Below, in pieces: positions 1-64,000 of a stretch of 64,000 nt of DNA. Where the stretch lies: positions 930,001 through 994,000 of the forward strand of contig NZ_JAFFSU010000001.1 in the NCBI RefSeq assembly GCF_017948455.1. Direction: 5' to 3'. The translations under genes and the position numbers were made by a program. The DNA comes from Streptomyces sp. GESEQ-4. GTDB taxonomy: Bacteria; Actinomycetota; Actinomycetes; Streptomycetales; Streptomycetaceae. Positions within the stretch are counted from its first letter, which is position 1, and each line of letters begins with the position of its first letter. The notes beneath the pieces are model-generated. The model did not search any database and was not told where the DNA came from. It worked only from the letters and a program-made list of their open reading frames with translations.

Positions 1-468
1 GAGTGCGGTGTAGGCGCTCCACGTGGCGGTGGCGAACGCGACGAACAGGACGTATTTTCCCAACGGGTAGCCGACGAGCCCCGTGGACAAGGTGGCCAGG
101 TAGCGCCCCACCGGGATGAACCGTGTGGTCACCAGGATGAAGCCGCCGCGAGCGTCGAGTTCGCGGGCGAACCAGTCGTGTGCCGTCCGGCGTTTCGAGC
201 CGGGTGGCAGGCGCTTGAGTATGCGTTCACCCAACAGTCGTCCGACGGTGTAGGGAACGAGATCGCCGAGAAGGGCGCCGAGCGTCGTGGCGGCGATGAC
301 GAGCACGATGTCCGTCTGCCCGGTGGCGGCGTAGACGCCTGCGACGATCACGACGGGTTCGCTCGGGATCAGCGGGAGGAAGGAGTCGAGGAAGGACACC
401 GCGATGAGTACCGCGTACAACCACGGTGAGGTGATGACCGATTCGGCCAGCTCGAGCCAGTCGATCAT
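1..468 (-). CDS. DedA family membrane protein (C-terminus beyond window edge)
   Basis: This is the N-terminal 156 residues of a DedA/SNARE-associated (VTT) inner-membrane protein, a family linked to membrane homeostasis and lipid or ion transport. The translation begins MIDWLELAES and has a hydrophobic helix with a P-x-x-P-S-E-P motif near residues 30-35. A conserved G-D-x-x-x-Y-x-x-G-R stretch lies near 62-75, and the family signature F-I-P-x-x-R (FIPVGR) lies near 115. The frame is open to base 1, so the gene continues outside the window. The start is the ATG read leftward from 468. Function is by family only. Confidence 0.85.
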   Translation of the reverse strand, partial: MIDWLELAESVITSPWLYAVLIAVSFLDSFLPLIPSEPVVIVAGVYAATGQTDIVLVIAATTLGALLGDLVPYTVGRLLGERILKRLPPGSKRRTAHDWFARELDARGGFILVTTRFIPVGRYLATLSTGLVGYPLGKYVLFVAFATATWSAYTAL

Positions 469-528
469 AAGCGCCAGGCCTTGGTCGGCAGGTGCGGATG
501 GATGGTCACGGGCTCTCTCTCGATAGGG

Positions 529-1437
529 TCAGAGGTCGACGGTGAGGTTGGGCGACAGGGCCCGCGAGACGCAGCAGTACATGTGGCCGGGCGGGGCGCC
601 GATGTCGTCGCGGTGCTCCGGTTCTCCGTCGACGACGGCGATCTCGCAACTGCCGCAGACGCCTTCACGGCATCCGGACGGTATGCGGAATCCCGCGTGG
701 TTCAACGCGTCCAACATGGAGTCCTCCGCACTGACCCGGACGGTCCGTCCCGACCGGCCGCAGCGCACATCGAAGGGCTTGTTGGGCGCGAACTCCTTGG
801 CCACCGGCCGGAAATGCTCGATGTGCAACTGCTGTGCGGGGAACGCTGCCTCGGCCGCGTCGAGCATCGACGTGGGGCCGCAGCAGTACACCAGCACCTG
901 AGGGTTCAGCGCTGCCGCCTCTACGGCGAAGTCGGGCCTGCCGTGCTGCTCGGTGGCGTGGATGCGCACCCGGCTGCCGTGCGCGGCCCGCAGTTCGTCG
1001 GCGAACGGCATGGTGGCCAGGGACCTGCCCACGTACACCAACGTCGCCGCGGCGCCCGCTTCGGCCGCCGCTGTCAGCATCGGCACGATGGGGGTGATGC
1101 CGATCCCGCCGGCGAGGAACAGGTACTCCGGTGCGGGCAGCAGGGGAAAGTTGTTGCGTGGCACCGAGACGTCGAGTGTGTGGCCCTCGTTGAGGAACAG
1201 GTGGATGTACTCCGAGCCGCCACGGCTGAGCCGGTCGTGACGGACGGCGACACGGTAGGTGTCGCGGTCGGCCGGGTTCCCGCACAGCGAGTACTGCCGG
1301 GTCAGCCAGTTGGGCAGTGTCAGATCGATGTGCGCGCCCGGTTCCCAGGGGGCCAGCGGGCCGTCGGCGCCGCGCAGGAGGAGCGAGACCGCGCCCTCGG
1401 CGACCGGCTCCACCTCCTCAAGGACTGTTCGTTGCAT
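529..1437 (-). CDS. PDR/VanB-family flavin reductase with C-terminal 2Fe-2S domain
   Basis: A 302-residue electron-transfer reductase of the phthalate dioxygenase reductase/vanillate demethylase reductase type. The FAD/FMN domain carries R-Q-Y-S-L-C-G near residue 55. The NAD-binding domain carries LAGGIGITP and ends in YCCGP. The plant-type ferredoxin domain at the C-terminus has C-REGV-C-GS-C and a later C (MYCC), so all four cluster ligands appear present. Such proteins pass electrons from NAD(P)H to a partner oxygenase, usually a Rieske protein, but none is visible here. I chose the ATG at 1437 because AAGGCGG precedes it; longer upstream in-frame options would run into the neighbouring gene. 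It lies 13 bp after the PPOX gene and is probably co-transcribed with it. Confidence 0.9.
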   Translation of the reverse strand: MQRTVLEEVEPVAEGAVSLLLRGADGPLAPWEPGAHIDLTLPNWLTRQYSLCGNPADRDTYRVAVRHDRLSRGGSEYIHLFLNEGHTLDVSVPRNNFPLLPAPEYLFLAGGIGITPIVPMLTAAAEAGAAATLVYVGRSLATMPFADELRAAHGSRVRIHATEQHGRPDFAVEAAALNPQVLVYCCGPTSMLDAAEAAFPAQQLHIEHFRPVAKEFAPNKPFDVRCGRSGRTVRVSAEDSMLDALNHAGFRIPSGCREGVCGSCEIAVVDGEPEHRDDIGAPPGHMYCCVSRALSPNLTVDL

Positions 1438-1450
1438 GGCCGTACCGCCT

Positions 1451-2116
1451 TCAGTACAGGTGCCGGTAGTCGTCTTCGAGCATCTCTGCCAGCACCGCCG
1501 GATCCGCGTCGGCGAGCCCCATCTGGTCGACGGCGATCTCACCCATCGACGGCAGTTCCTCGGCCAGGGCCTGGCTCGCCGGATCCCACAGCCGGGAGCG
1601 GATCAGGGCGCGGCCGCAGTGGAAGAAGACCTCCGTCACTTCCACGACGATCGCCAGCCCGGCCTCCTTTCCCTCGGTGCGCATCCGGGCGAGCACGTCC
1701 GGTTCGTCGGTGGGATAGGCACGACCGTTGACGCGCAGCACTTCCCGCACTCCGGGGACGACGAACATCAGCCCGATCCCGTCGTTCTCGGCGAGATTGC
1801 GAAAAGAGTCGGCGAGGTTGTTGCCTGGCCGGTCGGGAATGGCGAGCGTGCGCTCATCGAGAACTTTGACGAATCCCGGATAGTCACCGCGCGGTGAACT
1901 GTCGGGGAGTCCTGTCGCGTCCGACGTGGCCATCGCCAGGAAGGGGGAGTGGGCGATGAAACGGCGGCAGTGCCCGTCGAGGCGGTCGTGTATTTTCCGC
2001 TTGATCAGGTCCTCGGGCTCGCCGATCCGGGCGCGTACGTCCGCGAAGGAAATCCGGCGCGGACGGGTCTCGGCAATTGCGTCATCGCTGGTCACATGAT
2101 GGTCATGAGTGATCAT
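1451..2116 (-). CDS. PPOX-type FMN-dependent flavoprotein (MSMEG_1061-like)
   Basis: A 221-residue protein of the pyridoxamine-5'-phosphate oxidase-like split-barrel fold. The subgroup hallmark is visible: F-L-A-M-A-T-S-D at the first strand, then D-S-S-P-R-G-D-Y-P-G-F, then IPDRPGNN-x-x-D-S. The last two match the FMN-contacting segments of the MSMEG_1061/MSMEG_1061-like family. These enzymes reduce or oxidise small molecules, some with F420, but the substrate cannot be read from sequence. The gene is first in a two-gene unit with the VanB-type reductase downstream. The start codon is preceded by a weak Shine-Dalgarno, so a GTG eight codons in is an alternative. Confidence 0.85.
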   Translation of the reverse strand: MITHDHHVTSDDAIAETRPRRISFADVRARIGEPEDLIKRKIHDRLDGHCRRFIAHSPFLAMATSDATGLPDSSPRGDYPGFVKVLDERTLAIPDRPGNNLADSFRNLAENDGIGLMFVVPGVREVLRVNGRAYPTDEPDVLARMRTEGKEAGLAIVVEVTEVFFHCGRALIRSRLWDPASQALAEELPSMGEIAVDQMGLADADPAVLAEMLEDDYRHLY

Positions 2117-2179
2117 TGAGGTTGCTTTCTACTCGCTTCCACAAGGCCCGCGACGGGCCCAGACGGCGTCTCGTGGGGG

Positions 2180-2551
2180 TCACCGGACGGCGTCGTACGC
2201 GGTGAACCCGGTGGCCAGGCGGATGTCGCCCCGCCCTACGGCGTCGGCGAGCAGATCGTTGAACTCGGCCCGGTGCACCAGCAGGTACTGATGGTCCTCG
2301 GGACCGAACTCCGGGGTGTCGAGCAGCCGCACGGCGGCATCGTGGGAGTACATCTCGGTGGGGACGCTGATACAGCGCACTTGTTCGCCGACGGCGAGGT
2401 CGTCGAGGACCGCCAGCGCATTCGCCCAGAGCCCCAGCGAGGCCCCGTCGGCGCGGATCTTCGGCGCGCGCTCACAGATCACCACCTCGGTCCCTGCATG
2501 GCGCAGCGCGAGCCCGGTTGTCAGGCGGATGTCCACTGCGAGCTCCCTCAT
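2180..2551 (-). pseudogene. Remnant of FAD-dependent aromatic-ring monooxygenase
   Basis: About 123 codons that match the N-terminal third of a class A (PHBH-type) FAD monooxygenase. They contain T-T-G-L-A-L-R-H-A-G followed by V-x-I-C-E-R-A-P (end of the Rossmann beta-alpha-beta) and G-A-S-L-G-L-W-A-N-A-L. The first part of the dinucleotide motif, GxGxxG, has been replaced by unrelated residues (M-R-E-L-A-V-D-I-R). The reading frame stops after A-T-G-F-T-A-Y-D, well before the substrate-binding and DG/GD motifs of a roughly 390-residue enzyme. It is therefore broken at both ends and should not bind FAD. It lies divergent to a LysR regulator, the usual arrangement of a LysR target, so it may be the dead former target. 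Confidence 0.8.
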
Positions 2552-2641
2552 GTCGTCGAGTGAGTTCGACGTTAGGAAGCGCAGCCGATTCACACCAGTG
2601 CAACCTTGGTAAGGAGTCCTTTCGCCAGTGATAATCCGGGG

Positions 2642-3559
2642 ATGGACCATGTCGATCTGAACCTCATCGAGGCGTTGGACGCGCTGCTCGCCGAGAACAG
2701 CGTGACGAAGGCCGCGGAACGCCTGCACACCTCGCCACCGGCGATGAGCCGCGCCCTGGCCCGGTTGCGCCGCGCCTTCGACGACCCGCTCCTCGTGCGT
2801 GCCGGACGCGACCTCGTACCCACGCCCCGGGCCCTGGAACTGCGTGGTGAGGTGCACGCGGTCGCCACCCGGGCGCGTGCGCTGTTCGCGCCGTCGAACT
2901 CCGCCGATCCCCGAACCGCCGTGCGCACGTTCGACCTTCAGGTCAACGACATGCTGTCCACGACCTTCATCCCGTCCCTCCTCGACGACCTACGGGTCCA
3001 GGCGCCCGGTATCTCACTGCGGTTGCGGCCGGAGAGCCTCGAGGACACCCCGGCCCTGCGCGAAGGACTGGTGGATCTGGAGATCGGGATCGTGCGTCCC
3101 GGTGATCCGGAGATCCGCTCGGAAACACTCCTCACGGAGACCCTGATCGGCGTCGTGCGGCCGGACCATCCACTCACGAGGGCGAGAACCGTCACACCGC
3201 GGCGGCTCGCCGCCACCGACCACGTCGTCGTGTCGCGACGCGGCCGAGCTCACGGCCCGATCGACGAGCAGCTCGCCGAACTGGGCCTGAGCCGGCGCGT
3301 GGTGGCCGTGGTCCCCAGCGTCGCGACCGCGCTGTTCCTGGCCCGCGAAACCGACGTCGTCAGCGTTGCCCCGGCCGGACTCGGACGGCCGATGCTGAAC
3401 ACACTCGGGCTGCACACGTTCCCGATCCCCCTGGCGCTGCCGTCCCTGACCATCGGCATGGCGTGGCACCCACGTAACCACCACGACCGCACGCATCAAT
3501 TGCTACGCGAACGTATCCGCCACATCATGACCACCGCCGTCGACGACGGAGCCGCGTGA
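2642..3559 (+). CDS. LysR-family transcriptional regulator
   Basis: A 305-residue LysR protein. The N-terminal winged helix (D-L-N-L-I-E-A-L-D-A-L-L-A-E-N-S-V-T-K-A-A-E-R-L) is at residues 4-30, with M-S-R-A-L-A-R-L-R in the recognition helix. The rest is the effector-binding periplasmic-fold domain. The start at 2642 begins MDHVDLNL, as in NodD/PcaQ-like members; an in-frame ATG 12 codons upstream is less likely. It diverges from the monooxygenase remnant with 90 bp between them. Its 3' end overlaps the 3' end of the convergent terpene synthase by 57 bp, so the two transcripts are complementary there. Confidence 0.9.
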   Translation: MDHVDLNLIEALDALLAENSVTKAAERLHTSPPAMSRALARLRRAFDDPLLVRAGRDLVPTPRALELRGEVHAVATRARALFAPSNSADPRTAVRTFDLQVNDMLSTTFIPSLLDDLRVQAPGISLRLRPESLEDTPALREGLVDLEIGIVRPGDPEIRSETLLTETLIGVVRPDHPLTRARTVTPRRLAATDHVVVSRRGRAHGPIDEQLAELGLSRRVVAVVPSVATALFLARETDVVSVAPAGLGRPMLNTLGLHTFPIPLALPSLTIGMAWHPRNHHDRTHQLLRERIRHIMTTAVDDGAA

Positions 3560-4591
3560 GCAGTCCGGCTTCCATCCTCCGGCCTCCATGAGCCGGGCTT
3601 CGAGGTACTCGTCGGGGCGCTCCGTGTCGCCGTCGACGGTTCGGGCGTAGCGCTGTGTGTGTCTCGACCAGTCGAGGTTGCCGCGCATCCACGTCCGCAT
3701 GCCGGCGAGACAGGGGGCGAGTTGGCCGGCTCGGTGGGGATGTGCGGTGAGGAGTCGGGCCTCCGCTCGCAGGAAGCGGTCCGTCTCCTCCCGGATGGCT
3801 GCGTGGACGTGGTCCAGCGCGGCCGACCGGCCCCATCCCCGATGGTGCTGGACGAGGAAGACGAGGTTGTGCACCTCACCCCGTGAGCGCTCCTTGGCCA
3901 GCGAGTAGACGTCGTTGGTCCAGCAGACGACGTTGCAGGCGGCATCGAGGGCGGAGGTGAACTCGGCGGCGGTGTAGAGGGTGTCGGGCACCGAGACGTC
4001 CACCGCGATCTCTATGAGGTCCATGCAGACGTAGATCGCGCCCGTGTGCCGGCGGTTGACGACGTACGCCTCCTCCGACGGGACGGTGCCGTGGACTCGA
4101 TGCCCCACCTCCCAGACGGCCGCTGTCCTCAGACATGTCTCGAGGTGCCCGGCGAATCGACGGTGCCACCCGGGATGTCCGAGCGGCGCCGTGCGCTCCC
4201 ACAGATCGGCCAGTGCGGAGACAGCGGTGGGAGTGTCCGGTCTCGGTGGGTCGGCGGGGCGGTGCCCGGTCAGTACGGCGCACATCTGGTCCGCGATCCG
4301 CAGTGCCCGTGCCGGGTCGCGTCCGACCCCTCCGTCGTCGAGCTGGTCGTCGACCAGGAACAGCCAGGCGAACCAGTCGGCCATGAGGTCCAGGCGCGAG
4401 GCGTCGGCGGTCGGATACACCGCTGCCGCGAACCACCCGAAGTCCGCTCGCTGGAAGCGTCTCCAGGCCGATTCCCGGTGGACGAGACCGGTGCGCCGTA
4501 CCCAGTCGGCCACGTGACGGCGCGTCCGCTCCGCATGCGGATTGAGCCGGTGCGGGAACGCGCTGAGGATGTCCTGCTGAGAGGTGTCCAT
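3503..4591 (-). CDS. Class I terpene synthase (sesquiterpene-cyclase type)
   Basis: A 362-residue bacterial class I terpene cyclase, expected to ionise a linear prenyl diphosphate (most likely farnesyl diphosphate) and cyclise it in the cytoplasm. The aspartate-rich Mg2+ motif is D81-D82-Q-L-D85-D86 and the NSE triad is N226-D-V-Y-S230-L-A-K233-E. A conserved R-R-H-T-G near 180-184 fits the diphosphate sensor. R-Y occurs near the C-terminus (H-T-Q-R-Y). The start at 4591 (MDTSQQD) matches the usual family length. The P450 gene lies 20 bp upstream on the same strand, so the two form an operon under a palindromic operator. The product cannot be predicted; it does not carry the two-domain layout of geosmin synthase. 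Confidence 0.92.
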   Translation of the reverse strand: MDTSQQDILSAFPHRLNPHAERTRRHVADWVRRTGLVHRESAWRRFQRADFGWFAAAVYPTADASRLDLMADWFAWLFLVDDQLDDGGVGRDPARALRIADQMCAVLTGHRPADPPRPDTPTAVSALADLWERTAPLGHPGWHRRFAGHLETCLRTAAVWEVGHRVHGTVPSEEAYVVNRRHTGAIYVCMDLIEIAVDVSVPDTLYTAAEFTSALDAACNVVCWTNDVYSLAKERSRGEVHNLVFLVQHHRGWGRSAALDHVHAAIREETDRFLRAEARLLTAHPHRAGQLAPCLAGMRTWMRGNLDWSRHTQRYARTVDGDTERPDEYLEARLMEAGGWKPDCSRGSVVDGGGHDVADTFA

Positions 4592-4611
4592 GAACGTACG
4601 GCCTTCTCGTG

Positions 4612-5991
4612 TCAGCGGTGCTCGAGTCGCAGCCGCATGCCGCCTCGGGGACGCAGCGTGATCAGGGCCTCCGGATGGACGTCGGGGGCGTCCGCGGGCA
4701 GGACCAGGCGGTGGGTACGCGCGACGGTGGCGAGCACCAGGGCGAGTTCGGTCAGGGCGAAGTGCCTGCCGATGCAGACGCGTTGCCCGCTGCCGAACGG
4801 GATGTAGGCGTGCCGGGGGCGGCGGGCGGCCTCTTCCGCGCCGAACCGCTCGGGACGGAAGGTTTCCGGCTCGTCCCAGAAGTCCGGATGCCGGTGCAGG
4901 ACATAGCTGTTGATGAGCATGTTGCTGCCCGCCGGTATGCGGTATCCGGCGATCTCGTCGTCCTGACGCGCGTGGCGCATGAACTGGTAGGCGGGGGAGT
5001 AGATGCGCAGCGTCTCGTCTACGACCATGCGTGTGTAGGCCAGTTCGGGCAGGTCCTCGAACCGTGGGATCCGGCCGCCGAGCACCCGGTCGACCTCTTC
5101 GTGCAGCCGCTTCTCGGCATCGGGATGGCGCGCGAGGAGATGGAACGCCCAGCACAGGGCGTTGGTGGTGGTCTCGTAGGCGCCCACACAGAGGTTGAGG
5201 ACCTCGTGGTGGAGCCGCTCGAGGCCCATTCCGCTGCCGTCTTCCTCGTCGACGGAGTGCAGCAGGAGGGTCAGCAGATCGGGTTCCGGGTCCGTGTTCG
5301 CGTCCGGGTCCGCGCTCGCGTTCGCGCGGAGCCGTCCCTGGACGAATCCGGAGACGAAGGAGTCCATGGCGTCGATCGCGCGCCGGAGCCTGCGATGGCC
5401 GGGGGTGGGCACGCTCAACGGCGGGAAGGGACGCCGGAAGAATGCCGCGAGGACGCTGTTGGCCACCCCGAAGGCCTGCTCGAAACCCTGGGCCGTCGCG
5501 CTCACGTCCGCACTGAACAGCGACCTGTTGACGATGGCGAGCGCGAGCCGGCCGAACTCGTCCATGGCGTCGATCACCCGCCCGTCGCGAGGGTCGCGCT
5601 CCCAGCGGTCCAGCATCTTCACGGTCTCGGTCGTCATGTTCCGGGCGAACGAGCCGACCGCGCCCGGGGTGAAATGCGGTGCCATCATGCGACGTTGCCG
5701 ACGCCACTGCTCCGTGTCCGCGTTGGCGATCAGCCCCGTGCGCAGCACCGGACGTACGGCTTTGAAGAGAAAGGCGTTCTTGTCGTACTGCGCGCTCTTG
5801 TCGACGAGGATGCGGCGGATGTGGTCCGGGTGATTGACCATCACCATGGGGACGCCGAGCGTGCGGAAGCGGAAGATGTCGCCGTACCGCTCGCGGCCAC
5901 GCGACAGAAAGGCCAGCGGGTCACGTCTGAAGGTCGGTGACCCGCGGAGACGGTCGGTGAACCTGACGGACGGCAGAGCCCTTGGAGACAT
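4612..5991 (-). CDS. Cytochrome P450 partnered with terpene synthase
   Basis: A 459-residue cytochrome P450 of the longer, CYP4/CYP102-like bacterial type, likely to hydroxylate the terpene made by the downstream cyclase. The I-helix reads G-A-Y-E-T-T-T-N. The K-helix E-x-x-R is E-T-L-R. The P-E-R-F and heme loop F-G-S-G-Q-R-V-C-I-G hold the axial cysteine. An unusual low-complexity A-D-P-D-A-N-T-D-P-E-P linker occurs near residue 245. Two ATGs are possible; the one at 5991 has AGAGG eight bases upstream, while the one at 5997 abuts it. No ferredoxin or ferredoxin reductase lies adjacent; the VanB-type reductase 3 kb away is not an obvious partner. Confidence 0.93.
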   Translation of the reverse strand: MSPRALPSVRFTDRLRGSPTFRRDPLAFLSRGRERYGDIFRFRTLGVPMVMVNHPDHIRRILVDKSAQYDKNAFLFKAVRPVLRTGLIANADTEQWRRQRRMMAPHFTPGAVGSFARNMTTETVKMLDRWERDPRDGRVIDAMDEFGRLALAIVNRSLFSADVSATAQGFEQAFGVANSVLAAFFRRPFPPLSVPTPGHRRLRRAIDAMDSFVSGFVQGRLRANASADPDANTDPEPDLLTLLLHSVDEEDGSGMGLERLHHEVLNLCVGAYETTTNALCWAFHLLARHPDAEKRLHEEVDRVLGGRIPRFEDLPELAYTRMVVDETLRIYSPAYQFMRHARQDDEIAGYRIPAGSNMLINSYVLHRHPDFWDEPETFRPERFGAEEAARRPRHAYIPFGSGQRVCIGRHFALTELALVLATVARTHRLVLPADAPDVHPEALITLRPRGGMRLRLEHR

Positions 5992-6013
5992 GAACATCAC
6001 CTCTGAACTGGGT

Positions 6014-6030
6014 AAATGAATGTTCATTAA
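6014..6030. promoter_or_regulatory. Palindromic operator upstream of P450/terpene synthase operon
   Basis: The sequence AAATGAATGTTCATTAA contains a perfect 14-bp dyad AATGAA-TG-TTCATT (6015-6028), 24-37 bp upstream of the P450 start. The same dyad, extended to 18 bp, lies 24-41 bp upstream of the thiolase start at 20794. The form is typical of TetR-family operators, and Bacillus FadR-type sites (TGAATGA...TCATTCA) look similar. The likely reader is one of the TetR proteins in this window, most plausibly the one starting at 7331; that link is inference. Confidence 0.75.
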
Positions 6031-6064
6031 CATCCAATAACCTGGGGCACGCGGGGCCGGACCG

Positions 6065-7114
6065 TCAAGGAGTGCGCCCCAAGTCGACCGAATACCCGAG
6101 CGATCCGGCCGTAAGTCGCCGGTCGGCTTCCAGGCCCAGCAGCCGCTGTGCGTTGCCGAGCAGCCAGTCATGGGTGACCGCCTCGCCCAGGCCGAGTTCG
6201 GCCACCTCCCGGATCAGGGTGCGCACGGGCACGGAGTGGACCCAGGTCGCGGTCCCGAACATGACCTTGTGGCGCAGGGTGCTGCGGCCGTACAGCAGGA
6301 AGGGCTCCCAGCCCGAGCCGGGACGCGACATCCAGCTCGCGCGATGGGTGGAGAACTCCACGAAGACATGGGGGTGCCGTTGGGCGACCGAGATCATCTC
6401 GTGCAGCCACGGCCAGCCGCCGTGGCCCGCGACGATCCTCAGCTCCGGGTGGCGGCCCGCGAGCGCGTCGATGACCCTCGGGTGCGACAACTCGTTCGGG
6501 CGTCGGGTGCACAGGTGGTGCCCGGTGTGGATCCACACCGGCAGCCTCAGCCGCTCGGCCGCCGCGAAGACGTCGGCGTAGCGCGGCGCCTGCGGTTCGA
6601 CGCCGTCCCGGAAGGCGATGACGGTGACGCCGCGCATACCCAGCGCGTGGCAGCGCTCCAGCTCCACCAGCGCGGCGTGCGGATCGCTGAGGTTCAGGCC
6701 CGCCCAGGCCTCCACCCGCCCGGGGACACGCGCAGCGAAGGCGGCCACACGGGTGTTGACGCTGTCACCGTCGTGCAGCCGGGCGCTGGACCCCATCAGC
6801 ACCTGATAGGCGACGCCCTGATCGTCCATGGCGCGCAGATGGGCCGCCACGTCGATGTCGTCGGGCTGGTTCGCCACGAGGACCTCGACGGCCGCGTCCA
6901 GGTCGCCGGCGTCCAGCAGCCGGCGGTAGTGGGGGAAGTCCGCGCCGAAGACGGTGGTCATATGGCGGCCGAAGGCCCGCAGATAGGCCGGTGCCTGGAC
7001 GCCCAGGTCGCGGAAGTAGGCGCCCCACGACTCGCGGTCGTACACCAGGGCGCACATGTCGATCGCGCTGATCCCGTCCTTACCGTCCGTCCCGCTCTCG
7101 TCGAGGACCCTCAA
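6065..7114 (-). CDS. Amidohydrolase_2 (ACMSD-like) family metal-dependent hydrolase/decarboxylase
   Basis: A protein of about 349 residues of the aminocarboxymuconate-semialdehyde decarboxylase-like amidohydrolase group. It keeps the opening I-D-M-C-A-L-V-Y-D-R-E, a W-I-H-T-G-H-H segment (metal-binding histidine region), A-G-H-G-G-W-P-W, and L-L-G-N-A-Q-R-L-L near the C-terminus. These are standard ACMSD-family signatures, although the usual first H-x-H is here I-D-M-C. Start choice is uncertain: I prefer the TTG at 7114 because GGGAG lies six bases upstream; no ATG fits well. It sits just upstream of the P450 operon and diverges from TetR. In Actinobacteria such proteins often act in breakdown of aromatic or steroid-like acids. 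Confidence 0.8.
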   Translation of the reverse strand: MRVLDESGTDGKDGISAIDMCALVYDRESWGAYFRDLGVQAPAYLRAFGRHMTTVFGADFPHYRRLLDAGDLDAAVEVLVANQPDDIDVAAHLRAMDDQGVAYQVLMGSSARLHDGDSVNTRVAAFAARVPGRVEAWAGLNLSDPHAALVELERCHALGMRGVTVIAFRDGVEPQAPRYADVFAAAERLRLPVWIHTGHHLCTRRPNELSHPRVIDALAGRHPELRIVAGHGGWPWLHEMISVAQRHPHVFVEFSTHRASWMSRPGSGWEPFLLYGRSTLRHKVMFGTATWVHSVPVRTLIREVAELGLGEAVTHDWLLGNAQRLLGLEADRRLTAGSLGYSVDLGRTP

Positions 7115-7260
7115 GATCTGCTCCCGTCCCGGGTGCGGTGAGCACGCGCCCGTCTCGGTCCGTGAGCCTCCCGGTGAGGAGGCTCCGCCTGGTAGTACCC
7201 GGCGTACCTTTCTGCTGCGGTGTGATCGCCATACGGCCGGTTGAGCCCGTAAAGTGAGCA

Positions 7261-7278
7261 GGTGAACGGCCATTCACC
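7261..7278. promoter_or_regulatory. Inverted repeat in TetR leader
   Basis: GGTGAA-CGGCCA-TTCACC is a dyad with 6-bp arms and a 6-bp centre, 53-70 bp upstream of the preferred TetR start and between the divergent amidohydrolase and TetR genes. It could be an autoregulatory operator. Its spacing differs from the AATGAA-TG-TTCATT sites, so it need not bind the same protein. Confidence 0.4.
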
Positions 7279-7330
7279 GGCTCCCCGCGACGCCGACGGC
7301 CGGCCGCCACCGAGGGACGGGAAGCACTCC

Positions 7331-8002
7331 ATGGCCATGTCGACCGAGGGAGCGTTCGCCCCGCCGCCCAGGGGGAGCACGCGGAGGCAGATCGAGTCGG
7401 TCGCCGCCGAGTTGTTCTACCGGCGGGGATACGGCAACACGAGCGTCCGGGAGATCCTGGCGGCCCTCGGTATGACGCCCGCGGCCATGTACAACCACTT
7501 CAGGTCCAAGGAGGAGCTCCTCCACTCGATCGCCTCGCGGACCTGTGCCGAACTGGAGCGCCAGCTCGCGGATGCCTTCGAGCGGGGCGGCGGGGACCCC
7601 GTGCGCGAGCTGTGGGAGGCGGCCCGGACACTGACCGTCTTCCACACGACGTACCGCCTGGAAGCGGTCGTCAGCCGGTCGGAGACGCATCACCTGCCGC
7701 CGTCTCTGTCCACAGAGATCCGCGACAGCGAGCGCCGCATACGCCGGGAGTTTGAGCGGATGCTGGAGCAGGGGCGGACACGGGGTGCGTTCCGGGCTGC
7801 GCTGCCCGGTGGGCGGGAGGCGGACATTCCGGTCACCGCGAAGGCGTTGCTGGACATGTGCATCCACGCCGGGCTCTGGTTCCGTCCGGAGGGCAGGCTC
7901 AGCGCCGAGGAGATCGCCGAGCAGTACGGCGTCCTGGTGCTGCGGGCGGCGGGGGTCGGCCATGACGAGATTCAGTCGCTGTCCGCGAGCGTGCCCAAGT
8001 AG
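7331..8002 (+). CDS. TetR/AcrR-family transcriptional regulator
   Basis: A 223-residue TetR regulator. The N-terminal HTH reads R-R-Q-I-E-S-V-A-A-E-L-F-Y-R-R-G-Y-G-N-T-S-V-R-E-I-L followed by L-G-M-T-P-A-A-M-Y-N-H-F-R-S-K-E. The C-terminal ligand domain resembles the KstR2/acyl-CoA-responsive type of actinobacteria. The ATG at 7331 is preferred; a GTG at 7262 would add 23 Pro/Arg-rich residues and overlap the inverted repeat. Its 3' end overlaps the convergent LivF gene by 31 bp. By position it probably controls the flanking amidohydrolase, Liv transporter and possibly the operons carrying the shared palindrome. Confidence 0.88.
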   Translation: MAMSTEGAFAPPPRGSTRRQIESVAAELFYRRGYGNTSVREILAALGMTPAAMYNHFRSKEELLHSIASRTCAELERQLADAFERGGGDPVRELWEAARTLTVFHTTYRLEAVVSRSETHHLPPSLSTEIRDSERRIRREFERMLEQGRTRGAFRAALPGGREADIPVTAKALLDMCIHAGLWFRPEGRLSAEEIAEQYGVLVLRAAGVGHDEIQSLSASVPK

Positions 8003-8715
8003 GCCTCCTGCAAGGCCGGTCCCTCACGCAGCCGGGCGGCCGGTCCCTCGGCCACGATCCGGCCCGTCCGCATGACGTAGGCCCGGTCGGCCAGGCCGAG
8101 GACGCGCTCGACGGCCTGGTCGACGAGGAGCACGGTCAGGCCTGTCGTACGCAGCTTCGCGACCGTCTCCAGGACCCGCTCGGCGGCGAGCGGCGCGAGG
8201 CCCAGCGACGGCTCGTCGATCAGCAGCATCCGCGGCTTGGCCACCAACGCCTGGGCGATGGCGAGGAGTTGCTGCTCCCCGCCGCTGAGCACCTCGGCCC
8301 GCGCCCGCAGCTTGTGTTCCAGGACGGGGAAGAGGCTGAACGTCCACTCCAGACGCTCGCGTTCCTCCGGTGCGGTCACCTTCCGCTTCCACAGGCCCAG
8401 TTCGAGGTTCTCGCGCACGGTGAGCCCGTGGAAGACGCGACGGCCCTCCGGCACCTGGACCAGTCCGCGCAGGCTGATCGCCTCGGGCCGGTCGCGGGTG
8501 ATGTCGGCGCCGGCGAACTCGACCGTGCCCGCGGTCGGGCGCAGCAGTCCCGAGATCGTGCGGAGCAAGGTCGATTTTCCGGCTCCGTTCGCGCCGATCA
8601 GAGCGCAGATCTCGCCCTCGCGCACAGCGAGCGTGACGTCGTGGACGACGGGGACGGGGCCGTAGCCGGAGTGCACGCCACTCAGGCGAAGCAGCGGCGG
8701 TTCGGGCGTGGACAT
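7972..8715 (-). CDS. livF: ABC transporter ATP-binding protein, LivF type
   Basis: A 247-residue ATPase of the HAAT (hydrophobic amino acid) importer family, the second ATPase of the complex. Walker A is G-A-N-G-A-G-K-S-T, the signature L-S-G-G-E-Q-Q-L-L, and Walker B M-L-L-I-D-E-P-S-L-G-L. The V-P-E-G-R-R-V-F segment is typical of LivF. It is last of four genes read leftward (LivK, LivH, LivMG, LivF), with 4 bp between it and LivMG. The family carries amino acids but also amides, urea and aromatic or alicyclic acids, so the substrate is open. Confidence 0.93.
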   Translation of the reverse strand: MSTPEPPLLRLSGVHSGYGPVPVVHDVTLAVREGEICALIGANGAGKSTLLRTISGLLRPTAGTVEFAGADITRDRPEAISLRGLVQVPEGRRVFHGLTVRENLELGLWKRKVTAPEERERLEWTFSLFPVLEHKLRARAEVLSGGEQQLLAIAQALVAKPRMLLIDEPSLGLAPLAAERVLETVAKLRTTGLTVLLVDQAVERVLGLADRAYVMRTGRIVAEGPAARLREGPALQEAYLGTLADSD

Positions 8716-8719
8716 GGCG

Positions 8720-10528
8720 TCAGCTCCCCAGGTAGGCGTGGAGTACGCGGGCGTCGTGCAGCGCGATGGAGGGCTCGGCCGAGACGAGGGTGACTCCCGC
8801 GTCCAGCACGGTGACGTGATCGGCGACCGCCGCCACCAGCTCGATGTGGTGCTCGACGAGCAGCACCGTCATGTCGTGGGCCCTGATCTCCCGCAACAGC
8901 CCGTCCAGCATGGCGAGTTCAGCGGGCGAGAGGCCCGCGGCCGGTTCGTCCATCAGCAGCAGCCGGGGACGCGCCATGAGCGCGCGGGCGATCTCCAGCA
9001 ACCGCTGGTTGCCGTGCGGCAGGATTCCGGCCGGGGTCCGGGCGTACGGCGTCAGGCCCACGAAGTCCAGGTAGCCAGCGGCCTCTTCGCGCAGCAGACG
9101 GGACTCGCGCCACCCCCGGGGGAGCGCGAGCGCGTGCTCGACGACGCTGACCCGCTCCCTGGCATACGCCCCGAGCAGGACGTTCTCCAGCGCGCTCAGC
9201 CGGGGCAGCAGCAGGGGAGTCTGGAAGGTCCGCGCGACCCCGAGGCGGGCGATCCGCTCGGGAGCCCGGCCGCTCACCTCCGTCCCGCTCAGCAGCACCC
9301 GGCCCCGCTCCGCGGGCACAAGACCGGTCACGGCGTTCAGCAGCGTGGTCTTCCCCGACCCGTTGGGGCCCACCAGCGCGTGGATGGTGCCCGGCTCCAC
9401 CGACAGCTCGACGCCGCCCAGCGCGTGGACACCGCCGAAGGAGCGCCGAAGGTCCGTCGTGCGCAGCCGCAGCCCACTCCCCGGGCGACTGGTCATGGGA
9501 GTGGGCCGCGGCGCGGGCGCGTCCATCGACGGCACCGCATCTGCTCCCTCGGAGCGGTGCCGTCCTCCCGCGGTCAGACGCGCCACGATCCTGGGGCCGT
9601 GCTCCTCCCACGCCCCGGCGATGCCGTGCGGCACGTACACGATCAGAACGAGCAGGGCCACGGCGTAGATGAGCAGCCGCCACTCGGCCAGGTCGTCCAG
9701 CAGCTCGGGCACCACGAAGAACGCCAGCGTCCCCAGGAACGGCCCTGCCGTGCGACCAGCGCCGCCGATGATCACCACGAGGAGGAAGAACAGCGAGAAC
9801 TCGATGGGGAAGTCGTCGGGGGTGACCATGCCGCGCGTCGTGGCCAGCAACGCACCCCCGAGTCCGGCGAGCGCGGCGGACAGACAGAAGGCGAAGATCT
9901 TCAGCCGGACGGGAGCCGCGCCCACCGTGCGTACGGCGTCGGGAGCGTCGCGTACGCCGGTGAGCGCCCGGCCGATCCGGGAGCGCAGCACGTTCGCGAC
10001 CAGCCAGGTGGCCACCACGACCAGGGCGAGCACCAGCCAGTACAGCTGCTCCTCGGTGAGCGGCGTGCCGCCCGCCTCGGGCAGGGGGACACCGATGATG
10101 CCCGCGAACCCGCCGGTGAGGTCCCGCAGTTCGGTCAGCAGACTGCCCACCACCATGGCGAAGGCGAGGGTGATCAGCGCCAGATGCCAGGAGGACAGCC
10201 GGAGCGCGGGCAGGGCCATCAGCCCGCCGACGGCGGCCGACACGGCCATGGCGGGACCGACAGCCGCCCAGAACGACCAGCCGTTGTCGACGGTGAGCAC
10301 GGCCGCGGTGTAGGCGCCGACCGCCACCAGGGCGCCGTGCCCGAGCGACACCTGCCCGGCGTACCCGAACAGCACGTTCAGGCCCATGGCGATCAGCACA
10401 TAGATGCCGACCACGGTGGCGACGTGGAGGACGTAGCCGTCCCGGGTGAGCGGGGGCAGTACGACGGCCAGGACGAGGGCGACGCCAAGTCCCGTGCGTC
10501 GCAAGGAAGGTGACAGTAACTCAGACAC
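8720..10528 (-). CDS. LivM permease fused to LivG ATPase
   Basis: A 602-residue fusion. Residues 1 to about 330 form a LivM-type permease with many hydrophobic helices and the family signature G-Y-A-G-Q-V-S-L-G-H-G-A. After a Pro/Arg-rich linker (about residues 330-352) comes a LivG-type ATPase with Walker A G-P-N-G-S-G-K-T-T, signature-region L-P-H-G-N-Q-R-L-L-E-I-A-R-A-L and Walker B L-L-L-M-D-E-P-A-A-G-L. The signature motif lacks the canonical LSGGQ but has the LivG-typical YGxQR-like form. Fusions of this kind occur in actinobacteria. It overlaps livH by 8 bp. Confidence 0.93.
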   Translation of the reverse strand: MSELLSPSLRRTGLGVALVLAVVLPPLTRDGYVLHVATVVGIYVLIAMGLNVLFGYAGQVSLGHGALVAVGAYTAAVLTVDNGWSFWAAVGPAMAVSAAVGGLMALPALRLSSWHLALITLAFAMVVGSLLTELRDLTGGFAGIIGVPLPEAGGTPLTEEQLYWLVLALVVVATWLVANVLRSRIGRALTGVRDAPDAVRTVGAAPVRLKIFAFCLSAALAGLGGALLATTRGMVTPDDFPIEFSLFFLLVVIIGGAGRTAGPFLGTLAFFVVPELLDDLAEWRLLIYAVALLVLIVYVPHGIAGAWEEHGPRIVARLTAGGRHRSEGADAVPSMDAPAPRPTPMTSRPGSGLRLRTTDLRRSFGGVHALGGVELSVEPGTIHALVGPNGSGKTTLLNAVTGLVPAERGRVLLSGTEVSGRAPERIARLGVARTFQTPLLLPRLSALENVLLGAYARERVSVVEHALALPRGWRESRLLREEAAGYLDFVGLTPYARTPAGILPHGNQRLLEIARALMARPRLLLMDEPAAGLSPAELAMLDGLLREIRAHDMTVLLVEHHIELVAAVADHVTVLDAGVTLVSAEPSIALHDARVLHAYLGS

Positions 10529-11387
10529 GGCGCAGCTCCTCGCTTCCGCGCAGCCCTTGGGGCCGGACCAGGAGGATGGCGAGCGTGACGGCGAACAGGA
10601 CGGCGGTCTGGGCGCCCGGTGAGACGTAGTCGGCGCCCGCGGCCTCGACGACGCCTACGATCCAGCCCCCGAGCAGTGCCCCGCGCACATCGCCGACCCC
10701 GCCGAGGACGGCCGCGAAGAAGCCCTTGATGAGCAGCCCGAAGCCCATCGCCACCGACGCCAGCGTCAGCGGCGCCGCCAGCGCACCGGTCAGCCCGGCC
10801 AGCGCCCCGCCCAGCAGGAAGGCCCGGCGGCTGAGCCGCGCGGGATCGATGCCCCGCAGCTGGGCCGCGTCCCGGTCGGCGGCCACCGCCCGCACGGCGC
10901 AGCCGGTGCGGGTCCGCGCGTGCGCCTCCAAGGCGGCGACCACGCCCAACGTGACCAGGACGACGGCCAGTTGGTAGCTGTTGAAGCGGACACCGAGGAA
11001 CGTGAGGGGGTCCAGGGAAAGCGGCGCGGGGGGCTCCACGGTGCGCGGTTCGTCGGTCCACAGCCGGCCCGCCAGCTGGTTGAGCGCCAGCGAGAACGCC
11101 AGCGTCGTGATCACCCAGGCACTGCCGTACGGCGAGCGCCGCAGCACGGGCGCCACGGCCACCCGCTCCTCGACCAGCGCGACGGCGGCGACCCCGGCGG
11201 CAGCGATCGCCGCCGCGAGCGGCCAGGGCAGCGCCAGCACCGCCATGGTCATCGCGCCCATCATCACCAGGTCGCCCTGGGCGAAGTTGAGCACCCGGGT
11301 CGGCCGGTGCAGCACCGTGAGGCTCACGGCCACCAGCCCGTACAGGCTGCCGTACACCAGGCCGGGCACCAGCACGTCGTTGATCAT
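10521..11387 (-). CDS. livH: Branched-chain amino acid-type ABC permease, LivH
   Basis: A 288-residue membrane permease with about eight hydrophobic segments. It carries the LivH signatures G-L-V-Y-G-S-L-Y-G-L at the N-terminus, V-L-N-F-A-Q-G-D-L-V-M-M-G and the conserved cytoplasmic loop A-V-A-A-D-R-D-A-A-Q-L-R-G-I-D. It pairs with the LivM half of the fusion protein to form the membrane channel. Its start overlaps the stop of the binding-protein gene (ATGA), and its end overlaps the LivMG gene, indicating tight translational coupling. Confidence 0.93.
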   Translation of the reverse strand: MINDVLVPGLVYGSLYGLVAVSLTVLHRPTRVLNFAQGDLVMMGAMTMAVLALPWPLAAAIAAAGVAAVALVEERVAVAPVLRRSPYGSAWVITTLAFSLALNQLAGRLWTDEPRTVEPPAPLSLDPLTFLGVRFNSYQLAVVLVTLGVVAALEAHARTRTGCAVRAVAADRDAAQLRGIDPARLSRRAFLLGGALAGLTGALAAPLTLASVAMGFGLLIKGFFAAVLGGVGDVRGALLGGWIVGVVEAAGADYVSPGAQTAVLFAVTLAILLVRPQGLRGSEELRRV

Positions 11388-12631
11388 GTCTGGCCGCCCG
11401 GGGCCAGCTCGCGGAAGATGCCGTGCACCGACTGCTTCCTCTTGGCGGACAGCAGCGAGGCGACGACGAGGGCGCCGTCGTCGATGCCGGTGTGCCGCGC
11501 GGAGGTGAACGAGATCCGTCCCCGGGGACCTTGGTGGTCGGTCACCTTGTCGAAGGCGGCCTTGAGCCTGTCCGGGGCCAGGGTCTTCTCCCGCTCGACG
11601 AGGTCGGCCAGCAGCTTGAGGAAGTCGTAGTAGGGGGAGGTGGCGGCGGTGAACTCCAGCCCGGCGGCGGTGGGTTCCGCCGCGATCCGCCGGGCGTACT
11701 CCATCGCCGGGCCCTGGGCCGGCGTCTCGTCCGGCCGGTAGCTGAAGGCGGCGTAGGTGGTGGTGTACAGCCGTTCCATCAGCTCCTCGGGGAAGGCGTC
11801 GTAGGCCTTGATGTAGCTGAGTTCATGGGAGACGACCGGCGGCGCGAAGCCGGTGGCCGCCATGGCCCGCAGGGTCAGCACGGAGGTCTGCGGTTGGCCG
11901 CTGAACAGGCCGACGGCGGCGGCGCCGTCGCGGTCGAGCTGTTTGACGAACGGGGTCATGTCGGGGGCGGCCTGGTTGAAGACCTGGACGGAGACGGGGC
12001 GCGTGCCGTAGCGGTCGTCGAGTACGGCGGTGAAGGCGTCCCGAATCGCTTCCCCGTACTCGGAGTTCTCCACCAGCAGCCCGACCTTTCTGAGACCACG
12101 TACCTCGCACAGGTAGCGGGCCACGGCGGCCGTCTGCTGCCGGGTGTTGAAGACCAGTTGGTAGTGGTAGGGGAACTGCCCTCCGTCGCCGAGCCGTTCG
12201 GCCACGCCCCAGGCGGACTGGAGTACCTCCGCGCGGCCCAGCACACTCGCCGACGCCACCGCCTGGGAGCTGCCCGTCGGCCCCAGCGCGAACTGCGGCC
12301 TGTCACGCAGCAGCCGTCGGGCCACCATCGGCTGCGTCCCGGGCTTGCCCTCGTCGTCCTCCTCGAGGAGTTTCAGCGGCCTGCCCAGCAGCCCGCCCGC
12401 CTCGTTGATCTCCCGCACGGCGAGCCGGGCCGCAGCGTAGGCCGGCTTGTACGCGGACGCCAAGGCGCCGGAGGCCGGCTGGATCCAGCCGAGCCGGGCC
12501 TTTCCGTCCGCGTCGCCGGCGTCGTCCGAGCCGCCGCAGGCGGCCAGGGCGGGGGCCGCCCCCAGCCCCATCGCGGCGGCGAGGCCGAACCGCCCGCTGC
12601 TGCGCAGCAGATCGCGACGTGACAGTTGCAT
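11384..12631 (-). CDS. Tat-exported substrate-binding lipoprotein of Liv-type ABC importer
   Basis: A 415-residue periplasmic-binding-fold type I protein (LivJ/LivK/AmiC-like). The signal peptide has a twin-arginine motif S-R-R-D-L-L-R and a lipobox L-A-A-C-G-G, so it is exported folded and lipid-anchored. The mature part has I-N-E-A-G-G-L-L-G-R-P and G-P-T-G-S-S-Q-A, which match the ligand-proximal motifs of the family. It is the first gene of the importer operon. A strong terminator separates it from the upstream lipase gene, so its promoter must lie in 12632-12702. The substrate is unknown; the neighbouring acyl-CoA genes suggest a carboxylic acid rather than an amino acid. Confidence 0.92.
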   Translation of the reverse strand: MQLSRRDLLRSSGRFGLAAAMGLGAAPALAACGGSDDAGDADGKARLGWIQPASGALASAYKPAYAAARLAVREINEAGGLLGRPLKLLEEDDEGKPGTQPMVARRLLRDRPQFALGPTGSSQAVASASVLGRAEVLQSAWGVAERLGDGGQFPYHYQLVFNTRQQTAAVARYLCEVRGLRKVGLLVENSEYGEAIRDAFTAVLDDRYGTRPVSVQVFNQAAPDMTPFVKQLDRDGAAAVGLFSGQPQTSVLTLRAMAATGFAPPVVSHELSYIKAYDAFPEELMERLYTTTYAAFSYRPDETPAQGPAMEYARRIAAEPTAAGLEFTAATSPYYDFLKLLADLVEREKTLAPDRLKAAFDKVTDHQGPRGRISFTSARHTGIDDGALVVASLLSAKRKQSVHGIFRELAPGGQT

Positions 12632-12702
12632 GGCGCTCCCTCTCCCTGGTGCGTATGTGGACCTGTGTGTAGGTGGAGTCGATTCGTGGTGGCGCTGCCC
12701 GG

Positions 12703-12734
12703 GCCCGCCCCTTCGTCGGCGGGAAGGGGCGGGC
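12703..12734 (-). terminator. Strong hairpin terminator after lipase
   Basis: GCCCGCCCCTTC and GAAGGGGCGGGC form a perfect 12-bp stem around an 8-base loop, 31 bp beyond the lipase stop. There is no T-run, as is common in Streptomyces. Confidence 0.75.
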
Positions 12735-12764
12735 GGGGGCGAGCAGTGGCTCGCCGGCTCCGGC

Positions 12765-13679
12765 TCAGCACGTGGGCCTGAGCTCCGGGTCCGCGGGACC
12801 GGGGCGCTGCAGGGCGTTGGTGATCCACTGCAGCGGGACCTGGTCGAAGGCGAGGTTGAGATGGTTGATCGTGCTGTCCGGGCACCTGTCCTGGACGGTG
12901 ACGTTGGTGACCTGGCTGGAAGCTCCCTTCAGATGGGCGCTGGCGTACGGCAGGATGTACTCGTCGAACTCGGTGCTGATCGTCGTGTAGCTGACGCCCG
13001 GCTCCACCTCACGGCTCTCGTTGAGGTGGGTGAGGAACGCCGAGCCGACGTCGAACTGCAGGCAGGACGGGCAGAACGCGGTGGCGACCCACTCGGGCAT
13101 GTCGTGCCAGGGCGAGTGGAACGTCGTGCCGTGATTGGGTGGTCCGAGCGCCACGAAGTCGTCCACCCACCTGGCTCCGCCTTCGAAGCGCAGGTACTGA
13201 CGGGGCATCAGGCCACCGGCGCTGTGCCCGACCAGGTCGACCTTCAGAGAGCCCGTCGTGATCCGGACGCGGTCGACGAACGCCTTGAGATCCTTGGCGG
13301 ATTCCTCCAGTGGCGCGACGCCCGGCAGCGGGTATTTCCCCTGCCCGGTGCCCCAGGTCAGCGCGTAGACGCAGAACCCGGCCTTATGAAGGTTTTCCGA
13401 TACGAACGGCCAGTTGACGTCCGGTGTGGCGTACAGGCCGTGCACCAGGACGACCGGTTCGGGGTGCTGCCGGGTGGGCCGGCACCGCCAGTCGTTGGCT
13501 CCGGGCAGTGGTGGGGCGGACGGTGGGTCGTCGACGGCCGCGGATCGGTGGTGCGGCTCGGGTTGGGCCGAGGACGACGCGGACGGCAGTCCCAGTGCCA
13601 CTGCGGCGAGTGCGGTCACGCACGCCAGCCGGAGGAGGGTGTGGATCCGGCGGGTGCGAGAGGGGCTTTGGTTGGGCAA
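12765..13679 (-). CDS. Secreted alpha/beta-hydrolase lipase (class 2-like)
   Basis: A 304-residue secreted esterase/lipase. The N-terminus has R-T-R-R, a hydrophobic core and A-S-S-S-A-Q, a Sec-type signal peptide. The oxyanion region is V-L-V-H-G-L-Y-A-T-P and the nucleophile elbow G-H-S-A-G-G, with N-H-x-x-L in the C-terminal part as the likely catalytic histidine region. Four or more cysteines in the mature part (C-P-S-C, D-R-C-P, P-T-C) suggest disulfides. The start is a TTG at 13679 with AAGGAG six bases upstream. It is separated from both neighbours by hairpins and is probably monocistronic. Confidence 0.9.
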   Translation of the reverse strand: MPNQSPSRTRRIHTLLRLACVTALAAVALGLPSASSSAQPEPHHRSAAVDDPPSAPPLPGANDWRCRPTRQHPEPVVLVHGLYATPDVNWPFVSENLHKAGFCVYALTWGTGQGKYPLPGVAPLEESAKDLKAFVDRVRITTGSLKVDLVGHSAGGLMPRQYLRFEGGARWVDDFVALGPPNHGTTFHSPWHDMPEWVATAFCPSCLQFDVGSAFLTHLNESREVEPGVSYTTISTEFDEYILPYASAHLKGASSQVTNVTVQDRCPDSTINHLNLAFDQVPLQWITNALQRPGPADPELRPTC

Positions 13680-13946
13680 GTGCGGCTCCTTCGGTGAGGC
13701 CGGGCGGGGTCCCGACCCTGCCCGGCCGTCGGAGCGGTCTTCGTCCGTGGTGGGGGACCGGTGGGTCCTCCGGTACGGGCCGGACCGCGGTGTGCGGTGT
13801 CGCGTACACCGGCCGCCCGGCCCGGCGCCCGATGCGGAACACCGGTCGCCTCCGGGGAGCCGAGTGCAGCGTGCGGGGGCGGCGGACGGACGGGGTGGGC
13901 CCGTCGGCCGCGGGGAGGGGCGCTGAGGTGGCAGGGCGTGCGCCGG
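13680..13946. terminator. Gap with hairpin downstream of CocE operon
   Basis: The 267 bp between the lipase and the leftward CocE operon hold no convincing gene. At 13698-13727, GGCCGGGC-g-GGGT and ACCC-t-GCCCGGCC form a 13-bp stem with one mismatch and a 4-base loop. It is placed to end the CocE transcript and lies just upstream of the lipase start, so the lipase promoter must overlap it or lie just beside it. Confidence 0.5.
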
Positions 13947-15650
13947 TCATGCGGATTGCTCGCCTTCGGCCGTCGTGTCGGTGCCGTGGAGCATGGTGAG
14001 TTCGAGCCAGGAGAGGTTCTCGGGGTCGTGGTGGACCGTCTGTTCGGCCACGATCGGGACGCTTTCCTGGCCGATCGGGCCGCCGGTGTTGAGGTTGCGG
14101 TCGTACTGGGGGAAGTTGCTGCTGGAGACATGGATCCGCAGGCGGTGCCCGGCAGGGAGGCGCCAGGCCGTGTGCCCCAGGTCGAGGCGGAGCGTGCTGA
14201 CCGTCCCGGGCGTGAGGGGCCGTTCCGTGTCCGGTCCGTGGCGGTGGCGGGCCCGGGTGATGCCGTCGGCGACGAGCAGGGCGCGGCCGTCGGGGAGGAC
14301 GTCGAGGAGTTTGCCGGTGAAGTCGGTGTCGGGTGCGCTGCTTTCGACCGACAGCGCCAGCCGGACGGGGCCCGCCAGATCGAGGGTCTCTGTGAGCGGC
14401 TCGGAGGTGTAACTGAGCACGTCCAGGCGGTGTTCGAGATGGTTCTGGGCGAGCGGCCCGGGTACCAGGTCGCCCAGGTTGAGCACTCGTCCGCCGTGGC
14501 TGGGCACCGGGTCGGCCGGATCGTAGCGGTAGTGGGCGGGCGGCTCGTGCCGCTCGGGTGCGTTGCCCAGGATGCCGCCCTGCCGCAGGTACCACCGCCG
14601 GGTCACCGCGCGCGGCGGCGGCCACCGGGCGCTCGTACGCCACTGTCCCGCGCCCATGAGGAAGTACCGCACCCTTGGCAACTCCCGCTGTGCGCCGCGC
14701 AGATAGCGGTCGAAGAACGCCAGGTGCTGTTCGGCGAGCCCGCCGAAGCGCGCGGAGGAGGCCAGGCCGAAGTTCATCTCGCCCTGGATCGGCAGCAGTG
14801 AGCTCAGGTGGGCCCAGCTGCCCATGATCAGGTGGTGGTGGCCCGCGCGGGATGTCAGGTCCTGGTGCAGGGCGAGGGTGGCGGTGGCGTAGATGTCGTA
14901 CCAGCCGCTGAGGGAGAGCGTGGGGATGTCGATGTCCTCGGCGTGGACGTCCGGGATCTCGGTCTGGCCCGCGAGGACGTCCCTGAGCAGTGGGGGGAAG
15001 TCCTCCAGGTCGAGGATGTCGGTGAGGGGGAGCTGTTCCATCGCGCGCCGTGGATTCCTGGCGCAGTCCGCGATCGCCTCGATCGTCTTGCGCGGTGGCG
15101 GATCGCCGCCGGCCAGCCGGCGGCGCAGCCACTCCGGGGCCATCAACACCGCGGCCCAGCTGACCAGTTGGTCCAGGCGCAGTGCCCCGCCGGTGGCGCG
15201 GGCGTCGTAGTCGCCGACCGCGCACATGGCCGGGGCGATGGCACGCAGGTGCGGCGGGCGCAGCGCGGCGCCGACCCACTGCACGATGCCGAGGTAGGAG
15301 GGACCCACCATGCCGACGTTGCCGTCGCACCACGGGCGGGTGGCGATCCACTCGACGGTGTCGTGGGTGTCCAGCGCCTCCTGCCGCCACATGACCGGCT
15401 GCCAGTCGCCGTCGGAGGCGAACCGGCCCCGGCTGTCCTGGAGGACGACGGTGTAGCCGGCCTCCACGGCCAGGGCGGCGGGCAGGACGTCCAGCAGGGG
15501 CATCCGGCGTTTGTCGTAGGGGCCGCGGTAGAGCAGTGCGGGCGTGAGGCCGTCGGCGGGCGGGTGCCACACGTCGGCGCGCAGGACCACTCCGTCCCGC
15601 ATGGGGGCGGGCACGTCGCGCTCGATCGTCTCCGCCTGGGGTGCGGTCAT
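13947..15650 (-). CDS. CocE/NonD-family hydrolase (copy 1)
   Basis: A 567-residue serine hydrolase of the X-Pro dipeptidyl-peptidase/cocaine-esterase family, with an alpha/beta-hydrolase domain and a C-terminal jelly-roll. The nucleophile elbow is G-P-S-Y-L-G near residue 118. V-L-Q-D-S-R-G-R-F-A-S-D-G and the opening P-M-R-D-G-V-V-L-R-A-D-V are diagnostic. No signal peptide is seen, so it acts in the cytoplasm on an ester, amide or thioester. It is the last gene of the leftward six-gene operon and overlaps the ligase by ATGA. A second copy (26046-27725) begins the next operon across the divergent promoter and keeps the same order: CocE beside an acyl-CoA ligase. Confidence 0.92.
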   Translation of the reverse strand: MTAPQAETIERDVPAPMRDGVVLRADVWHPPADGLTPALLYRGPYDKRRMPLLDVLPAALAVEAGYTVVLQDSRGRFASDGDWQPVMWRQEALDTHDTVEWIATRPWCDGNVGMVGPSYLGIVQWVGAALRPPHLRAIAPAMCAVGDYDARATGGALRLDQLVSWAAVLMAPEWLRRRLAGGDPPPRKTIEAIADCARNPRRAMEQLPLTDILDLEDFPPLLRDVLAGQTEIPDVHAEDIDIPTLSLSGWYDIYATATLALHQDLTSRAGHHHLIMGSWAHLSSLLPIQGEMNFGLASSARFGGLAEQHLAFFDRYLRGAQRELPRVRYFLMGAGQWRTSARWPPPRAVTRRWYLRQGGILGNAPERHEPPAHYRYDPADPVPSHGGRVLNLGDLVPGPLAQNHLEHRLDVLSYTSEPLTETLDLAGPVRLALSVESSAPDTDFTGKLLDVLPDGRALLVADGITRARHRHGPDTERPLTPGTVSTLRLDLGHTAWRLPAGHRLRIHVSSSNFPQYDRNLNTGGPIGQESVPIVAEQTVHHDPENLSWLELTMLHGTDTTAEGEQSA

Positions 15651-17269
15651 GGCTGTCGGCTCCTCCCGAGGGACTCACGTTTGACCGTGATCCCGGCCTG
15701 CCGCCGGTCCCAGGTGTCGTCCGTCAGGCCCTCCGCGCGCAGCGCGTGCTTGAGCACCTTCGCGGTGGGTGTCTTGGGCAGTTCGTCCAGGACGCGGACA
15801 TAGCGCGGCACCATGAAGTGGGGCATGCGCGGGACGAGGTACTCGATCAACTCGGCCGGGTCGACGGCCCGGCCCGGTGCGGGGGCGACCGCGAGGAGGA
15901 CCTCGTCCTCGCCGTGTTCGCTCGGCACGGCCACCGCGGCCGACTCGCGCACCGCCGGATGGGTCATCGCCTCGGACTCCACTTCGAAGGAGGAGATGTT
16001 CTCCCCCCTGCGGCGGATCGCGTCCTTGAGGCGGTCGACGAAGAAGACCCGGCCCGCACCGTCCCGGCGCACCGCGTCCCCGGTGTGGAACCAGCCGTTG
16101 CGCCAGGCCGCGGCCGTCGCCTCCGGCATCCCGGGGTAGCCGTGAGACAGCGACCACGGCCGGTCGGCGCGCAGCACGAGCTCACCGCTGTGGCCCGGGG
16201 GCACCTGCCGGTCGTACGCGTCGACCACGCGGATCTCGATGCCGGGGCGCGGCGTTCCGCACAGTCCGCTCTCCTTCGGATCCGGCTCGGAGATCAGCGG
16301 GACCGATGTCTCGGTCATGTTGAACAGGGTGTGGACCTCGATGCCGAAGCGCTGCGACAGCTCAGCGCTGTTGTCGCCGAGCGGAAGCAACCACACCCAT
16401 TTCAGCGGGTGTCGGACGTCGCTTTCCGCCGGGTCGCGCGTGAGCAGGAAGGACGCCATGACGCCGAGCAGGGTGCAGCAGGTGACGCGGTGGGCCCGTA
16501 CGACGTCCCAGAACGCGTCGGTGGCGAAGGAGTCGACCACGAGAACGGACCCGCCGAGCAGCAGCATCGCGTACACCCCGATCGTCCCGCCCGCATGGAA
16601 CAGCGGCAGTTGGACGAGGTAGCGGTCCCCCTCCCCGGCCCGCCCGGCGAAGGCGGCGACGGCCGCTGAGTAGTGGTGGACGTAGGAGCACAGCACGCCC
16701 TTCGAGGGGCCGGTCGTGCCCGACGTGTAGATGATCCCGAACGTGTCCCAAGGCTCCGCTGGATACGGCTCGAAGCCGCCCGGATCGGCGTGGAGTTCCT
16801 GCGGGCCGACGACCGTGGGACGCCGGTCCCCGGGCTCGATCTCCGCCAGTCGCGGGGCGAGTTCGCGATGCGCGACGACCAGCGCCGCCCCGGAATTGGC
16901 CAGTACGTGCTCCAGCATCCGGCCCCGGTAGGCGGTGTTGACGGGTACGCAGGTCGCGCCCGCGAGGTTGGTGCCGAACCAGGCCAGCAGCGCGTCCGGC
17001 CCGTTGGGCAGCCACGAGAGCACGCGGTCGCCCGGTCGCACCCCGTGTGCCGCGAGGGCCGCCGCGGCGCCGAGCGAGCGCCGCAGGGTTTCGCCGTACG
17101 TCCAGCTCTCCCCGTCGGCGAAGACGGCGAAGACCCGGTCGGGGTGCGCGCGGGCACGGGCGGTGAGCAGTCCGGCGACCGTGCAGGACGCGGCGTCCGG
17201 CACCCGTGGATCGTCCATGGCCAGGATCCGGACCGGCGGAGTCATGACCGTATCCATCGGCGGTGTCAT
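15647..17269 (-). CDS. AMP-dependent acyl-CoA ligase (CaiC-like, copy 1)
   Basis: A 540-residue ANL-superfamily ligase that adenylates a carboxylic acid and transfers it to CoA. The P-loop is I-Y-T-S-G-T-T-G-P-S-K-G. Further motifs are F-N-M-T-E-T-S (A5), W-F-H-T-G-D-A (A7), F-V-D-R-L-K-D-A-I-R-R-R-G-E-N-I-S-S-F-E-V (A8) and K-V-L-K near the C-terminus with the catalytic lysine. It is closest in form to the crotonobetaine/carnitine ligase group. The ATG at 17269 overlaps the upstream stop as ATGA. A 24-bp tandem duplication at this junction adds M-T-P-P-M-D-T-V to the N-terminus. It is paired with CocE and resembles the ligase at 27722. Confidence 0.93.
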   Translation of the reverse strand: MTPPMDTVMTPPVRILAMDDPRVPDAASCTVAGLLTARARAHPDRVFAVFADGESWTYGETLRRSLGAAAALAAHGVRPGDRVLSWLPNGPDALLAWFGTNLAGATCVPVNTAYRGRMLEHVLANSGAALVVAHRELAPRLAEIEPGDRRPTVVGPQELHADPGGFEPYPAEPWDTFGIIYTSGTTGPSKGVLCSYVHHYSAAVAAFAGRAGEGDRYLVQLPLFHAGGTIGVYAMLLLGGSVLVVDSFATDAFWDVVRAHRVTCCTLLGVMASFLLTRDPAESDVRHPLKWVWLLPLGDNSAELSQRFGIEVHTLFNMTETSVPLISEPDPKESGLCGTPRPGIEIRVVDAYDRQVPPGHSGELVLRADRPWSLSHGYPGMPEATAAAWRNGWFHTGDAVRRDGAGRVFFVDRLKDAIRRRGENISSFEVESEAMTHPAVRESAAVAVPSEHGEDEVLLAVAPAPGRAVDPAELIEYLVPRMPHFMVPRYVRVLDELPKTPTAKVLKHALRAEGLTDDTWDRRQAGITVKRESLGRSRQP

Positions 17270-17288
17270 GACCGTATCCATCCGCCGT
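17241..17288. repeat. 24-bp imperfect tandem duplication at SDR/ligase junction
   Basis: GTCATGACCGTATCCATC occurs at 17241 and again at 17265; the 24-bp units differ only in their last bases (GGCGGT against CGCCGT). The copy repeats the last codons of the SDR gene, so the ligase has two M-D-T-V-M-T-P-P-like start regions and several possible ATGs. Confidence 0.85.
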
Positions 17289-18003
17289 CGACGAACAGGC
17301 ACTGACCCGTCACATAGCTCGCCTCGGCGGAGGCCAGCCATGCCACGGCCGCCGCCACCTCCTGCGGAGTGCCGAAACGGCTGATCGGCTGGGTGCGTAC
17401 GTGCTTCTCGCCGATCCGGACGAGGTCCTCGGCCATGGCGAGCATGGGCGTGTCGACGAAGCCCGGGCAGACGGCGTTGGCGCGCACGCCGGCCGGGCCC
17501 AGCTCGGCCGCGAGGGACCGCGTGAGGGTGGCGAGACCGCCCTTGGACACGTCGTACGCCACCTGTCCGACGTTGCCGATCATCGCCACGGAGGAGAGGT
17601 TGACCACCGCGCCGCCGTCGGCCCGGGCGAGCAGGGCCGCGGCGCGGCGCGACAGGAAGAAGGGCGCGTGCAGGTTGACGGACAGCACCTTGTGCCAGAT
17701 CTTCGGCGTGTGGTCCGCGAGCGTTCCGCGGAACCCGATGCCCGCGTTGTTCACCAGCACATCGAGTCCGCCCCAGGCCCGCTCGACGCGGTCCACCACG
17801 TCCTGGGCCTGCTCCTCGTGGGCGATGTTCGCCGGTACGGCGAGTCCGCCCACCTGCGCGGCCATGCGCTCGGCGGCCTCCTCGTCGATGTCGTTGACCG
17901 CGACCGTCGCGCCCTCCTCGGCGAGCCGGGTGACGATCGCCGCGCCGATGCCCCTGCCACCGCCGGTGACCAGCGCGGTGCGTCCCTTGAACAGTTCGTT
18001 CAT
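17266..18003 (-). CDS. SDR-family oxidoreductase (FabG-like)
   Basis: A 245-residue classical short-chain dehydrogenase. The cofactor motif is T-G-G-G-R-G-I-G near residues 13-20. N-N-A-G is near 86 and the active site has S-S near 137 with Y-D-V-S-K near 150. D-I-D after strand 2 points to NAD(H) rather than NADP(H). The C-terminus V-D-G-G-W is standard. It would interconvert a 3-hydroxyacyl-CoA or alcohol with its ketone. It overlaps both neighbours by ATGA within the thiolase-to-CocE operon. Confidence 0.93.
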   Translation of the reverse strand: MNELFKGRTALVTGGGRGIGAAIVTRLAEEGATVAVNDIDEEAAERMAAQVGGLAVPANIAHEEQAQDVVDRVERAWGGLDVLVNNAGIGFRGTLADHTPKIWHKVLSVNLHAPFFLSRRAAALLARADGGAVVNLSSVAMIGNVGQVAYDVSKGGLATLTRSLAAELGPAGVRANAVCPGFVDTPMLAMAEDLVRIGEKHVRTQPISRFGTPQEVAAAVAWLASAEASYVTGQCLFVDGGWIRS

Positions 18004-19124
18004 TCGTAGCTCCCCACGAGTCGCTCCAGTGCTTGGAAGTGCCTCTCGTGCCTGCTGGCCGTCGCGTAGTCCACCGGGCGCCGCCGCGTGAGCGCCGCTT
18101 CGAGTCCGGTGTGCGTGGCCGGGTTGCGTACGGTCAGCAGCAGGGCGTCGCTGCCCGCGCCGCAGCCGTAGCCGAGGACCGCGATCCGGTCGCCGGGGAG
18201 GGCCAGCTCCAGTGCCCGGGCAAGTCCCAGCAGAGGTGCCGCCGCGCCCGTGTCGCCTATGCCGTGCGCGACGACGCAGGGCAGGGCGGAGCGGTCGGGC
18301 TGGCCGAGACGCCGGGCCAGCCGGATCGGGGTGATGGCGTCCGGCTGCGGGCCGGCCAGGAAACGCAACGGCTTGCTGGGCGGGCCGAGTTGTTCCCAGG
18401 CGGTGACGCAGTGGTCGTACAGCCCGATGTCGGTGGCCGTCATCACCGCCCCGCCGGTGCGGATGTGCCGCTCGCCGTCGGCGCGGAAGCCGTCGTTGGT
18501 GTCGGAGACCGCCGAGCCGACGGCGTCCACGGTGGCCAGCGTGGCGTCGCGGGTGACCAGGAGTGCCGCCGCTCCGGAGCCCGCGGTGTACTCCTGCGGA
18601 TCGCCCGGCGCGATATGCGGTCCCAGCGTGTCCGTCCCCACCGCCAGCGCCGCCTCGGCGAAGCCGGCCCGCACCCAGGCCAGCGCGCACAGCAGGGCGG
18701 CCGTCCCGGACTTGCCGGAGAACTGCACGTCGGCGGCGAAGGACGCGGGCGGCAGGCCGGCCATGTCGGCCAGCAGCGCCGCACTGGCCTTGGTGAGGTA
18801 CGGGCCGGTCTGCGAGCCGAAGAAGACCGCCTGCGGTGTCGCGGACGCCTCGCGCAGGGCGACGGCCGTGGCCTCGGCCGCCAGCGTCACCGCGTCCGCG
18901 TCGGGGTCGCACACGGCGCGGTGGGTGACGCCCTTGCGCCGCACCACGTCCAGCGGCACATTCCGCCACACCTCGTGGATCTCCTCCACGGCGAGCCGGC
19001 CGGCGGGGAGCGCCGTGCCGATCGCGGAGATCCCCACGTCGTGCGGGGCGGGACCGGGCGTGTTCCCGGCGGCGTCGGTGACGTCCACGGGGATGCCGGT
19101 GAGCCGGGGCCAGTCGCCGCTCAT
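18000..19124 (-). CDS. HMG-CoA synthase-like thiolase-fold protein lacking the catalytic Cys
   Basis: A 374-residue protein of the archaeal-type HMG-CoA synthase group. Members form complexes with a thiolase and a DUF35 protein, and both genes lie directly upstream. The segment aligned with the nucleophile (F-A-C-K-A-G-T in archaeal enzymes) reads F-S-G-K-S-G-T here, so the cysteine is glycine. The rest of the fold looks intact: G-T-A-L-P-A at the N-terminus, A-V-G-T-D-T, Y-T-A-G-S-G-A-A-A-L-L and H-G-I-G-D-T-G-A-A-A-P. It may be a structural or substrate-channelling partner, as in the PhlA-PhlC-PhlB acetyltransferase complex. That reading is inference. It overlaps both neighbours. Confidence 0.85.
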   Translation of the reverse strand: MSGDWPRLTGIPVDVTDAAGNTPGPAPHDVGISAIGTALPAGRLAVEEIHEVWRNVPLDVVRRKGVTHRAVCDPDADAVTLAAEATAVALREASATPQAVFFGSQTGPYLTKASAALLADMAGLPPASFAADVQFSGKSGTAALLCALAWVRAGFAEAALAVGTDTLGPHIAPGDPQEYTAGSGAAALLVTRDATLATVDAVGSAVSDTNDGFRADGERHIRTGGAVMTATDIGLYDHCVTAWEQLGPPSKPLRFLAGPQPDAITPIRLARRLGQPDRSALPCVVAHGIGDTGAAAPLLGLARALELALPGDRIAVLGYGCGAGSDALLLTVRNPATHTGLEAALTRRRPVDYATASRHERHFQALERLVGSYE

Positions 19125-19573
19125 CGCGCCCTCCGCGGCCGGAACTTGTAGCCGTACTGGTAGGGCCCCGAGGCCTCGCGCCGCCACTTGCGGACGACCA
19201 GCTCGACCTCGGTCCCTTCGGCCACGGCCGGGGGATCGCCGTCGTGACCGGCGTCGACGTCGACGAGTTCGGTGAGCACGTGGGGTCCGTCCTCCAGCTC
19301 GACGATGGCGAAGGGGCGGGCGGCGCGGCCGGCGTGGCCGATCAGCGGGGTGTGGTCCTCCGCCGTGCCCACCACCCGGCCGAAGGGCGCCAGTTCGCTC
19401 TCGCGCAGGTCGCGCGAGCGGCAGTCGGGGCAGACACGGCGTGCGGGGAAGAACGTCAGCCCGCAGCTCGTGCAGTGGTTGCCGACGAGGCGGTAGCGAC
19501 CGGCACGCGAGCGCCAGGCCTTGGCGGGGGTCGGGGTGGCGATGCGGTAAATCGGTTCCGTGGGGGACCACAT
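19121..19573 (-). CDS. DUF35 zinc-ribbon/OB-fold protein
   Basis: A 150-residue Zn-ribbon plus OB-fold protein. Four cysteines (C34-T-S-C37 and C48-P-D-C51) form the zinc site, followed by F-G-R-V-V-G-T and a C-terminal G-Y-K-F-R-P-R. Such proteins bridge thiolase-fold enzymes and bind the CoA adenine end in the archaeal thiolase/HMG-CoA synthase complex. They also partner Ltp2-type aldolases in steroid side-chain breakdown. Here it sits between the thiolase and HMGS-like genes, so a three-protein complex is likely. It overlaps the HMGS-like start. Confidence 0.92.
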   Translation of the reverse strand: MWSPTEPIYRIATPTPAKAWRSRAGRYRLVGNHCTSCGLTFFPARRVCPDCRSRDLRESELAPFGRVVGTAEDHTPLIGHAGRAARPFAIVELEDGPHVLTELVDVDAGHDGDPPAVAEGTEVELVVRKWRREASGPYQYGYKFRPRRAR

Positions 19574-19606
19574 GGAGCGCTGTCCCTCCTTTCCTGCGTG
19601 GGTCGT

Positions 19607-20794
19607 TCAGCGTGGGCGCCGCAGCACGGCGACGGCGCTGGTGGCGTTGGAGCCGCCCATGGACTGGCAGACCGCGATCTCCGCGTCCGGCACCTGGCGT
19701 TCCCCGCACCGGCCCCGCAGTTGGAGTGCCGACTCCACGGCGACGCTGATCCCGGTGGCACCGGTGGGATGACCGAGGCCGATCCGGCCGCCGTCGGTGT
19801 TGGCGGGGCAGCGGCCCTCCAGCGCCGTCTCCCCGTCGGCCACCGCCGCCGCGGCCTTGCCCGTGGGGAAGATCCCCAGCCCCTCCAGGTGCAGCGCGCC
19901 CATCACGCTGAAGCAGTCGTGCACCTGGGCCAGATCGATGTGCTGCGGCTCGATGCCGGCCTGCGCATAGGCGGCCTTGGCGGCCACCGCCGTCGGCACC
20001 GCCTCGGCGATGTCGGCGCCCGCAGAGGCCGGATGGCCGAACTTCGCGGCCAGGACGTTGGGCCCGGTGGCCTGCGCGATGCCCGCGATCTCCACCGGCT
20101 CGCACGCTCCCGGAGTGTCGTCGCGGCGCATCAGCACGACCGCCGAGGAACCGTCACAGGCCCGTCCGCAGGCCGCCCGCGTGATGGGCCGCGACACCAT
20201 GGGACTGTCGAGGACCTGCGGCACGGTGAGTTCGGGCCGCCCGTGATCGACGGCGTTCGGGTTGCGTGTGGCGTACCAGCGGTCCTGTACGACCCACTGG
20301 GCGATCGCCTCGTGCGTGGCGCCGTACTTGCGCATGTACTGGTCCTGCATCAGCGCCATGAGGTCGACGTAGTCGAAGCCCGCCGGCGCCTCGAACTCGG
20401 CGTCGGGGAAGTGCAGCATCGAGTCGGCGGTCGACGCCGTGTCCGACACCTTCTCCACGCCGATGACCAGCACGGCCCGCGCCATGCCGGCGGCGAGGGC
20501 GGCCACGGCGCCGCGCAGGGCCACCGTGCCTCCGGCGCAGGCGGCGTTGACCTGGCTGAAAGCCCTCGGGGCGAGGCCGAGTTCGTCGGCGGCTACGGCA
20601 CCGAGGTTCTGCTGCTCGAACGTCTCCGGCAGCGATACCGACACAAAGCCGTCGGTGATGTCCCCGGCGTCGAGGCGCGCGTCCTCAAGGGCCGAGAACG
20701 CGGACTCGACGACGAGGTCCTTCCAGTCCCGCGCCGGGAAGAAGCCGTGCCGCGTGATCGCGGCGCCGGCGATGACAACTCCCGTTCCATCCAT
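19607..20794 (-). CDS. Thiolase (SCP-x/lipid-transfer type)
   Basis: A 395-residue thiolase of the SCP-x/acetyl-CoA acetyltransferase-like group that works with DUF35 proteins. The nucleophile is in N-A-A-C86-A-G-G. V-H-D-C-F and G-L-G-H-P-T-G-A-T-G hold the two histidine-containing loops, and C-Q-S-M-G-G lies at the position of the second cysteine region. Its possession of the cysteine separates it from Ltp2-type aldolases. It should cleave or form a beta-ketoacyl-CoA together with DUF35 and the HMGS-like protein. It is the first gene of the leftward operon; the palindromic operator ends 24 bp upstream of its ATG. Confidence 0.92.
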   Translation of the reverse strand: MDGTGVVIAGAAITRHGFFPARDWKDLVVESAFSALEDARLDAGDITDGFVSVSLPETFEQQNLGAVAADELGLAPRAFSQVNAACAGGTVALRGAVAALAAGMARAVLVIGVEKVSDTASTADSMLHFPDAEFEAPAGFDYVDLMALMQDQYMRKYGATHEAIAQWVVQDRWYATRNPNAVDHGRPELTVPQVLDSPMVSRPITRAACGRACDGSSAVVLMRRDDTPGACEPVEIAGIAQATGPNVLAAKFGHPASAGADIAEAVPTAVAAKAAYAQAGIEPQHIDLAQVHDCFSVMGALHLEGLGIFPTGKAAAAVADGETALEGRCPANTDGGRIGLGHPTGATGISVAVESALQLRGRCGERQVPDAEIAVCQSMGGSNATSAVAVLRRPR

Positions 20795-20817
20795 GGGAAG
20801 ACCCCGCTTCACGAGGG

Positions 20818-20835
20818 TTAATGAATGTTCATTAA
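20818..20835. promoter_or_regulatory. 18-bp perfect palindrome upstream of thiolase operon
   Basis: TTAATGAATGTTCATTAA is a perfect dyad (8-bp arms around TG). Its centre matches the site at 6015-6028 and lies at the same distance from the start codon. The A+T-rich site stands out in the surrounding G+C-rich DNA. It is probably a TetR-type operator for the leftward operon, and it may also affect the divergent KAS operon. Confidence 0.8.
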
Positions 20836-20932
20836 TGTCCGGGAGGATGTACGGACTGTCAAGGCGGTGCGCACGAGGTTTCTCCGGCGGGCGGCGCCGG
20901 AGCACCGGGGCGGGCGCGCGGAGGCCGACCGG

Positions 20933-20971
20933 CCGGTACCGCGAGTCCCGGCGCGGCCCTCCGGGCGGTAC
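20933..20971 (+). promoter_or_regulatory. Double GGTAC promoter element, copy A
   Basis: CCGGTACCGCGAGTCCCGGC begins at 20933, with a further GGTAC at 20967. The copy at 25898-25936 matches 19 of 20 bases in the first block and keeps the second GGTAC at exactly the same offset (32 bp between GGTAC repeats, about three helical turns). It lies 110-148 bp upstream of the KAS start. This is most simply an activator-binding site for the rightward operons; the LuxR protein at 35933-36553 is a candidate reader by position. Confidence 0.75.
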
Positions 20972-21080
20972 CTGTCGTGCCTGGCCGCCCGGGCCGTGCC
21001 GGGATGTGCTGATGGGGAGCGCGTTTCCCGGCTCACTCACCACGCTCCGGCGACCAACCGCTGTCGACAGGGAGGCCCCC

Positions 21081-22373
21081 ATGCCGCATTCGGCCCGCGT
21101 AACCGGTACGGCGTTCGAGGACGTGCTCATCACCGGTCTCGGCTTCGTACTGCCGGGCGCCGACAGCCCAGAGGTGGCCTGGCGACAGTTACGGGAAGGA
21201 GACTCCCAGCTCAGCGCGCTGCCGCCGGTCCTCTCCTCCGGCACCGGCATTCACAGCGCCGGCCGGCTGGGGGACTTCGAGCACACGCCCTACCTGCCGG
21301 ACCTGCCCGACAACTTCGCCAAGCGGTACAGCCGGGAGATCCTCGTCGTCCTCTCGGCCGTGCAGAACGCCGCGCGGGACGCCGGACTGGCGGACGACGG
21401 AGCGATCGACCCGCCACGCACCGGGGTCGTCGCCTCCTGCTCCCGCGGACCGGCCGAGTGGTGGTCCCAGACCGCCTCGGGCACGGCCTGGGACCCCGCC
21501 CGCCCCCCGGTCTCCCCGGCCCAGGCGGTCTTCGCCTCACTGGCCGGGACACCCGCGTCGCTCAGCGCCGTCCGGCTGGGCGCGCAGGCACTGGTCTCCA
21601 CCGTCAGCAACGCCTGCGTGGGCGGCCATCAGGCGCTGGCCCTGGCAGCCCACGAGATCCAGCGCGGCGCCGCCGACGTGATGTTCGTCGTCGGCCACGA
21701 ACTCCCGCTCACCCCCGAGGTGTTGCAGGTCTACTCGGCGTCCGGCACCAGCGTGCTGTCCCGGGACACCGAACCCCGGCGCGCGATCAAGCCGTACGAC
21801 CTGCGCAGGGACGGCTTCGCGCTCGGCGAGGGCGCCGTGGTCGCCGTACTGGAACGCAGACAGCACGCCGAGGCCCGGCAGGCACCCGTCTACGCCGCGC
21901 TGCGGGCCTGCCACAGCATCAGCGAGGCCGCCCACGCGACCCGGATGGACCTGAGCGGGCAGAGCACGGCGCGGCTGATGGCCGACACCCTCGACACGGC
22001 GGGCGCCTCGCCGGGGGAACTGGACTACATCTGCGGTCACGGAACCGCCACCCGCTACAACGACCTGGCCGAGAGCCGCGCGCTCGGCCACCTCTTCGGA
22101 CCCCGGCGCGGCGACTGGACGCCGCTGGGCTCCGTCAAACCGGTCTACGGCCATCTGCTGGGCGCCGCGGGCCTGGTGAACTGCGCCGCGCTCGCCCTGA
22201 TGCTCAAACACCAGTGCCTGGCGCCGACGATCAACTGCGAGACCGTGGAGCCCGAGTGCGACCACGACCACGTCACCGAAGGCGCCCGCCCCGGCGAGGT
22301 ACGCCTGGCGATGTCCCTGGCCTTCGCCATCGGCAGCCAGAGTTCCGCGCTGATCATGGAGGCCGCCGGATGA
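21081..22373 (+). CDS. Beta-ketoacyl synthase (KAS I/II type), complete triad
   Basis: A 430-residue KAS. The condensing triad is intact: C179 in S-N-A-C-V-G-G, H320 in C-G-H-G-T-A-T, and H358 in K353-P-V-Y-G-H-L-L-G-A-A-G. It should catalyse decarboxylative Claisen condensation. No ACP gene accompanies it, so the acyl carrier is unclear. Codon 37 is TTA (21189-21191), the rare codon read by bldA tRNA in Streptomyces. The start follows GGGAGG. It heads a rightward operon (KAS, CoA-transferase, KAS III, SDR) with ATGA overlaps. Confidence 0.93.
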   Translation: MPHSARVTGTAFEDVLITGLGFVLPGADSPEVAWRQLREGDSQLSALPPVLSSGTGIHSAGRLGDFEHTPYLPDLPDNFAKRYSREILVVLSAVQNAARDAGLADDGAIDPPRTGVVASCSRGPAEWWSQTASGTAWDPARPPVSPAQAVFASLAGTPASLSAVRLGAQALVSTVSNACVGGHQALALAAHEIQRGAADVMFVVGHELPLTPEVLQVYSASGTSVLSRDTEPRRAIKPYDLRRDGFALGEGAVVAVLERRQHAEARQAPVYAALRACHSISEAAHATRMDLSGQSTARLMADTLDTAGASPGELDYICGHGTATRYNDLAESRALGHLFGPRRGDWTPLGSVKPVYGHLLGAAGLVNCAALALMLKHQCLAPTINCETVEPECDHDHVTEGARPGEVRLAMSLAFAIGSQSSALIMEAAG

Positions 22374-24052
22374 CCCCGGTGATGGCCGCCGACCCCGACG
22401 AGCTGTGCGGGCGGTTCCTGAGGCCGGGCATGCAGGTGCACATCGCCTCGACCATGTCCCGCCCCAACGCCCTGGTGCTGGCGCTCGCCCGGGTCTTCCG
22501 GGGCACGGGCCAGTTCCGGATCAGCGTCAACGCCCTGCACGCCGGCGTGCACGCGCTGACCATGGCGGGAGTGGTCGAGCACGCCGTCATCGGCTTCGCG
22601 GGCGACACCTTCCCGACGTCCCGCCCCAACCGGCTCTACGCGAGGCTGCCCGAGGGCGACCCGTTCCCGGTCGAGGAGTGGAGCCTGCTCTCCCTGCTGC
22701 AACGGCTGATGGCGGGAGCCACGGGCGCCCCGTTCGCGGTCAGCACCTCGCTGTCCGGCTCCGATCTGCCGCAGGGGCACCGGCAGTTGGACGCGCTGCG
22801 GCACGAGACGGGAGAGGCCGTGCTGGTGCCCGCGCTCCGCCCCGACGTGACGCTGCTGCACGCGCAGTGCGCGGACGAGCGGGGCAACCTGTCTCTCTCC
22901 GGTCCCGTCGCGGAGGGCTGGTGGGGCGCGCTGGCGGCCGAGCGGGGCGTCCTCGCCACGGTGGAGACGGTGCGCGCGGACCCACCCGCGGGCGCGGCCT
23001 GCCAGATCCCGGCCGAGCGGGTGCTGGGCCTCGCCCCCTGCCCGTACGGCGCCCACCCGCAGGGCCTCACACCGCTGCCCGACGCCGGAGTGGAGGGCTA
23101 CCTCGACGACTACCTGTTCCTGGAGGACCTGGCCCAGGCGTGTGCCGATCCCGCCCTCACCGAGGAGTGGTTCGAACGGTGGGTCACGGGAACAGGCGGA
23201 CACCAGGGATACCTGGCCAGGCTGGGGGAGACACGGCTGGCCGGCCTCCACCCGGCCGCGCCGGTCACCGCGGCCGTGCCCGACGTCATCGCCCGCTCCG
23301 CGCCACCGACCGACCGCGAACACCACCTGGTGCTGGCGGCCCGCACCATCGCCCGCACCCTACGGACACGGGGCTACGGCACCGTCCTCGCCGGCATCGG
23401 CACGGCCCACGTGGCCAGTTGGCTGGCCGCACGCCTGCTGCACGAGGAGGGCGTCCACGTCCAGGTCGTCAACGAACTCGGCATGATCGACTTCCTGCCG
23501 CGGGCCGGGGACACCTTCCTGTTCTCCCAACGGCATGTGCAGGCGTGCCGTCAGCACGCCGGGACGTGGGAAGTGCTCGGCGGCCTCGTCGCGGGCGGAG
23601 CCGACCGCACCCTGGGCGTCCTGTCCGCAGCGCAGATCGATCAGCAGGGCCGGATCAACACCAGCCGTACGCCCGGCGGCGGCTTCCTGGTCGGCTCCGG
23701 CGGCGCCAACGACGTGGCCAGCCATGTGGAGACGATCGTGGTGACGGCCGCATCACCGCGCCGCTGCCCCGAGACGGTCGGCTTCGTCACCAGCCCCGGC
23801 CGCAACGTCAGCCAAGTGGTGACCGAGTTCGGCTGCTTCGAACGGGACAAGACGGGCGAGCCCTTTCGCCTCGCGACCTGGGCACCTCCGCCCGGCCTCG
23901 TCAGCGCCGACGCCGCGGGCCCCGCCGAGACCGTGCGGGACCGCACCGGATGGCAGGTCAGGATCGCCGACCCGCTGCGGCACGAACCGCCCCCGACCGC
24001 CGGCGAACTGGCCCTCCTGCGCTCGATCGACCCCGAAGGGATCTACCGATGA
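22370..24052 (+). CDS. Fused family I CoA-transferase (alpha and beta halves)
   Basis: A 560-residue protein in which both halves of a family I CoA-transferase are joined. The first half (to about residue 270) resembles GctA/IpdA-type alpha subunits (I-A-S-T-M-S-R-P-N-A, H-A-Q-C-A-D-E-R-G-N). The second half (about 310-560) resembles the beta subunit, with V-V-N-E-L-G-M-I-D-F-L-P, G-S-G-G-A-N-D-V-A-S-H and F-V-T-S-P-G-R-N. The glutamate in N-E-L-G is the candidate for the acyl-CoA thioester residue. IpdAB relatives open steroid rings as CoA esters, so transfer and hydrolysis are both possible. It overlaps KAS and KAS III by ATGA. Confidence 0.85.
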   Translation: MTPVMAADPDELCGRFLRPGMQVHIASTMSRPNALVLALARVFRGTGQFRISVNALHAGVHALTMAGVVEHAVIGFAGDTFPTSRPNRLYARLPEGDPFPVEEWSLLSLLQRLMAGATGAPFAVSTSLSGSDLPQGHRQLDALRHETGEAVLVPALRPDVTLLHAQCADERGNLSLSGPVAEGWWGALAAERGVLATVETVRADPPAGAACQIPAERVLGLAPCPYGAHPQGLTPLPDAGVEGYLDDYLFLEDLAQACADPALTEEWFERWVTGTGGHQGYLARLGETRLAGLHPAAPVTAAVPDVIARSAPPTDREHHLVLAARTIARTLRTRGYGTVLAGIGTAHVASWLAARLLHEEGVHVQVVNELGMIDFLPRAGDTFLFSQRHVQACRQHAGTWEVLGGLVAGGADRTLGVLSAAQIDQQGRINTSRTPGGGFLVGSGGANDVASHVETIVVTAASPRRCPETVGFVTSPGRNVSQVVTEFGCFERDKTGEPFRLATWAPPPGLVSADAAGPAETVRDRTGWQVRIADPLRHEPPPTAGELALLRSIDPEGIYR

Positions 24053-25056
24053 CCGTCTTCTGCCCGCCCGTCCAGCTCGCCGGGATCGGCCACGACTTCC
24101 CCGGAGAGCCGGTCCGCAACGACCACTTCACCAGCAGGCCCGAACTGGGCGTGGACGAGGAGTGGATCCTGCGCCACACCGGCGTCGCCGCCCGGCACTG
24201 GCCGCCGGAGGGCGAACGGCACGTGGACATGGCCGAGCGCGCCGCCCGCCGGGCGCTCGCCGAGGCCGAGCTGGACCCCGGCGACATCGACGTCATCCTC
24301 GGCACGAGCGCCACCGCGCGCCCCCGCGTCAATCCCACGAGCCCCGGCAACAACTACATGGACGTCGCCCTGCCGGTGCAGCGCCGCCTCGGCGCCCCGA
24401 AGGCGATGTGCCTGGACGTGACCGGCGTCGCCTGCTCCGGCTTCCTGCACGCCTCCGCCGTCGCCCGCGGCCTCATCGCCACCGGCCACCGCACCGTCCT
24501 GATCGTCTGCGCCGAGAACCCCCGGCCGATCCTCAACTTCTCCTACCGCAACTCCGTCCTGTTCGGCGGCGGCGCCGCCGCGGGCGTGTGGCGGGCGAAC
24601 CCCGGGTCGGACGACGGTCTGCACGCCGTGACACTGCACTCCGACGCCACCCACTACGACGCCTTCGACATCGACGAGCACGACACGATGGTGATGAAGG
24701 GGAAGGTCGTCGGCGAGTTCGCGCCCGGCGTGCTGGCGGACGCGACCCGGCGGGTTCTGCGGCAGGCGGACGCCGACCTCGACGACGTCGACTGGATCAT
24801 CCCGCACCAGGGCAACATCAACCTGATCCACGACGTGCAGGACGCCCTCGGCATCCGCGACGACAAACGCGTGCTGCTCAACATCGAGCGGCGCGGCAAC
24901 ACCTCCAGCGTCAGCGTGCCCAGCTGTCTGTCGGAGTACGTCCACGACGGCACGATCGCGCGCGGCGACCGCATCCTGAGCATGGCCATCGGCCGCGGTT
25001 TCAGCTGGGGCGCGATGCTCTTCAGCTACGGCCGCCCCCGCCCGTGGGAGCAGTGA
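24049..25056 (+). CDS. KAS III-like condensing enzyme (copy 1)
   Basis: A 335-residue FabH-fold protein with a complete triad: C129 in T-G-V-A-C-S-G-F, H253 in I-I-P-H-Q-G-N, and N284 in R-G-N-T-S-S. Family members prime with an acyl-CoA or transfer acyl groups to oxygen or nitrogen nucleophiles. Lys/Arg residues for ACP docking cannot be judged by eye. The G-R-G-F-S-W-G-A C-terminal loop is conserved. Its start overlaps the CoA-transferase stop and its stop overlaps the SDR start (TGATG). It belongs to the same superfamily as the protein at 29323 but is clearly divergent from it. Confidence 0.93.
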   Translation: MTVFCPPVQLAGIGHDFPGEPVRNDHFTSRPELGVDEEWILRHTGVAARHWPPEGERHVDMAERAARRALAEAELDPGDIDVILGTSATARPRVNPTSPGNNYMDVALPVQRRLGAPKAMCLDVTGVACSGFLHASAVARGLIATGHRTVLIVCAENPRPILNFSYRNSVLFGGGAAAGVWRANPGSDDGLHAVTLHSDATHYDAFDIDEHDTMVMKGKVVGEFAPGVLADATRRVLRQADADLDDVDWIIPHQGNINLIHDVQDALGIRDDKRVLLNIERRGNTSSVSVPSCLSEYVHDGTIARGDRILSMAIGRGFSWGAMLFSYGRPRPWEQ

Positions 25057-25847
25057 TGCCGAGGCGGGGACAGGCCGTCGTCATCGGCGGCAGCCGGGGC
25101 CTCGGTGCCGCGATCGCGTACGCGCTCGGCGCCGCGGGATGGGCGACGACCGTCGCGGCCCGGGACACCGAGCAGTTGGAGCGCTGCCGCAAGGAAGCCG
25201 CCGAGCGGGGCGTGGAGTTGGCGACGGCACAGGTCGACACGCTCGGGCCCGCCGACGTGCGGCGCCTCTTCACCGACCTGGCACAACGGGGTCAGCTCGA
25301 CGTGTGCGTCATGGCCGCGGGCCGCAACCTCTCCCAGCGGCTGCTGCGCCCGCCCCGTCAGGCGGGCGGCGCCTGGAGCGCGCACGGCATCGAGGAGTGG
25401 CACGCCACCGTCGACCTCAACCTCACCGGCACGTTCCTCGCCGGCCGCGAGGCAGCGCTCACCATGGCGCAAGCGGGTACCGGCGGCGTGCTCGTCCCCG
25501 TCGTCAGCTGCACCTGGCAGGGCTCCTGGGGCCAGTCGGCGTACGCGGCCGCCAAGGCCGGCGTGGTGTCGCTGACCCGCAGCTGGGCGCTCGAACTGGG
25601 CGAGTTCGGCATCCGGGTCGTCGCCGTCGCGCCCGGTGTGGTGGACGGCGCCGCACTGCGCGAGAAGGGCGCACGGCACCCCGCCCACGCCCGCTACATG
25701 GAGCGGCTGCGCGAACAGGTGCCGCTGCGCCGGTTCGCCGCCGAGCACGAGGTCGCGGAGACGGTGCTGCACGCCGTGACCAACCAGTACCTGACCGGCA
25801 CCGTGATCGAGGTCGCCGGTGGGGGGTTCCCGGCCCGCATTCCCTGA
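25056..25847 (+). CDS. SDR-family oxidoreductase
   Basis: A 263-residue short-chain dehydrogenase. The cofactor loop is G-G-S-R-G-L-G, with A-A-R-D after strand 2 suggesting NADPH. The active site has S-C-T-W and Y-A-A-A-K. A longer insert (L-R-P-P-R-Q-A-G-G-A-W-S-A-H-G) precedes the alpha-E helix, and the usual N-N-A-G is M-A-A-G. It is the last gene of the KAS operon; 198 bp and a conserved promoter element separate it from the next CocE gene. Confidence 0.9.
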   Translation: MPRRGQAVVIGGSRGLGAAIAYALGAAGWATTVAARDTEQLERCRKEAAERGVELATAQVDTLGPADVRRLFTDLAQRGQLDVCVMAAGRNLSQRLLRPPRQAGGAWSAHGIEEWHATVDLNLTGTFLAGREAALTMAQAGTGGVLVPVVSCTWQGSWGQSAYAAAKAGVVSLTRSWALELGEFGIRVVAVAPGVVDGAALREKGARHPAHARYMERLREQVPLRRFAAEHEVAETVLHAVTNQYLTGTVIEVAGGGFPARIP

Positions 25848-25897
25848 ACCGGCGGGCTCCACTGGTGGGCTCCACTTCAACTCCCTTGAGCCGGTGA

Positions 25898-25936
25898 CCG
25901 GTACCGCAAGTCCCGGCCGGCCCGCCGAGCAGGTAC
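25898..25936 (+). promoter_or_regulatory. Double GGTAC promoter element, copy B
   Basis: CCGGTACCGCAAGTCCCGGC begins at 25898, with GGTAC repeated at 25932. It matches copy A at 20933 with one mismatch in 20 and identical spacing. TAGCGT at 25970-25975 is a plausible -10 box. The element is 110-148 bp upstream of the CocE start, the same distance as copy A from KAS, which supports a shared activator. Confidence 0.75.
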
Positions 25937-26045
25937 TCGGCGGCCGATGTGATCGCCGTCCGCGCTGCCTAGCGTGGTCGGCGCCCTCACCTCGTACGAC
26001 CGAACTTCCCCTCGTACGCCCGAACTCCCTTGACGGAGGTGTCCC

Positions 26046-27725
26046 TTGGCGAGCGGAATTGTCGTCGACCAGGATGTCGAGATCCCCATGCGCGACGGCA
26101 CGGTGCTGCGCGCCGACGTCTGGCGGGTGCCGGGCGAGGCCCGCCCCGCGATCGTCTACCGGACGCCGTACGACAAGACGGCGACCAGGATGGACCCGCT
26201 GCCCCCGGACCGCTGCGTCCGGGCCGGTTACGCGGCCGTCGTGCAGGACACCCGGGGACGCTTCGCCTCCGACGGCGAGTGGGACACCGGGATGTGGGCC
26301 ACCGAGGCCCGCGACACCCACGACACCGTCGAGTGGGTCGCGGTCCAGGACTGGTGCGACGGCGCCGTAGGGATGAGCGGGATGTCGTACCTCGGCATCG
26401 TGCAGTGGCTCGGGGCGATGCTGAAGCCCCCGCACCTGCGGGCGATCGCCCCGGCGATGACCACCTCGGCCGCGCACGACCCGCAGGCCACCGGCGGTGC
26501 GGTGCGCCTGTCCCACCTCGCCGGATGGCTCGGCTTCATGGCCGTCGACTGGATGCGCCGGCAGACGGCCAAGGAGCGCGGGCACGGCTTCTCGTCCGTG
26601 CTCCGTTATCTCAACTCCCCGCAGGAGCAACTGCGTCGGCTTCCCCTCGGCCGCATCCTGGACGTGCCGGACAGCCCGCTGTCCCTGGGGGCGATGGTGG
26701 AGCGGGGCCACGCGCACGGGCCCGACATCCGCACCACGGACGTCACCGTCCCCACCCTGTCGCTCACCGGCTGGTTCGACATCTACAACGGGCCGAGCAT
26801 CGCCCTCCACGGCGAGCTGGCCCGCCGCGATCCGGGCGGCCACCGGCTCCTCATCGGGCCCTGGAGCCACTCCGGAACCCTGCCGCAGTACCAGGGCGAG
26901 CTGAACTTCGGGCTCACCGCGGCGGGGGAGTACGGCCCGGTGGCCGAACGGGTCCTGGACTTCTTCGACACCCACCTCAAGGGCGTCGAGCGCGCGGCCG
27001 ATCCCGTGAGCTACTTCATGATGGGCGCCAACGAATGGCGCACGGCCCGGACTTGGCCGCCCGAGGAGTCGGCCGCCGGCCTGTGGTACCTGCGCGAGGG
27101 CGGCCGGCTCGCCCTGTATCCGCCGCAGGACGACGAGCCCGCCGACACCTACACCTACGATCCGGACGACCCGTCACCTACCCACGGGGGCCGCGTCCTG
27201 GCCCTCGGGGAACTCGTCGGCGGGCCGCTCAACCAGCGGCACCTGGAGGAGCGCGCCGACACCGTCGTCTACACCGGACCCGAACTCGCCGTCGCCATGG
27301 AGGCCGTCGGGCACGTCACCGCCTCCCTCTGCTTCGCCAGCACGGCGCCCGACACGGACATCGTCGTGAAGCTCACCGACGTCTTCCCCGACGGCCGTTC
27401 GATCCTGGTCTGCGACGGCGCGCTGCGCACCCGCTACCGCGAAGGCTTCGACAGTGAGAAGCCCCTCACCCCGTCGGTGCCCGAGCGGTGCACCGTCGAC
27501 CTCGGGCACACCGCATGGCGGTTCGAGGCCGGACACCGGTTGCGGCTGCTGGTCACCAGCAGCAACTTCCCGCATCTGGACCGGAACATGAACACCGGCC
27601 GGCGCCCTGGCCAGGACACCGGGGGAGTGGTGGCCCGCCAGTCCGTCTTCCACGACGCGGCCCGGCCTTCGCTATTACGACTGCCCGTGCTGGGCCGCAG
27701 GCAGCCGGGGGAGGACGGCGGATGA
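26046..27725 (+). CDS. CocE/NonD-family hydrolase (copy 2)
   Basis: A 559-residue serine hydrolase similar throughout to the copy at 13947: I-P-M-R-D-G-T-V-L-R-A-D-V, V-V-Q-D-T-R-G-R-F-A-S-D-G, nucleophile elbow G-M-S-Y-L-G, and C-terminal jelly-roll with G-H-T-A-W-R-F-E-A-G-H-R-L-R. No signal peptide is present. The start is a TTG preceded by GGAGG at six bases. Codon 544 is TTA (27675-27677), a bldA codon very near the C-terminus. It heads the second rightward operon and overlaps the ligase by ATGA. Confidence 0.92.
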   Translation: MASGIVVDQDVEIPMRDGTVLRADVWRVPGEARPAIVYRTPYDKTATRMDPLPPDRCVRAGYAAVVQDTRGRFASDGEWDTGMWATEARDTHDTVEWVAVQDWCDGAVGMSGMSYLGIVQWLGAMLKPPHLRAIAPAMTTSAAHDPQATGGAVRLSHLAGWLGFMAVDWMRRQTAKERGHGFSSVLRYLNSPQEQLRRLPLGRILDVPDSPLSLGAMVERGHAHGPDIRTTDVTVPTLSLTGWFDIYNGPSIALHGELARRDPGGHRLLIGPWSHSGTLPQYQGELNFGLTAAGEYGPVAERVLDFFDTHLKGVERAADPVSYFMMGANEWRTARTWPPEESAAGLWYLREGGRLALYPPQDDEPADTYTYDPDDPSPTHGGRVLALGELVGGPLNQRHLEERADTVVYTGPELAVAMEAVGHVTASLCFASTAPDTDIVVKLTDVFPDGRSILVCDGALRTRYREGFDSEKPLTPSVPERCTVDLGHTAWRFEAGHRLRLLVTSSNFPHLDRNMNTGRRPGQDTGGVVARQSVFHDAARPSLLRLPVLGRRQPGEDGG

Positions 27726-29326
27726 GCCCGCACGGCTCCGTGCCCGCGCGCGAGGAGTGCGTCGTCAGCGAGCAGCTCGCCCGGCGGGCCGCCCGCCATC
27801 CCGACCGGCTCTTCGCCGTGTTCGAGCACGGCGAGCGATGGACGTACGCCGACGCCTGGCGGCAGGCCGGCTCGACGGGCGCGGCGCTCCGACTGCAGGG
27901 CGTGGGCCGCGGGGACGTGGTGATCAGCTGGCTGCCGAACGGGCCCGACCAGCTGCGGACGTGGTTCGGCACCGTCGCCGCCGGAGGCGTGTGGGCTCCG
28001 CTCAACACGGCCTACCGATGGCGGATGCTGGAGCGGGTCATACGGGGCCTGGACGCCCGGCTGCTGATCACCTGTCAGGACCTCGCGACGCACCTGCACG
28101 GCCTCGACCTCGGTCCGGACCTCACCGTGCTGGTCGTCGACGGCCCGACGGGCGACCCGTTGGCCACCGAGGCCGACCAACTCACCGCCCTCGACGCCCC
28201 GTTGGAGCCCTGGGACACCCAAGCCGTCATCCACACCTCCGGCACCAGCGGTCACTCCAAGGGCGTGCTGTGCAGCAACGCCCACCTCCACACCAGTGCC
28301 ACGGCCGCCTACGGGCAGTGGCTCACCGGCGAGGACCGCTACCTCGTCACCCTGCCGCTCTTCCACGCCGGAGGCGTGCTCGGCGTCCTGGGCATGCTGG
28401 GCCTGGGTGGATCGGTCGCCGTCGTGTCGCACTTCCGCACCGAGGCCTTCTGGAAACAGGTCCGCGACCTCGGCGCGACCGCCTGCACCCTCCTCGGCGC
28501 CATGGCAGCCTTCCTCACCGAGCAGCCGCCCACCCCCGAGGACACCCGGCATCCGCTGCGCACGGCCTACGTCATCCCCTTCACGGAGACGGCCCTCGCC
28601 TTCGGTTCCCGGTTCGGCGTCGAGGTGCGCACGCTGTTCAACATGACCGAGACGTCCTGTCCGGTCATGTCGGGCCCCCGGCCGACCCGGCCCGGCAGCT
28701 GCGGCAGGCCGCGCCCCGGCATCGAGGCACGGGTCGTCGACTCGTACGACCGGGAAGTCCCGCGCGGCAGCGTCGGCGAACTGGTGCTGCGTGCGGAGGT
28801 GCCCTGGGCGTTCAGCCACGGCTATCACGGCATGCCGCAGGCGACGGCGGCCGCCTGGCGCAATGGCTGGTTCCACACCGGCGACGCCTTCCGTCAGGAG
28901 GCCGACGGCGAGCTGTACTTCGTCGACCGGATCAAGGACGCCATCCGCAGGCGCGGCGAGAACATCTCCTCCTTCGAGGTCGAGGAGGAACTGCGCGCCC
29001 ACCCGGCCGTCCGCGACGCCGCGGCCGTGGGGGTTCCCGGCGAGCACGGCGAACAGGAAGTCCTCGCGGTCGTCAGCCCCGTACCCGGCGAGCACGTCGA
29101 CCCCACCGCGCTGCTGCGCTTCCTGCGCCCGCGCATGGCCCACTTCATGCTTCCCCGCTACATCCGCACCCAGCCTGAACTGCCGGTCACACCCACCGGC
29201 AAGGTCCGCAAGGACCTGCTGCGCGACGCGGGCGTCACCGCCGACACCTGGGACCGCGAGACGGCCGGCCACACCGTCCGCCGCGACCCGGTCACCATCC
29301 ACCGAGAGGACACCGAACACCCATGA
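27722..29326 (+). CDS. AMP-dependent acyl-CoA ligase (CaiC-like, copy 2)
   Basis: A 534-residue ANL ligase, parallel to the copy at 15647. Motifs are H-T-S-G-T-S-G-H-S-K-G (P-loop), F-N-M-T-E-T-S, W-F-H-T-G-D-A, F-V-D-R-I-K-D-A-I-R-R-R-G-E-N-I-S-S-F-E-V and the C-terminal G-K-V-R-K lysine. The acceptor is expected to be CoA. Pocket residues differ between copies, so the two may activate different acids. It overlaps CocE upstream and the second KAS III downstream. Confidence 0.93.
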   Translation: MSPHGSVPAREECVVSEQLARRAARHPDRLFAVFEHGERWTYADAWRQAGSTGAALRLQGVGRGDVVISWLPNGPDQLRTWFGTVAAGGVWAPLNTAYRWRMLERVIRGLDARLLITCQDLATHLHGLDLGPDLTVLVVDGPTGDPLATEADQLTALDAPLEPWDTQAVIHTSGTSGHSKGVLCSNAHLHTSATAAYGQWLTGEDRYLVTLPLFHAGGVLGVLGMLGLGGSVAVVSHFRTEAFWKQVRDLGATACTLLGAMAAFLTEQPPTPEDTRHPLRTAYVIPFTETALAFGSRFGVEVRTLFNMTETSCPVMSGPRPTRPGSCGRPRPGIEARVVDSYDREVPRGSVGELVLRAEVPWAFSHGYHGMPQATAAAWRNGWFHTGDAFRQEADGELYFVDRIKDAIRRRGENISSFEVEEELRAHPAVRDAAAVGVPGEHGEQEVLAVVSPVPGEHVDPTALLRFLRPRMAHFMLPRYIRTQPELPVTPTGKVRKDLLRDAGVTADTWDRETAGHTVRRDPVTIHREDTEHP

Positions 29327-30330
29327 CCGACACGGCAGTTGGACCCATCCGCAGCGGAGGAACCTGGGCGGGGGCCGGAATCCGCATCACCGGCGTCGGG
29401 CACTACTTCCCCGAACGCGTCGTGCACAACACGCCGGACGCCGTCGGCGCCGAGGAGCGGTTCAACGCGATCGACCAGGCCGTGATCGGCCGGCTGAACG
29501 TCAAGTCGCGGCACGTCGCCGACGAGGCGGAGACCATCGACTACATGGCCGTCCGCGCGGCCGAGCACGCCCTGCGCGAGGCCGGCCGCACCGCGCGCGA
29601 GGTCGACCTGGTCATCGTCACCAACTGGACCGACCGGCAGTTCATCCCCGAGTACGGCCCCACAGTGGCGCACGAGCTCGGTGCCCGCTGCGCCCTCGGC
29701 TTCGACCTGTGCGGGGCCTGCGCCGGATTCGTGCACGGGGTGCAGTCCGCCGCCGCGATGCTGTCCTCGCCCGGCCCCTGGCGCACCGCCGTCGTCGTCA
29801 GCTCCGAACAGCTCTCGCGCGGCACCCGGCCGGGCAGCAAGGGCGAGCTGGTCGCGGGCGACGCGGCGGGAGCCGTCGTCCTGGAACGGACCGACGGCCT
29901 CGCGCCCACCGCCCCACGGCTGATCGACTCCGTGCTGTTCAGTGACGGCGAGGACGCGCGCGTCATCCACGCCCGCCGTCCCAACGGCTGGCTCACCAGC
30001 ACCCCCGACCTCATCGAGCGGGCCATCGAGGGCAATCTGCGGGCCATCGAACTCCTCCTGGAACGCAACGGCCTGGAGATCGAGGACATCGACTGGGTGC
30101 TGATCCACCCCGGCACCGACCCGCTGCACACCGCCGTCCAGGAGAAGGCCGGCATCGACCCCGACCGCTTCGTGGTCACGATGGAGACGCGCGGCAACAC
30201 CTCCAGCGCCTCCATCCCCATCGCCCTGTCCGAGCTGATCGACAGCGGCCGCACCCGCCCGGGCCAGCTGTACCTCACCCCGGCGATCGGCTCCGGGTTC
30301 TACGAGGGCGGGCTGCTGTTCCGGCTGTGA
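29323..30330 (+). CDS. KAS III-like condensing enzyme (copy 2)
   Basis: A 335-residue FabH-fold protein with triad C133 (D-L-C-G-A-C-A-G-F), H262 (L-I-H-P-G-T-D-P-L) and N292 (T-R-G-N-T-S-S). The H-P-G-T-D loop differs from the H-Q-A-N of housekeeping FabH, as seen in many specialised-metabolism members. The W-T-D-R-Q-F-I-P-E-Y-G-P segment is unlike copy 1, so different substrates are likely. Its start overlaps the ligase stop, and 22 bp separate it from the first unusual KAS. Confidence 0.92.
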   Translation: MTDTAVGPIRSGGTWAGAGIRITGVGHYFPERVVHNTPDAVGAEERFNAIDQAVIGRLNVKSRHVADEAETIDYMAVRAAEHALREAGRTAREVDLVIVTNWTDRQFIPEYGPTVAHELGARCALGFDLCGACAGFVHGVQSAAAMLSSPGPWRTAVVVSSEQLSRGTRPGSKGELVAGDAAGAVVLERTDGLAPTAPRLIDSVLFSDGEDARVIHARRPNGWLTSTPDLIERAIEGNLRAIELLLERNGLEIEDIDWVLIHPGTDPLHTAVQEKAGIDPDRFVVTMETRGNTSSASIPIALSELIDSGRTRPGQLYLTPAIGSGFYEGGLLFRL

Positions 30331-30352
30331 GCTCGGACTGCCCAGGCCATCA

Positions 30353-31750
30353 ATGTCCCTTGAACGGAAGCGAGTTGACGTGGTGAGTGTGACGGCCGGA
30401 TGGCGCGACGTGCTGGTGACCGGCATGGGGTTCTGCCTGCCCGGACCCCACCGCACGGTCTGCCGGACCGGCGGCGACCTGTGGCGTACGGTGTCCCGCG
30501 CGGCGTCCCACCTGGACAACGACGGCCTGTTCTACGGCCGGGTCCACCTGACCGAGGAGGAGTTCGCGGCGGCGGTCCCCGAACTCGACGAACGCTTCCG
30601 GGCCCACTACAACGACGTCCACCGCTACGGCCTCGTCGCCCTGGTCGAGGCCTGTGAGGACGCCGAGCTGAACTGGCGCGGCAACGACCTCGCCGAGGCC
30701 GCGGTCCTCACCGGGCGCGCCGGGTTCGACACGATCCTGGAGACATACATGGCGGGCGTGACCGCCGAGCCCTCACGGACCGAACCCGCCGAGGCCCGGT
30801 CACTGCTGATGCGCATCCTGCTGTCCGTCACCGCGACCGACGTGGCCTCGGTGCAGGCCGCCCTGCTGCGCAGCGGCGGCCCCAGCTACTCCCTGTCCTG
30901 CGGCTGCGCCTCCACCAACGCGCTGCTCGGCGTCGCCGCCCAGCAGATCGCCTCCGGCGAGGTGGACCTCGCCGTGGTCACCGGCGTCGACGCGTACAGC
31001 CTCGACTACATCGACCACTTCGAGGAACTGGGCCGGGCCTCGGAACGGACCGGCCGCACCTCCTCCTACGCGGCCCCGACCACCCGACTGCGCTACGACC
31101 GCCCGATGCGCCCCTACGACGAACGCGCCGAGGGCTTCAACCTCGGCGAGGGCGCCGCCACCCTGATCCTCGAGAGCCGCGAGCACGCCGAACGCCGCGA
31201 CCGTCGGCCCTACGGGCGGATCCTCGGCCAGGCCGTCCGGCGTGCCGCCACCGGCAGCGCACTCACCCCCGACGAGGACGGCGCCGCCCTCGTGCGCGCG
31301 GTGCGCAGCGCCCTGCGCGCCACGGACAGCCACGAGCGGATCGACCCCGCCACCGTCCCCGTCGTCAACGGCGGCGCCGAGGGCGACCCGCTCTTCCACC
31401 TCATGGAGTTCAGCGCCCTGCGCGCCCTCTACGGCACGGACCCGGCCGACGGGCCGCTGCTGACCAACCACGAGGCGTGCTTCGGGCACAACGGCGCACC
31501 GCTCGGCGTCATCGGCGCCGCCGCCACCCTGCTGATGATGCGCAACGGACAGGTCGGCCCCACCGCGAACTGCGAGAAGGTCGTCCCCGACGCTCCCTGC
31601 ACGGTCGTCACCGGCGAGGCCCGGCCGCTCTCCTTCGACCTGGCCCTGAGCTTCAACTACCAGATGGGCGCCGCCGGCGCGCTGCTGCTCGCGGCACCGG
31701 AACCCTGCGGCGCGGAGTACGGACACCCGGCGGGTGACGATGAGCACTGA
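30353..31750 (+). CDS. KAS-like protein with altered active site (member 1 of pair)
   Basis: A 465-residue KAS-fold protein (or 456 residues if translation begins at the GTG at 30380, which has GGAAG upstream). The nucleophile region S-L-S-C-G-C185-A-S-T keeps a cysteine. The first active-site histidine motif H-G-T-x-T is replaced by V-V-N-G-G-A-E-G-D. The second histidine survives in L-T-N-H-E-A-C-F-G-H-N-G-A, but the usual lysine of K-x-x-x-G-H is asparagine. It is thus neither a standard KAS nor a standard chain-length factor, which loses the cysteine. The next gene shows the same pattern, so they may form a heterodimer. Confidence 0.85.
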   Translation: MSLERKRVDVVSVTAGWRDVLVTGMGFCLPGPHRTVCRTGGDLWRTVSRAASHLDNDGLFYGRVHLTEEEFAAAVPELDERFRAHYNDVHRYGLVALVEACEDAELNWRGNDLAEAAVLTGRAGFDTILETYMAGVTAEPSRTEPAEARSLLMRILLSVTATDVASVQAALLRSGGPSYSLSCGCASTNALLGVAAQQIASGEVDLAVVTGVDAYSLDYIDHFEELGRASERTGRTSSYAAPTTRLRYDRPMRPYDERAEGFNLGEGAATLILESREHAERRDRRPYGRILGQAVRRAATGSALTPDEDGAALVRAVRSALRATDSHERIDPATVPVVNGGAEGDPLFHLMEFSALRALYGTDPADGPLLTNHEACFGHNGAPLGVIGAAATLLMMRNGQVGPTANCEKVVPDAPCTVVTGEARPLSFDLALSFNYQMGAAGALLLAAPEPCGAEYGHPAGDDEH

Positions 31751-32999
31751 GCCGCTGACCCTGACCGGCATCGGTGCCGTCCTGCCCGGCCCCGACGGAC
31801 GGCCCTGCACCGACGTCCCGGCCCTGTGGGACATCATCCGCACCGGCGCCACCTGCCTGACGCCCTTCGCCCTCGACGACCTCCCGCTGCGCATCGCGGG
31901 GCAGGTCACCGGCTGGGACCCGGTGACGGCACTCGGCGTGCCCCAGCGGGTCGGCGACCGGATGGCCCGCGTCACCGCACTCGCCACCGGCGCCGTCAAG
32001 AACGCGCTCGCCGACGCCGGGCTGACGGCCCCGGACATCGACGACGGCCGTACCGTCCTCGTCGTCGCCTCCCTGCAGTTCGCCTTCCAGGAGGCACGCC
32101 GCTACTTCACGCTGTACGAGCGGGGCGGCCCGGACGCGCTCGGCATGGAGTACTGGCTCACCGGCACCCCCGGAAGCGTCACCAGCGGCATCTGCTCGGT
32201 CCTCGGCATCGGCCCGCAGACCCTGACCGTCTCCGGCGCCTGCAACTGCTCCCTGCGCGCCCTGGAGGTGGTGGCCGCCCTGCTGCGCGACGGCAGCGTG
32301 GACCGGGCGATCGTCGTCGGCGCGGACGCCACCCTCGACCCGGTCTGCGTCTCCAGCACCACGCACGAGAGCCGCAGCCGCGGCTTCCGCATCTCCACCT
32401 GGTCACCGGACCCGCGCTCCGTACGCCCGCACGACGAGGAGCAGGACGGCAACGCCCCCGGCGAGGGCGCCCTGGCCGTCGTACTGGAATCCGGTCGTAC
32501 GGCCGGTATCCCGCTGCGCCTCGCGTTCCGCTCCTCGCGCAGCAACGGCACCAACCCGATGATCTCCGGACCACCCGACAACTTCGCCCGGGACGGACAC
32601 GCCCTGCTCACCGCCGCCGGCATCGGCATGGACCGGCTGGCCTTCGTCAACAGCTTCGCCGACGGCTCACGCCACGTGGAGAACCTCTTCTGCGAGGCCC
32701 TCGACGGCCTGCGCAAAGCGATGGACTACGACGGCCCGCTGCTGCTGACCAACCAGGAGGCCGCCTTCGGGCACGTCTTCGGCTTCGTCGGGCTGATGAA
32801 GTTCGTCGCCTCGGCCCTCATGTTCCACCACGGCACGGTCGCCCCCGTGACCGGCTGCCGCACTCCCTACGCACGGCTCGACGCGACCCCGGTCCACGGC
32901 GACCGCGCCCCGCTGACCGGGCGGCACGCCCTCGTGATGGTGGCGGGCGGCGGGGGAGACGCCACGTCCCTGCTGATCGAGCACCTGGAGGAACGATGA
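31740..32999 (+). CDS. KAS-like protein with altered active site (member 2 of pair)
   Basis: A 419-residue KAS-fold protein. The cysteine position is kept in T-V-S-G-A-C168-N-C-S-L. The H-G-T motif is replaced by F-V-N-S-F-A-D-G-S-R-H. The second histidine remains in L-T-N-Q-E-A-A-F-G-H-V-F-G, again with asparagine instead of lysine. The shared L-L-T-N-x-E-A-x-F-G-H and V-N-x-x-A-x-G motifs show it is a sister of the preceding protein. I prefer the ATG at 31740, inside the last codons of the upstream gene; a GTG at 31734 would also work. It overlaps the double SDR gene by ATGA. Confidence 0.83.
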   Translation: MSTEPLTLTGIGAVLPGPDGRPCTDVPALWDIIRTGATCLTPFALDDLPLRIAGQVTGWDPVTALGVPQRVGDRMARVTALATGAVKNALADAGLTAPDIDDGRTVLVVASLQFAFQEARRYFTLYERGGPDALGMEYWLTGTPGSVTSGICSVLGIGPQTLTVSGACNCSLRALEVVAALLRDGSVDRAIVVGADATLDPVCVSSTTHESRSRGFRISTWSPDPRSVRPHDEEQDGNAPGEGALAVVLESGRTAGIPLRLAFRSSRSNGTNPMISGPPDNFARDGHALLTAAGIGMDRLAFVNSFADGSRHVENLFCEALDGLRKAMDYDGPLLLTNQEAAFGHVFGFVGLMKFVASALMFHHGTVAPVTGCRTPYARLDATPVHGDRAPLTGRHALVMVAGGGGDATSLLIEHLEER

Positions 33000-34456
33000 C
33001 CAAGGACCCGCTGCCGATCCACGGCTCCACGGCGGTCGTCCTGGGGCCGCGCGGGACGGCGTACGACGTCCTCCGCGAGGCCTTCGAAAGCGTCGGCGTG
33101 AAGCTCGTCGACGACACCGGTGGGCAGGACGTGGCGGTCCCCGACATCTCCTGCGCCCTGCTCACCGGCACCGCCGTCCTCGACAGCGCCACCCCGTCCG
33201 CGCCCCTGCCGCGCAGGACGCTCTCACGGATCGCCGCGGCCATGGCGGACCGCGGATCGGGCCGGATGATCCTCGTCCTGGACGGGGCAGGAGGACTGCA
33301 CACCGGCGTCCCGGCCGACGAGACGGCGGCGCGGGCAGCCGACCTGGCCTGGTGGCGGCAGCTCGCGGCCCGTCTGTCCCGCCACGGCGTCCTCGCCAAC
33401 CAGATCCGCGTGGGTATCGCTCCCTGCCTCTCGCACCGGCCCGGTCCGCAGCGCACCGCCGCCGTCCTGCGCCACCTGCCCCTGCGCCGCGTCGCCCAGC
33501 CCGCGGACCTGGCCGCCGCCGTCCTGCATCTGGCGTCGGAGGGCTGCACCTACACGGTGGCCGAGACGATCCCGGTCGACGGCGGCATGGGACTGACGAT
33601 GGTCCCGCCCCTGCGCCCGTCCCGCGCACGCACCGACAGCACGGAACCCTTCGACCGGTCACGGGGCGGAGTCGAGCTGTTCGACCTGCGCGGACGGCAC
33701 TGCCTGGTCGTCGGCGGGAGCAGCGGCATCGGACGGGAGGCGGCGCTGGAGCTGGCGCGGCGGGGTGCCGACATCACGGTCGTGGCGCGGCGCGAGCGCG
33801 AAATCCTCGCCGTGGCCGACGAGATCGGCGCCCTGGGCCGTCGTGCCGAGGCCGTGCGCCAGGACGTGTCCCAACTCGACGCGCTCGAGCCGCTGGTGGA
33901 GAGGCTGTGGTCCGCCGCGCGGATCGACGCCCTGGTGTACGCGACCGGATTGTGCGAACCGGAGGACCCGGGGGACCAACCCGCCCTGCGAGAGCGGGCG
34001 TTGGACGTCAACTACCGGGGTTACGTGACCCTCACCGACGCGCTGGTACGACGCTGGGCCAGTGACCGGCGCGGCGGCGCTGTCGTCGCGATCGGCTCCG
34101 CCGGGGCGGGCTTCGTGCCCGGGCTGGAGAGTTACGCCGCGAGCAAGGCGGCCCTGATCCAGCACACCCGGAGCCTCGCCGTCTCCGGAGGCCGCCACCG
34201 GATCCGGGCCAACTGTGTGCAGCCCGGCCTGATCTCCACCCCGATGGCCGACGCGTCGGCGCACGAAGGGTTCCAGGACGCGTGGCTCGCCCGGATTCCC
34301 CAGGGCAGGGCGGGCCTGCCGGGCGATGTGGCGCCGCTCGTGGCCTATCTGGCGTCGGACGCGTCCGCGTACGTGACGGGTGCGGTCCTGCATGTCGACG
34401 GCGGCCTCGCCCTGGGCGGACTGCCACCGCTGGCCGGGAACGGGGGCCTGGCATGA
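32996..34456 (+). CDS. Tandem SDR fusion, N-terminal domain degenerate
   Basis: A 486-residue protein with two SDR-like domains. The first (about 1-215) begins T-A-V-V-L-G-P-R-G-T-A-Y-D in place of the T-G-x-x-x-G-x-G loop and has no Y-x-x-x-K. It does keep the C-terminal SDR feature V-A-E-T-I-P-V-D-G-G-M. The second (about 228-486) is a complete SDR: V-V-G-G-S-S-G-I-G, G-S-A-G near the catalytic serine, Y-A-A-S-K and H-V-D-G-G. It probably has one active and one structural half. ATGA overlaps link it to the KAS-like gene and the next SDR. Confidence 0.88.
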   Translation: MTKDPLPIHGSTAVVLGPRGTAYDVLREAFESVGVKLVDDTGGQDVAVPDISCALLTGTAVLDSATPSAPLPRRTLSRIAAAMADRGSGRMILVLDGAGGLHTGVPADETAARAADLAWWRQLAARLSRHGVLANQIRVGIAPCLSHRPGPQRTAAVLRHLPLRRVAQPADLAAAVLHLASEGCTYTVAETIPVDGGMGLTMVPPLRPSRARTDSTEPFDRSRGGVELFDLRGRHCLVVGGSSGIGREAALELARRGADITVVARREREILAVADEIGALGRRAEAVRQDVSQLDALEPLVERLWSAARIDALVYATGLCEPEDPGDQPALRERALDVNYRGYVTLTDALVRRWASDRRGGAVVAIGSAGAGFVPGLESYAASKAALIQHTRSLAVSGGRHRIRANCVQPGLISTPMADASAHEGFQDAWLARIPQGRAGLPGDVAPLVAYLASDASAYVTGAVLHVDGGLALGGLPPLAGNGGLA

Positions 34457-35226
34457 GCACCGCTGGGTTCTCCGGAGTGGCGGTGGTGACCGGCGCCTCG
34501 TCGGGCATCGGAGCGGCCGTCGCCCGGGCGCTGGCCGATGCCGGGGCGCACGTCGTCCTGGTCGCGCGGCGCATCGAGCCGCTGTCCCGGGTGGCCGAGG
34601 AGGTGCACTCCCGCGGCGGCCGGGCGAGTGTCCTCGCCGCCGACCTGGCCGCCGAGGGCGAGCCGGAGCGCGCGGTCGCGCAGACCGTGGAACTGTTCGG
34701 TGCCCCCACGTCGCTGGTGCACTGCGCCGGCGTGGTGCGGCTCGCCCAGGTCCACGAACTTCCGCCCAGGCACTGGGAGTTGATGATCCGCCTCAACCTC
34801 ACCGTGCCGTATCTGCTGTGCCACGCGGCACTGCCGTACATGCGCAAGAACGGCGGAGGGACGATCGTGCACATCGGCTCCTCCATCACCCGCGAGACGC
34901 TCAGCCACACCGCGGGCTACGCCGTCAGCAAGCAGGGCCTGAACGTGCTCAGCGAGCTGGTGGCGCTGGAGAACCGGGACCACGGCGTGCGGGCCGTGGC
35001 GATCTGCCCCGGCTGGGTGCGTACGGAGCTGTCGGCCGATCCCGACGAACTGGGCGTGGGCGCAGAGGAGTTGCTCACCCCCGAGGACGTGGCGGAGACC
35101 GTGCTGTGGGCGGTGACCCGGCCGCCACGGGTGAGCGTGGGCCCGGTCCTCCACGTGAGTCCCACGACCAGCCGGGCCGGCACCCGTGCGTCGATCACCC
35201 GGCTGACCGGTGACCGGGAGGGATGA
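34453..35226 (+). CDS. SDR-family oxidoreductase
   Basis: A 257-residue classical SDR with V-T-G-A-S-S-G-I-G at residues 12-20, A-R-R after strand 2 (NADPH-type), H-C-A-G in place of N-N-A-G, a catalytic serine in G-S-S-I-T and Y-A-V-S-K. The C-terminal part after P-G-W-V-R-T lacks the usual D-G-G and instead ends T-S-R-A-G-T-R-A-S-I, so the tail differs from FabG-type enzymes. It overlaps the double SDR by ATGA and lies 3 bp from the CoA-transferase-like gene. Confidence 0.92.
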   Translation: MSTAGFSGVAVVTGASSGIGAAVARALADAGAHVVLVARRIEPLSRVAEEVHSRGGRASVLAADLAAEGEPERAVAQTVELFGAPTSLVHCAGVVRLAQVHELPPRHWELMIRLNLTVPYLLCHAALPYMRKNGGGTIVHIGSSITRETLSHTAGYAVSKQGLNVLSELVALENRDHGVRAVAICPGWVRTELSADPDELGVGAEELLTPEDVAETVLWAVTRPPRVSVGPVLHVSPTTSRAGTRASITRLTGDREG

Positions 35227-35229
35227 GAC

Positions 35230-35904
35230 ATGTCCGCTCTCCAAGGCGGCGCCCGTCTTCCGGATCTCGCGACGGCTCTCACGACGGCTCCACTCAAAGG
35301 ACTGAGGGTCGTCGATCTGGCACCACCGGGCGACACATCCCTGTGCGGGGTGCTGCTTGCCGGCCTCGGCGCCGAGATCGTGCTCGACGACAGGCTCGCG
35401 GACGCCGAGGCGCTGCTCGAACTCGCCGCCGGCGCCGACATCGTGGTGGAATCACCGGCCGACGCCCGGGGGCCCGGCCCCGAACGGTGCCTGGCCCGCA
35501 ATCCGCGGCTCGTCTACGGACGTACGACCATGGCAGGCGCCGCCGACGATCCGGCAGCCGCGCTGCACCTGGCGGTGGCCGTGCTGGCGGCACTGGCACG
35601 GGCGGCGCGCACCGGGGAGGGCGGGATCGTCGACGACACCCTCGTGGGCTGCCCGTTCTACGCCGTCTATCGCACCGCCGACGGTCACCGGATGGCAGTC
35701 CGCGCCCTGGAACCGGACGGCTACCGGGAGCTCGTCCGGCTGCTGGGCGTCTGGGAGATGGTGCCCGATCACCGGGACCCCTCGGTCTGGGCGGAGCTGA
35801 GACGCCTCTTTACCGGCGTCTTTCGCACGCGGACCAGACAGGAATGGCGTGAGGTGTTCGACGGCACCGATGCGTGCGTGAGCCCCGTCCCGCCCTTCGA
35901 ATGA
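35230..35904 (+). CDS. Shortened CaiB/BaiF (family III CoA-transferase)-like protein
   Basis: A 224-residue protein that keeps pieces of the family III CoA-transferase fold: L-K-G-L-R-V-V-D-L near residue 23, L-A-G-L-G-A-E-I-V, N-P-R-L-V-Y-G-R-T, G-E-G-G-I-V-D-D, D-G-H-R-M-A-V-R-A and R-T-R-Q-E-W-R-E-V-F-D. Full members have about 380-400 residues, so large parts of the central domain are missing. V-D-D could hold the aspartate used by alpha-methylacyl-CoA racemases. It may be a compact racemase-like enzyme or a decaying gene, but the frame is open and it follows a normal start (GAGGGATGAGAC-ATG). Confidence 0.75.
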   Translation: MSALQGGARLPDLATALTTAPLKGLRVVDLAPPGDTSLCGVLLAGLGAEIVLDDRLADAEALLELAAGADIVVESPADARGPGPERCLARNPRLVYGRTTMAGAADDPAAALHLAVAVLAALARAARTGEGGIVDDTLVGCPFYAVYRTADGHRMAVRALEPDGYRELVRLLGVWEMVPDHRDPSVWAELRRLFTGVFRTRTRQEWREVFDGTDACVSPVPPFE

Positions 35905-35932
35905 GGACGTTCCGGGGCTCACCCGCAAGCGT

Positions 35933-36553
35933 TCACGCGGACAACGCCGACTGGTCGAGGAAAAGTTCTCTGCGGTTGCGGATTCCGACCTTGTGCAGAA
36001 TATTGCTCACATGGTTTTTGACGGTCTGTCCGGCCAGGGTCAGCTCGCGCGCGATCTCGTCATTCGTATAGCGCCGCAGCAGGAGTGCGAGAATCTGTTC
36101 CTCCCGCTCGGTCAGTGGCGTGAGCGGAGAAATGCGGCGGCGGTCCGACTCCTGTCGCCGGCCCGTGTCGCCGAGCAGCCAGACGCGCCGGCCACACGCG
36201 GTCTGCCGGATCGCGTCGACCAGCTCGGTGACGGAGGCGCTCTTGTGGACGAAGCTGTCCGCGCCGGAGGTCAGGGCAGCGGCGACCTGGTCGGGAGAGC
36301 AGCTGCCGGAGAAGACCATGACCCGCGGCCGCAGCGGTAGTGACCTCGCGCGCCGGCACAGCGCGGCACCCTCGTGGGCGGCGCCGAGCTCCAGCTCTGT
36401 CACGACGATGCTGGGACGCTGACTCAGCAGCGCGGCGTAGGCCTGCTCCGCGGTCGCCGCTGAACAGATGACGGGCATGCGGAGATGGGATTCGACCAGT
36501 GTGCTGAGTGCCAGACGCATGGAAGGGTGGCTGTCAACGATCATCACGCCCAT
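35933..36553 (-). CDS. Orphan LuxR-type response regulator with Glu at the phosphorylation site
   Basis: A 206-residue NarL/FixJ-type regulator. The receiver (1-120) starts I-V-D-S-H-P, where normal receivers have V-D-D-H-P. The phospho-acceptor position is Glu53 (V-V-T-E-L-E-L-G) instead of Asp. The later S (V-F-S-G) and Lys (V-H-K-S) are kept. The LuxR HTH (L-T-E-R-E-E-Q-I-L-A-L-L through V-K-N-H-V-S-N-I-L-H-K-V) is intact. No histidine kinase lies nearby. It is convergent to the rightward operon and is a candidate pathway regulator that works without phosphorylation. Confidence 0.92.
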   Translation of the reverse strand: MGVMIVDSHPSMRLALSTLVESHLRMPVICSAATAEQAYAALLSQRPSIVVTELELGAAHEGAALCRRARSLPLRPRVMVFSGSCSPDQVAAALTSGADSFVHKSASVTELVDAIRQTACGRRVWLLGDTGRRQESDRRRISPLTPLTEREEQILALLLRRYTNDEIARELTLAGQTVKNHVSNILHKVGIRNRRELFLDQSALSA

Positions 36554-36997
36554 GCTGGAATTCCCCTTAGGTGATGCGCGGTTATGGGGATCGTATCTCC
36601 GGGCTCGGCGACGGCAGACGGCCATCGAGCTTTCTCGGCTATGTGCGGACCATGGCGGGAGGTCGCTGAATCACGAACCATTTTTCTGTTGCCGGTTGAT
36701 TACGGTGCAGGCTGCACGCTTGTTTTGGAACGACGCGAAGTAGGCAACAAATCACGAGGATTATTTTCTTTGTGAGCTGACTCACGGTAAGTGCTGTCCA
36801 AGGACGCGCGACCCGTTTCTGCGAAGGGTTTTCTGTCGGAAATCACCACCAATGTCGGGCGCCCGGCACGGCCCGTTGCGGCGGCCCCTCGCCACCGGAT
36901 TGTCCGGTTCCCGGCTATGACTTCGGCAAGTGCTCCGGATCGGACCACCCGGTACGCTGAAGTGCCGAAGTCGAGCGGATCTGCGGAGGCGTGGGAC
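36554..36997. promoter_or_regulatory. A+T-richer intergenic region with several dyads
   Basis: No gene is convincing in these 444 bp between divergent LuxR and TetR starts. Parts are unusually A+T-rich (36670-36790). GTGCAG-G-CTGCAC (36705-36717) is a perfect dyad. AATCACGA occurs twice (near 36670 and 36752), and GTTGCC/GGCAAC form a spaced inverted pair. GACTTCGGCA (36919-36928) and TGCCGAAGTC (36963-36972) form a perfect 10-bp inverted repeat just before the TetR start, a likely autoregulatory operator. The rest probably holds the LuxR promoter. Confidence 0.55.
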
Positions 36998-37627
36998 ATG
37001 GCGGACACCGTCGCCGATCTGCGCTCGGACACGCACACCGACTGGCGGACGTACGCCCCGCTGGAGCTGCCGCCGATCCTCGCGCACGCCCTCGACTCCT
37101 TCGTGGAGCGGGGCTATCACGCCACCACCGTCCGAGAGTTGGCCCGCCGCGTCGGCGTCACCGTGCCCGCCCTGTACTACCACTACGCCAACAAGCAGGC
37201 GATCCTGGTCGAGTTGCTGTTCGGCTCACTCGACTCCGTGCTGGGACGCTGCCGCACGGCCCTGGCGGAGGCGGGCGACGACCCCGTCGACCGCTTCTCG
37301 GCGCTGGTCGAGTGCGTCGTGCTGTACATGACCCACCGAGCGCCGCTCGCCTTCCTCGACACGGAGATGCGCAGCCTGGAGCCCGACAACCGGGCACGCT
37401 ACGTCGCTCTGCGGGACGAGTTGGAAGGGATGCTGCGTGAGGCGGTGCGGGACGGGGTGACGACAGGCGTGTTCACCACACCGGTGCCGGTGGACGCCGG
37501 CCGTGCGGTACTGGCGATGTGCCAGGCGGTGGCCCAGTGGTACCGGCCCGACGGCCCGCTGACACCGGACCGGATCGCCGAGCGGTACGTGACGATCGCC
37601 CTGGATGCGGTGGGACACCGACGGTAG
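36998..37627 (+). CDS. TetR-family transcriptional regulator (acyl-CoA type)
   Basis: A 209-residue TetR protein. The HTH is I-L-A-H-A-L-D-S-F-V-E-R-G-Y-H-A-T-T-V-R-E-L-A-R-R-V-G-V-T-V-P-A-L-Y-Y-H-Y-A-N-K-Q. The C-terminal domain contains V-L-Y-M-T-H-R-A-P-L-A-F-L and W-Y-R-P-D-G, as in KstR2-like TetR_C proteins that sense CoA thioesters. The ATG at 36998 is preferred (GGAGG upstream); earlier starts would overlap the inverted repeat. It lies next to a beta-oxidation-like set of genes and may control it. Confidence 0.88.
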   Translation: MADTVADLRSDTHTDWRTYAPLELPPILAHALDSFVERGYHATTVRELARRVGVTVPALYYHYANKQAILVELLFGSLDSVLGRCRTALAEAGDDPVDRFSALVECVVLYMTHRAPLAFLDTEMRSLEPDNRARYVALRDELEGMLREAVRDGVTTGVFTTPVPVDAGRAVLAMCQAVAQWYRPDGPLTPDRIAERYVTIALDAVGHRR

Positions 37628-37630
37628 CGG

Positions 37631-37659
37631 GGGCCGCGTCCCGAGCCAGGCCGCGGCCC
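37631..37659 (+). terminator. Possible hairpin terminator after TetR
   Basis: GGGCCGCG (37631-37638) and CGCGGCCC (37652-37659) pair across a 13-base loop, starting a few bases after the TetR stop. There is no T-run. The rest of the gap to 37811 shows nothing else. Confidence 0.5.
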
Positions 37660-37811
37660 GACGGCGGGCAAGGCTGAAGGGTTCGAGGAGGACAGCGGGT
37701 GCGGCGGACTCAGCGGCATCCGGCGTCGGCCACCGAAGGCGCGCGGGGCGCGCGGTCACCCCCGCGGAGCGGACGCGGCCGTCGCAGGTACGGCACTTGG
37801 TGGGCGCACGC

Positions 37812-38582
37812 TCAGCGGGGTGCCATGCGGATGGCGCCGTCCAGGCGGATCGTCTCGCCGTTGAGCATCGGGTTGGCGACGATGTGGGCGACCAGATCGG
37901 CGTACTCCTCGGGTTTTCCGAGACGGCTGGGGTGCGGCACCTGGGCGCCCAGCGAGTCCTGCGCCTCCTGGGAGAGGCCGGCCAGCAGGGGAGTGGCGAA
38001 CAGGCCCGGCGCGACCGTGACGACGCGGATCAGATGCTGGGCCAGATCACGGGCGATGGGCAGCGTCATGCCGACGATCCCTCCCTTGGAGGCGGAGTAC
38101 GCGGCCTGCCCGATCTGCCCGTCGAAGGCGGCCACGGAGGACGTGTTGGCGATGACGCCCCGCTCCTCGCCGACCGGTTCCGCGGTGGCGATCATGCGCG
38201 CAGCGGCCAGCCGGATGACGTTGAACGTCCCGATCAGATTGACCTCGACGGTGCGGCGGAACTCGTCGTAGGGGAACGGGCCTTGCTTGCCCACGACACG
38301 GAAGACGTCGGTGCCGATGCCCGCGCAGTTGACGACCACGCGGAGCGTGCCGAGGCCGACGGCCGTGTCCAGGGCGGCGGTGATCTGGGCCTCGTCGGTG
38401 ACGTCGGCCGGCGCGAAGACCGCACGGCCGTCGAGACCGGCGGCAACCGCCTTGCCGTCGGAGGACGGCAGGTCGACGACCACGACCCGGGCGCCGTCGG
38501 CCACCAACCGCCGTACAGTGGCCAGACCGAGGCCGGAAGCGCCGCCGGTGACGAGCGCTACATCGGTGCCGGTGAGGTGCAT
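37812..38582 (-). CDS. 3-hydroxyacyl-CoA dehydrogenase-type SDR
   Basis: A 256-residue SDR similar in motif pattern to HSD17B10/3-hydroxy-2-methylbutyryl-CoA dehydrogenase. It has V-T-G-G-A-S-G-L-G near residue 10, V-V-D-L-P after strand 2 (NAD type), N-C-A-G, a catalytic serine in N-T-S-S-V-A, Y-S-A-S-K, and the type 10 segment A-P-G-L-F-x-T-P-L-L-x-G-L. It would oxidise a 3-hydroxyacyl-CoA in beta-oxidation. It is downstream of the thiolase gene with 62 bp between them, probably one transcript. Confidence 0.92.
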
Positions 38583-38644
38583 GGTGCGGTTCCCCTTTCC
38601 GAGCCGTTTCGCGCGGCGTCGCGGTCGCATCTCAGAGCCGCTTC

Positions 38645-39808
38645 TCAGGGCAGCTCGATGATCGTGGCGTTGGCCATGCCGCCGCCCTCACACATGGTCT
38701 GCAGGCCGTAGCGGCCCCCGGTGGCCTCCAGATGGTTCACAAGAGTGGCCAGCAACCGGATGCCGGACGCGCCCAGCGGGTGGCCGAGCGCGATGGCCCC
38801 GCCGCGCGGGTTGAGGCGTGCCGGGTCGGCGCCGAACTCCCGCCGCCACATCAGGGGGACGGGAGCGAAGGCCTCATTGACCTCATAGGCGTCGATGTCG
38901 TCGAGCGACAGCCGAGCGCGGGCCAGGACCTTCTCCGTGGCCGGCAGCACTCCGGTGAGCATCAGCAGGGGATCGCTTCCGACGACGGCGAAGGAGTGGA
39001 AGCGGGCGCGTGCCCGCAACCCCAACTGGTCGGCTCGCTCCGCGCTCATGATGAGCGCGGCCGCCGCCCCGTCGGTCAGCGGTGAGGAATTGCCCGGCGT
39101 GACCGACCAGTTGATCTCCGGGAAGCGCTGGGCGAGAGCCGGGTCGGCAAAGGCGGGACTCAGGCCGGCCAGGCCCTCGACGGTGGTCGACGGACGGACG
39201 GTCTCGTCCACCGCGTGGCCGCCGACAGAGACGATCTCGCCGTCGAAACCCCCTGCGGCCGCGGTGGCTGCGGCGCACCGGTGCGAGCGCGTGGCGAACT
39301 CGTCCAGTTCCCCGCGGCCCAATTTCCAGCGGGTCGCGACGAGTTCGGCGCTGACCCCCTGCTGGACCAGTCCGTCCGGATACCGCCGGGCAAGGGGAGC
39401 ATACGGATCCCGGCCCTGGGTGCTGCTGAACATCGGCACCCGGCTCATCGACTCCACACCGCAGGCGATGACGACGTCGTAGGCGCCGGCCAGTATGCCC
39501 TGCGCGGCGAAGTGCGCCGCCTGCTGACCGGAGCCGCACTGCCGGTCGACCGTGGTGGCCGGCACGGACTCCGGGAAACCGGCGGCCAGCAGCGCCGTCC
39601 GCCCGATGTTGAGGGCCTGTTCACCGGACTGCGAGACACAGCCGGTGATCACGTCGTCGACCAGAGCCGGGTCGAGTGCGTTGCGATCCAGCAGCTCCCG
39701 CAGGACGGTGGCGAGCAGCTCCGCCGGATGCAGGCCGGCCAGTGCGCCGCCGGGCTTGCCCTTCCCGGAGGCGGTACGCACCACATCGACGATGACGGCG
39801 TCGGTCAT
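38645..39808 (-). CDS. Acetyl-CoA C-acyltransferase (FadA-type thiolase)
   Basis: A 387-residue degradative-type thiolase. The nucleophile is in D-R-Q-C-G-S-G, with [12 protein letters not shown] and the second cysteine in C-E-G-G-G-M. The V-R-T-A-S-G-K-G opening is typical. It cleaves a beta-ketoacyl-CoA and forms the last step of the set SDR, thiolase and enoyl-CoA hydratase seen here. The ATG at 39808 is chosen over an in-frame upstream ATG because of GGAAG just before it. It diverges from the hydratase, and the shared promoter holds a dyad. Confidence 0.93.
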
Positions 39809-39878
39809 GGAACTCCCTTCCTGCAAGGGCCCCTTGAGGAGCGGTACGCGTTCTTGCGCACGCTGCCGCCCTGCCCCG

Positions 39879-39899
39879 TACCTTAGCGAGCGATAAGTA
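39879..39899. promoter_or_regulatory. Imperfect dyad between divergent thiolase and hydratase
   Basis: TACCTTAGCGAGCGATAAGTA has outer TA-C-TTA/TAAG-TA symmetry about a GCGAGCG centre. It is in the middle of the 118-bp divergent promoter, where a TetR-type repressor would control both directions. It does not match the AATGAA-TG-TTCATT sites. Confidence 0.45.
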
Positions 39900-39926
39900 A
39901 GGGAGCCAGGGTGAGAGAGAGGGCAG

Positions 39927-40703
39927 ATGACGGACGATCACCAGAGCAGCGTGCTGACGGAGTTCGCCGACGGCGTCGGAGTCGTCACGATCAACCGGCC
40001 TGCGGTCCGTAACGCGGTCGACCTGTATGTCGCCGTTCAACTGGCCCGCGCCATGGATGAGTTGGAGGCACGCGACGACGTTGTCGTGGGCATCCTTACC
40101 GGGGCGGGAAACACCTTCTGCGCGGGCATGGACCTCAAGGCGTTCGCTCGGGGCGAGCGTCCCTCGATACCCGGCCGTGGCTTCGCGGGGATCACCGAGC
40201 GACCGCCGTCCAAACCGCTCATCGCGGCGGTCGAGGGCTGGGCCCTGGCCGGCGGCTGCGAACTGGCGCTGGCCGCCGACCTGATCGTCGCGGCACGGGG
40301 CGCTCAGTTCGGGCTGCCGGAGGTGAAACGAGGCCTCGTCGCGGCTGCCGGCGGGCTGCTGCGGCTGCCCCGGGTTCTGCCGTACCAACTCGCGATGGAA
40401 CTCGCGCTCACCGGTGACCCGATCTCCGCCGAGACCGCCCACCGCCACGGCATGGTCACCCTGCTGACCGAGCCGGGCGGAGCCCTCGCCGGCGCCCGTG
40501 AACTGGCCGCCCGCATCACGGCCAACGGACCACTCGCGGTCCGCGCGGCCAAGCACATGCTGTCGGCGTCCACCGGCTACACCGACGCCCGCGCCTACAC
40601 CGAGCAGCAGGAAATCGCCGCCCCCGTTCTCGCCTCCACCGACGCCCAAGAAGGCGCCCGGGCCTTCGCCGAGAAACGTGCGCCGGTGTGGCGGGGGAAG
40701 TAG
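39927..40703 (+). CDS. Enoyl-CoA hydratase/isomerase (crotonase) family protein
   Basis: A 258-residue crotonase. The N-terminal I-N-R-P-A-V-R-N-A-V, the oxyanion segments A-G-M-D-L-K-A-F and G-W-A-L-A-G-G-C-E-L-A-L-A-A-D, and F-G-L-P-E-V-K-R-G are standard. The glutamate in the P-E-V position is kept, while the second acid of classic hydratases is replaced (R-G-L-V), as in many actinobacterial members. It would hydrate a 2-enoyl-CoA in the local beta-oxidation set. Confidence 0.92.
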   Translation: MTDDHQSSVLTEFADGVGVVTINRPAVRNAVDLYVAVQLARAMDELEARDDVVVGILTGAGNTFCAGMDLKAFARGERPSIPGRGFAGITERPPSKPLIAAVEGWALAGGCELALAADLIVAARGAQFGLPEVKRGLVAAAGGLLRLPRVLPYQLAMELALTGDPISAETAHRHGMVTLLTEPGGALAGARELAARITANGPLAVRAAKHMLSASTGYTDARAYTEQQEIAAPVLASTDAQEGARAFAEKRAPVWRGK

Positions 40704-40969
40704 CCGATCGGCCGACCCATTCAGCGGCACTGCCTCATGCGACTCGCGGTTCGGGGGTGCCCTTCGCTGAGCCACTTCAAGCGGACGCGCTGAGAGTTGT
40801 CCGCGTCAGGGGCCCTCCGACCCTCGTTGACCAGGGCCGGATGGCCGCTTGTCGCCCGGAGCGGCCCCTCGGACCTCGTGAAGTAGGCGGCGGTCTCCGG
40901 GTCCGCCGGGTAGTACGACGGCATCACCAGGCGTGCCGGCGGCGCACAGCCGGCCGGGTCGGCGCTCTG
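40704..40969. other. Gap without recognised gene
   Basis: These 266 bp follow the hydratase. A leftward open frame includes residues P-S-Y-Y-P-A-D-P-E-T-A-A-Y-F-T-R that look protein-like, but I cannot name a family and no start fits. It is probably decayed sequence joining the antiporter remnant. Confidence 0.3.
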
Positions 40970-41185
40970 ATGAACGCCCGCGGGCTGATGCAGCTGATCG
41001 CGCTCAACATCGGGCTCGCGGCTGGCATCGTCAGCCAGGAACTCTTCGCCGCGCTGGTCCTCGTGGCCCTGGTCACCACGGTCATGACGGTTCCGGAACA
41101 GAGCTGGCTGGATCGCCGGGACGCCAGGACACGGCCCCGTGAGGCGGCACCCCAGGAGGAGAAGGCGGCGGTGAGATGGAGCTGA
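40970..41185 (+). pseudogene. C-terminal remnant of a CPA2-type cation/proton antiporter
   Basis: Seventy-one codons beginning M-N-A-R-G-L-M-Q-L-I-A-L-N-I-G match the last two transmembrane helices of KefB/CPA2 antiporters (M-N-T-R-G-L-M-E-L in typical members), followed by a hydrophilic tail. The roughly 350 upstream residues are absent. The stop overlaps the start of the following TPP-enzyme remnant, which preserves an old operon junction. Confidence 0.75.
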
Positions 41186-41602
41186 GCGGGGCCCAGGCGC
41201 TGGTGGGCCAGTTGGAGCGGGACGGCGTGCGTCATGTCTTCGGCGTGCCCGGCGTCCAGCTCGACCACGTCCTGGACGCCCTGGCCCGCGCCCGGGCCGC
41301 CGGAGGGGCCGATCGAGTACATCGCCGCCCGGCATGAGCAGGGCGCGGCCCACACAGCGGAGGCATACGCACGGACCACCGGGCGCCCCGGCGTCTGCCT
41401 GGTCGTCCCCGGCCCCGGCGTGCTCAACGCCCTGACCGCCGTGGCCACCGGGTACGCGTGCTCGTCGCCGATGCTGTGCGTGGCGGCGGACATCCCTTCC
41501 GGGCTGGTCGGCCGGGGACTGGGCATGCTGCACGAACTGCCCGACCAGGACGGCTTCTCGGCCTCGGTCACCAAATGGTCGTCGCGGGCCGAAGCCCCTG
41601 TT
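41176..41602 (+). pseudogene. Frameshifted N-terminal remnant of a TPP-dependent (IlvB-like) enzyme
   Basis: The start M-E-L-S-G-A-Q-A-L-V followed by H-V-F-G-V-P-G-V-Q-L-D is the opening of acetolactate-synthase-type proteins. Near 41310 the frame shifts; the second frame continues I-E-Y-I-A-A-R-H-E-Q-G-A-A-H-x-A-E-A-Y-A-R, including the conserved glutamate, and R-P-G-V-C-L-V-V-P-G-P-G. Similarity ends near 41600, directly against the convergent copper ATPase gene. About two thirds of the enzyme are gone. Confidence 0.8.
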
Positions 41603-41608
41603 GGCTGC

Positions 41609-43867
41609 TCAGCGGCCGGCAGGCTGGAACCCGCGCAGGCGGAGGCTGTTGCCGACCACGAAGACCGAGGAGAAGGCCATGGCGGCGCCCGCGATCATCG
41701 GGTTGAGCAGGCCGGCCGCGGCGAGCGGCAGGGCGGCGACGTTGTAGGCGAAGGCCCAGAAGAGGTTGGACCTGATGGTGCCCAGCGTCTTGCGGGAGAG
41801 GCGGATGGCGTCCGCCGCGACCCTCAAGTCACCGCGCACGAGGGTCAGGTCGCCCGCCTCGATCGCGGCGTCCGTACCCGTACCCATCGCAAGACCCAGG
41901 TCGGCCTGGGCCAGTGCGGCGGCGTCGTTGACACCGTCGCCGACCATGGCGACCGAACGGCCGTCGCTCTGCAGCCGCTTGACGGCGTCGACCTTGTCCT
42001 GCGGCATGACCTCGGCGATCACGTGCTCAGGCGCGATGCCCACCTCCGCGGCGACCGATTCGGCGACCGCCTTGTTGTCACCGGTCAGCAGCATCGGCGT
42101 CAGGCCGAGGGCGCGCAGCCGCCGGATGGCCTCCGGGCTGGTCTCCTTGATGGCGTCGGCGACCTCCAGGACCGCGCGGGCCTCGCCGTCCCAGGCGACC
42201 GCGACGGCGGTACGTCCGGCCGCTTCGGCCTCGGTCTTGGCGCGCTGAAGCTCCTCCGGCAGGGACATGGCCCACTCGGCGAGCAGCTTCTCGCGGCCGA
42301 CGAGGACCGCGTGGCCCTCGACGATGCCCTGGACACCGAGCCCGGCGATGTTCGCGAAGTCCTCCGGGGCGGGCAGTGTGCCGATGCGGGCGGCGGCGCC
42401 GGCCGCGACGGCCTGGGCGATGGGGTGCTCGGAGGAGTGCTCCAGGGCGCCCGCGAGGCGCAGGACCTCGTCCTCGTCGGTGCCGTCGGCCGTGTGTACG
42501 GCGAGCAGGGCCATCTTGCCGGTGGTGACGGTGCCGGTCTTGTCCAGGACAATAGTGTCGACCTTGCGCGTCGTCTCCAGGACTTCCGGGCCCTTGATGA
42601 GGATGCCGAGCTGGGCGCCGCGCCCCGTGCCGACCATCAGCGCGGTCGGCGTGGCCAGGCCCAGGGCGCACGGGCAGGCGATGATCAGGACGGCGACCGC
42701 TGCGGTGAAGGCGGCGGTCAGGCCCGCGCCGTTGCCGAGCCAGAAGCCCAGGGTGCCTAGCGCGAGGGCGATCACGACCGGGACGAAGACCGCGGAGATC
42801 CTGTCCGCGAGCCGCTGGGCGGAGGCCTTGCCGTTCTGCGCGTCCTCCACGAGCTTGGCCATGCGGGCGAGCTGCGTGTCAGCGCCGACCCTGGTGGCCT
42901 CGACGACCAGGCGGCCGCCGGCGTTCAGCGTGGCCCCGGTGACGGCGTCCCCGGTGCCGACCTCGACCGGCACCGACTCTCCGGTGAGCATCGAGGCGTC
43001 CACGGCGGACGAGCCCTCGACGACCACACCGTCGGTGGCGATCTTCTCGCCGGGCCGTACGAGGAACCGGTCGCCGACCTTCAAATCACCGACGGGAACG
43101 AACTCTTCGCGCCCGTCGCGCAGGACGGTGACTTCCTTGGCCCCCAGCTCCAGCAGGGCCTTGAGCGCCGCGCCCGCCTTCCGCTTGGAGCGGGCCTCGA
43201 AGTACCGCCCGGCCAGGATGAACGCCGTGACACCGGCGGCGGCCTCCAGATAGATGTTCCCGGCGCCGTCGGTGCGGGCGATGGTCAACTCGAAGGGATG
43301 CGTCATGCCGGGCGTCCCGGCCGTACCGAAGAACAGCGCCCACAGAGACCACAGGAACGCCGCCGAGATGCCGACGGAGATCAGTGTGTCCATGGTGGCG
43401 GCGCCGTGCTTGGCGTTGGTCCAGGCCGCCTTGTGGAAGGGCCAGGCGGCATACGTCACCACGGGCGCTGCCAGCGTGAGCGAGAGCCACTGCCAGTACT
43501 CGAACTGCAATGCCGGGATCATGGCCATCGCGATCACGGGCACAGCGAGGACCACGGCGGCCGTCAACCGCTGGCGCAGCGGCCGCAGTTCGTCGCCCTC
43601 GTCCTGCGCGGGGCCGCCGGCTTCCGGCTCGGTGCGTACGGGCTCGGGCTCGCGGGCGCTGTAGCCGGTGGCCTCGACCGTCGCGATCAGGTCCGCCACG
43701 GCTATGTCCTCGCGGAAGGTGACCTTGGCCTTCTCCGTGGCGTAGTTGACGGTGGCCTCGACGCCGTCCATGCGGTTGAGCTTCTTCTCGATCCGGGCGG
43801 CGCACGAGGCGCAGGTCATGCCGCCGATGGCGAGTTCGACCTCGGCGCCGGGCGTGGTGGTGGTCAT
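41609..43867 (-). CDS. copA: Copper-translocating P1B-type ATPase
   Basis: A 752-residue Cu(I) exporter in the inner membrane. One N-terminal HMA domain has G-M-T-C-A-S-C (16-22). The channel motif is C-P-C (A-C-P-C-A-L-G), the phosphorylation site D-K-T-G-T, the actuator T-G-E, the P1B-specific S-E-H-P, and the hinge G-D-G-V-N-D. Eight membrane helices are expected. The CopZ-like gene is upstream on the same strand, and the CsoR-like operator precedes both. The gene is intact despite the broken genes that abut its 3' end. Confidence 0.96.
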
Positions 43868-43947
43868 GTCTGCTCCTCGCAGCTCACGGACTCGATGGGG
43901 GAGGGGCGGGGCCGGTCGGGCAAGGCGGCCCCGCCGATGCTGGTGGG

Positions 43948-44223
43948 TCAGGCGGGCACGCGGCCGGCGAAGTCGTAGCCGGCCTCGTCGACGGTCTTGG
44001 CGATCAGCACGTCGAGCTCCTCGTCGGGCGCGGTGGCGGTGGTCACGGTGACCAGGCCGGTGCCGATCTCGACGTCGACCGCGGTGACCTCGTCCAGACC
44101 GCCCACCGCCTTGGCGACGATGCCCTGGCAGTGGGCACTGCCGACGCCGTCGACCTTGTAGGTGGTCTTGATCTCCGCGCTGGTGTGGCAGCTTCCGTCA
44201 GAGGTGCAGCAGCTGTTCGACAT
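43948..44223 (-). CDS. HMA-domain copper chaperone-like protein
   Basis: A 91-residue HMA protein. The usual M-x-C-x-x-C reads G-S-A-H-C-Q-G here, with only one cysteine of the pair kept and a serine/histidine before it. The N-terminal extension [12 protein letters not shown] may supply extra thiols. It would pass Cu(I) to the ATPase 80 bp downstream, or buffer it. It is the first gene after the copper operator. Confidence 0.85.
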
Positions 44224-44246
44224 GGGATTCTCCGTGGCTGGTGACT

Positions 44247-44265
44247 TATACCCCTAGGGGGTATC
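44247..44265 (-). promoter_or_regulatory. CsoR-type copper operator
   Basis: TATACCCCTAGGGGGTATC contains the near-perfect dyad ATACCCC-TAG-GGGGTAT, which fits the known CsoR consensus (G/C tracts flanked by TA). It lies 24 bp upstream of the chaperone start. A second G/C tract flanked by AT (ATACCCCCCACCCGTAT, 44280-44296) is a weaker neighbouring site. The CsoR gene is not in the window. Confidence 0.85.
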
Positions 44266-44560
44266 CGTAGCGGCTTCATATATACCCCCCACCCGTATTC
44301 TTTGCAAGGCTGATCGCACCGGGACGTGCGAGCCGTGACCGCGCGGCGTCTGCTGCTGCTCGACGGCGACCCGATCCCCGGCAAGGCAGCCACCTCGTCG
44401 CCCTGCGTTCCGGTGAAGGTGCGCACGGCAGCCTTCACGGGGCACGCACACTGAGGCGCGTGCACACTCGCCATAGCAAATCGGCCAATCGCCTGGCGAG
44501 TTAACCCGACGTTTCCGGGTTGGTGGTCGATCAACACTCCCAAGCGGCTACGATCACGGC
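44266..44560. other. Intergenic region with no clear gene
   Basis: Between the CsoR site and the first small secreted protein I see only a 43-codon open frame (near 44324-44455) that begins R-A-V-T-A-R-R-L-L-L-L and has no recognised relatives. The segment 44460-44550 is richer in A+T and probably holds the rightward promoter. Confidence 0.35.
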
Positions 44561-45019
44561 ATGGTTACGGCTTGGTCGCCCCGGCGCAGAGTAAGGACCC
44601 GCTCCGATGCGGGTCCGCTGCTGCGCGTGCTGGCCATTGCCGTGCTCCTGTTCGGTGTCCTCGTGACACACGGCGTGCACGTCGAGAGTGTCCGGGGACA
44701 TCTCTCCACCAGTGCAACGACCCCTGCCGCAGCGCCGTTTGATGGCATTCACCATGCTGCCTTCGAGGCTGCACCGCAGTTCTCCGCGGAAGCGGACGAT
44801 CACCATGGTGGTCACGAGTCGTCGCATCCTGGTGAGCAGTGCGCATCCGGACAGCCTCAGCAGGGTCCTGTCCTCGTAACGCCCTGCTTTGCAGCGTCGG
44901 TTCGCGAATCAGCCAGTGCCGACGACGCCTCGGCCGTGCGTGTGCCTGCCGCTCGTGAGCCAATGGGCGGGGCACCACCGGCGGCGCTGAGAGCAGCATC
45001 CGTGGTGAAGCAGGTCTAG
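44561..45019 (+). CDS. Small secreted His-rich protein (DUF6153-like)
   Basis: A 152-residue protein with a basic N-terminus and one hydrophobic helix (L-L-R-V-L-A-I-A-V-L-L-F-G-V-L-V) followed by a His-rich stretch D-D-H-H-G-G-H-E-S-S-H, then C-A-S-G and P-C-F. The layout matches actinobacterial DUF6153 proteins of unknown function. Histidines and cysteines beside a copper operon suggest metal handling outside the membrane. It starts a rightward group that leads to the cysteine-synthase-like gene. Confidence 0.6.
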   Translation: MVTAWSPRRRVRTRSDAGPLLRVLAIAVLLFGVLVTHGVHVESVRGHLSTSATTPAAAPFDGIHHAAFEAAPQFSAEADDHHGGHESSHPGEQCASGQPQQGPVLVTPCFAASVRESASADDASAVRVPAAREPMGGAPPAALRAASVVKQV

Positions 45020-45040
45020 AAGTACAGAGTCCTCCAACTG

Positions 45041-45064
45041 GCATGCCGGTTGTCACCGGCATGC
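45041..45064. terminator. Perfect hairpin between the two small secreted genes
   Basis: GCATGCCGG and CCGGCATGC form a 9-bp perfect stem with a 6-base loop, 22 bp after the first stop. It may terminate or attenuate transcription, or be a dyad operator for the next gene. Confidence 0.5.
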
Positions 45065-45136
45065 TGTCCTGCCCCCCACTCATCTCTGCGCCTCCCTCCG
45101 CCCTCGTCGGAGAGGTGGCAGCAGCGCGGAGGACCT

Positions 45137-45568
45137 GTGCCGACACTTTCCCGTACGCCCGCGCACGCGCCGTGGGCGCGATACGGCTCATCGCTGTGGC
45201 GTCGACTCGTCTCTGCCATCCGCGGCACCCTCGTGGTGGCGCTCATGCTGTGCGCCGTCATGCACGGTGTGCCGGACGAGACGCACGGGCCGGTGTCCCT
45301 TCCTGCCGCTTCTTCGGCGATGGCTGTCGGCGGGGAGTCTCACGGGCACCACGCCCCCCACGGGGACGAGGACTGCGCAACGAACCTGATCATCCGTACA
45401 GCGGCCCAGTCGGCGGAGGATCTTTCCCTCGCCGCGCTGACCGTGGTCGTACTCGTCGCCGTGACCATGGCGTTGGCGAGACCCCTCGTACGGCATGAAT
45501 CGCGCAGACGTCGCAGCGCACGCAATGGCCGTGTGGCGCTTGTGCGTACGTCGCGGTGGCGGATCTAG
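45137..45568 (+). CDS. Small His-rich membrane protein, unknown function
   Basis: A 143-residue protein. A GTG start follows GGAGGACCT. It has an N-terminal hydrophobic helix (G-T-L-V-V-A-L-M-L-C-A-V-M-H), a luminal His-rich part (S-H-G-H-H-A-P-H-G-D-E-D-C), and a second helix near 105-122 before a basic tail. No known family is recognised, but the metal-ligand-rich middle and copper neighbours suggest a role in metal binding. It precedes the cysteine-synthase-like gene by 140 bp. Confidence 0.6.
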   Translation: MPTLSRTPAHAPWARYGSSLWRRLVSAIRGTLVVALMLCAVMHGVPDETHGPVSLPAASSAMAVGGESHGHHAPHGDEDCATNLIIRTAAQSAEDLSLAALTVVVLVAVTMALARPLVRHESRRRRSARNGRVALVRTSRWRI

Positions 45569-45708
45569 ACCACTCGCTCGCAGCCGACCGACTTCACCGG
45601 CTGCCGCGCACCCATGGCCTGACCGCGGACCCACGGTCCGCCCTGCCGCCCTGGGGCGCGAGATGAACCCGCACCCTGCCTTCATCGAGCGAGAGTGAAC
45701 ACACAGAC

Positions 45709-46803
45709 ATGGCTTCATTGATCAAGACCGCGGCCGCCTCCGGCCAGTCGGCCCTGTCCGGGCTGGTGGGCAACACCCCGCTGCTGCGGGTGTCGGAGCC
45801 GCTGACCCCGGCCGGGCGTGGCTTCTGGGCGAAGCTTGAGGGGTTCAATCCCGGCGGTATCAAGGACCGCCCGGGGCTGCACATGGTGGAGCGGGCCCGT
45901 GCCCGTGGCGACCTGCGGCCCGGCGGACGGATCATCGAGTCCACCAGCGGAACCCTGGGTCTTGGGCTGGCGCTGGCAGGGATGGTGTACGGCCACCCGG
46001 TCACCCTGGTCACCGACCCGGGACTGGAGTTGTCCATGACCCGGCTGCTGAGCGCGTACGGCGCCCAGGTCAACGTCGTCTCCGAGCCCCATCCCACGGG
46101 CGGCTGGCAGCAGGCCCGCCGCGAGCGCGTGCAGCGGCTGCTGGAGCAGCACCCGGACTCCTGGTGCCCGGACCAGTACAACAACCCCGACAACGTCGCC
46201 GCCTACACCCCGCTGGCTCTCGAACTCGCCTCCGAAATGGGCCACATCGACGTACTGGTGTGCAGCGTGGGCACCGGCGGTCACTCGGCCGGCATCTCAC
46301 GGGTCCTGCGCCAGCTCTACCCGGAGCTGACCGTGGTCGGGGTGGACGCCCCCGGTTCGACGATCTTCGGCCAGCCCGCCCGGCCGCGGCTGATGCGCGG
46401 ACTCGGCTCCAGCATCTACCCCCGCAACGTCGCCTACGAGAACTTCTCCGAGGTGCACTGGGTCTCCCCGGCCGAGGCGGTGTGGACCTGCCGCCAACTG
46501 GCCGCCTCCCACTACGCCACCGGCGGTTGGAGCGTCGGCGCGGTCGCGCTGGTGGCCGGCTGGCTGGCCCGGACGATGCCCGCGGACGCACGGATCGTCG
46601 CGATCTTCCCCGATGGCCCGCAGCGATACCTGGGAACCGTCTACGACGACGACTACTGCGCCGCCCACGGTCTGCTGGACTTGCCACCGGCGCCCGAACC
46701 GGAGCTGATCGGCCGCCTGGACGAGAAAGAGGTCACCCGCTGGACCCGGTGCACCACCGTGGTCGACCCCCTCACCCTGCGCGGCGCGGAGCAGGACCGG
46801 TGA
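45709..46803 (+). CDS. PLP-dependent cysteine synthase-like enzyme
   Basis: A 364-residue fold-type II PLP enzyme. The PLP lysine is in G-G-I-K-D-R-P and the phosphate/substrate loop is S-T-S-G-T-L-G; the usual N-x-x-G of CysK is [13 protein letters not shown] is the glycine-rich PLP phosphate site. A C-terminal extension of about 50 residues follows the catalytic core. Relatives include CysK/CBS and SbnA, which makes a 2,3-diaminopropionate precursor. The start of the exporter overlaps its stop, so a made-and-exported small molecule is plausible. Confidence 0.88.
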
Positions 46804-48101
46804 AGGGGCTGCTCACGCAGGTGAGGTCGTACGAGCGCAGCGTCCAGCTGTTGATGGTGAACCAGTTCACCATCAACCTCGGCTTCTACATGCTGATGCC
46901 CTACCTGGCCGCCCATCTGTCCGGCACGCTCGGGCTGGCCGGCTGGATCGTCGGACTCGTCCTGGGCGTACGGAACTTCAGCCAGCAGGGGATGTTCCTG
47001 GTCGGCGGCACCCTCGCCGACCGGCTCGGCTACAAGCCGATGATCGTCGCCGGGTGTGTGCTGCGGACCCTCGGTTTCGCGACGCTCGGGCTGGTGGATT
47101 CGCTCCCCGCGCTGCTGGCGGCGTCTGCGGCCACCGGGCTGGCCGGGGCGCTGTTCAACCCGGCCGTACGGGCGTACCTCGCGGCCGACGCGGGGGAGCG
47201 CAGGGTCGAGGCGTTCGCGCTGTTCAACGTGTTCTACCAGGCCGGCATCCTGCTGGGTCCGCTGGTCGGCATGGTGCTGACCGGGGTGGACTTCCGCATC
47301 ACCTGCCTGGTGGCGGCCGGGATCTTCGCGCTGCTGAGCGTCGTACAGATCCGCGCGCTGCCCGCCCGGCGGTCCGAGGACACCAAGCGGCAGGACAGCG
47401 ACGGCGGTCAGGGTGTGTTCGCCCAGTGGCGCGGCATCCTCGCCAACCGGCCCTTCCTGCTCTTCTCCGTCGCCATGATCGGCTCGTACGTCCTGTCCTT
47501 CCAGGTCTATCTGGCGCTGCCGCTGGAGGTGCGCCGGCTCGGCGGCGACGGGGAGTTCGGCACGGCGGCGGTGGCGGTGCTGTTCGCCGTCTCCGGGCTG
47601 AGCACGATCCTCGGCCAGACGCGGGTGACGGCCTGGTGCAAGGCACGGTACGAGCCCGGGGAGGCGCTCGTACGCGGGCTGGCGGTCATGGGCCTGGCCT
47701 TCGTACCCCTGCTGGTGGCCACCGCCGTGCCCGTACCGGAGTCGGGGGTCGGGCTGTGGCTGCTCGCGGCGGTGCCGCCGACGCTCGCCGCCCTGCTGCT
47801 GGCCGTCGGCACGATGATCGCCTATCCCTTCGAGATGGACACCATCGTCCGTCTCTCCGGTGATCGCCTCGTCGCCACCCACTACGGGCTGTACAACACG
47901 ATCTGCGGCATCGGCATCACGGTCGGAAACCTCGGCACGGGCGCCGCGCTCGACGCCGCCCGCGCGGCCGGGATGCCCGCACTGCCGTGGATCACGCTGT
48001 GCGTGCTGGGCCTGGCGTGCGCGGCCGCCCTGTACGGCCTGCACCGTACCGGCCGACTGACGGAGCCCCCCGCCGCCGAGCCGCTGCCCGCCACCGCCTG
48101 A
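46800..48101 (+). CDS. MFS transporter coupled to cysteine synthase-like gene
   Basis: A 433-residue major facilitator with about 12 helices. The loop motif [12 protein letters not shown] is between helices 2 and 3. A polar loop ([13 protein letters not shown]) links the halves. The GTG start overlaps the stop of the PLP-enzyme gene (GTGA). It probably exports the product of that enzyme. No binding site for a specific drug family is recognised. Confidence 0.9.
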
Positions 48102-48121
48102 CCCAACGGCCCTCCGGCCCG

Positions 48122-48151
48122 GGGGCGGGGCACCGCATGGTGTCCCGCCCC
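48122..48151. terminator. Hairpin terminator between convergent MFS genes
   Basis: GGGGCGGGGCACC and GGTGTCCCGCCCC pair over 13 positions (one G-T) with a GCAT loop. It lies 21 bp after the rightward MFS stop and could serve both directions. Confidence 0.75.
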
Positions 48152-48243
48152 TGCCGTGTCCCATGACTCACCGGCTGAACCTCACTGCGGCCGCCGCCGT
48201 TTCCGGGCCGGGCACCACCGGGGACGAGCGGCGCCCTCCCCAG

Positions 48244-49689
48244 TCAGGTAAGAGTGTCGCGGGCGTCGACTGCGGACCTTGAGCGGCGGCTTGTGAGCAG
48301 CGTGGCGATCAGGGCGGCGCCGATGGCGAGGAGGACGGCGGCGACGGTGATCGCGAGTGAGAAGCCTTCCGTCGCGGCGTGCAGCGGGCCGGTCGACTCG
48401 GCCAGGGTCTCGCTGCGGTGTGCGGCCAGAGCAACCAGTCCCGCCACGCCCACAGCGCCGCCCACCTGTTGGACGGAGCTGAGGACGGCCGAGCCCAGAC
48501 CGGCGTCCTCCTCGGTGGTGCCCGTGAGCGCGGCGACCGTCAGGGCGGGCAGGCTCAGGCCGCACCCGAGACTCGTGACGAGCATGCCGGGCAGCACGCC
48601 GGACGCGTAGCTGTCGCCCGGCGCCACGCCGGACAGCAGAAGCAGCCCTCCTGAACTGATCAGGAACGACGTAATGAGAGTCCGCCGCATCCCGAGCCTG
48701 ATCACCCCGCGGGAGGAGAGCCACATGCCCGCGAGCATCCCGGCGCAGTAGGGCAGGTAGGCGACGCCGGCCTTGAGCGGGCCGTAGCCGAGCACGGTCT
48801 GCACGTGGATCATCAGCAGGAAGGCCATCGCGTACATCGCGGCGGAGAAGAGCAGGGTCGCGCCATTGGCGACGGCTCGGATCCGGAAGGCCAAGAACGC
48901 CAACGGCACCAGTGGCTCCGCCGTGCGTGATTCAGCCACGAGGAACGAGATGGCCAGGACGACAGCGAGGAGCAGAGACCCGACGCAGGCCATGGCACCC
49001 CAACCCGACTCCCCGGCCTGGAGCAGCCCGTAGACCAGGGAGACGACGGCGCCGGTGCCCAGTACCGCACCAGGCACGTCCAGGCGTGTCCGGCGGGTGG
49101 CCCGGCTCTCGGCGACCAGACGCGGGAGCAGTGCAAGGGCCAGCACGACCACAGGCAGGTTGATCAGAAAGATCCAGCGCCAAGAGGTGAGGCCGGTCAG
49201 CGCACCGGAGATCACCAGGCCCATCGTGCCGCCGAGACCGGCGACGCCGCCCCAGATGCCCAGTGCCTCGGCGCGCTCCTGAGTAGCGGGGAACAGGAGT
49301 GTGATCAGCGACAACGAGGCCGGACTGGCCATGGCAGAGCCCGCACCCTGGACGAACCGTCCGGTCACCAGTTGCCAGGGCTCCTGGGCAAGCCCGCAGG
49401 CGAGGCTCGCCGCACCGAACAGCGCCACGCCGCTGAGGAAGACGCGTCGGCGGCCCAGCAGGTCGGCGGCGCGGCCGAACAGCAACAACAGCCCGCCGAA
49501 GGCAAGGAAGTACGCGTTGACGACCCAGGCCAAGCCTGCGGCGCTGAAGCCGAGGTCGTCCCGGACGCTGGGGAGAGCGACGCTCACCACGTTGTCGTCC
49601 AGGACGAGCATGAACTGCACGAGGCACAGTACGGCCAGCGCCGACCGGCGGCGGCCCGCGATGGCGGTAGGGGTGGATGCTGACGTCAT
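48244..49689 (-). CDS. DHA2-type MFS multidrug transporter
   Basis: A 481-residue 14-helix exporter of the EmrB/QacA group. Motif A is L-L-F-G-R-A-A-D-L-L-G-R-R-R and the substrate-helix segment is L-V-L-D-D-N-V-V-S-V-A-L-P. Motif C-like G-x-x-x-G-P is weakened (G-T-M-G-L-V-I-S-G). The start is the ATG at 49689. It diverges from an AraC regulator with 158 bp between them, a common drug-responsive pair. Confidence 0.92.
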   Translation of the reverse strand: MTSASTPTAIAGRRRSALAVLCLVQFMLVLDDNVVSVALPSVRDDLGFSAAGLAWVVNAYFLAFGGLLLLFGRAADLLGRRRVFLSGVALFGAASLACGLAQEPWQLVTGRFVQGAGSAMASPASLSLITLLFPATQERAEALGIWGGVAGLGGTMGLVISGALTGLTSWRWIFLINLPVVVLALALLPRLVAESRATRRTRLDVPGAVLGTGAVVSLVYGLLQAGESGWGAMACVGSLLLAVVLAISFLVAESRTAEPLVPLAFLAFRIRAVANGATLLFSAAMYAMAFLLMIHVQTVLGYGPLKAGVAYLPYCAGMLAGMWLSSRGVIRLGMRRTLITSFLISSGGLLLLSGVAPGDSYASGVLPGMLVTSLGCGLSLPALTVAALTGTTEEDAGLGSAVLSSVQQVGGAVGVAGLVALAAHRSETLAESTGPLHAATEGFSLAITVAAVLLAIGAALIATLLTSRRSRSAVDARDTLT

Positions 49690-49847
49690 GACCGGCGTCC
49701 GGTCAGCTCGGTCGGCACGTCCGTCCTGCGGTAGCACCCCTGGCGCGAATGGCGGATCAGCATGCGAACGACGCTATGCACCGGCCTAGCTGGCCACAAT
49801 CCGCTATGAGGCCACGTGGTATCGCGTTGAGGACATACGGTGGAGGC

Positions 49848-50720
49848 ATGACCGATGCCGTCGCAAGCGCCGTCCCACCCGGGGTGGGGGCGATCGTCGT
49901 GGGGAACTTCCCCTTGTCGTCGGGACAGTGGATACCCCCGCACAGCCACCCGCAGCACCAGTTGGCCTGGACGCCACGGGGCGTACTCGGCGTCGCCGTC
50001 GACGACACCTACTGGGTCCTGCCGCCGACCCGGGCGCTGTGGCTGCCCGCAGGGGTCATTCACCGCACCGGTGCGACCCGCGACGCGGTGCTGCGCAGTC
50101 TCTACCTCGAACCGGACCGGTGCTCTCTGGACTGGAAAGAGCCCACGCCGGTCGGCGTCGACGGCCTGCTGGCCCACCTGATCCACTACCTCAACCGACA
50201 GGACCTGCCCGACGACGTACGACTGCGAGCCGAGGCGGTCGTACTCGACCAGCTGCACCCTTTGCCGACCCTGCCCATCGAAGTGCCACATCCCGCCGAC
50301 GAACGTGTATGCGCCGTGGCCGACGCGTTGCTCGCCGATCCCGCAGACCCGCGCAGCCTTGACGCCCACGCACGGGCAGTCGGTGTGAGCCGACGCACAC
50401 TTACTCGGCTGTTCGTTCACGACACAGGCATGAGCTTCGATCGCTGGCGCACCCATATGCGGCTGCGGGCCGCCCTGCCCCTTCTCGCCGAAGGCCGATC
50501 CGTGGCCTGGGTCGCACACGCCGTGGGATACGCGACACCGAGCGCATTTCTCGCGGCGTTCCGCCGAACTGTCGGCACATCCCCGAGGCGCTACCTCAAC
50601 GGGGACGCCGTACTGGCGGCGTCTGATACGAGCGCGCTGTTGCCAGCCGAGGAGGAGCTGGGACTGCGCGATGAGCCAGGCGCCCGGCCGTCCATGCCGC
50701 CAACCCGGCCCGCTCGATGA
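49848..50720 (+). CDS. AraC-family transcriptional regulator
   Basis: A 290-residue regulator. The N-terminal cupin has H-S-H-P-Q-H-Q-L-A-W and V-L-P-P-T-R-A-L-W-L-P-A-G. The C-terminal pair of HTHs includes V-S-R-R-T-L-T-R-L-F and V-A-H-A-V-G-Y-A-T-P-S-A-F-L-A-A-F-R-R-T-V-G-T-S-P-R-R-Y. It diverges from the DHA2 transporter and probably controls it. The ATG at 49848 is preceded closely by TGGAGG, so an in-frame start 99 bp upstream remains possible. Confidence 0.9.
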   Translation: MTDAVASAVPPGVGAIVVGNFPLSSGQWIPPHSHPQHQLAWTPRGVLGVAVDDTYWVLPPTRALWLPAGVIHRTGATRDAVLRSLYLEPDRCSLDWKEPTPVGVDGLLAHLIHYLNRQDLPDDVRLRAEAVVLDQLHPLPTLPIEVPHPADERVCAVADALLADPADPRSLDAHARAVGVSRRTLTRLFVHDTGMSFDRWRTHMRLRAALPLLAEGRSVAWVAHAVGYATPSAFLAAFRRTVGTSPRRYLNGDAVLAASDTSALLPAEEELGLRDEPGARPSMPPTRPAR

Positions 50721-50840
50721 GGAGCACCCTTCTCTGTCCTCACCAACAAGAAAGTCCGTACGCAGGACAGTAAGGGCTTGGGCGCCGCCCGCGATGTCGG
50801 CTCGACCGCCCGCCCGAGATGACCTCGCCGCGGATGGCCG

Positions 50841-51488
50841 CTACCTGTCTCGTGGGCCGTAGTGGCCGAGGTACATGTCGACGCCACTGGTGATGAGACG
50901 GTCCGTCAGGTCCTCGTCGATGTGCGTGCCGTAGGAGCTGAAGACCATGTGGGGGAAGACCAGGAGCCCGTAGAACTGGACGATCGCCACCTGTAGGTCG
51001 GGGATCTCCAGTCGGCCTTGCTCGGTGAGGGCGCGCAGGGCGCCTGCCACGGCGGGGTGGTGGCTTTCCGTGCCACGGTGTCTCCAGGCCTCGCCCAGCT
51101 CGGGGAAGCGGTGGAGTTCGGCGGCGACGAGGTTGCGGAGAGCCGTGACCTCGTGGTTGGTGCGGACGGCGTGAACCCAGGTGCGGGCCGCTTCGACGAG
51201 GGCGGACCGCAGGTCCTCGGCTTCGGCCAGGCCCTCCAGTGCGGCCGACGACTCACCGGCCAGCGGCTCGTCGAGCGCGCTCGTGATGACGGCGGTGAAC
51301 AGGGCTTCCTTGCTGCCGAAGTGGTTGTAGACGGTCACCTTCGACACGCCCGCCTCGGCGGCAATGGTGTCCATACCGACGCCGAAGCCCTCCCGGAGGA
51401 ACAGCTCACGGGCGGCCCGCACGATGGCCTGCCGCTTGAGCTCCGCGCGGGGTCCGCTGGGGGGCTGCTTGACGCTGTCCACGCTCAT
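50841..51488 (-). CDS. TetR-family regulator of the tandem MFS operon
   Basis: A 215-residue TetR/AcrR protein. The HTH is I-V-R-A-A-R-E-L-F-L-R-E-G-F-G-V-G-M-D-T-I-A-A-E-A-G-V-S-K-V-T-V-Y-N-H-F. The C-terminal domain is AefR-like (W-V-H-A-V-R-T, L-R-N-L-V-A-A-E). It diverges from two MFS genes, and the intervening 112 bp hold repeats typical of a TetR operator, so it probably represses itself and the exporters. Confidence 0.92.
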   Translation of the reverse strand: MSVDSVKQPPSGPRAELKRQAIVRAARELFLREGFGVGMDTIAAEAGVSKVTVYNHFGSKEALFTAVITSALDEPLAGESSAALEGLAEAEDLRSALVEAARTWVHAVRTNHEVTALRNLVAAELHRFPELGEAWRHRGTESHHPAVAGALRALTEQGRLEIPDLQVAIVQFYGLLVFPHMVFSSYGTHIDEDLTDRLITSGVDMYLGHYGPRDR

Positions 51489-51511
51489 GAGCTCGACCCT
51501 AGCACCCACCT

Positions 51512-51557
51512 GAACTGTACGGTTGAGTTCATATGAACTGAACAGTATGGTTCAGTT
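51512..51557. promoter_or_regulatory. TetR operator region with two direct repeats and a central palindrome
   Basis: GAACTGTACGGTTGAGTT (51512-51529) and GAACAGTATGGTTCAGTT (51540-51557) match at 15 of 18 positions, 28 bp apart; each carries an AAC-GTT dyad. Between them AGTTCATATGAACT (51526-51539) is a perfect 14-bp palindrome. The region lies between TetR and the MFS operon. Confidence 0.8.
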
Positions 51558-51600
51558 AGTCGCGCGGTCGAGCGAGACCGTGCACGAGAAAGGGGACCTC

Positions 51601-53175
51601 GTGCCTTCCGTGACTCATGCGGCAACCGCCGTACCGCAGACGGCCGACCCGCCGGGCCGGCGCTGGCTCACCCTCGCCGTCGTGAGCGTGAGCCTGCTGG
51701 TCGTCGGCCTCGACACCACCGTGCTGAACGTCGCCCTGCCCACGCTCGTCGGTGAACTCGGCGCCTCCACCAGCCAGTTGCAGTGGATCGTCGACAGCTA
51801 TGCGCTGATGTCCGGCAGCCTGGTGCTGTTCTGCGGCAGCCTGGCGGACCGGCTCGGCCGTAAGTGGATCTTCATGGCCGGCCTGGCGCTGTTCACGGCA
51901 GCGTCCGTGGTCGCCGCATACGCCGGATCCGTCACCACATTGGTTCTCGCACGTGGCGTCATGGGCGTCGGTGAGGCCCTGATCATGCCCGCCACACTCG
52001 CCGTCATCGGGAACGTCTTCCCGCGCGGCGCCGAACGCACCAAGGCGATCGGCATCTGGTCGGCGGCCGTCGGCGTCGGGACGGTGATCGGGCCGATGGT
52101 CGGAGGCTGGCTGCTGAGCCACTATTGGTGGGGCTCGGTGTTCCTGATCAACCTCCCCATAGGCATCGCGGGCCTCATCGCCGCCGCTCTGCTCGTGCCC
52201 AACTCCCGTGCGCCCGAGGGCGGGCGGCTGGATCCCGCCGGGGCACTGCTGTCCGTGGTGGCCGTGGCAAGCGTGCTCTGGGCGGTCATCGAGGGGCCCG
52301 ACCGCGGCTGGACAAGCCCTGAGGTGCTGGCCGCGTTCGCGGCGGGTGCCCTCCTGCTGGCCGCCTTCCTCGCCTGGCAGCGCAGGGCCGCGTGCCCCAT
52401 GCTGCCGCCCAGGATCTTCAGGCACCGGGCGCTCGCCACGGGCGACCTGCTGGTGCTGCTGGGTGCGTTCGCGCTGATCGGCACGCTGTTCGTGGCCGTG
52501 CAGCACTTCCAGTTCGTGCTCGGATACAGCCCCGGGCAGACAGGGCTCCGGCTCAGCCCGGCCGCGCTCGCGCTGCTGGTCGCCGGACCACTGGCGGGCG
52601 TTCTCACGCCACGCATCGGGATGCGCGCGGTGTCAGCCGTGGGGCTCGCCCTGTTGTGCGCCTCCTCGGCGGTGCTCGCCACCACCGAGGCGACGGACGG
52701 CTACGGCCGGGCTCTCGTGGCGATGCTGCTGCTGGGCGCGGGCGCCGGATTCGTCATCACGGCGACCAGCGACGCCATCGTCGGCTCGCTGCCCGAAACG
52801 GACCTCGGCGTGGGCTCGGCCACCAACAGCGCCGCCATCCAACTCGGCGCGGCGACCGGTGTCGCCGTCATGGGCAGCCTGCTCTCCGACCGTTACCGCA
52901 GCGGTCTCGACGCCAAATCCGTGCCTGTTCCCGAAGGCCTCCTCGACTCCGCGAAAGAGTCCCTGGGCACCGCGCTCGCCCTCGCCGAGCAACTGCCGGG
53001 CGGGGCCGGAAACGCCTTCGCCGAGGCCGCCCGCCGCGCGTTCGTCGATGGCATGGGACCGGCGATGTTCGCCGGGGCCGGGGTCACCGCGGCGGGCGTG
53101 CTCCTCGCCCTCTTCCTCGCCCCGGCCCGCGGCGTGGACCCGACCGGAACAACACACCCGAAGGACCCGTCATGA
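51601..53175 (+). CDS. DHA2-type MFS efflux transporter (first of tandem pair)
   Basis: A 524-residue 14-helix drug exporter. D-T-T-V-L-N-V-A-L-P marks helix 1, S-L-A-D-R-L-G-R-K motif A, and I-G-P-M-V-G-G-W-L-L motif C, which is characteristic of antiporters. A hydrophilic stretch before the last helix is longer than usual (about residues 435-490). The GTG at 51601 is preceded by AAAGGGGA. It ends overlapping the next transporter by ATGA. Confidence 0.93.
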   Translation: MPSVTHAATAVPQTADPPGRRWLTLAVVSVSLLVVGLDTTVLNVALPTLVGELGASTSQLQWIVDSYALMSGSLVLFCGSLADRLGRKWIFMAGLALFTAASVVAAYAGSVTTLVLARGVMGVGEALIMPATLAVIGNVFPRGAERTKAIGIWSAAVGVGTVIGPMVGGWLLSHYWWGSVFLINLPIGIAGLIAAALLVPNSRAPEGGRLDPAGALLSVVAVASVLWAVIEGPDRGWTSPEVLAAFAAGALLLAAFLAWQRRAACPMLPPRIFRHRALATGDLLVLLGAFALIGTLFVAVQHFQFVLGYSPGQTGLRLSPAALALLVAGPLAGVLTPRIGMRAVSAVGLALLCASSAVLATTEATDGYGRALVAMLLLGAGAGFVITATSDAIVGSLPETDLGVGSATNSAAIQLGAATGVAVMGSLLSDRYRSGLDAKSVPVPEGLLDSAKESLGTALALAEQLPGGAGNAFAEAARRAFVDGMGPAMFAGAGVTAAGVLLALFLAPARGVDPTGTTHPKDPS

Positions 53176-54608
53176 CCCACTCCACAGCCGGTGCCCCGCA
53201 CACGGCCGAACACGACCACCACCCGCCCGCCGACCCGCACCGCTGGGCAGCCCTCACGCTGATCTGCGTCGCCCAGTTCATGCTGATCCTCGACGTCACC
53301 GTCGTGAACGTCGCCCTGCCCGACATGGCGTCCGACCTGGACCTCGGCCGGGAGACCCTGACGTGGGTGGTCACCGCCTACACCCTCTGCTTCGGCGGGC
53401 TGATGCTGCTCGGCGGCCGACTCGCCGACGCCCTCGGCGCCCGTCGCACCCTGCTCGCCGGACTCGTGCTCTTCACGGCCGCCTCACTGGTCACCGGTCT
53501 CGCCCAGAACGCCCCGACGCTGCTCGGCGGCCGGATCGGCCAGGGCGTCGGCGCCGCCCTGCTGTCCCCGGCCGCGCTCTCCATCGTCACCACCACTTTC
53601 CACGGCACCGAACGCAACAAGGCGCTCGGTGTCTGGGCGGCGATCGGCGGCACCGGCTCGGCGGCCGGCGTACTCCTCGGCGGAGCCCTGACCGACGGAC
53701 CCGGCTGGCAATGGGTGTTCTACATCAACGTGCCCGTCGGGCTGCTCCTGCTGCTCGCCCTGCCCGCCTTCGTCCCTGCCCGCGCTCCGCAGCCCGCACG
53801 ACTCGACATCCCCGGCGCGCTGCTCGTCACCGCGGGCACCGCAGCCCTGATCTATGGCTTGGTCAAGGCGGGGGACGCCGGATGGGCGGACGCTTCGACC
53901 CTGCTGCCGCTGGCCGGTGCGGTACTCGCCTATGCGGCCTTCGCGCTGGTCGAGCGGGCCAGCCGGGCTCCGCTGATGGATCTTCGGATGTTCACCCGCC
54001 GACCGGTGCTCGCCGGTGCCTTCCTGATGCTGATCGCCACCGCCCTGCTGATCGCGTTCTTCTTCCTCGGGTCGGTGTATCTCCAGCACGTTCGCGGCTT
54101 CAGCCCGCTGCGGACCGGGCTGGCGTTCCTGCCCGTCGCCGTGGCCACCGGCATCGGCGCCCACCTCGGGTCCCGGCTCGTGGGCCGGATCGGCAGCCGC
54201 CCGACCGCTGTCGCGGGCATGCTCGTCGCCACCGCAGGAACCATTCCCCTGACCCAGTTGTCGGAGACCGGCAGCGTGTACGCCGGGCTCCTGCCCGGCT
54301 TCGTGATCGCCTCGTTCGGCATCGGCGCGGTGTTCGTCACCGCCACGACGACCGCGCTGGCCATGGTGGAGCCCCGGGAGGCGGGGCTCGCCTCGGGAGT
54401 CGTCAACACCTTCCACGAGGTGGGTGGCTCGATCGGCGTCGCCGTCGTCTCGACCGTCGCGGCTTCCGGCTTCGAGCGAGGCGCGGTGGGTGGCTTCGCC
54501 GACGCGTTCACGGTGTGTGCGGTGGCGGCCGCCGTCAGCGCCGTCGTGACCCTGGGCCTCGTACCGCGTGGCAAACCGCAGTCGACCGGCGGCCCGCACG
54601 TGCACTGA
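53172..54608 (+). CDS. DHA2-type MFS efflux transporter (second of tandem pair)
   Basis: A 478-residue 14-helix exporter. It has a His-rich N-terminus (T-A-E-H-D-H-H-P-P), D-V-T-V-V-N-V-A-L-P, motif A G-G-R-L-A-D-A-L-G-A-R-R and motif C-like G-V-L-L-G-G-A-L-T. It is not a close copy of its partner. Two different 14-helix exporters under one TetR could act on different substrates or as a complex, which is inference. A strong hairpin lies downstream. Confidence 0.93.
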   Translation: MTHSTAGAPHTAEHDHHPPADPHRWAALTLICVAQFMLILDVTVVNVALPDMASDLDLGRETLTWVVTAYTLCFGGLMLLGGRLADALGARRTLLAGLVLFTAASLVTGLAQNAPTLLGGRIGQGVGAALLSPAALSIVTTTFHGTERNKALGVWAAIGGTGSAAGVLLGGALTDGPGWQWVFYINVPVGLLLLLALPAFVPARAPQPARLDIPGALLVTAGTAALIYGLVKAGDAGWADASTLLPLAGAVLAYAAFALVERASRAPLMDLRMFTRRPVLAGAFLMLIATALLIAFFFLGSVYLQHVRGFSPLRTGLAFLPVAVATGIGAHLGSRLVGRIGSRPTAVAGMLVATAGTIPLTQLSETGSVYAGLLPGFVIASFGIGAVFVTATTTALAMVEPREAGLASGVVNTFHEVGGSIGVAVVSTVAASGFERGAVGGFADAFTVCAVAAAVSAVVTLGLVPRGKPQSTGGPHVH

Positions 54609-54915
54609 CCCGGGCAACAAGGCCCGAGAGTTCCTCCGGTGCCGGGGAGCCGCAACGGTCGCACTCTGCCGCAGCCCCCGGCCACCGGCGCCCCGACTCA
54701 ATGGGCGTGGCCATCCTCCGCATGGCCGGCTTCTTCACCGCCCGGCCACGGGTGTGGAACTTCGCCCATGACGACCAATTGGTCAGGACCCGAGAATGAA
54801 GCGACTGTGACCGCGTGAAGCGGCGGCAGGCCGGGGGCCGCTGATTGGCCCCCGGCCTGCCTGCCACCTGCAGGGATAGAATCTGGCCACTACGAACGCC
54901 TCGGAAGGGGCAACG
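54609..54915. terminator. Gap with strong hairpin after the MFS pair
   Basis: No gene is seen here. GGCAGGCCGGGGGCC (54825-54839) and GGCCCCCGGCCTGCC (54847-54861) form a perfect 15-bp stem with a 7-base loop. It probably ends the MFS transcript and insulates the DUF5959 locus. Confidence 0.75.
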
Positions 54916-55349
54916 ATGGCACAAGGGCCGATCGACCTGATCCGCCTGGTCGGCGGAGGCAATAGCGTCGTCCTTCGGGTCACGGGAAGGGAGACCGGGG
55001 GGGGGTGCGCACGACCGACGTGCTGACGAGCCAGTTCGTGGTCGACACGCCGTTCATCAGCGGAACCCTCAATGACTGGTTGTTTCCTGCTGACTTGACC
55101 GAATGGCAGGAATGTCTCGACGCACTCGATGCCGGACAGGCCATCACCTGGCGTGAGGCCGCACGAGGCCCCTCCCTGTCGATCGAACGCGATGAGGCCG
55201 ACGAGCGACTCCGCGTCACCATCAGGGACAATGTGATGACTCTGACAACGGTGACCGTGACGGTACCGCTGGCAGACTCCTGGTTCGACGACGCCTACGA
55301 CCGCCTCGAACAAGTCTGGAAGACCTTGCCCCCGACCGAAGGCGACTGA
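54916..55349 (+). pseudogene. DUF5959-like gene frameshifted at a run of nine G
   Basis: An ATG at 54916 opens M-A-Q-G-P-I-D-L-I-R-L-V-G-G-G-N-S-V-V-L-R-V-T-G-R, typical of actinobacterial DUF5959 proteins. At 54997-55005 there are nine G residues, after which this frame soon ends. The other frame (from a GTG at 55005) continues with the expected remainder, including P-F-I-S-G-T-L, W-Q-E-C-L-D-A-L-D-A-G and a stop at 55349. A tract of 10 or 7 G would restore one frame. It may be a pseudogene, a slippage-controlled gene or a sequencing error. Confidence 0.7.
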
Positions 55350-55734
55350 AGCCCGGACCGACCAGCACCTTGCACACGTCGTTCGTGATGCGGCGGACAT
55401 CGTGAGCGGAGTTCTCTCTCCGAGCACGAGCACGGGAAGAGCGGCAGAACATCCGCCCACCCACCCAGCATCGCCGTAGTGGTGGCCCTTCGGCCGGATC
55501 AGTGCGCGGTGGCCGCGCCAAGGCCGTCGCCGTCTCCCTGATGACCTTCGCCTGCTCCTCCAGCCGCAGCGCCTCTTCGAAGTGCCTGGCGTCCTGCCCG
55601 CGCCCTTCATGGGCAGGAATGTCACGAAGATGCCGCCCGTCCGCAGGACTTCGCCCAGGCGTCGCGCCTCCGGCTCCGTGAGCGGCAAAAGATTCGATAC
55701 GCCTGTAACCCGTGATGTTTGTGATGCGACATCC
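55350..55734. other. Non-coding or decayed region
   Basis: Several short frames are open on both strands, but none has a convincing start, family or codon pattern. A leftward stretch near 55590-55700 (L-P-L-T-E-P-E-A-R-R-L-G-E-V-L-R) looks protein-like and loses its frame near 55600, so it may be another remnant of unknown type. Confidence 0.35.
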
Positions 55735-55781
55735 GCTCGGTCAGTCGGGAGGCCAGAAGCTGGCCTCCCGACTGACCGAGC
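55735..55781. repeat. Perfect 22-bp inverted repeat with 3-base loop
   Basis: Arms at 55735-55756 (GCTCGGTCAGTCGGGAGGCC plus AG) and 55760-55781 are exactly complementary around AAG. The stem is longer than normal terminators, and no T-run follows. It lies between remnants, so it could be a terminator, a recombination-prone palindrome or the trace of a small mobile element. Confidence 0.85.
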
Positions 55782-55879
55782 AAACGGTGGAGCCCCATGG
55801 GCCAAGTGGACCAAAGTGTCCCTGTGCGCCGGAGATGCGCGGTCGTGCGCCGCAGGGTTCGTCGCCCGAGTCACCACCC

Positions 55880-56108
55880 GCAACCGGTTGCCGCTGGACT
55901 ACTCGGTGGCCAGCCTGCGGGTCGTGGACTTCCTGATCGACGGGCTGCGCAGGGTGGGGCCGAACGCGAGCGGATGCGGGACACGCTGTTCGGGCTCGGC
56001 GCCTACGTCGGCGAGGTGCTCGTGCGTTGCGCGAGGGCGTGTGGGTGGATTTCGACGCCGACCAGCGCGCCTACTTCGGCCAGCCGTCGGGTGCGGATGC
56101 ATTCACCA
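55880..56108 (+). pseudogene. Remnant of an uncharacterised actinobacterial protein
   Basis: Pieces in three frames read like one protein: L-P-L-D-Y-S-V-A-S-L-R-V-V-D-F-L-I-D-G-L-R (about 55887-55950), then E-R-E-R-M-R-D-T-L-F-G-L-G-A-Y-V-G-E-V-L-V (about 55966-56028), then E-G-V-W-V-D-F-D-A-D-Q-R-A-Y-F-G-Q-P (about 56035-56088). Such a chain (I recall similar uncharacterised Streptomyces proteins) is broken by at least two frameshifts. No function is known. Confidence 0.6.
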
Positions 56109-56184
56109 CAAGGGCGGGCCCGCCGTGCGGAACATCGCACGGCGGGCCCCGCCGCGGATATCCCTGAACAAAGTGAGGTGTGAC

Positions 56185-56631
56185 ATGGCGGAGCACGCCG
56201 GCGGACGGCGCCGCATTCCCGGACTGCTGCTGCGTATGGTTCCGGAGTCCCGGGCCGGCATCGAGACCATCTCCGGCCTCCCGGCGGAGCAGGCCGTCAG
56301 CGCGGATCTGGACTGGTTCGACCTCTACGACTTCCTGCGCGACGTCGTCTTCCGGGGCGTCGTCCGCCCGGCGCTCCAGGCGCCGGTCAAGGACACAGAG
56401 CTGCTCGCCCGGTGCGCGGAGATCACCGAGACCTTGCTGCTGGACCCCGTCCCGTCCGTGAGCTCTGCCGCGTACTTCCAGCTCGTGGAGCCGCTCTTCG
56501 GCAGCGAGGAACTCCTGGGCGCGGCCGTTCCGCTGATGCGGCCGGAAACCCTCCGGCTCACCCTGAGCGAACTGGACCCCGACCTGCTGTCAGCTCCGAC
56601 GCGTGATGCGTTGGCGGAATTCCTGCAGTGA
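56185..56631 (+). CDS. Hypothetical acidic protein
   Basis: A 148-residue protein with no recognised family. After a basic start (H-A-G-G-R-R-R-I-P-G-L-L-L-R-M-V) it is acidic and helical in appearance: A-D-L-D-W-F-D-L-Y-D-F-L-R-D-V, L-F-G-S-E-E-L-L-G and L-S-E-L-D-P-D-L-L. There is no signal peptide or membrane helix. It sits among RHS, SUKH and DUF5959 remnants, so an immunity-type role is conceivable, but this rests on position only. AGTGAGGTG precedes the ATG by seven bases. Confidence 0.5.
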   Translation: MAEHAGGRRRIPGLLLRMVPESRAGIETISGLPAEQAVSADLDWFDLYDFLRDVVFRGVVRPALQAPVKDTELLARCAEITETLLLDPVPSVSSAAYFQLVEPLFGSEELLGAAVPLMRPETLRLTLSELDPDLLSAPTRDALAEFLQ

Positions 56632-56852
56632 TCGGGATGATCGAGTTCGCGGACATCGTCCGAGTCTGGCTCCAGACGGAGACGGATCTCTTCGACTTCC
56701 TCCCCAAGGTGCATATTCCGGACACCGTGACGGTCACGTGGTGCAGCGTCGTCACGGGGCGGGAAACACCGTCCCAATGCCGAACACCCCTTAGCGGAAG
56801 GGGCGGAGCGTCATTCCTGACTCCGCCCCTTCCGGCCGTTTCCAGTAAATGA
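56628..56852 (+). CDS. Possible small hypothetical protein, coupled to previous gene
   Basis: A GTG at 56628 overlaps the previous stop. The 74-codon frame starts M-I-G-M-I-E-F-A-D-I-V-R-V-W-L-Q-T-E-T-D-L-F-D-F-L, which looks coding for about 40 residues. The second half coincides with a strong terminator hairpin and looks non-coding. It may be the truncated start of a longer gene. Confidence 0.3.
   Translation: MIGMIEFADIVRVWLQTETDLFDFLPKVHIPDTVTVTWCSVVTGRETPSQCRTPLSGRGGASFLTPPLPAVSSK
56795..56834 (+). terminator. Strong hairpin terminator
   Basis: CGGAAGGGGCGGAG and CTCCGCCCCTTCCG form a perfect 14-bp stem with a 12-base loop. It lies about 165 bp beyond the stop of the 148-residue hypothetical gene and before the SUKH remnant. 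Confidence 0.75.
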
Positions 56853-56869
56853 CATTCATCGAGGTCCAG

Positions 56870-57125
56870 ATGTGGATCGATCGACTGGTGGAAGTCACTC
56901 ATTAGGAGCCGCGTCAGGCGGAGATGTCCTGGGGGTGAGACCGAGGAACGTGTCGGTCTGTCGCTGCCCGAGGACTGCAAGCGCCTTGCCGCGGTCTTCG
57001 ACAAGGGGCTCTTCTCCGGCTTCCTGCAGATCCTTTTTCTCGATCGAAAGTGTGCGGGAGAGGGCTCGGTCGCCGATGTGCAAACGTCCGGTGGAATGGC
57101 CTCGACGTTCGGCATGATCCGCTGA
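56870..57125 (+). pseudogene. SUKH/SMI1-KNR4 family immunity protein remnant
   Basis: An ATG at 56870 opens M-W-I-D-R-L-V-E-V-T-H, followed by in-frame TAG and TGA codons and a frameshift. The continuation from 56943 reads E-E-R-V-G-L-S-L-P-E-D-C-K-R-L-A-A-V-F and F-S-G-F-L-Q-I-L, the SUKH core (normally L-P-x-D-Y-K-R-L). The gene ends early at 57125. SUKH proteins usually neutralise polymorphic toxins, which fits the RHS remnant nearby. Confidence 0.75.
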
Positions 57126-57173
57126 GCTAATCTCGGCGCAGGCCGCCCCGTTCACGCGACGTGGAGGTTGATT

Positions 57174-57677
57174 GTGCGGAATGTTAGGTTTGCCCAAATC
57201 GCAGCCATGGCCTTGTGGGCTGCCATGCCATTCGGGACTACAGCGTGTATTGCCCCCGATGCCAGATATGAACCGGTGCCTATCCCGGAACCGATGAAGT
57301 CCGGCGAGCTGACGGGAGACTGGAAGGGCTGGCGGGGGAGCGCGCTGGATCTTGACTCCGGCGGACGGGTGACTGTGACAAACCTCGACGGGCAGTCCTG
57401 GGACTTCGACGACGGCTGGCGGATGACGGGAAAGGGGACCTGGCAACTAGAGCGGAACGTCCTCGTCGTCTCGGTCAAAGCGAACGACGTGACGGAAAGG
57501 CCCAGATCCGTCGACGAACCCGGCGTGCCCCTGCCGAACCTGAATCCGGAGGAATTCCCCAAGGAATACCGCTGGCAGTTCAAGGCGCGGCATGGCGAGA
57601 AGGGCCGCCTGGAGATCTACTTCTTCACCGGCGACCCGGACACCCGGGATGCGTACGTCATGTGGCAGGCGGGCTGA
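57174..57677 (+). CDS. Putative lipoprotein, unknown function
   Basis: A 167-residue protein. The N-terminus R-N-V-R-F-A-Q followed by a hydrophobic stretch and G-T-T-A-C is a lipoprotein signal. The mature part repeats beta-type patterns (L-T-G-D-W-K-G-W-R-G, L-D-L-D-S-G-G-R-V-T-V-T-N-L-D, G-T-W-Q-L-E-R) that resemble a small lipocalin-like barrel. A GTG start follows GGAGG at six bases; an earlier TTG at 57168 is less likely. The gene is intact among broken neighbours. Confidence 0.7.
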   Translation: MRNVRFAQIAAMALWAAMPFGTTACIAPDARYEPVPIPEPMKSGELTGDWKGWRGSALDLDSGGRVTVTNLDGQSWDFDDGWRMTGKGTWQLERNVLVVSVKANDVTERPRSVDEPGVPLPNLNPEEFPKEYRWQFKARHGEKGRLEIYFFTGDPDTRDAYVMWQAG

Positions 57678-57862
57678 TCGCGGCCTCGAACCACGCCGTC
57701 TTGCCATTCTCGGGCACCAGACTCCCGCCCCACTTGTCCGTCACCGCGCCCGCCAGGTGCAGTCCCGCCCGGACCGCGCCGGCGGGAACTGCTGGAACAG
57801 CACGGGGTGTTGAGGGCTGCCGTCCGTGACCTCCAGCCGCACCACCTCCGGCTGACGCAGGA
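57658..57862 (-). pseudogene. Remnant of an anti-sigma-factor-like ATP-binding protein
   Basis: Leftward reading gives P-E-V-V-R-L-E-V-T-D-G-S-P in one frame and, after a frameshift near 57780, A-G-L-H-L-A-G-A-V-T-D-K-W-G-G-S-L-V and G-K-T-A-W-F-E. This is the C-terminal part of HATPase_c/RsbW-like regulators (G-R-G-L-x-L-V in intact ones). The N-terminal half is missing. It overlaps the 3' end of the lipoprotein gene by 20 bp on the other strand. Confidence 0.7.
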
Positions 57863-57873
57863 TCAACAGCGGG

Positions 57874-58116
57874 ATGAAGGCATGCAGCCACTACCGGTTC
57901 AACGTCAGGCGCTGGGCCGCCCAGTCCGGCACCTACGACATGGGCTGCCGCGAGCGCGACCCCGGCCTGAACCGCTTCACCACCCGGGACATGTACGACG
58001 GCGCCCTCGCCGACATGAACCTCGGTGTCGAGCCGTACACCGGTAACCGGTACGCCGTCACCGGCGGCAACCCCACCTCTGGCATCGAATTCGACGGCCA
58101 TGGCTGGCTCAACAAC
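57874..58116 (+). pseudogene. RHS-repeat core fragment
   Basis: The frame reads H-Y-R-F-N-V-R-R-W, S-G-T-Y-D-M-G-C-R-E-R-D-P-G-L-N-R-F-T-T-R-D and Y-T-G-N-R-Y-A-V-T-G-G-N-P-T-S-G-I-E. This is the RHS-associated core (Y-D-x-G-x-R-x-Y-D-P) that precedes a C-terminal toxin in large secreted RHS proteins. Only about 80 residues remain. The N-terminal repeats and the toxin tip are lost. Confidence 0.8.
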
Positions 58117-58254
58117 ACGGCAGTCTGGACCAGTCCGGCTGCCCCAGCTCGTACCGGGATCGTAGCGGGCAGCCACGTTCAGCCCGGATCGAGGGCCGTC
58201 AGCCCAGTCCATGGCGAGAGCGGCCGGGCGGCGCATGGGCGACTCCAGGGGAAG

Positions 58255-58273
58255 TTAGGTCAGCCTTACCCGG
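58255..58273. promoter_or_regulatory. Weak DmdR/IdeR-like iron box
   Basis: TTAGGTCAGCCTTACCCGG matches about 13 of 19 positions of the actinobacterial iron box (TTAGGTTAGGCTAACCTAA). It lies about 75 bp upstream of the TetR remnant with no iron gene near. It may be a leftover of a lost gene or chance. Confidence 0.3.
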
Positions 58274-58346
58274 GCTACTCTGGCGACCTCTCCTCTTAAA
58301 GTCAACACGCGTGAAGTTCAAGGTGTGCTGCTAGCCTCGGGCTCCG

Positions 58347-58559
58347 ATGAGCAGCGACGATCCCCCGGTCCGGCGCCGGCCGACCCACCGCAAGGGGCGC
58401 GCCACCCTCACCCGCGAGTCGGTCGGGCGGGCCGCGCTGGACTTCCTGGGCCGCCGCGGCCCGGCCGAACTGACCATGCGCTCACTGGCAGCAGATCTCG
58501 GCGTCTCGCCCCGGGCGCTGTACAACTACGTCGAGGACCGCCGAGATCTGATCGCGCTA
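58347..58559 (+). pseudogene. N-terminal half of a TetR regulator, cut by rearrangement
   Basis: An ATG at 58347 opens a TetR HTH: T-L-T-R-E-S-V-G-R-A-A-L-D-F-L and L-T-M-R-S-L-A-A-D-L-G-V-S-P-R-A-L-Y-N-Y-V-E-D-R-R-D-L-I. At about 58559 similarity ends. The following DNA is the C-terminal half of a TetR protein on the other strand. The two halves fit together as one protein, so an inversion is the simplest cause. Confidence 0.8.
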
Positions 58560-58995
58560 TCCCGTCGACGAGGATGTCCAGCGCGAACTCGAACAGCGCG
58601 TCGGGCGGGGCGGGTTCGAGCTCGCCGAGCCGGTTCAGGTGGGGCAGTTCCGCTGCCGTCGCCGGGCGCAGCCACGGCGGCGGCAGCTGTTCGAGGTCGG
58701 CGGGGTCCAGGTGGGCGGGCGGCCGGTCGTACAGGCTGTCCTGCAGTTCCACGAACCCCACCACCAGCCGGATGGACTCCATGCACGCGAGGTAGGCGTC
58801 CCCCAACGGCAGCCCGACACCGGTGAAGAAGCCGATCAGATCGTCCACATTGCGCAGCATGACCGGATGGCGGGCCATGGTGACGTTCTCGCGCAGGGCG
58901 AGGGTGGTCATGCCGGGGTGGCGCCGGTAGTGGGCCCGCAGGTCGCGGCAGAACGCGCGCAGGCTCTCGCGCCACCGGTCCGGATCGGCGTCGAG
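58560..58995 (-). pseudogene. C-terminal half of the TetR regulator, inverted
   Basis: Leftward reading gives D-P-D-R-W-R-E-S-L-R-A-F-C-R-D-L-R followed by H-Y-R-R-H-P-G-M-T-T-L-A-L-R-E-N, then L-I-G-F-F-T-G-V-G-L and F-A-L-D-I-L-V-D-G-I-A. This is the ligand-binding domain of tetracycline-repressor-like proteins. It joins exactly where the + strand half stops, in opposite orientation. Its upstream end is fused to the truncated CopC/CopD gene. Confidence 0.8.
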
Positions 58996-59921
58996 ACCGC
59001 CAGGCCCACGGCGAGCAGGACCCCCGCGACCCGGGCACCGACGGACGGGGCGATCGGCCGGACATCCGCAGCAAGTTCAGGGCTAGGCGGTGTGGACTCG
59101 GTCGTGGCCCGGTCCGTCCCATCCGCCTTGCCGACGAGACGGCCCGTGATCGGCGTCAACGCCAGGCCCGCCACCGTGACCAGCAAGAGCCGTGTCACCA
59201 AGGCCGTACCGGTCTTGCCCGTGAGGGTGGGACCCAGCAAGGACAAGTCGAACAGCGCGGTGACGCCCCGACCGCTCTCATACGGGCCGCGCAGAAGCAG
59301 CAATACGAGCGTGGAGACCATCAGTGTCAGCCAGCCGGCCAGCAGCAGCCTGCGCACCAGCCGCAGGGCGAGCGCGGCGGGCCAGCACAGCAGGCCGAAT
59401 CCGGCGACCCCGATGAGCAGGGCGAGGCCACCATAGGCGGCGTAGCGGGCGACGCCGTAGAAGCGGGAGACGGTGGGGTCGACCGAGGGACCGGAGGGCA
59501 GTACCGCGGAGGTGGCGGACGGTTTGCCGATGGAGAAGGTGAACGCGCCGGAGATCGGGTGGCTGTCGGCGGAGACGACGCGCCAGGACACGGTGTAGGT
59601 GCCCTTGGCCAGCTTGTCGGGCAACGTCACACGGACCGTGTTCGTCTTGCCGTCCGCGTGCTCGACCGGGCCCTTGTTGACCCGCTCGTTCTTGGGGGAC
59701 AGCACGCGCAGGGAGCCGTCGGAGGGGCTGACCGCTTCGGTGAAGGTGAGCGTGACCTGCTGCGGAGCCGTCTTCAGGACGGCGGTGTCGGCCGGGTCGG
59801 ATCCGGTCAGGGCGGCGTGGGCGGAGGCGGGCCCGGCGCCGCCGAGGAGGAACGCGAGCACGGCGCCGAGCAGCGCCAGGGCGGTCAGCGGTTTCCTGGC
59901 CCGGCGTGGTGCCGTGTGCAT
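58908..59921 (-). pseudogene. CopC/CopD copper-resistance protein truncated by rearrangement
   Basis: The protein starts with a signal peptide ending A-S-A-H-A-A-L, where the mature N-terminal histidine binds copper, and has S-A-D-S-H-P-I-S-G, the conserved CopC copper segment. The CopD membrane part follows from about residue 150 for some four helices. Similarity ends near 58995 (residue 309), after which the frame reads into the inverted TetR fragment and stops at 58908. Full YcnJ-type fusions have about 550-680 residues. The CopC domain may still be made. Confidence 0.8.
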
Positions 59922-59984
59922 GGAGCAGTCTCCAGGGCGGTGGTTCGTGGGCGTCGGCGGTGGTGCGGGGCGATGGCCGAGCTG

Positions 59985-60479
59985 CTACGGCGTGGTCGGG
60001 GTGGGGCCGATGCCCTGCAGCTGCTGGATGTTTCCGCCGATCTTGGTCCGGAACTTCTCCAGCATCTCCGGCTTTTTCGCGCTGACGATCCAGCGCGTGC
60101 CGACCAGGTACTTGCCTCCGTAGATGGCGGCGGAGTCCAGCCAGGTCTGCTTGTACTTCTCCTCGGGGAAGGTGGTGATGAGGTAGTCGACCTCCTTGGT
60201 GTGGCACAGGCCCTGGCGCAGTTGGTCCGCCTCGATGCGGATTTTGGGCTTGCAGCCGGTCAGACTGGCGATCACTTCGACCTTGGCCGGCGCGACGACG
60301 CCGGCCGCCGGGGCTGCGGAGATCTTCGACGGACCGGCTTCCTCGGCCGCCTTGTCCTCGCCGCCGCTGCAGGCCGTGGCCAGGGGAAGGATCGCCAGGC
60401 TTGCGACGACGGCTGCGCGCCTCGGGGATGCGGCGGACACGCTGCGGCCGATGGGTCCTCGCGGGTGCTGCTGGGGCAC
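59985..60479 (-). CDS. Putative lipoprotein near CopC, unknown function
   Basis: A 164-residue lipoprotein: R-R-A-A-V-V-A-S, a hydrophobic core and lipobox L-A-T-A-C-S-G-G. The mature part has two cysteines (T-G-C-K-P, G-L-C-H-T) that may form a disulfide, and Y-K-Q-T-W-L-D-S-A-A-I-Y-G-G-K-Y-L-V-G-T-R-W. The GTG start at 60479 has GAGAGG upstream. No known family is recognised; its fold resembles small actinobacterial binding lipoproteins. It precedes the CopC/CopD gene by 63 bp. Confidence 0.7.
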   Translation of the reverse strand: MPQQHPRGPIGRSVSAASPRRAAVVASLAILPLATACSGGEDKAAEEAGPSKISAAPAAGVVAPAKVEVIASLTGCKPKIRIEADQLRQGLCHTKEVDYLITTFPEEKYKQTWLDSAAIYGGKYLVGTRWIVSAKKPEMLEKFRTKIGGNIQQLQGIGPTPTTP

Positions 60480-60603
60480 GTTGCCTCTCCATCTCCGGTG
60501 CTGTTCGTACTTGGCTTGGGGTACGGATGAACGCCAGGGGCGGTTCACCACGTATGACGTCAAAGGCCGTGGGGCAGCCGGAACACCGCCCCACGGGTAG
60601 TGC

Positions 60604-62076
60604 TCAGGCTGAAGCGGGGATGTTCTCCGGCTGGACGGTGTGTGCGTTGTGCTGGTCCGCCCAGTTCTGCAGGGCGCTCATGCAGGCGTGGTCGAGGTGG
60701 CGCAGCCCCGCGAGGTTGAGCTCGACGGAACGGTCGTGGGGCAGTTTCTCGAGGGCGTCCAGGATGTGCGGCAGCCGCAGGAAGGTCGCGTTGCCCACGA
60801 TCCGGACGCGCACCGGCCCGGTGCCCGTGTCGTCGGTCTCGATGTGGACGTGGGACACCTCCCACGCGGACTTCGCCACCGCCAGCACGAGCCCGATCAG
60901 CACGCCCTCGAACATGTTGGTGACCAGAATCGCCCCCGCCGTGATCACCAACACCACGGCCTCGCCCCGGTGTTCACGCCACAGCGGACCCAGCTCCTTG
61001 ACCGGCAGCAGCTTGAAGCCCGCGTGGATGAGCACGCCGGCGAGCGCGGCGGTCGGGATCATGCCGAGGGCGCCGGGCAGCAGCGCGGCGAAGAGCAGCA
61101 GCCATACGCCGTGCAGGACGCGGGAGAGCTTGGTGCGGGCTCCTGCCTGGACGTTGGCGGCGCTGCGGACGATCACCGCGGTCATCGGCAGCGCGCCGAG
61201 CAGCCCGCACAGGGTGTTGCCCGTTCCCTGGGCCATCAGCTCCTTGTCGTAGTCGGTCTTCGGGCCGTCGTGCAGACGGTCGACGGCCGCCGCGCTGAAC
61301 AGAGACTCGGCCGAAGCGATGAGGGTGAAGGCGATGACGGTGGTCAGCAGGCCGACCTGCGCCAGTTGTCCGAAGTCGCCGAGGGCGGGCGGCTGGATGG
61401 CCTCCGCCAGACCGCTGACCTCGACCCGCTTGACGGGCAGGTCGAAGGCGGCGGTAGCGGCCATCGCCGCGCCGACGGCCACCAGCGGGCCGGGCAGCAG
61501 TTGGGCCTTGCCCGGCAGCTTCTTCCACAGCGTCATGATCACCACGGTTCCGGCGCCGATGCCGACGGCGATCAGCGCCGGGTCCGAGAGGAGGACGTCG
61601 ACGGCGAGGCCCGGCAGCCCGGCGATGTTCGCGGTGCCGCTGCCGGGTGCCTTGTGGTCTGCCAGCGCGTACAACTGTCCGGCGATCAGGACCAGGCCGA
61701 TGCCGGCGAGCATGCCGTGGACCACGGACAGCGAGATGGCCCGGAAGAATCGGCCCAACCGCAGTGCCCCTAGGGCGAGTTGGAGCAGACCGGTGGCCAG
61801 GACGATCACGCCAAGTGCGGGCAGGCCGTACTCCTGCACGGCGGTGAACACCAGCACGGTCAGTCCGGCGGCCGGGCCGCTGACCTGGAGGCTGCTGCCG
61901 GGCAGCAGCCCGGTGACGAGGCCGCCCACGATGCCGGTGATCAGGCCGAGTTCGGCCGGGACACCGGAGGCGACGGCGACGCCCACGCACAACGGCAGGG
62001 CGACGAGGAAGACAACGAGGGAGGAGGTGAGATCGGTGCGCAGGGCGCGCTTGAGTGTGGCGAGGTGCGAAGTCAT
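60604..62076 (-). CDS. SulP-family inorganic anion (probable bicarbonate) transporter
   Basis: A 490-residue SulP/SLC26 transporter with about 12-14 helices in the first 390 residues (L-P-L-C-V-G-V-A-V-A-S-G-V-P, V-S-G-P-A-A-G-L-T). A C-terminal STAS domain follows (V-R-I-V-G-N-A-T-F-L, L-D-H-A-C-M-S-A-L). The carbonic anhydrase gene directly upstream points to bicarbonate as substrate (BicA-like), though sulfate is not excluded. The ATG at 62076 follows 80 bp after the anhydrase stop. Confidence 0.92.
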   Translation of the reverse strand: MTSHLATLKRALRTDLTSSLVVFLVALPLCVGVAVASGVPAELGLITGIVGGLVTGLLPGSSLQVSGPAAGLTVLVFTAVQEYGLPALGVIVLATGLLQLALGALRLGRFFRAISLSVVHGMLAGIGLVLIAGQLYALADHKAPGSGTANIAGLPGLAVDVLLSDPALIAVGIGAGTVVIMTLWKKLPGKAQLLPGPLVAVGAAMAATAAFDLPVKRVEVSGLAEAIQPPALGDFGQLAQVGLLTTVIAFTLIASAESLFSAAAVDRLHDGPKTDYDKELMAQGTGNTLCGLLGALPMTAVIVRSAANVQAGARTKLSRVLHGVWLLLFAALLPGALGMIPTAALAGVLIHAGFKLLPVKELGPLWREHRGEAVVLVITAGAILVTNMFEGVLIGLVLAVAKSAWEVSHVHIETDDTGTGPVRVRIVGNATFLRLPHILDALEKLPHDRSVELNLAGLRHLDHACMSALQNWADQHNAHTVQPENIPASA

Positions 62077-62156
62077 GGCGTTCTTTCGAGTGGGGGAAGG
62101 AACGTCGCGTGGCATGCGACCGGAACAGGCGGGTGTGGGGCCGCTGTCCGGCCGGT

Positions 62157-62765
62157 TCACAGGGGTTTGAAGGCGCGGGCGCCGGGAGCGCAGGCCAGGA
62201 CATCGCCGGTCTCGACGGTGTAGTACCAGGCGTGCAGGCGCAGTCGGCCGGAAGACAGCCGCCGGGCGATGAAGGGGTCGCTGCGCAGGTGGTCGAGCTG
62301 GGTGAGTACGTGCTGCTGGGTCACCGCGGTCGGGTCCTCGCCCAGCCCTTGTGTCTGCCACGGCTCATCGGCCTGGGCTCGGCGCTCGGCCCAGGACAGC
62401 CAGCGGCGTACGAGCGGCATGGTGTGCACGGTCTGCTCGCGGATGAGTCCCTGGACGGCGCCGCAGTGCGAGTGACCGCAGACGACGATGTCGGGGATCT
62501 GCAGGGCCTGCACGGCGAACTCCAGGGAGCCCGCGACACCGCAGGCGGCCTGCGCCCGGTAGCGGGGGACGATGTTGCCCGCGGTGCGCAGCTCGAAGAG
62601 GTCGCCTGGCGCGGCGCCGGTGAACAGGGACGGGATGACGCGGGAATCGGAGCAGGAGATGAACAGGGCCTGGGGCTTCTGCCCCTGGGCCAGGTGTGCG
62701 AACTCGTCCTGCCGGTCGACGATCTTGGCGGGGAACGTACGGGCGTGCTCGATGAGTGACTGCAT
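62157..62765 (-). CDS. Beta-carbonic anhydrase
   Basis: A 202-residue beta-class carbonic anhydrase. Zinc ligands are in C-S-D-S-R (C38 region) and H-S-H-C-G. The aspartate/arginine dyad of C-S-D-S-R is intact. The T-A-G-N-I-V loop is conserved. It interconverts CO2 and bicarbonate in the cytoplasm, coupled to the SulP transporter. Longer upstream starts exist, but M-Q-S-L-I-E-H-A-R matches the family's start. Confidence 0.94.
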   Translation of the reverse strand: MQSLIEHARTFPAKIVDRQDEFAHLAQGQKPQALFISCSDSRVIPSLFTGAAPGDLFELRTAGNIVPRYRAQAACGVAGSLEFAVQALQIPDIVVCGHSHCGAVQGLIREQTVHTMPLVRRWLSWAERRAQADEPWQTQGLGEDPTAVTQQHVLTQLDHLRSDPFIARRLSSGRLRLHAWYYTVETGDVLACAPGARAFKPL

Positions 62766-62948
62766 GGTCGGCCTCGTGCTCTTCGTGCGTCGACAAGCGT
62801 CGACGAGGACTCGGGGATACGAAGAGGGCGTGCTGCGCAGCCGGGCAGGAATCACTGGCCCGATGGCTCACCGACGGTCCGGTGCGCGGACATCAGGTAG
62901 ATCGGTCCGGACCGGTGTGCGTGAACTGGCTGCGAAGCACGCGGCCGA

Positions 62949-63350
62949 TCAGCAGCGGAAGGTCTGCAGTGTGCTCTGAGTGGGTGTCAGGGCGCCGCTC
63001 GGGTTCCAGGCATCTCTCGCCGTGCGAGGCTGCGCGGTTCCCGACGGGACAGCGTCGATGGTCACCTCGTCGACCGGTGTGCCGTCCGAGGACGCGTGCG
63101 ACTCAACGTCGGGCGCCAGCGCGCGGGGCGGCCGGGCCGGGGCATCGACCTCGGTCTCGTGGTGCTCCAGGCCGGTGTCCGCGTGGATGAGGACGGTAGC
63201 GGGGCCGGACGCCGTCCTGGTTTCCGGTTCGATTGCGGGTGCCATCGCGGACACCGCGCTCGGAGTGTCGGTGGCGTGGTGCGGCGTCGCGAAGTGCAGC
63301 AGTACAGCGGCAGCCAGCAGCACGATCGCCGCCGCCACTCGCCGTATCAC
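62949..63350 (-). CDS. Small secreted or membrane-anchored protein, unknown function
   Basis: A 133-residue protein beginning I-R-R-V-A-A-A-I-V-L-L-A-A-A-V-L-L-H-F (signal or anchor helix) and then H-H-A-T-D. The mature part is rich in Ala, Pro, Thr and acidic residues and ends T-F-R-C. A GTG start follows AGGAG. It is similar in style to the other small His-containing exported proteins of this window but is not a clear copy of them. Confidence 0.5.
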   Translation of the reverse strand: MIRRVAAAIVLLAAAVLLHFATPHHATDTPSAVSAMAPAIEPETRTASGPATVLIHADTGLEHHETEVDAPARPPRALAPDVESHASSDGTPVDEVTIDAVPSGTAQPRTARDAWNPSGALTPTQSTLQTFRC

Positions 63351-63745
63351 CACTGCACTCCTGCCGTTTCGTTCCTGCCGACGCCAAAACGTTACCGGGC
63401 GGCGCCGCTCACGCGGGCCGAACTCCCCGGTAGCAAAGGTGAGATGGCCAACATCACGGCCGCCGTTGCAGTGGCAATGAGCCGGTTGGGCGGGGCTTGC
63501 CGGATGTAGGGAACTGGTGAGATCGAAGGGCGCTGATTCCGGGGGCCGGTGGGGCCGATCGGGCGCTGGATTCACTCGGTGTGGTGATGAGCGTCAAACG
63601 AAGATGCCGCCCTCCGTCTGCACCCGCGCCCCAGTGAAGATCAACGCGGCCCGGCCTTTCATCGGACTTCGCCTTCGGGTGCGGAGGCGGCATCAGCTCC
63701 TACTCGCCGGAACGTTATGTACTTGATTGATTACTGTTTGTGTTC
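63351..63745. other. Intergenic region without clear gene
   Basis: These 395 bp separate two divergent small exported proteins. Several frames are open but none is convincing. The segment 63715-63742 is richer in A+T and probably carries the rightward promoter. Confidence 0.4.
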
Positions 63746-64000
63746 ATGGCGGCTGGTTCGGTGCTCCGAAGCCGCCGCTCCGTGTCGCGGACCGGAGCGG
63801 CGCTGCTGGTGCTGCTGACCGCCCTGGTACACCTGCTGGCCTGCGCACACGGACCCACGTCCGAGGCGGCCGGACGGGCAGACACCTTTCCGGCGACGGC
63901 CTCCGTCAGCTGCGCCCAACACTCCGAGCCGCCGCGAGAGACGGCGGGCCGGCAGAGGGCTCCCCTGGACAGCCACCCACCTCACTGCTGGGGATTGGAC
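63746..64000 (+). CDS. Small secreted Cys/His-containing protein, cut by window end
   Basis: The first 85 codons of a protein with a basic N-terminus, a helix A-A-L-L-V-L-L-T-A-L-V-H-L-L-A-C, then A-H-G, S-C-A-Q-H and H-P-P-H-C-W. The pattern recalls the His-rich secreted proteins at 44561 and 45137 that lead into the cysteine-synthase/MFS pair, so a second such cassette may lie beyond the edge. The start may also be the GTG two codons earlier. Confidence 0.5.
   Translation, partial: MAAGSVLRSRRSVSRTGAALLVLLTALVHLLACAHGPTSEAAGRADTFPATASVSCAQHSEPPRETAGRQRAPLDSHPPHCWGLD

Follow-up and report, generated by a model that had tools for sequence, protein, structure and literature searches.

A probable divergent member of the nonactin group of non-iterative type II polyketide synthases without an acyl carrier protein, and a proposed mechanism

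Gene clusters of the nonactin/dinactin type are described as encoding a non-iterative type II polyketide synthase (PKS) that operates without an acyl carrier protein (ACP) and in which the ketosynthases (KSs) NonJ and NonK form C-O bonds (PMC10817512, PMC4979870, PMC8621525, PMC10006239, PMC9582728). In S. globisporus SCSIO LCY30, the dinactin cluster reportedly comprises 10 ORFs in 12.0 kb, among them ORF 4 (NonS), ORF 5 (NonL), ORF 9 (NonJ) and ORF 10 (NonK) (PMC10817512). One paper counts two KSs for nonactin, not five, and reports a strain survey in which antiSMASH at default settings failed to detect the nonactin cluster (PMC8621525), so that clusters of this kind are probably under-counted.

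The window analysed here is a 64,000-nucleotide stretch of the genome of the soil bacterium Streptomyces sp. GESEQ-4. A first-pass annotation of this DNA had listed seven thiolase-fold enzymes, two CoA ligases, two CocE hydrolases, four SDRs and two CoA-transferase-type proteins, and knew of no cluster on record with such a combination of genes. Gene calls, Pfam and NCBIfam place every one of these gene classes at or near the positions first given (Table 1). A zinc-ribbon/OB-fold gene (zf-ChsH2, DUF35) had been missed, and in its presence the thiolase and HMGS-like genes take on a different meaning; a LuxR-type regulator falls inside the range first annotated. The belief that the set lacks precedent did not hold, because 11 of the 12 plus-strand genes are 42-58% identical to genes of nonactin/dinactin-type clusters and the core is of this macrotetrolide type. 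A match to a known cluster, which the annotation had named as evidence against its own proposal, has thus largely been found. The gene set is real but precedented, and the cluster is best regarded as a variant of the nonactin type to which a three-part thiolase set has been added.

Table 1. Features of the cluster and its flanks (positions refer to the window).
Feature	Position	Strand	Remarks
Amidohydro_2 protein	6065-7114	-	
TetR regulator	7331-8002	+	Synteny with G105 and S. scabichelini
Liv-type branched-chain amino-acid ABC importer (LivF, fused permease/ATPase, permease, binding protein)	7972-12631	-	
Lipase_2 / alpha-beta hydrolase	12765-13679	-	49-69% across the subtype; just beyond the range first annotated
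CocE/NonD family hydrolase, copy 1	13947-15650	-	
NonL-type acyl-CoA ligase, copy 1	15647-17257	-	
SDR, trio operon	17266-18003	-	78-85% versus the other three subtype members
PhlA/HMGS-like subunit, predicted scaffold	18000-19124	-	Catalytic Cys to Gly, Glu to Gln
Zinc-ribbon + OB-fold (DUF35/ChsH2/PhlB-like) subunit	19121-19573	-	
Thiolase subunit, PhlC/archaeal acetoacetyl-CoA thiolase type	19607-20794	-	Nucleophilic Cys and catalytic His present
KAS, FabF type	21081-22373	+	Cys-His-Lys-His complete
Fused two-domain class I CoA-transferase (glutaconate CoA-transferase-like)	22370-24052	+	ExG-motif Glu present
KAS III a	24049-25056	+	Cys-His-Asn
SDR a	25056-25847	+	
CocE/NonD family hydrolase, copy 2	26046-27725	+	
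NonL-type acyl-CoA ligase, copy 2	27722-29326	+	
KAS III b	29323-30330	+	Cys-His-Asn
KS-like 1, putative NonK orthologue by position	30389-31750	+	Cys/Gly/Glu/His; alternative start 30353
KS-like 2, putative NonJ orthologue by position	31734-32999	+	Cys/Phe-Tyr/Glu/His
Double SDR	32996-34456	+	SDR families are the best match of the second domain
SDR b	34453-35226	+	
Family III (CaiB) CoA-transferase remnant	35230-35904	+	224 aa versus 376 aa in G105
Response regulator, LuxR type	35933-36553	-	Cluster-linked in relatives

An orthologous cluster was recovered at 17 contig loci and also in G005 and Catenulispora, with near-constant gene order in loci that are neither cut nor rearranged. Three loci are cut at contig ends (L023, L024 and L034, the L023 contig being read further through G408), three have no ligase or CocE genes in the stretch fetched (L025, L038 and L039), and in L037 CocE and ligase are called as a single 1169-aa frame. 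In S. globisporus JCM 4378, ten ORFs spanning 12.04 kb extend from KS-like 1 to the amidohydrolase, and the positions of its ECH, ligase, KS-like 2 and KS-like 1 genes correspond to those of the published NonS, NonL, NonJ and NonK, which indicates orthology by position. Gene order, size, count and residue pattern all suggest that KS-like 1 is the NonK orthologue and KS-like 2 the NonJ orthologue. Together with a KAS and two KAS III in one predicted operon, this pair presents the features of a non-iterative, ACP-less type II PKS. We estimate, with a probability of roughly 70%, that the window carries a divergent member of the PKS group of which nonactin is the known example. The finding ties an orphan cluster to a PKS type that is, along with few others, reported to be ACP-free, and shows that the distribution of this type extends well past the nonactin producers and includes one gut Firmicute.

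The absence of ACP, acyltransferase and thioesterase genes, which the first-pass annotation had asserted, was borne out. PF00550 has no match in the window and 25 matches in the whole 9.24-Mb genome, some of them small stand-alone frames; the two on the window's contig are both over 800 kb distant. A carrier-protein HMM built for this study, which recovered 5/5 held-out carrier-protein loci, yields no match (E up to 1, frames of at least 40 aa) in the window or in any scanned cluster locus. For the cluster stretches of G005 and G037, PF00550 is not among the matches listed, and in the Firmicute relative its matches fall on other contigs only. Across the 20 proteins of 12765-36553, Pfam finds neither an acyltransferase (AT) family nor, above cut-off, any thioesterase family; the lipase has a palmitoyl-protein thioesterase match just below it (26.3 bits versus 26.8).

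The genomic carrier-protein matches, some of them stand-alone, would be compatible with a housekeeping fatty-acid ACP that serves the pathway in trans, making the cluster ACP-less in gene content only, and the related pamamycin pathway is reported to use the ACP PamC (PMC8176718, PMC10644645). We consider this unlikely, because no scanned homologous cluster locus, the Firmicute one included, has an ACP gene, because the ligases and the CoA-transferase point to CoA thioesters, and because the nonactin literature describes CoA intermediates. The annotation's proposal of a CoA-based, ACP-less condensing cluster is thus strengthened by the relatives' clusters and by the published homologous system.

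Active-site columns were compared in 19-21 sequences per family, selected by score and length limits and with the duplicate loci G059, G302, G185, L033 and L023 left out; in S. scabichelini, KAS III a is cut short by a contig edge. The classical decarboxylating triads are intact in KAS (C-H-K-H, 19/19) and KAS III (C-H-N, 41/41). KS-like 1 reads C-G-E-H in 20/20 and KS-like 2 reads C-(F/Y)-E-H in 20/20, such that all 40 KS-like sequences keep the Cys and the last His, have lost the first His, and carry Glu at the Lys position. These proteins do not follow the classical KS/CLF pattern: both keep the Cys, and no ACP accompanies them. Their structure models match the FabF fold, but model quality is weak for KS-like 1 (pLDDT 71.8) and poor across residues 202-239 of KS-like 2, and hence we make no claim on active-site geometry. 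The invariant loss of the first His together with the Lys-to-Glu change in both NonJ/NonK-type KSs provides a simple, testable rule for the switch from C-C to C-O bond formation.

In the first-pass annotation, the thiolase and the HMGS-like protein each counted as a condensing enzyme in its own right, a view that is not supported. The HMGS-like protein has Gly for the catalytic Cys and Gln for the catalytic Glu in 4/4 orthologues, which led us to reject an independent HMG-CoA synthase, and the thiolase and DUF35 genes lie alongside. The three proteins instead resemble a PhlACB or archaeal-type set with a dead HMGS subunit. This trio adjoins the core in 4/4 cases found (four species), and the HMGS-like gene occurs in 2/392 sampled genomes of the genus, both within the 9/392 that have KS-like 2 (the best 4-5 candidates of each genome were scored). 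Among the eight residues reported for the PhlC pocket (His56, Asn87, Cys88, His144, Tyr298, His347, Ser349 and Asp352; PMC6392133), alignment by eye shows that only Cys88 and His347 are kept in the thiolase subunit, so its substrate is a guess. The protein scores higher with archaeal acetoacetyl-CoA thiolase than with PhlC and is more like an ordinary thiolase.

The window, G105, S. albicerus and S. scabichelini form a four-member subtype. We know of no product for any of them, and a search of open-licence literature found neither the subtype, a weak negative, nor anything on the species S. albicerus. The ligase copies, like the CocE copies, split into two clades of four species each (the single ligase of other relatives is 52-58% identical to the better-matching window copy), and in G105 each ligase/CocE pair has its own NonS-type gene, the NonS copy there being 54-67% identical to other cluster NonS-type genes. 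NonS, the nonactate synthase that forms the tetrahydrofuran ring, and the reductase SDR258 are absent from the genomes of the window, S. albicerus and S. scabichelini (best 150 of 160, 186 and 213 candidates scored), and the best NonS match in the window genome is 38% identical and lies outside the cluster. In the other actinobacterial clusters with that part sequenced, NonS is present in 15/15 and SDR258 in 16/16, counts that leave out these three genomes, Mediterraneibacter (neither gene at the limits used) and, for NonS, the cut locus L034. The ABC-2 type exporter permease of S. griseus-type loci, present in G105, is not universal within the group, and neither the window genome nor S. albicerus, S. 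scabichelini and Saccharopolyspora has a match to it. Both this permease and the NonR-like hydrolase of G105 and S. griseus-type clusters are missing from the window cluster and likewise from the Saccharopolyspora and Catenulispora loci. Orthologues of the Amidohydro_2 protein occur in nonactin-type clusters (45-52%) and, adjoining the TetR gene, in S. scabichelini (80%), and none lies within the G105 stretch. The ExG motif of the CoA-transferase is present in 18/19 cluster homologues.

The missing NonS, reductase and exporter permease genes, along with the loss of much of the CaiB gene, might indicate a nonactin-type cluster that is decaying and functionless in the window lineage. We regard this as very improbable, given that dN/dS against S. 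albicerus is 0.17-0.37 for all 22 comparable genes, that frames are open, and that three species share the identical reduced set. Against G105, the values are 0.10-0.58 for 24 genes (25 genes were tried; 3 lack a counterpart on the S. albicerus contig and 1 lacks one in the G105 stretch). Even the CaiB remnant is an open frame with a dN/dS of 0.30 against S. albicerus, although the internal segments that it has lost presumably include the catalytic Asp. An annotation error was rejected as the cause of its short length, since the S. albicerus frame is comparably short and its internal gaps match. A plasmid-borne element was also rejected, as KS-like 2 has no match at 1e-30 by tblastn against 72,556 plasmid records. 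Conservation across species and purifying selection indicate that the cluster is not a product of chance.

From homology, synteny, residue patterns and absences, we infer a CoA-based pathway to hydroxy-acid oligoesters, built from two monomers and without tetrahydrofuran rings, as the best and a likely reading. The CoA-transferase and the two NonL-type ligases would load acids onto CoA, and the KAS and the two KAS III would each carry out one decarboxylative condensation on CoA thioesters, by analogy with nonactin from a succinyl-CoA-type starter and malonyl- or methylmalonyl-CoA extenders. SDRs would then reduce the ketones. The NonK/NonJ pair should not decarboxylate, and might instead transfer the acyl group from its Cys to the hydroxyl of a second unit, forming ester bonds and finally a macrocycle, while the two CocE/NonD hydrolases may trim or recycle oligoesters. 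The predicted thiolase/DUF35/dead-HMGS complex, which is specific to the subtype and has an SDR, a ligase and a CocE of its own, could supply a second, distinct acyl-CoA monomer by joining carbons without decarboxylation, which would be a second-monomer route without a carrier protein. Because the window lineage has no NonS, the product should have no NonS-made tetrahydrofuran rings. The boldest form of this scheme we hold to be possible but doubtful: an entirely CoA-based, carrier-protein-free line that joins two different hydroxy acids, one made by the decarboxylating KS set and the other by non-decarboxylative Claisen chemistry on the thiolase/DUF35/dead-HMGS set, with the KS pair making the esters and the ring of a macrolide class without NonS-made tetrahydrofurans.

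The Liv importer adjoins the cluster in 4/4 subtype members (64-80% identity). It might supply branched-chain amino acids that feed extender units, a role for which the reported increase in pamamycin output of S. albus upon valine feeding (PMC8176718) provides a rationale. In G005, some 12 kb separate the cluster from a Liv operon that has diverged (25-44%), so only close linkage is specific to the subtype. This weakens the biosynthetic reading, for which the absences of the exporter and the NonR-type gene elsewhere are neutral to slightly favourable.

The importer had led the first-pass annotation to leave a catabolic role open. In such a salvage pathway, Liv would import the substrate, CocE and lipase would open esters, ligases and CoA-transferase would activate the acids, and the thiolase complex would cleave them. 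The conserved importer, two esterases and two ligases of the subtype fit this scheme, as do the missing NonS, reductase and exporter permease of the window lineage. Nevertheless, all five condensing enzymes are kept under purifying selection with complete decarboxylating triads in KAS and KAS III, and the homologous core has been published as biosynthetic (PMC10817512). Moreover, the permease is missing in other relatives also, and none of the 26 proteins of 6065-36553 scanned has an acyl-CoA dehydrogenase domain. A catabolic role is thus the weaker reading, and we judge it quite unlikely.

Among known systems, the oligoester pathway proposed here most closely resembles that of nonactin/dinactin, with which the cluster shares five KS-fold enzymes, ketoreductases, a CoA-transferase, a NonL-type ligase, a CocE/NonD hydrolase, an amidohydrolase, NonJ/NonK orthologues by position, and the lack of an ACP. 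It differs in that CocE and ligase sit further forward in the operon, in having a second ligase/CocE pair, in the added thiolase/DUF35/HMGS-like genes and adjoining Liv importer, and in missing the MarR and NonR-type genes and the exporter permease; its genome also lacks NonS and one reductase. With PhlACB, the cluster shares a three-gene thiolase, zinc-ribbon/OB and HMGS-like set whose HMGS subunit has Gly for the catalytic Cys, but its thiolase lacks six of the eight residues compared in the PhlC pocket. The archaeal acetoacetyl-CoA thiolase/HMGCS/DUF35 complex has the identical three components, whereas the HMGS-like protein of the window lacks the Cys and Glu of HMGCS (Gly and Gln, 4/4).

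The paired KS-like proteins recall the AmcF-AmcG pair (cispentacin KS-CYF) and give weak matches to the AmcF model. However, a cispentacin-type KS-CYF was rejected, since these matches (103 and 76 bits) fall far below the cut-off of 325 and the AmcFG reaction runs on an ACP. Pamamycin is a macrodiolide that non-iterative KSs of the same class build out of two distinct hydroxy acids. Its pathway has an ACP (PamC), an aminotransferase (PamX) and a methyltransferase (PamY), whereas none of these was seen in the 20 proteins of 12765-36553, and a pamamycin cluster was rejected on these grounds.

Codon-usage gene calls, together with Pfam and NCBIfam scans, recover the gene set named in a first-pass annotation of this cluster, arranged as two divergent operons, but that annotation left out the zinc-ribbon/OB (DUF35) gene. 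The CocE proteins carry the family name 'CocE/NonD', which presumably refers to a macrotetrolide gene.

Features of the cluster and its surroundings (window coordinates)
Feature	Position	Strand	Basis or remark
LysR regulator, terpene synthase, cytochrome P450	2642-6033		Upstream; probably a separate terpene cluster
Minus-strand operon: thiolase, DUF35, HMGS-like, SDR, ligase, CocE	20794 down to 13947	-	Codon-usage gene calls, Pfam/NCBIfam scans
Zinc-ribbon/OB protein (DUF35), 150 aa	19121-19573	-	
Plus-strand operon: KAS, CoA-transferase, KAS III, SDR, CocE, ligase, KAS III, KS-like 1, KS-like 2, double SDR, SDR, CaiB remnant	21081 to 35904	+	Codon-usage gene calls, Pfam/NCBIfam scans
TetR, SDR, ordinary thiolase (eighth thiolase-fold protein), ECH	36998-40703		Just downstream
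P-type metal ATPase with HMA domain, small HMA protein	41609-44223		Probably a copper efflux pair

The reported lack of ACP, acyltransferase and thioesterase genes is upheld. The genome (9.24 Mb) contains 25 PF00550 matches, none within the window, and a carrier-protein HMM built here from 13 seeds detected zero frames at E values up to 1 in the window and every cluster locus (80 sources scanned). The same HMM picked up each of its seeds and all five held-out carrier-protein loci, plus one frame near an unrelated ketosynthase locus (L013). Among the 20 proteins of 12765-36553, no AT family was detected and no thioesterase family scored above cut-off; the lipase at 12765 has a palmitoyl-protein thioesterase match below cut-off. 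We judge the main chemical conclusion, that the condensing enzymes are probably CoA-based and ACP-less, to be correct.

In contrast, the statement that no described cluster has this gene set is not supported: an ACP-less design is already known from nonactin. The nonactin PKS is described in PMC10817512 as five type II ketosynthases plus four ketoreductases with no ACP, and is also called ACP-less in PMC4979870; PMC8621525 agrees, yet counts two ketosynthases and two ketoreductases. C-O bond formation is ascribed to NonJ and NonK (PMC10006239; see also PMC9582728). For S. globisporus SCSIO LCY30, the dinactin cluster is reported to span 12.0 kb with ten ORFs, of which ORFs 4, 5, 9 and 10 are NonS, NonL, NonJ and NonK homologues, respectively (PMC10817512). 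In S. globisporus JCM 4378, KS-like 1 through the amidohydrolase likewise comprises ten ORFs (12,044 bases), and numbering from the amidohydrolase places ECH, ligase, KS-like 2 and KS-like 1 at 4, 5, 9 and 10. From this agreement in position, count and length, we infer that KS-like 2 is the NonJ orthologue and KS-like 1 the NonK orthologue.

A KS-like 2 protein query of 41 genomes returned two close orthologues (54% and 52%), one in a genome of the same genus (G005) and one in a genome of the same order (G037), whose loci conserve 11 of 12 plus-strand genes at 42-58%, CaiB being the exception. A wider scan yielded 17 loci: 13 from Streptomyces, and one each from Saccharopolyspora indica, Catenulispora rubra (the same contig as G037), a Streptosporangiaceae MAG and Mediterraneibacter agrestimuris. 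Of 392 genomes sampled from the genus, 9 have KS-like 2 at E < 1e-60, among them the window's own (best candidates per genome scored). The same gene order was found only in part: the core is orthologous in the 17 loci, but relatives usually run KAS, CoA-transferase, KAS III a, KAS III b, SDR, SDR, KS-like 1, KS-like 2, double SDR, SDR, CocE, ligase, ECH, hydrolase, MarR, amidohydrolase, whereas in the window CocE and ligase precede KAS III b.

Several relatives show peculiarities of their own. The S. megasporus gene call (L037, 13793-17302) joins CocE and ligase in a single open frame of 1169 amino acids, which may be a naturally occurring NonD-NonL fusion. The CoA-transferase, fused elsewhere, forms two frames in G005 (28095-28745 and 28829-29836 of the joined L018/L019 stretch), either a true split or a frameshift. 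The MAG cluster (L039) is rearranged, with a second double-SDR gene and the amidohydrolase adjoining KS-like 2. The gut Firmicute M. agrestimuris (NZ_CALPDG010000014.1, 1943-14847; L038; 33% GC) carries a homologous ketosynthase cluster without an ACP gene (identities: KAS 44%; KAS III 46/48/38%; KS-like 39% and 32%), neighboured by a carboxyltransferase, an acyl-CoA dehydrogenase, an acetyl-CoA hydrolase-type gene and an ABC transporter; its three genomic PF00550 matches all lie on other contigs. Such a cluster was found in one of the 397 genomes sampled from its family (best candidates per genome scored), so horizontal transfer is likely.

In joint alignments, KAS keeps Cys, His, Lys and His (19/19), and Cys-His-Asn is retained in KAS III a (21/21) and KAS III b (20/20). 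These four KAS positions are Cys, Gly, Glu and His in KS-like 1 and Cys, Phe or Tyr, Glu and His in KS-like 2 (20/20 each). The Thr at +2 from the first His becomes mostly acidic (KS-like 1: Glu 17, Gln 2, Asn 1; KS-like 2: Asp 16, Glu 4), and structure models of both proteins resemble FabF-type ketosynthases. In ketosynthases, malonyl decarboxylation is the role of this first His and of the Lys. Loss of both with the nucleophile kept would fit acyl transfer to a hydroxyl, not decarboxylative condensation. This invariant Lys-to-Glu/first-His-loss signature in the KS-like pair may be new.

The HMGS-like protein is nearest by sequence to PhlA (228 and 212 bits), then archaeal HMGCS (147 bits). 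Its catalytic Cys and Glu positions are Gly and Gln in four of four orthologues; PhlA is reported to have the same Gly (PMC6392133). The neighbouring thiolase is nearest to acetyl-CoA acetyltransferase (202 bits), then archaeal thiolase (168) and PhlC (142), and retains only Cys88 and His347 of eight PhlC pocket residues compared (alignment judged by eye). With the HMGS-like site predicted to be dead and the PhlC pocket mostly gone, the thiolase/DUF35/HMGS-like trio probably assembles into a single complex in which one active site works, as its homologues suggest. Its sequences make a CoA thiolase-type enzyme more likely than an aryl C-acyltransferase.

Two of the 392 genomes sampled from the genus have the HMGS-like gene (the window's own and G105), as does one of 394 genomes in the class sample (the window's own; best candidates per genome scored in both). 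S. albicerus and S. scabichelini also carry it, and it was not found in Saccharopolyspora, Catenulispora or the MAG. Both HMGS-like genomes fall within the nine with KS-like 2 (probability 0.0005 if independent, with kinship of the genomes not corrected for). G105, S. albicerus and S. scabichelini share the window's arrangement, in which the trio, the SDR, ligase 1, CocE 1, the lipase and the Liv importer adjoin the core. The two ligase copies fall into separate clades of four species each, and so do the two CocE copies. In G005 a diverged Liv operon lies ~12 kb past the cluster; close importer linkage is specific to this subtype. None of the other subtype loci read showed the TetR/SDR/thiolase/ECH module, whose ECH is 39-43% identical to ECH genes that precede KAS in some nonactin-type loci.

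Wherever the relevant part is sequenced, actinobacterial clusters outside the window group carry NonS-type genes (ECH-family, next to the ligase; 15/15) and the reductase SDR258 (16/16). In G105, a NonS-type gene sits next to each of the two ligase/CocE pairs; G105 also has SDR258, a NonR-like hydrolase (39% identical to the G005 hydrolase) and an exporter whose ATPase and permease are 60% and 41% identical to those of G005. No close NonS (best match 34-38%), no SDR258 at 1e-40 (150 of 160, 186 and 213 candidates scored) and no exporter permease were found in the genomes of the window strain, S. albicerus or S. scabichelini. The last absence is less telling, because the permease was also not found in Saccharopolyspora or in the Catenulispora and MAG stretches. 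The CaiB-type gene encodes 224 amino acids in the window versus 376 in G105, and S. albicerus has comparable gaps; the segment lost presumably takes in the family's catalytic Asp. All 22 genes compared with S. albicerus have dN/dS of 0.17-0.37, and 24 compared with G105 have 0.10-0.58 (highest for the lipase), so this lineage seems altered rather than decayed.

The adjacent Liv importer had left a catabolic role open; both that importer and the absence of some biosynthetic steps do count for it, but we judge it less likely. We favour a CoA-based pathway that would yield two hydroxy-acid monomers, which NonJ/NonK-type enzymes would link through esters. With NonS absent, NonS-made tetrahydrofuran rings are not expected in the product. 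What is new here is the variant itself, namely the trio, doubled cassettes and linked importer with NonS and the reductase absent. By analogy, the importer may fit precursor supply; valine feeding is reported to raise the S. albus pamamycin titre about threefold (PMC8176718). Pamamycin is assembled from two hydroxy acids (PMC10644645); two monomers are likewise suggested here by the duplication of the ligase/CocE cassette, of which one copy accompanies the trio.
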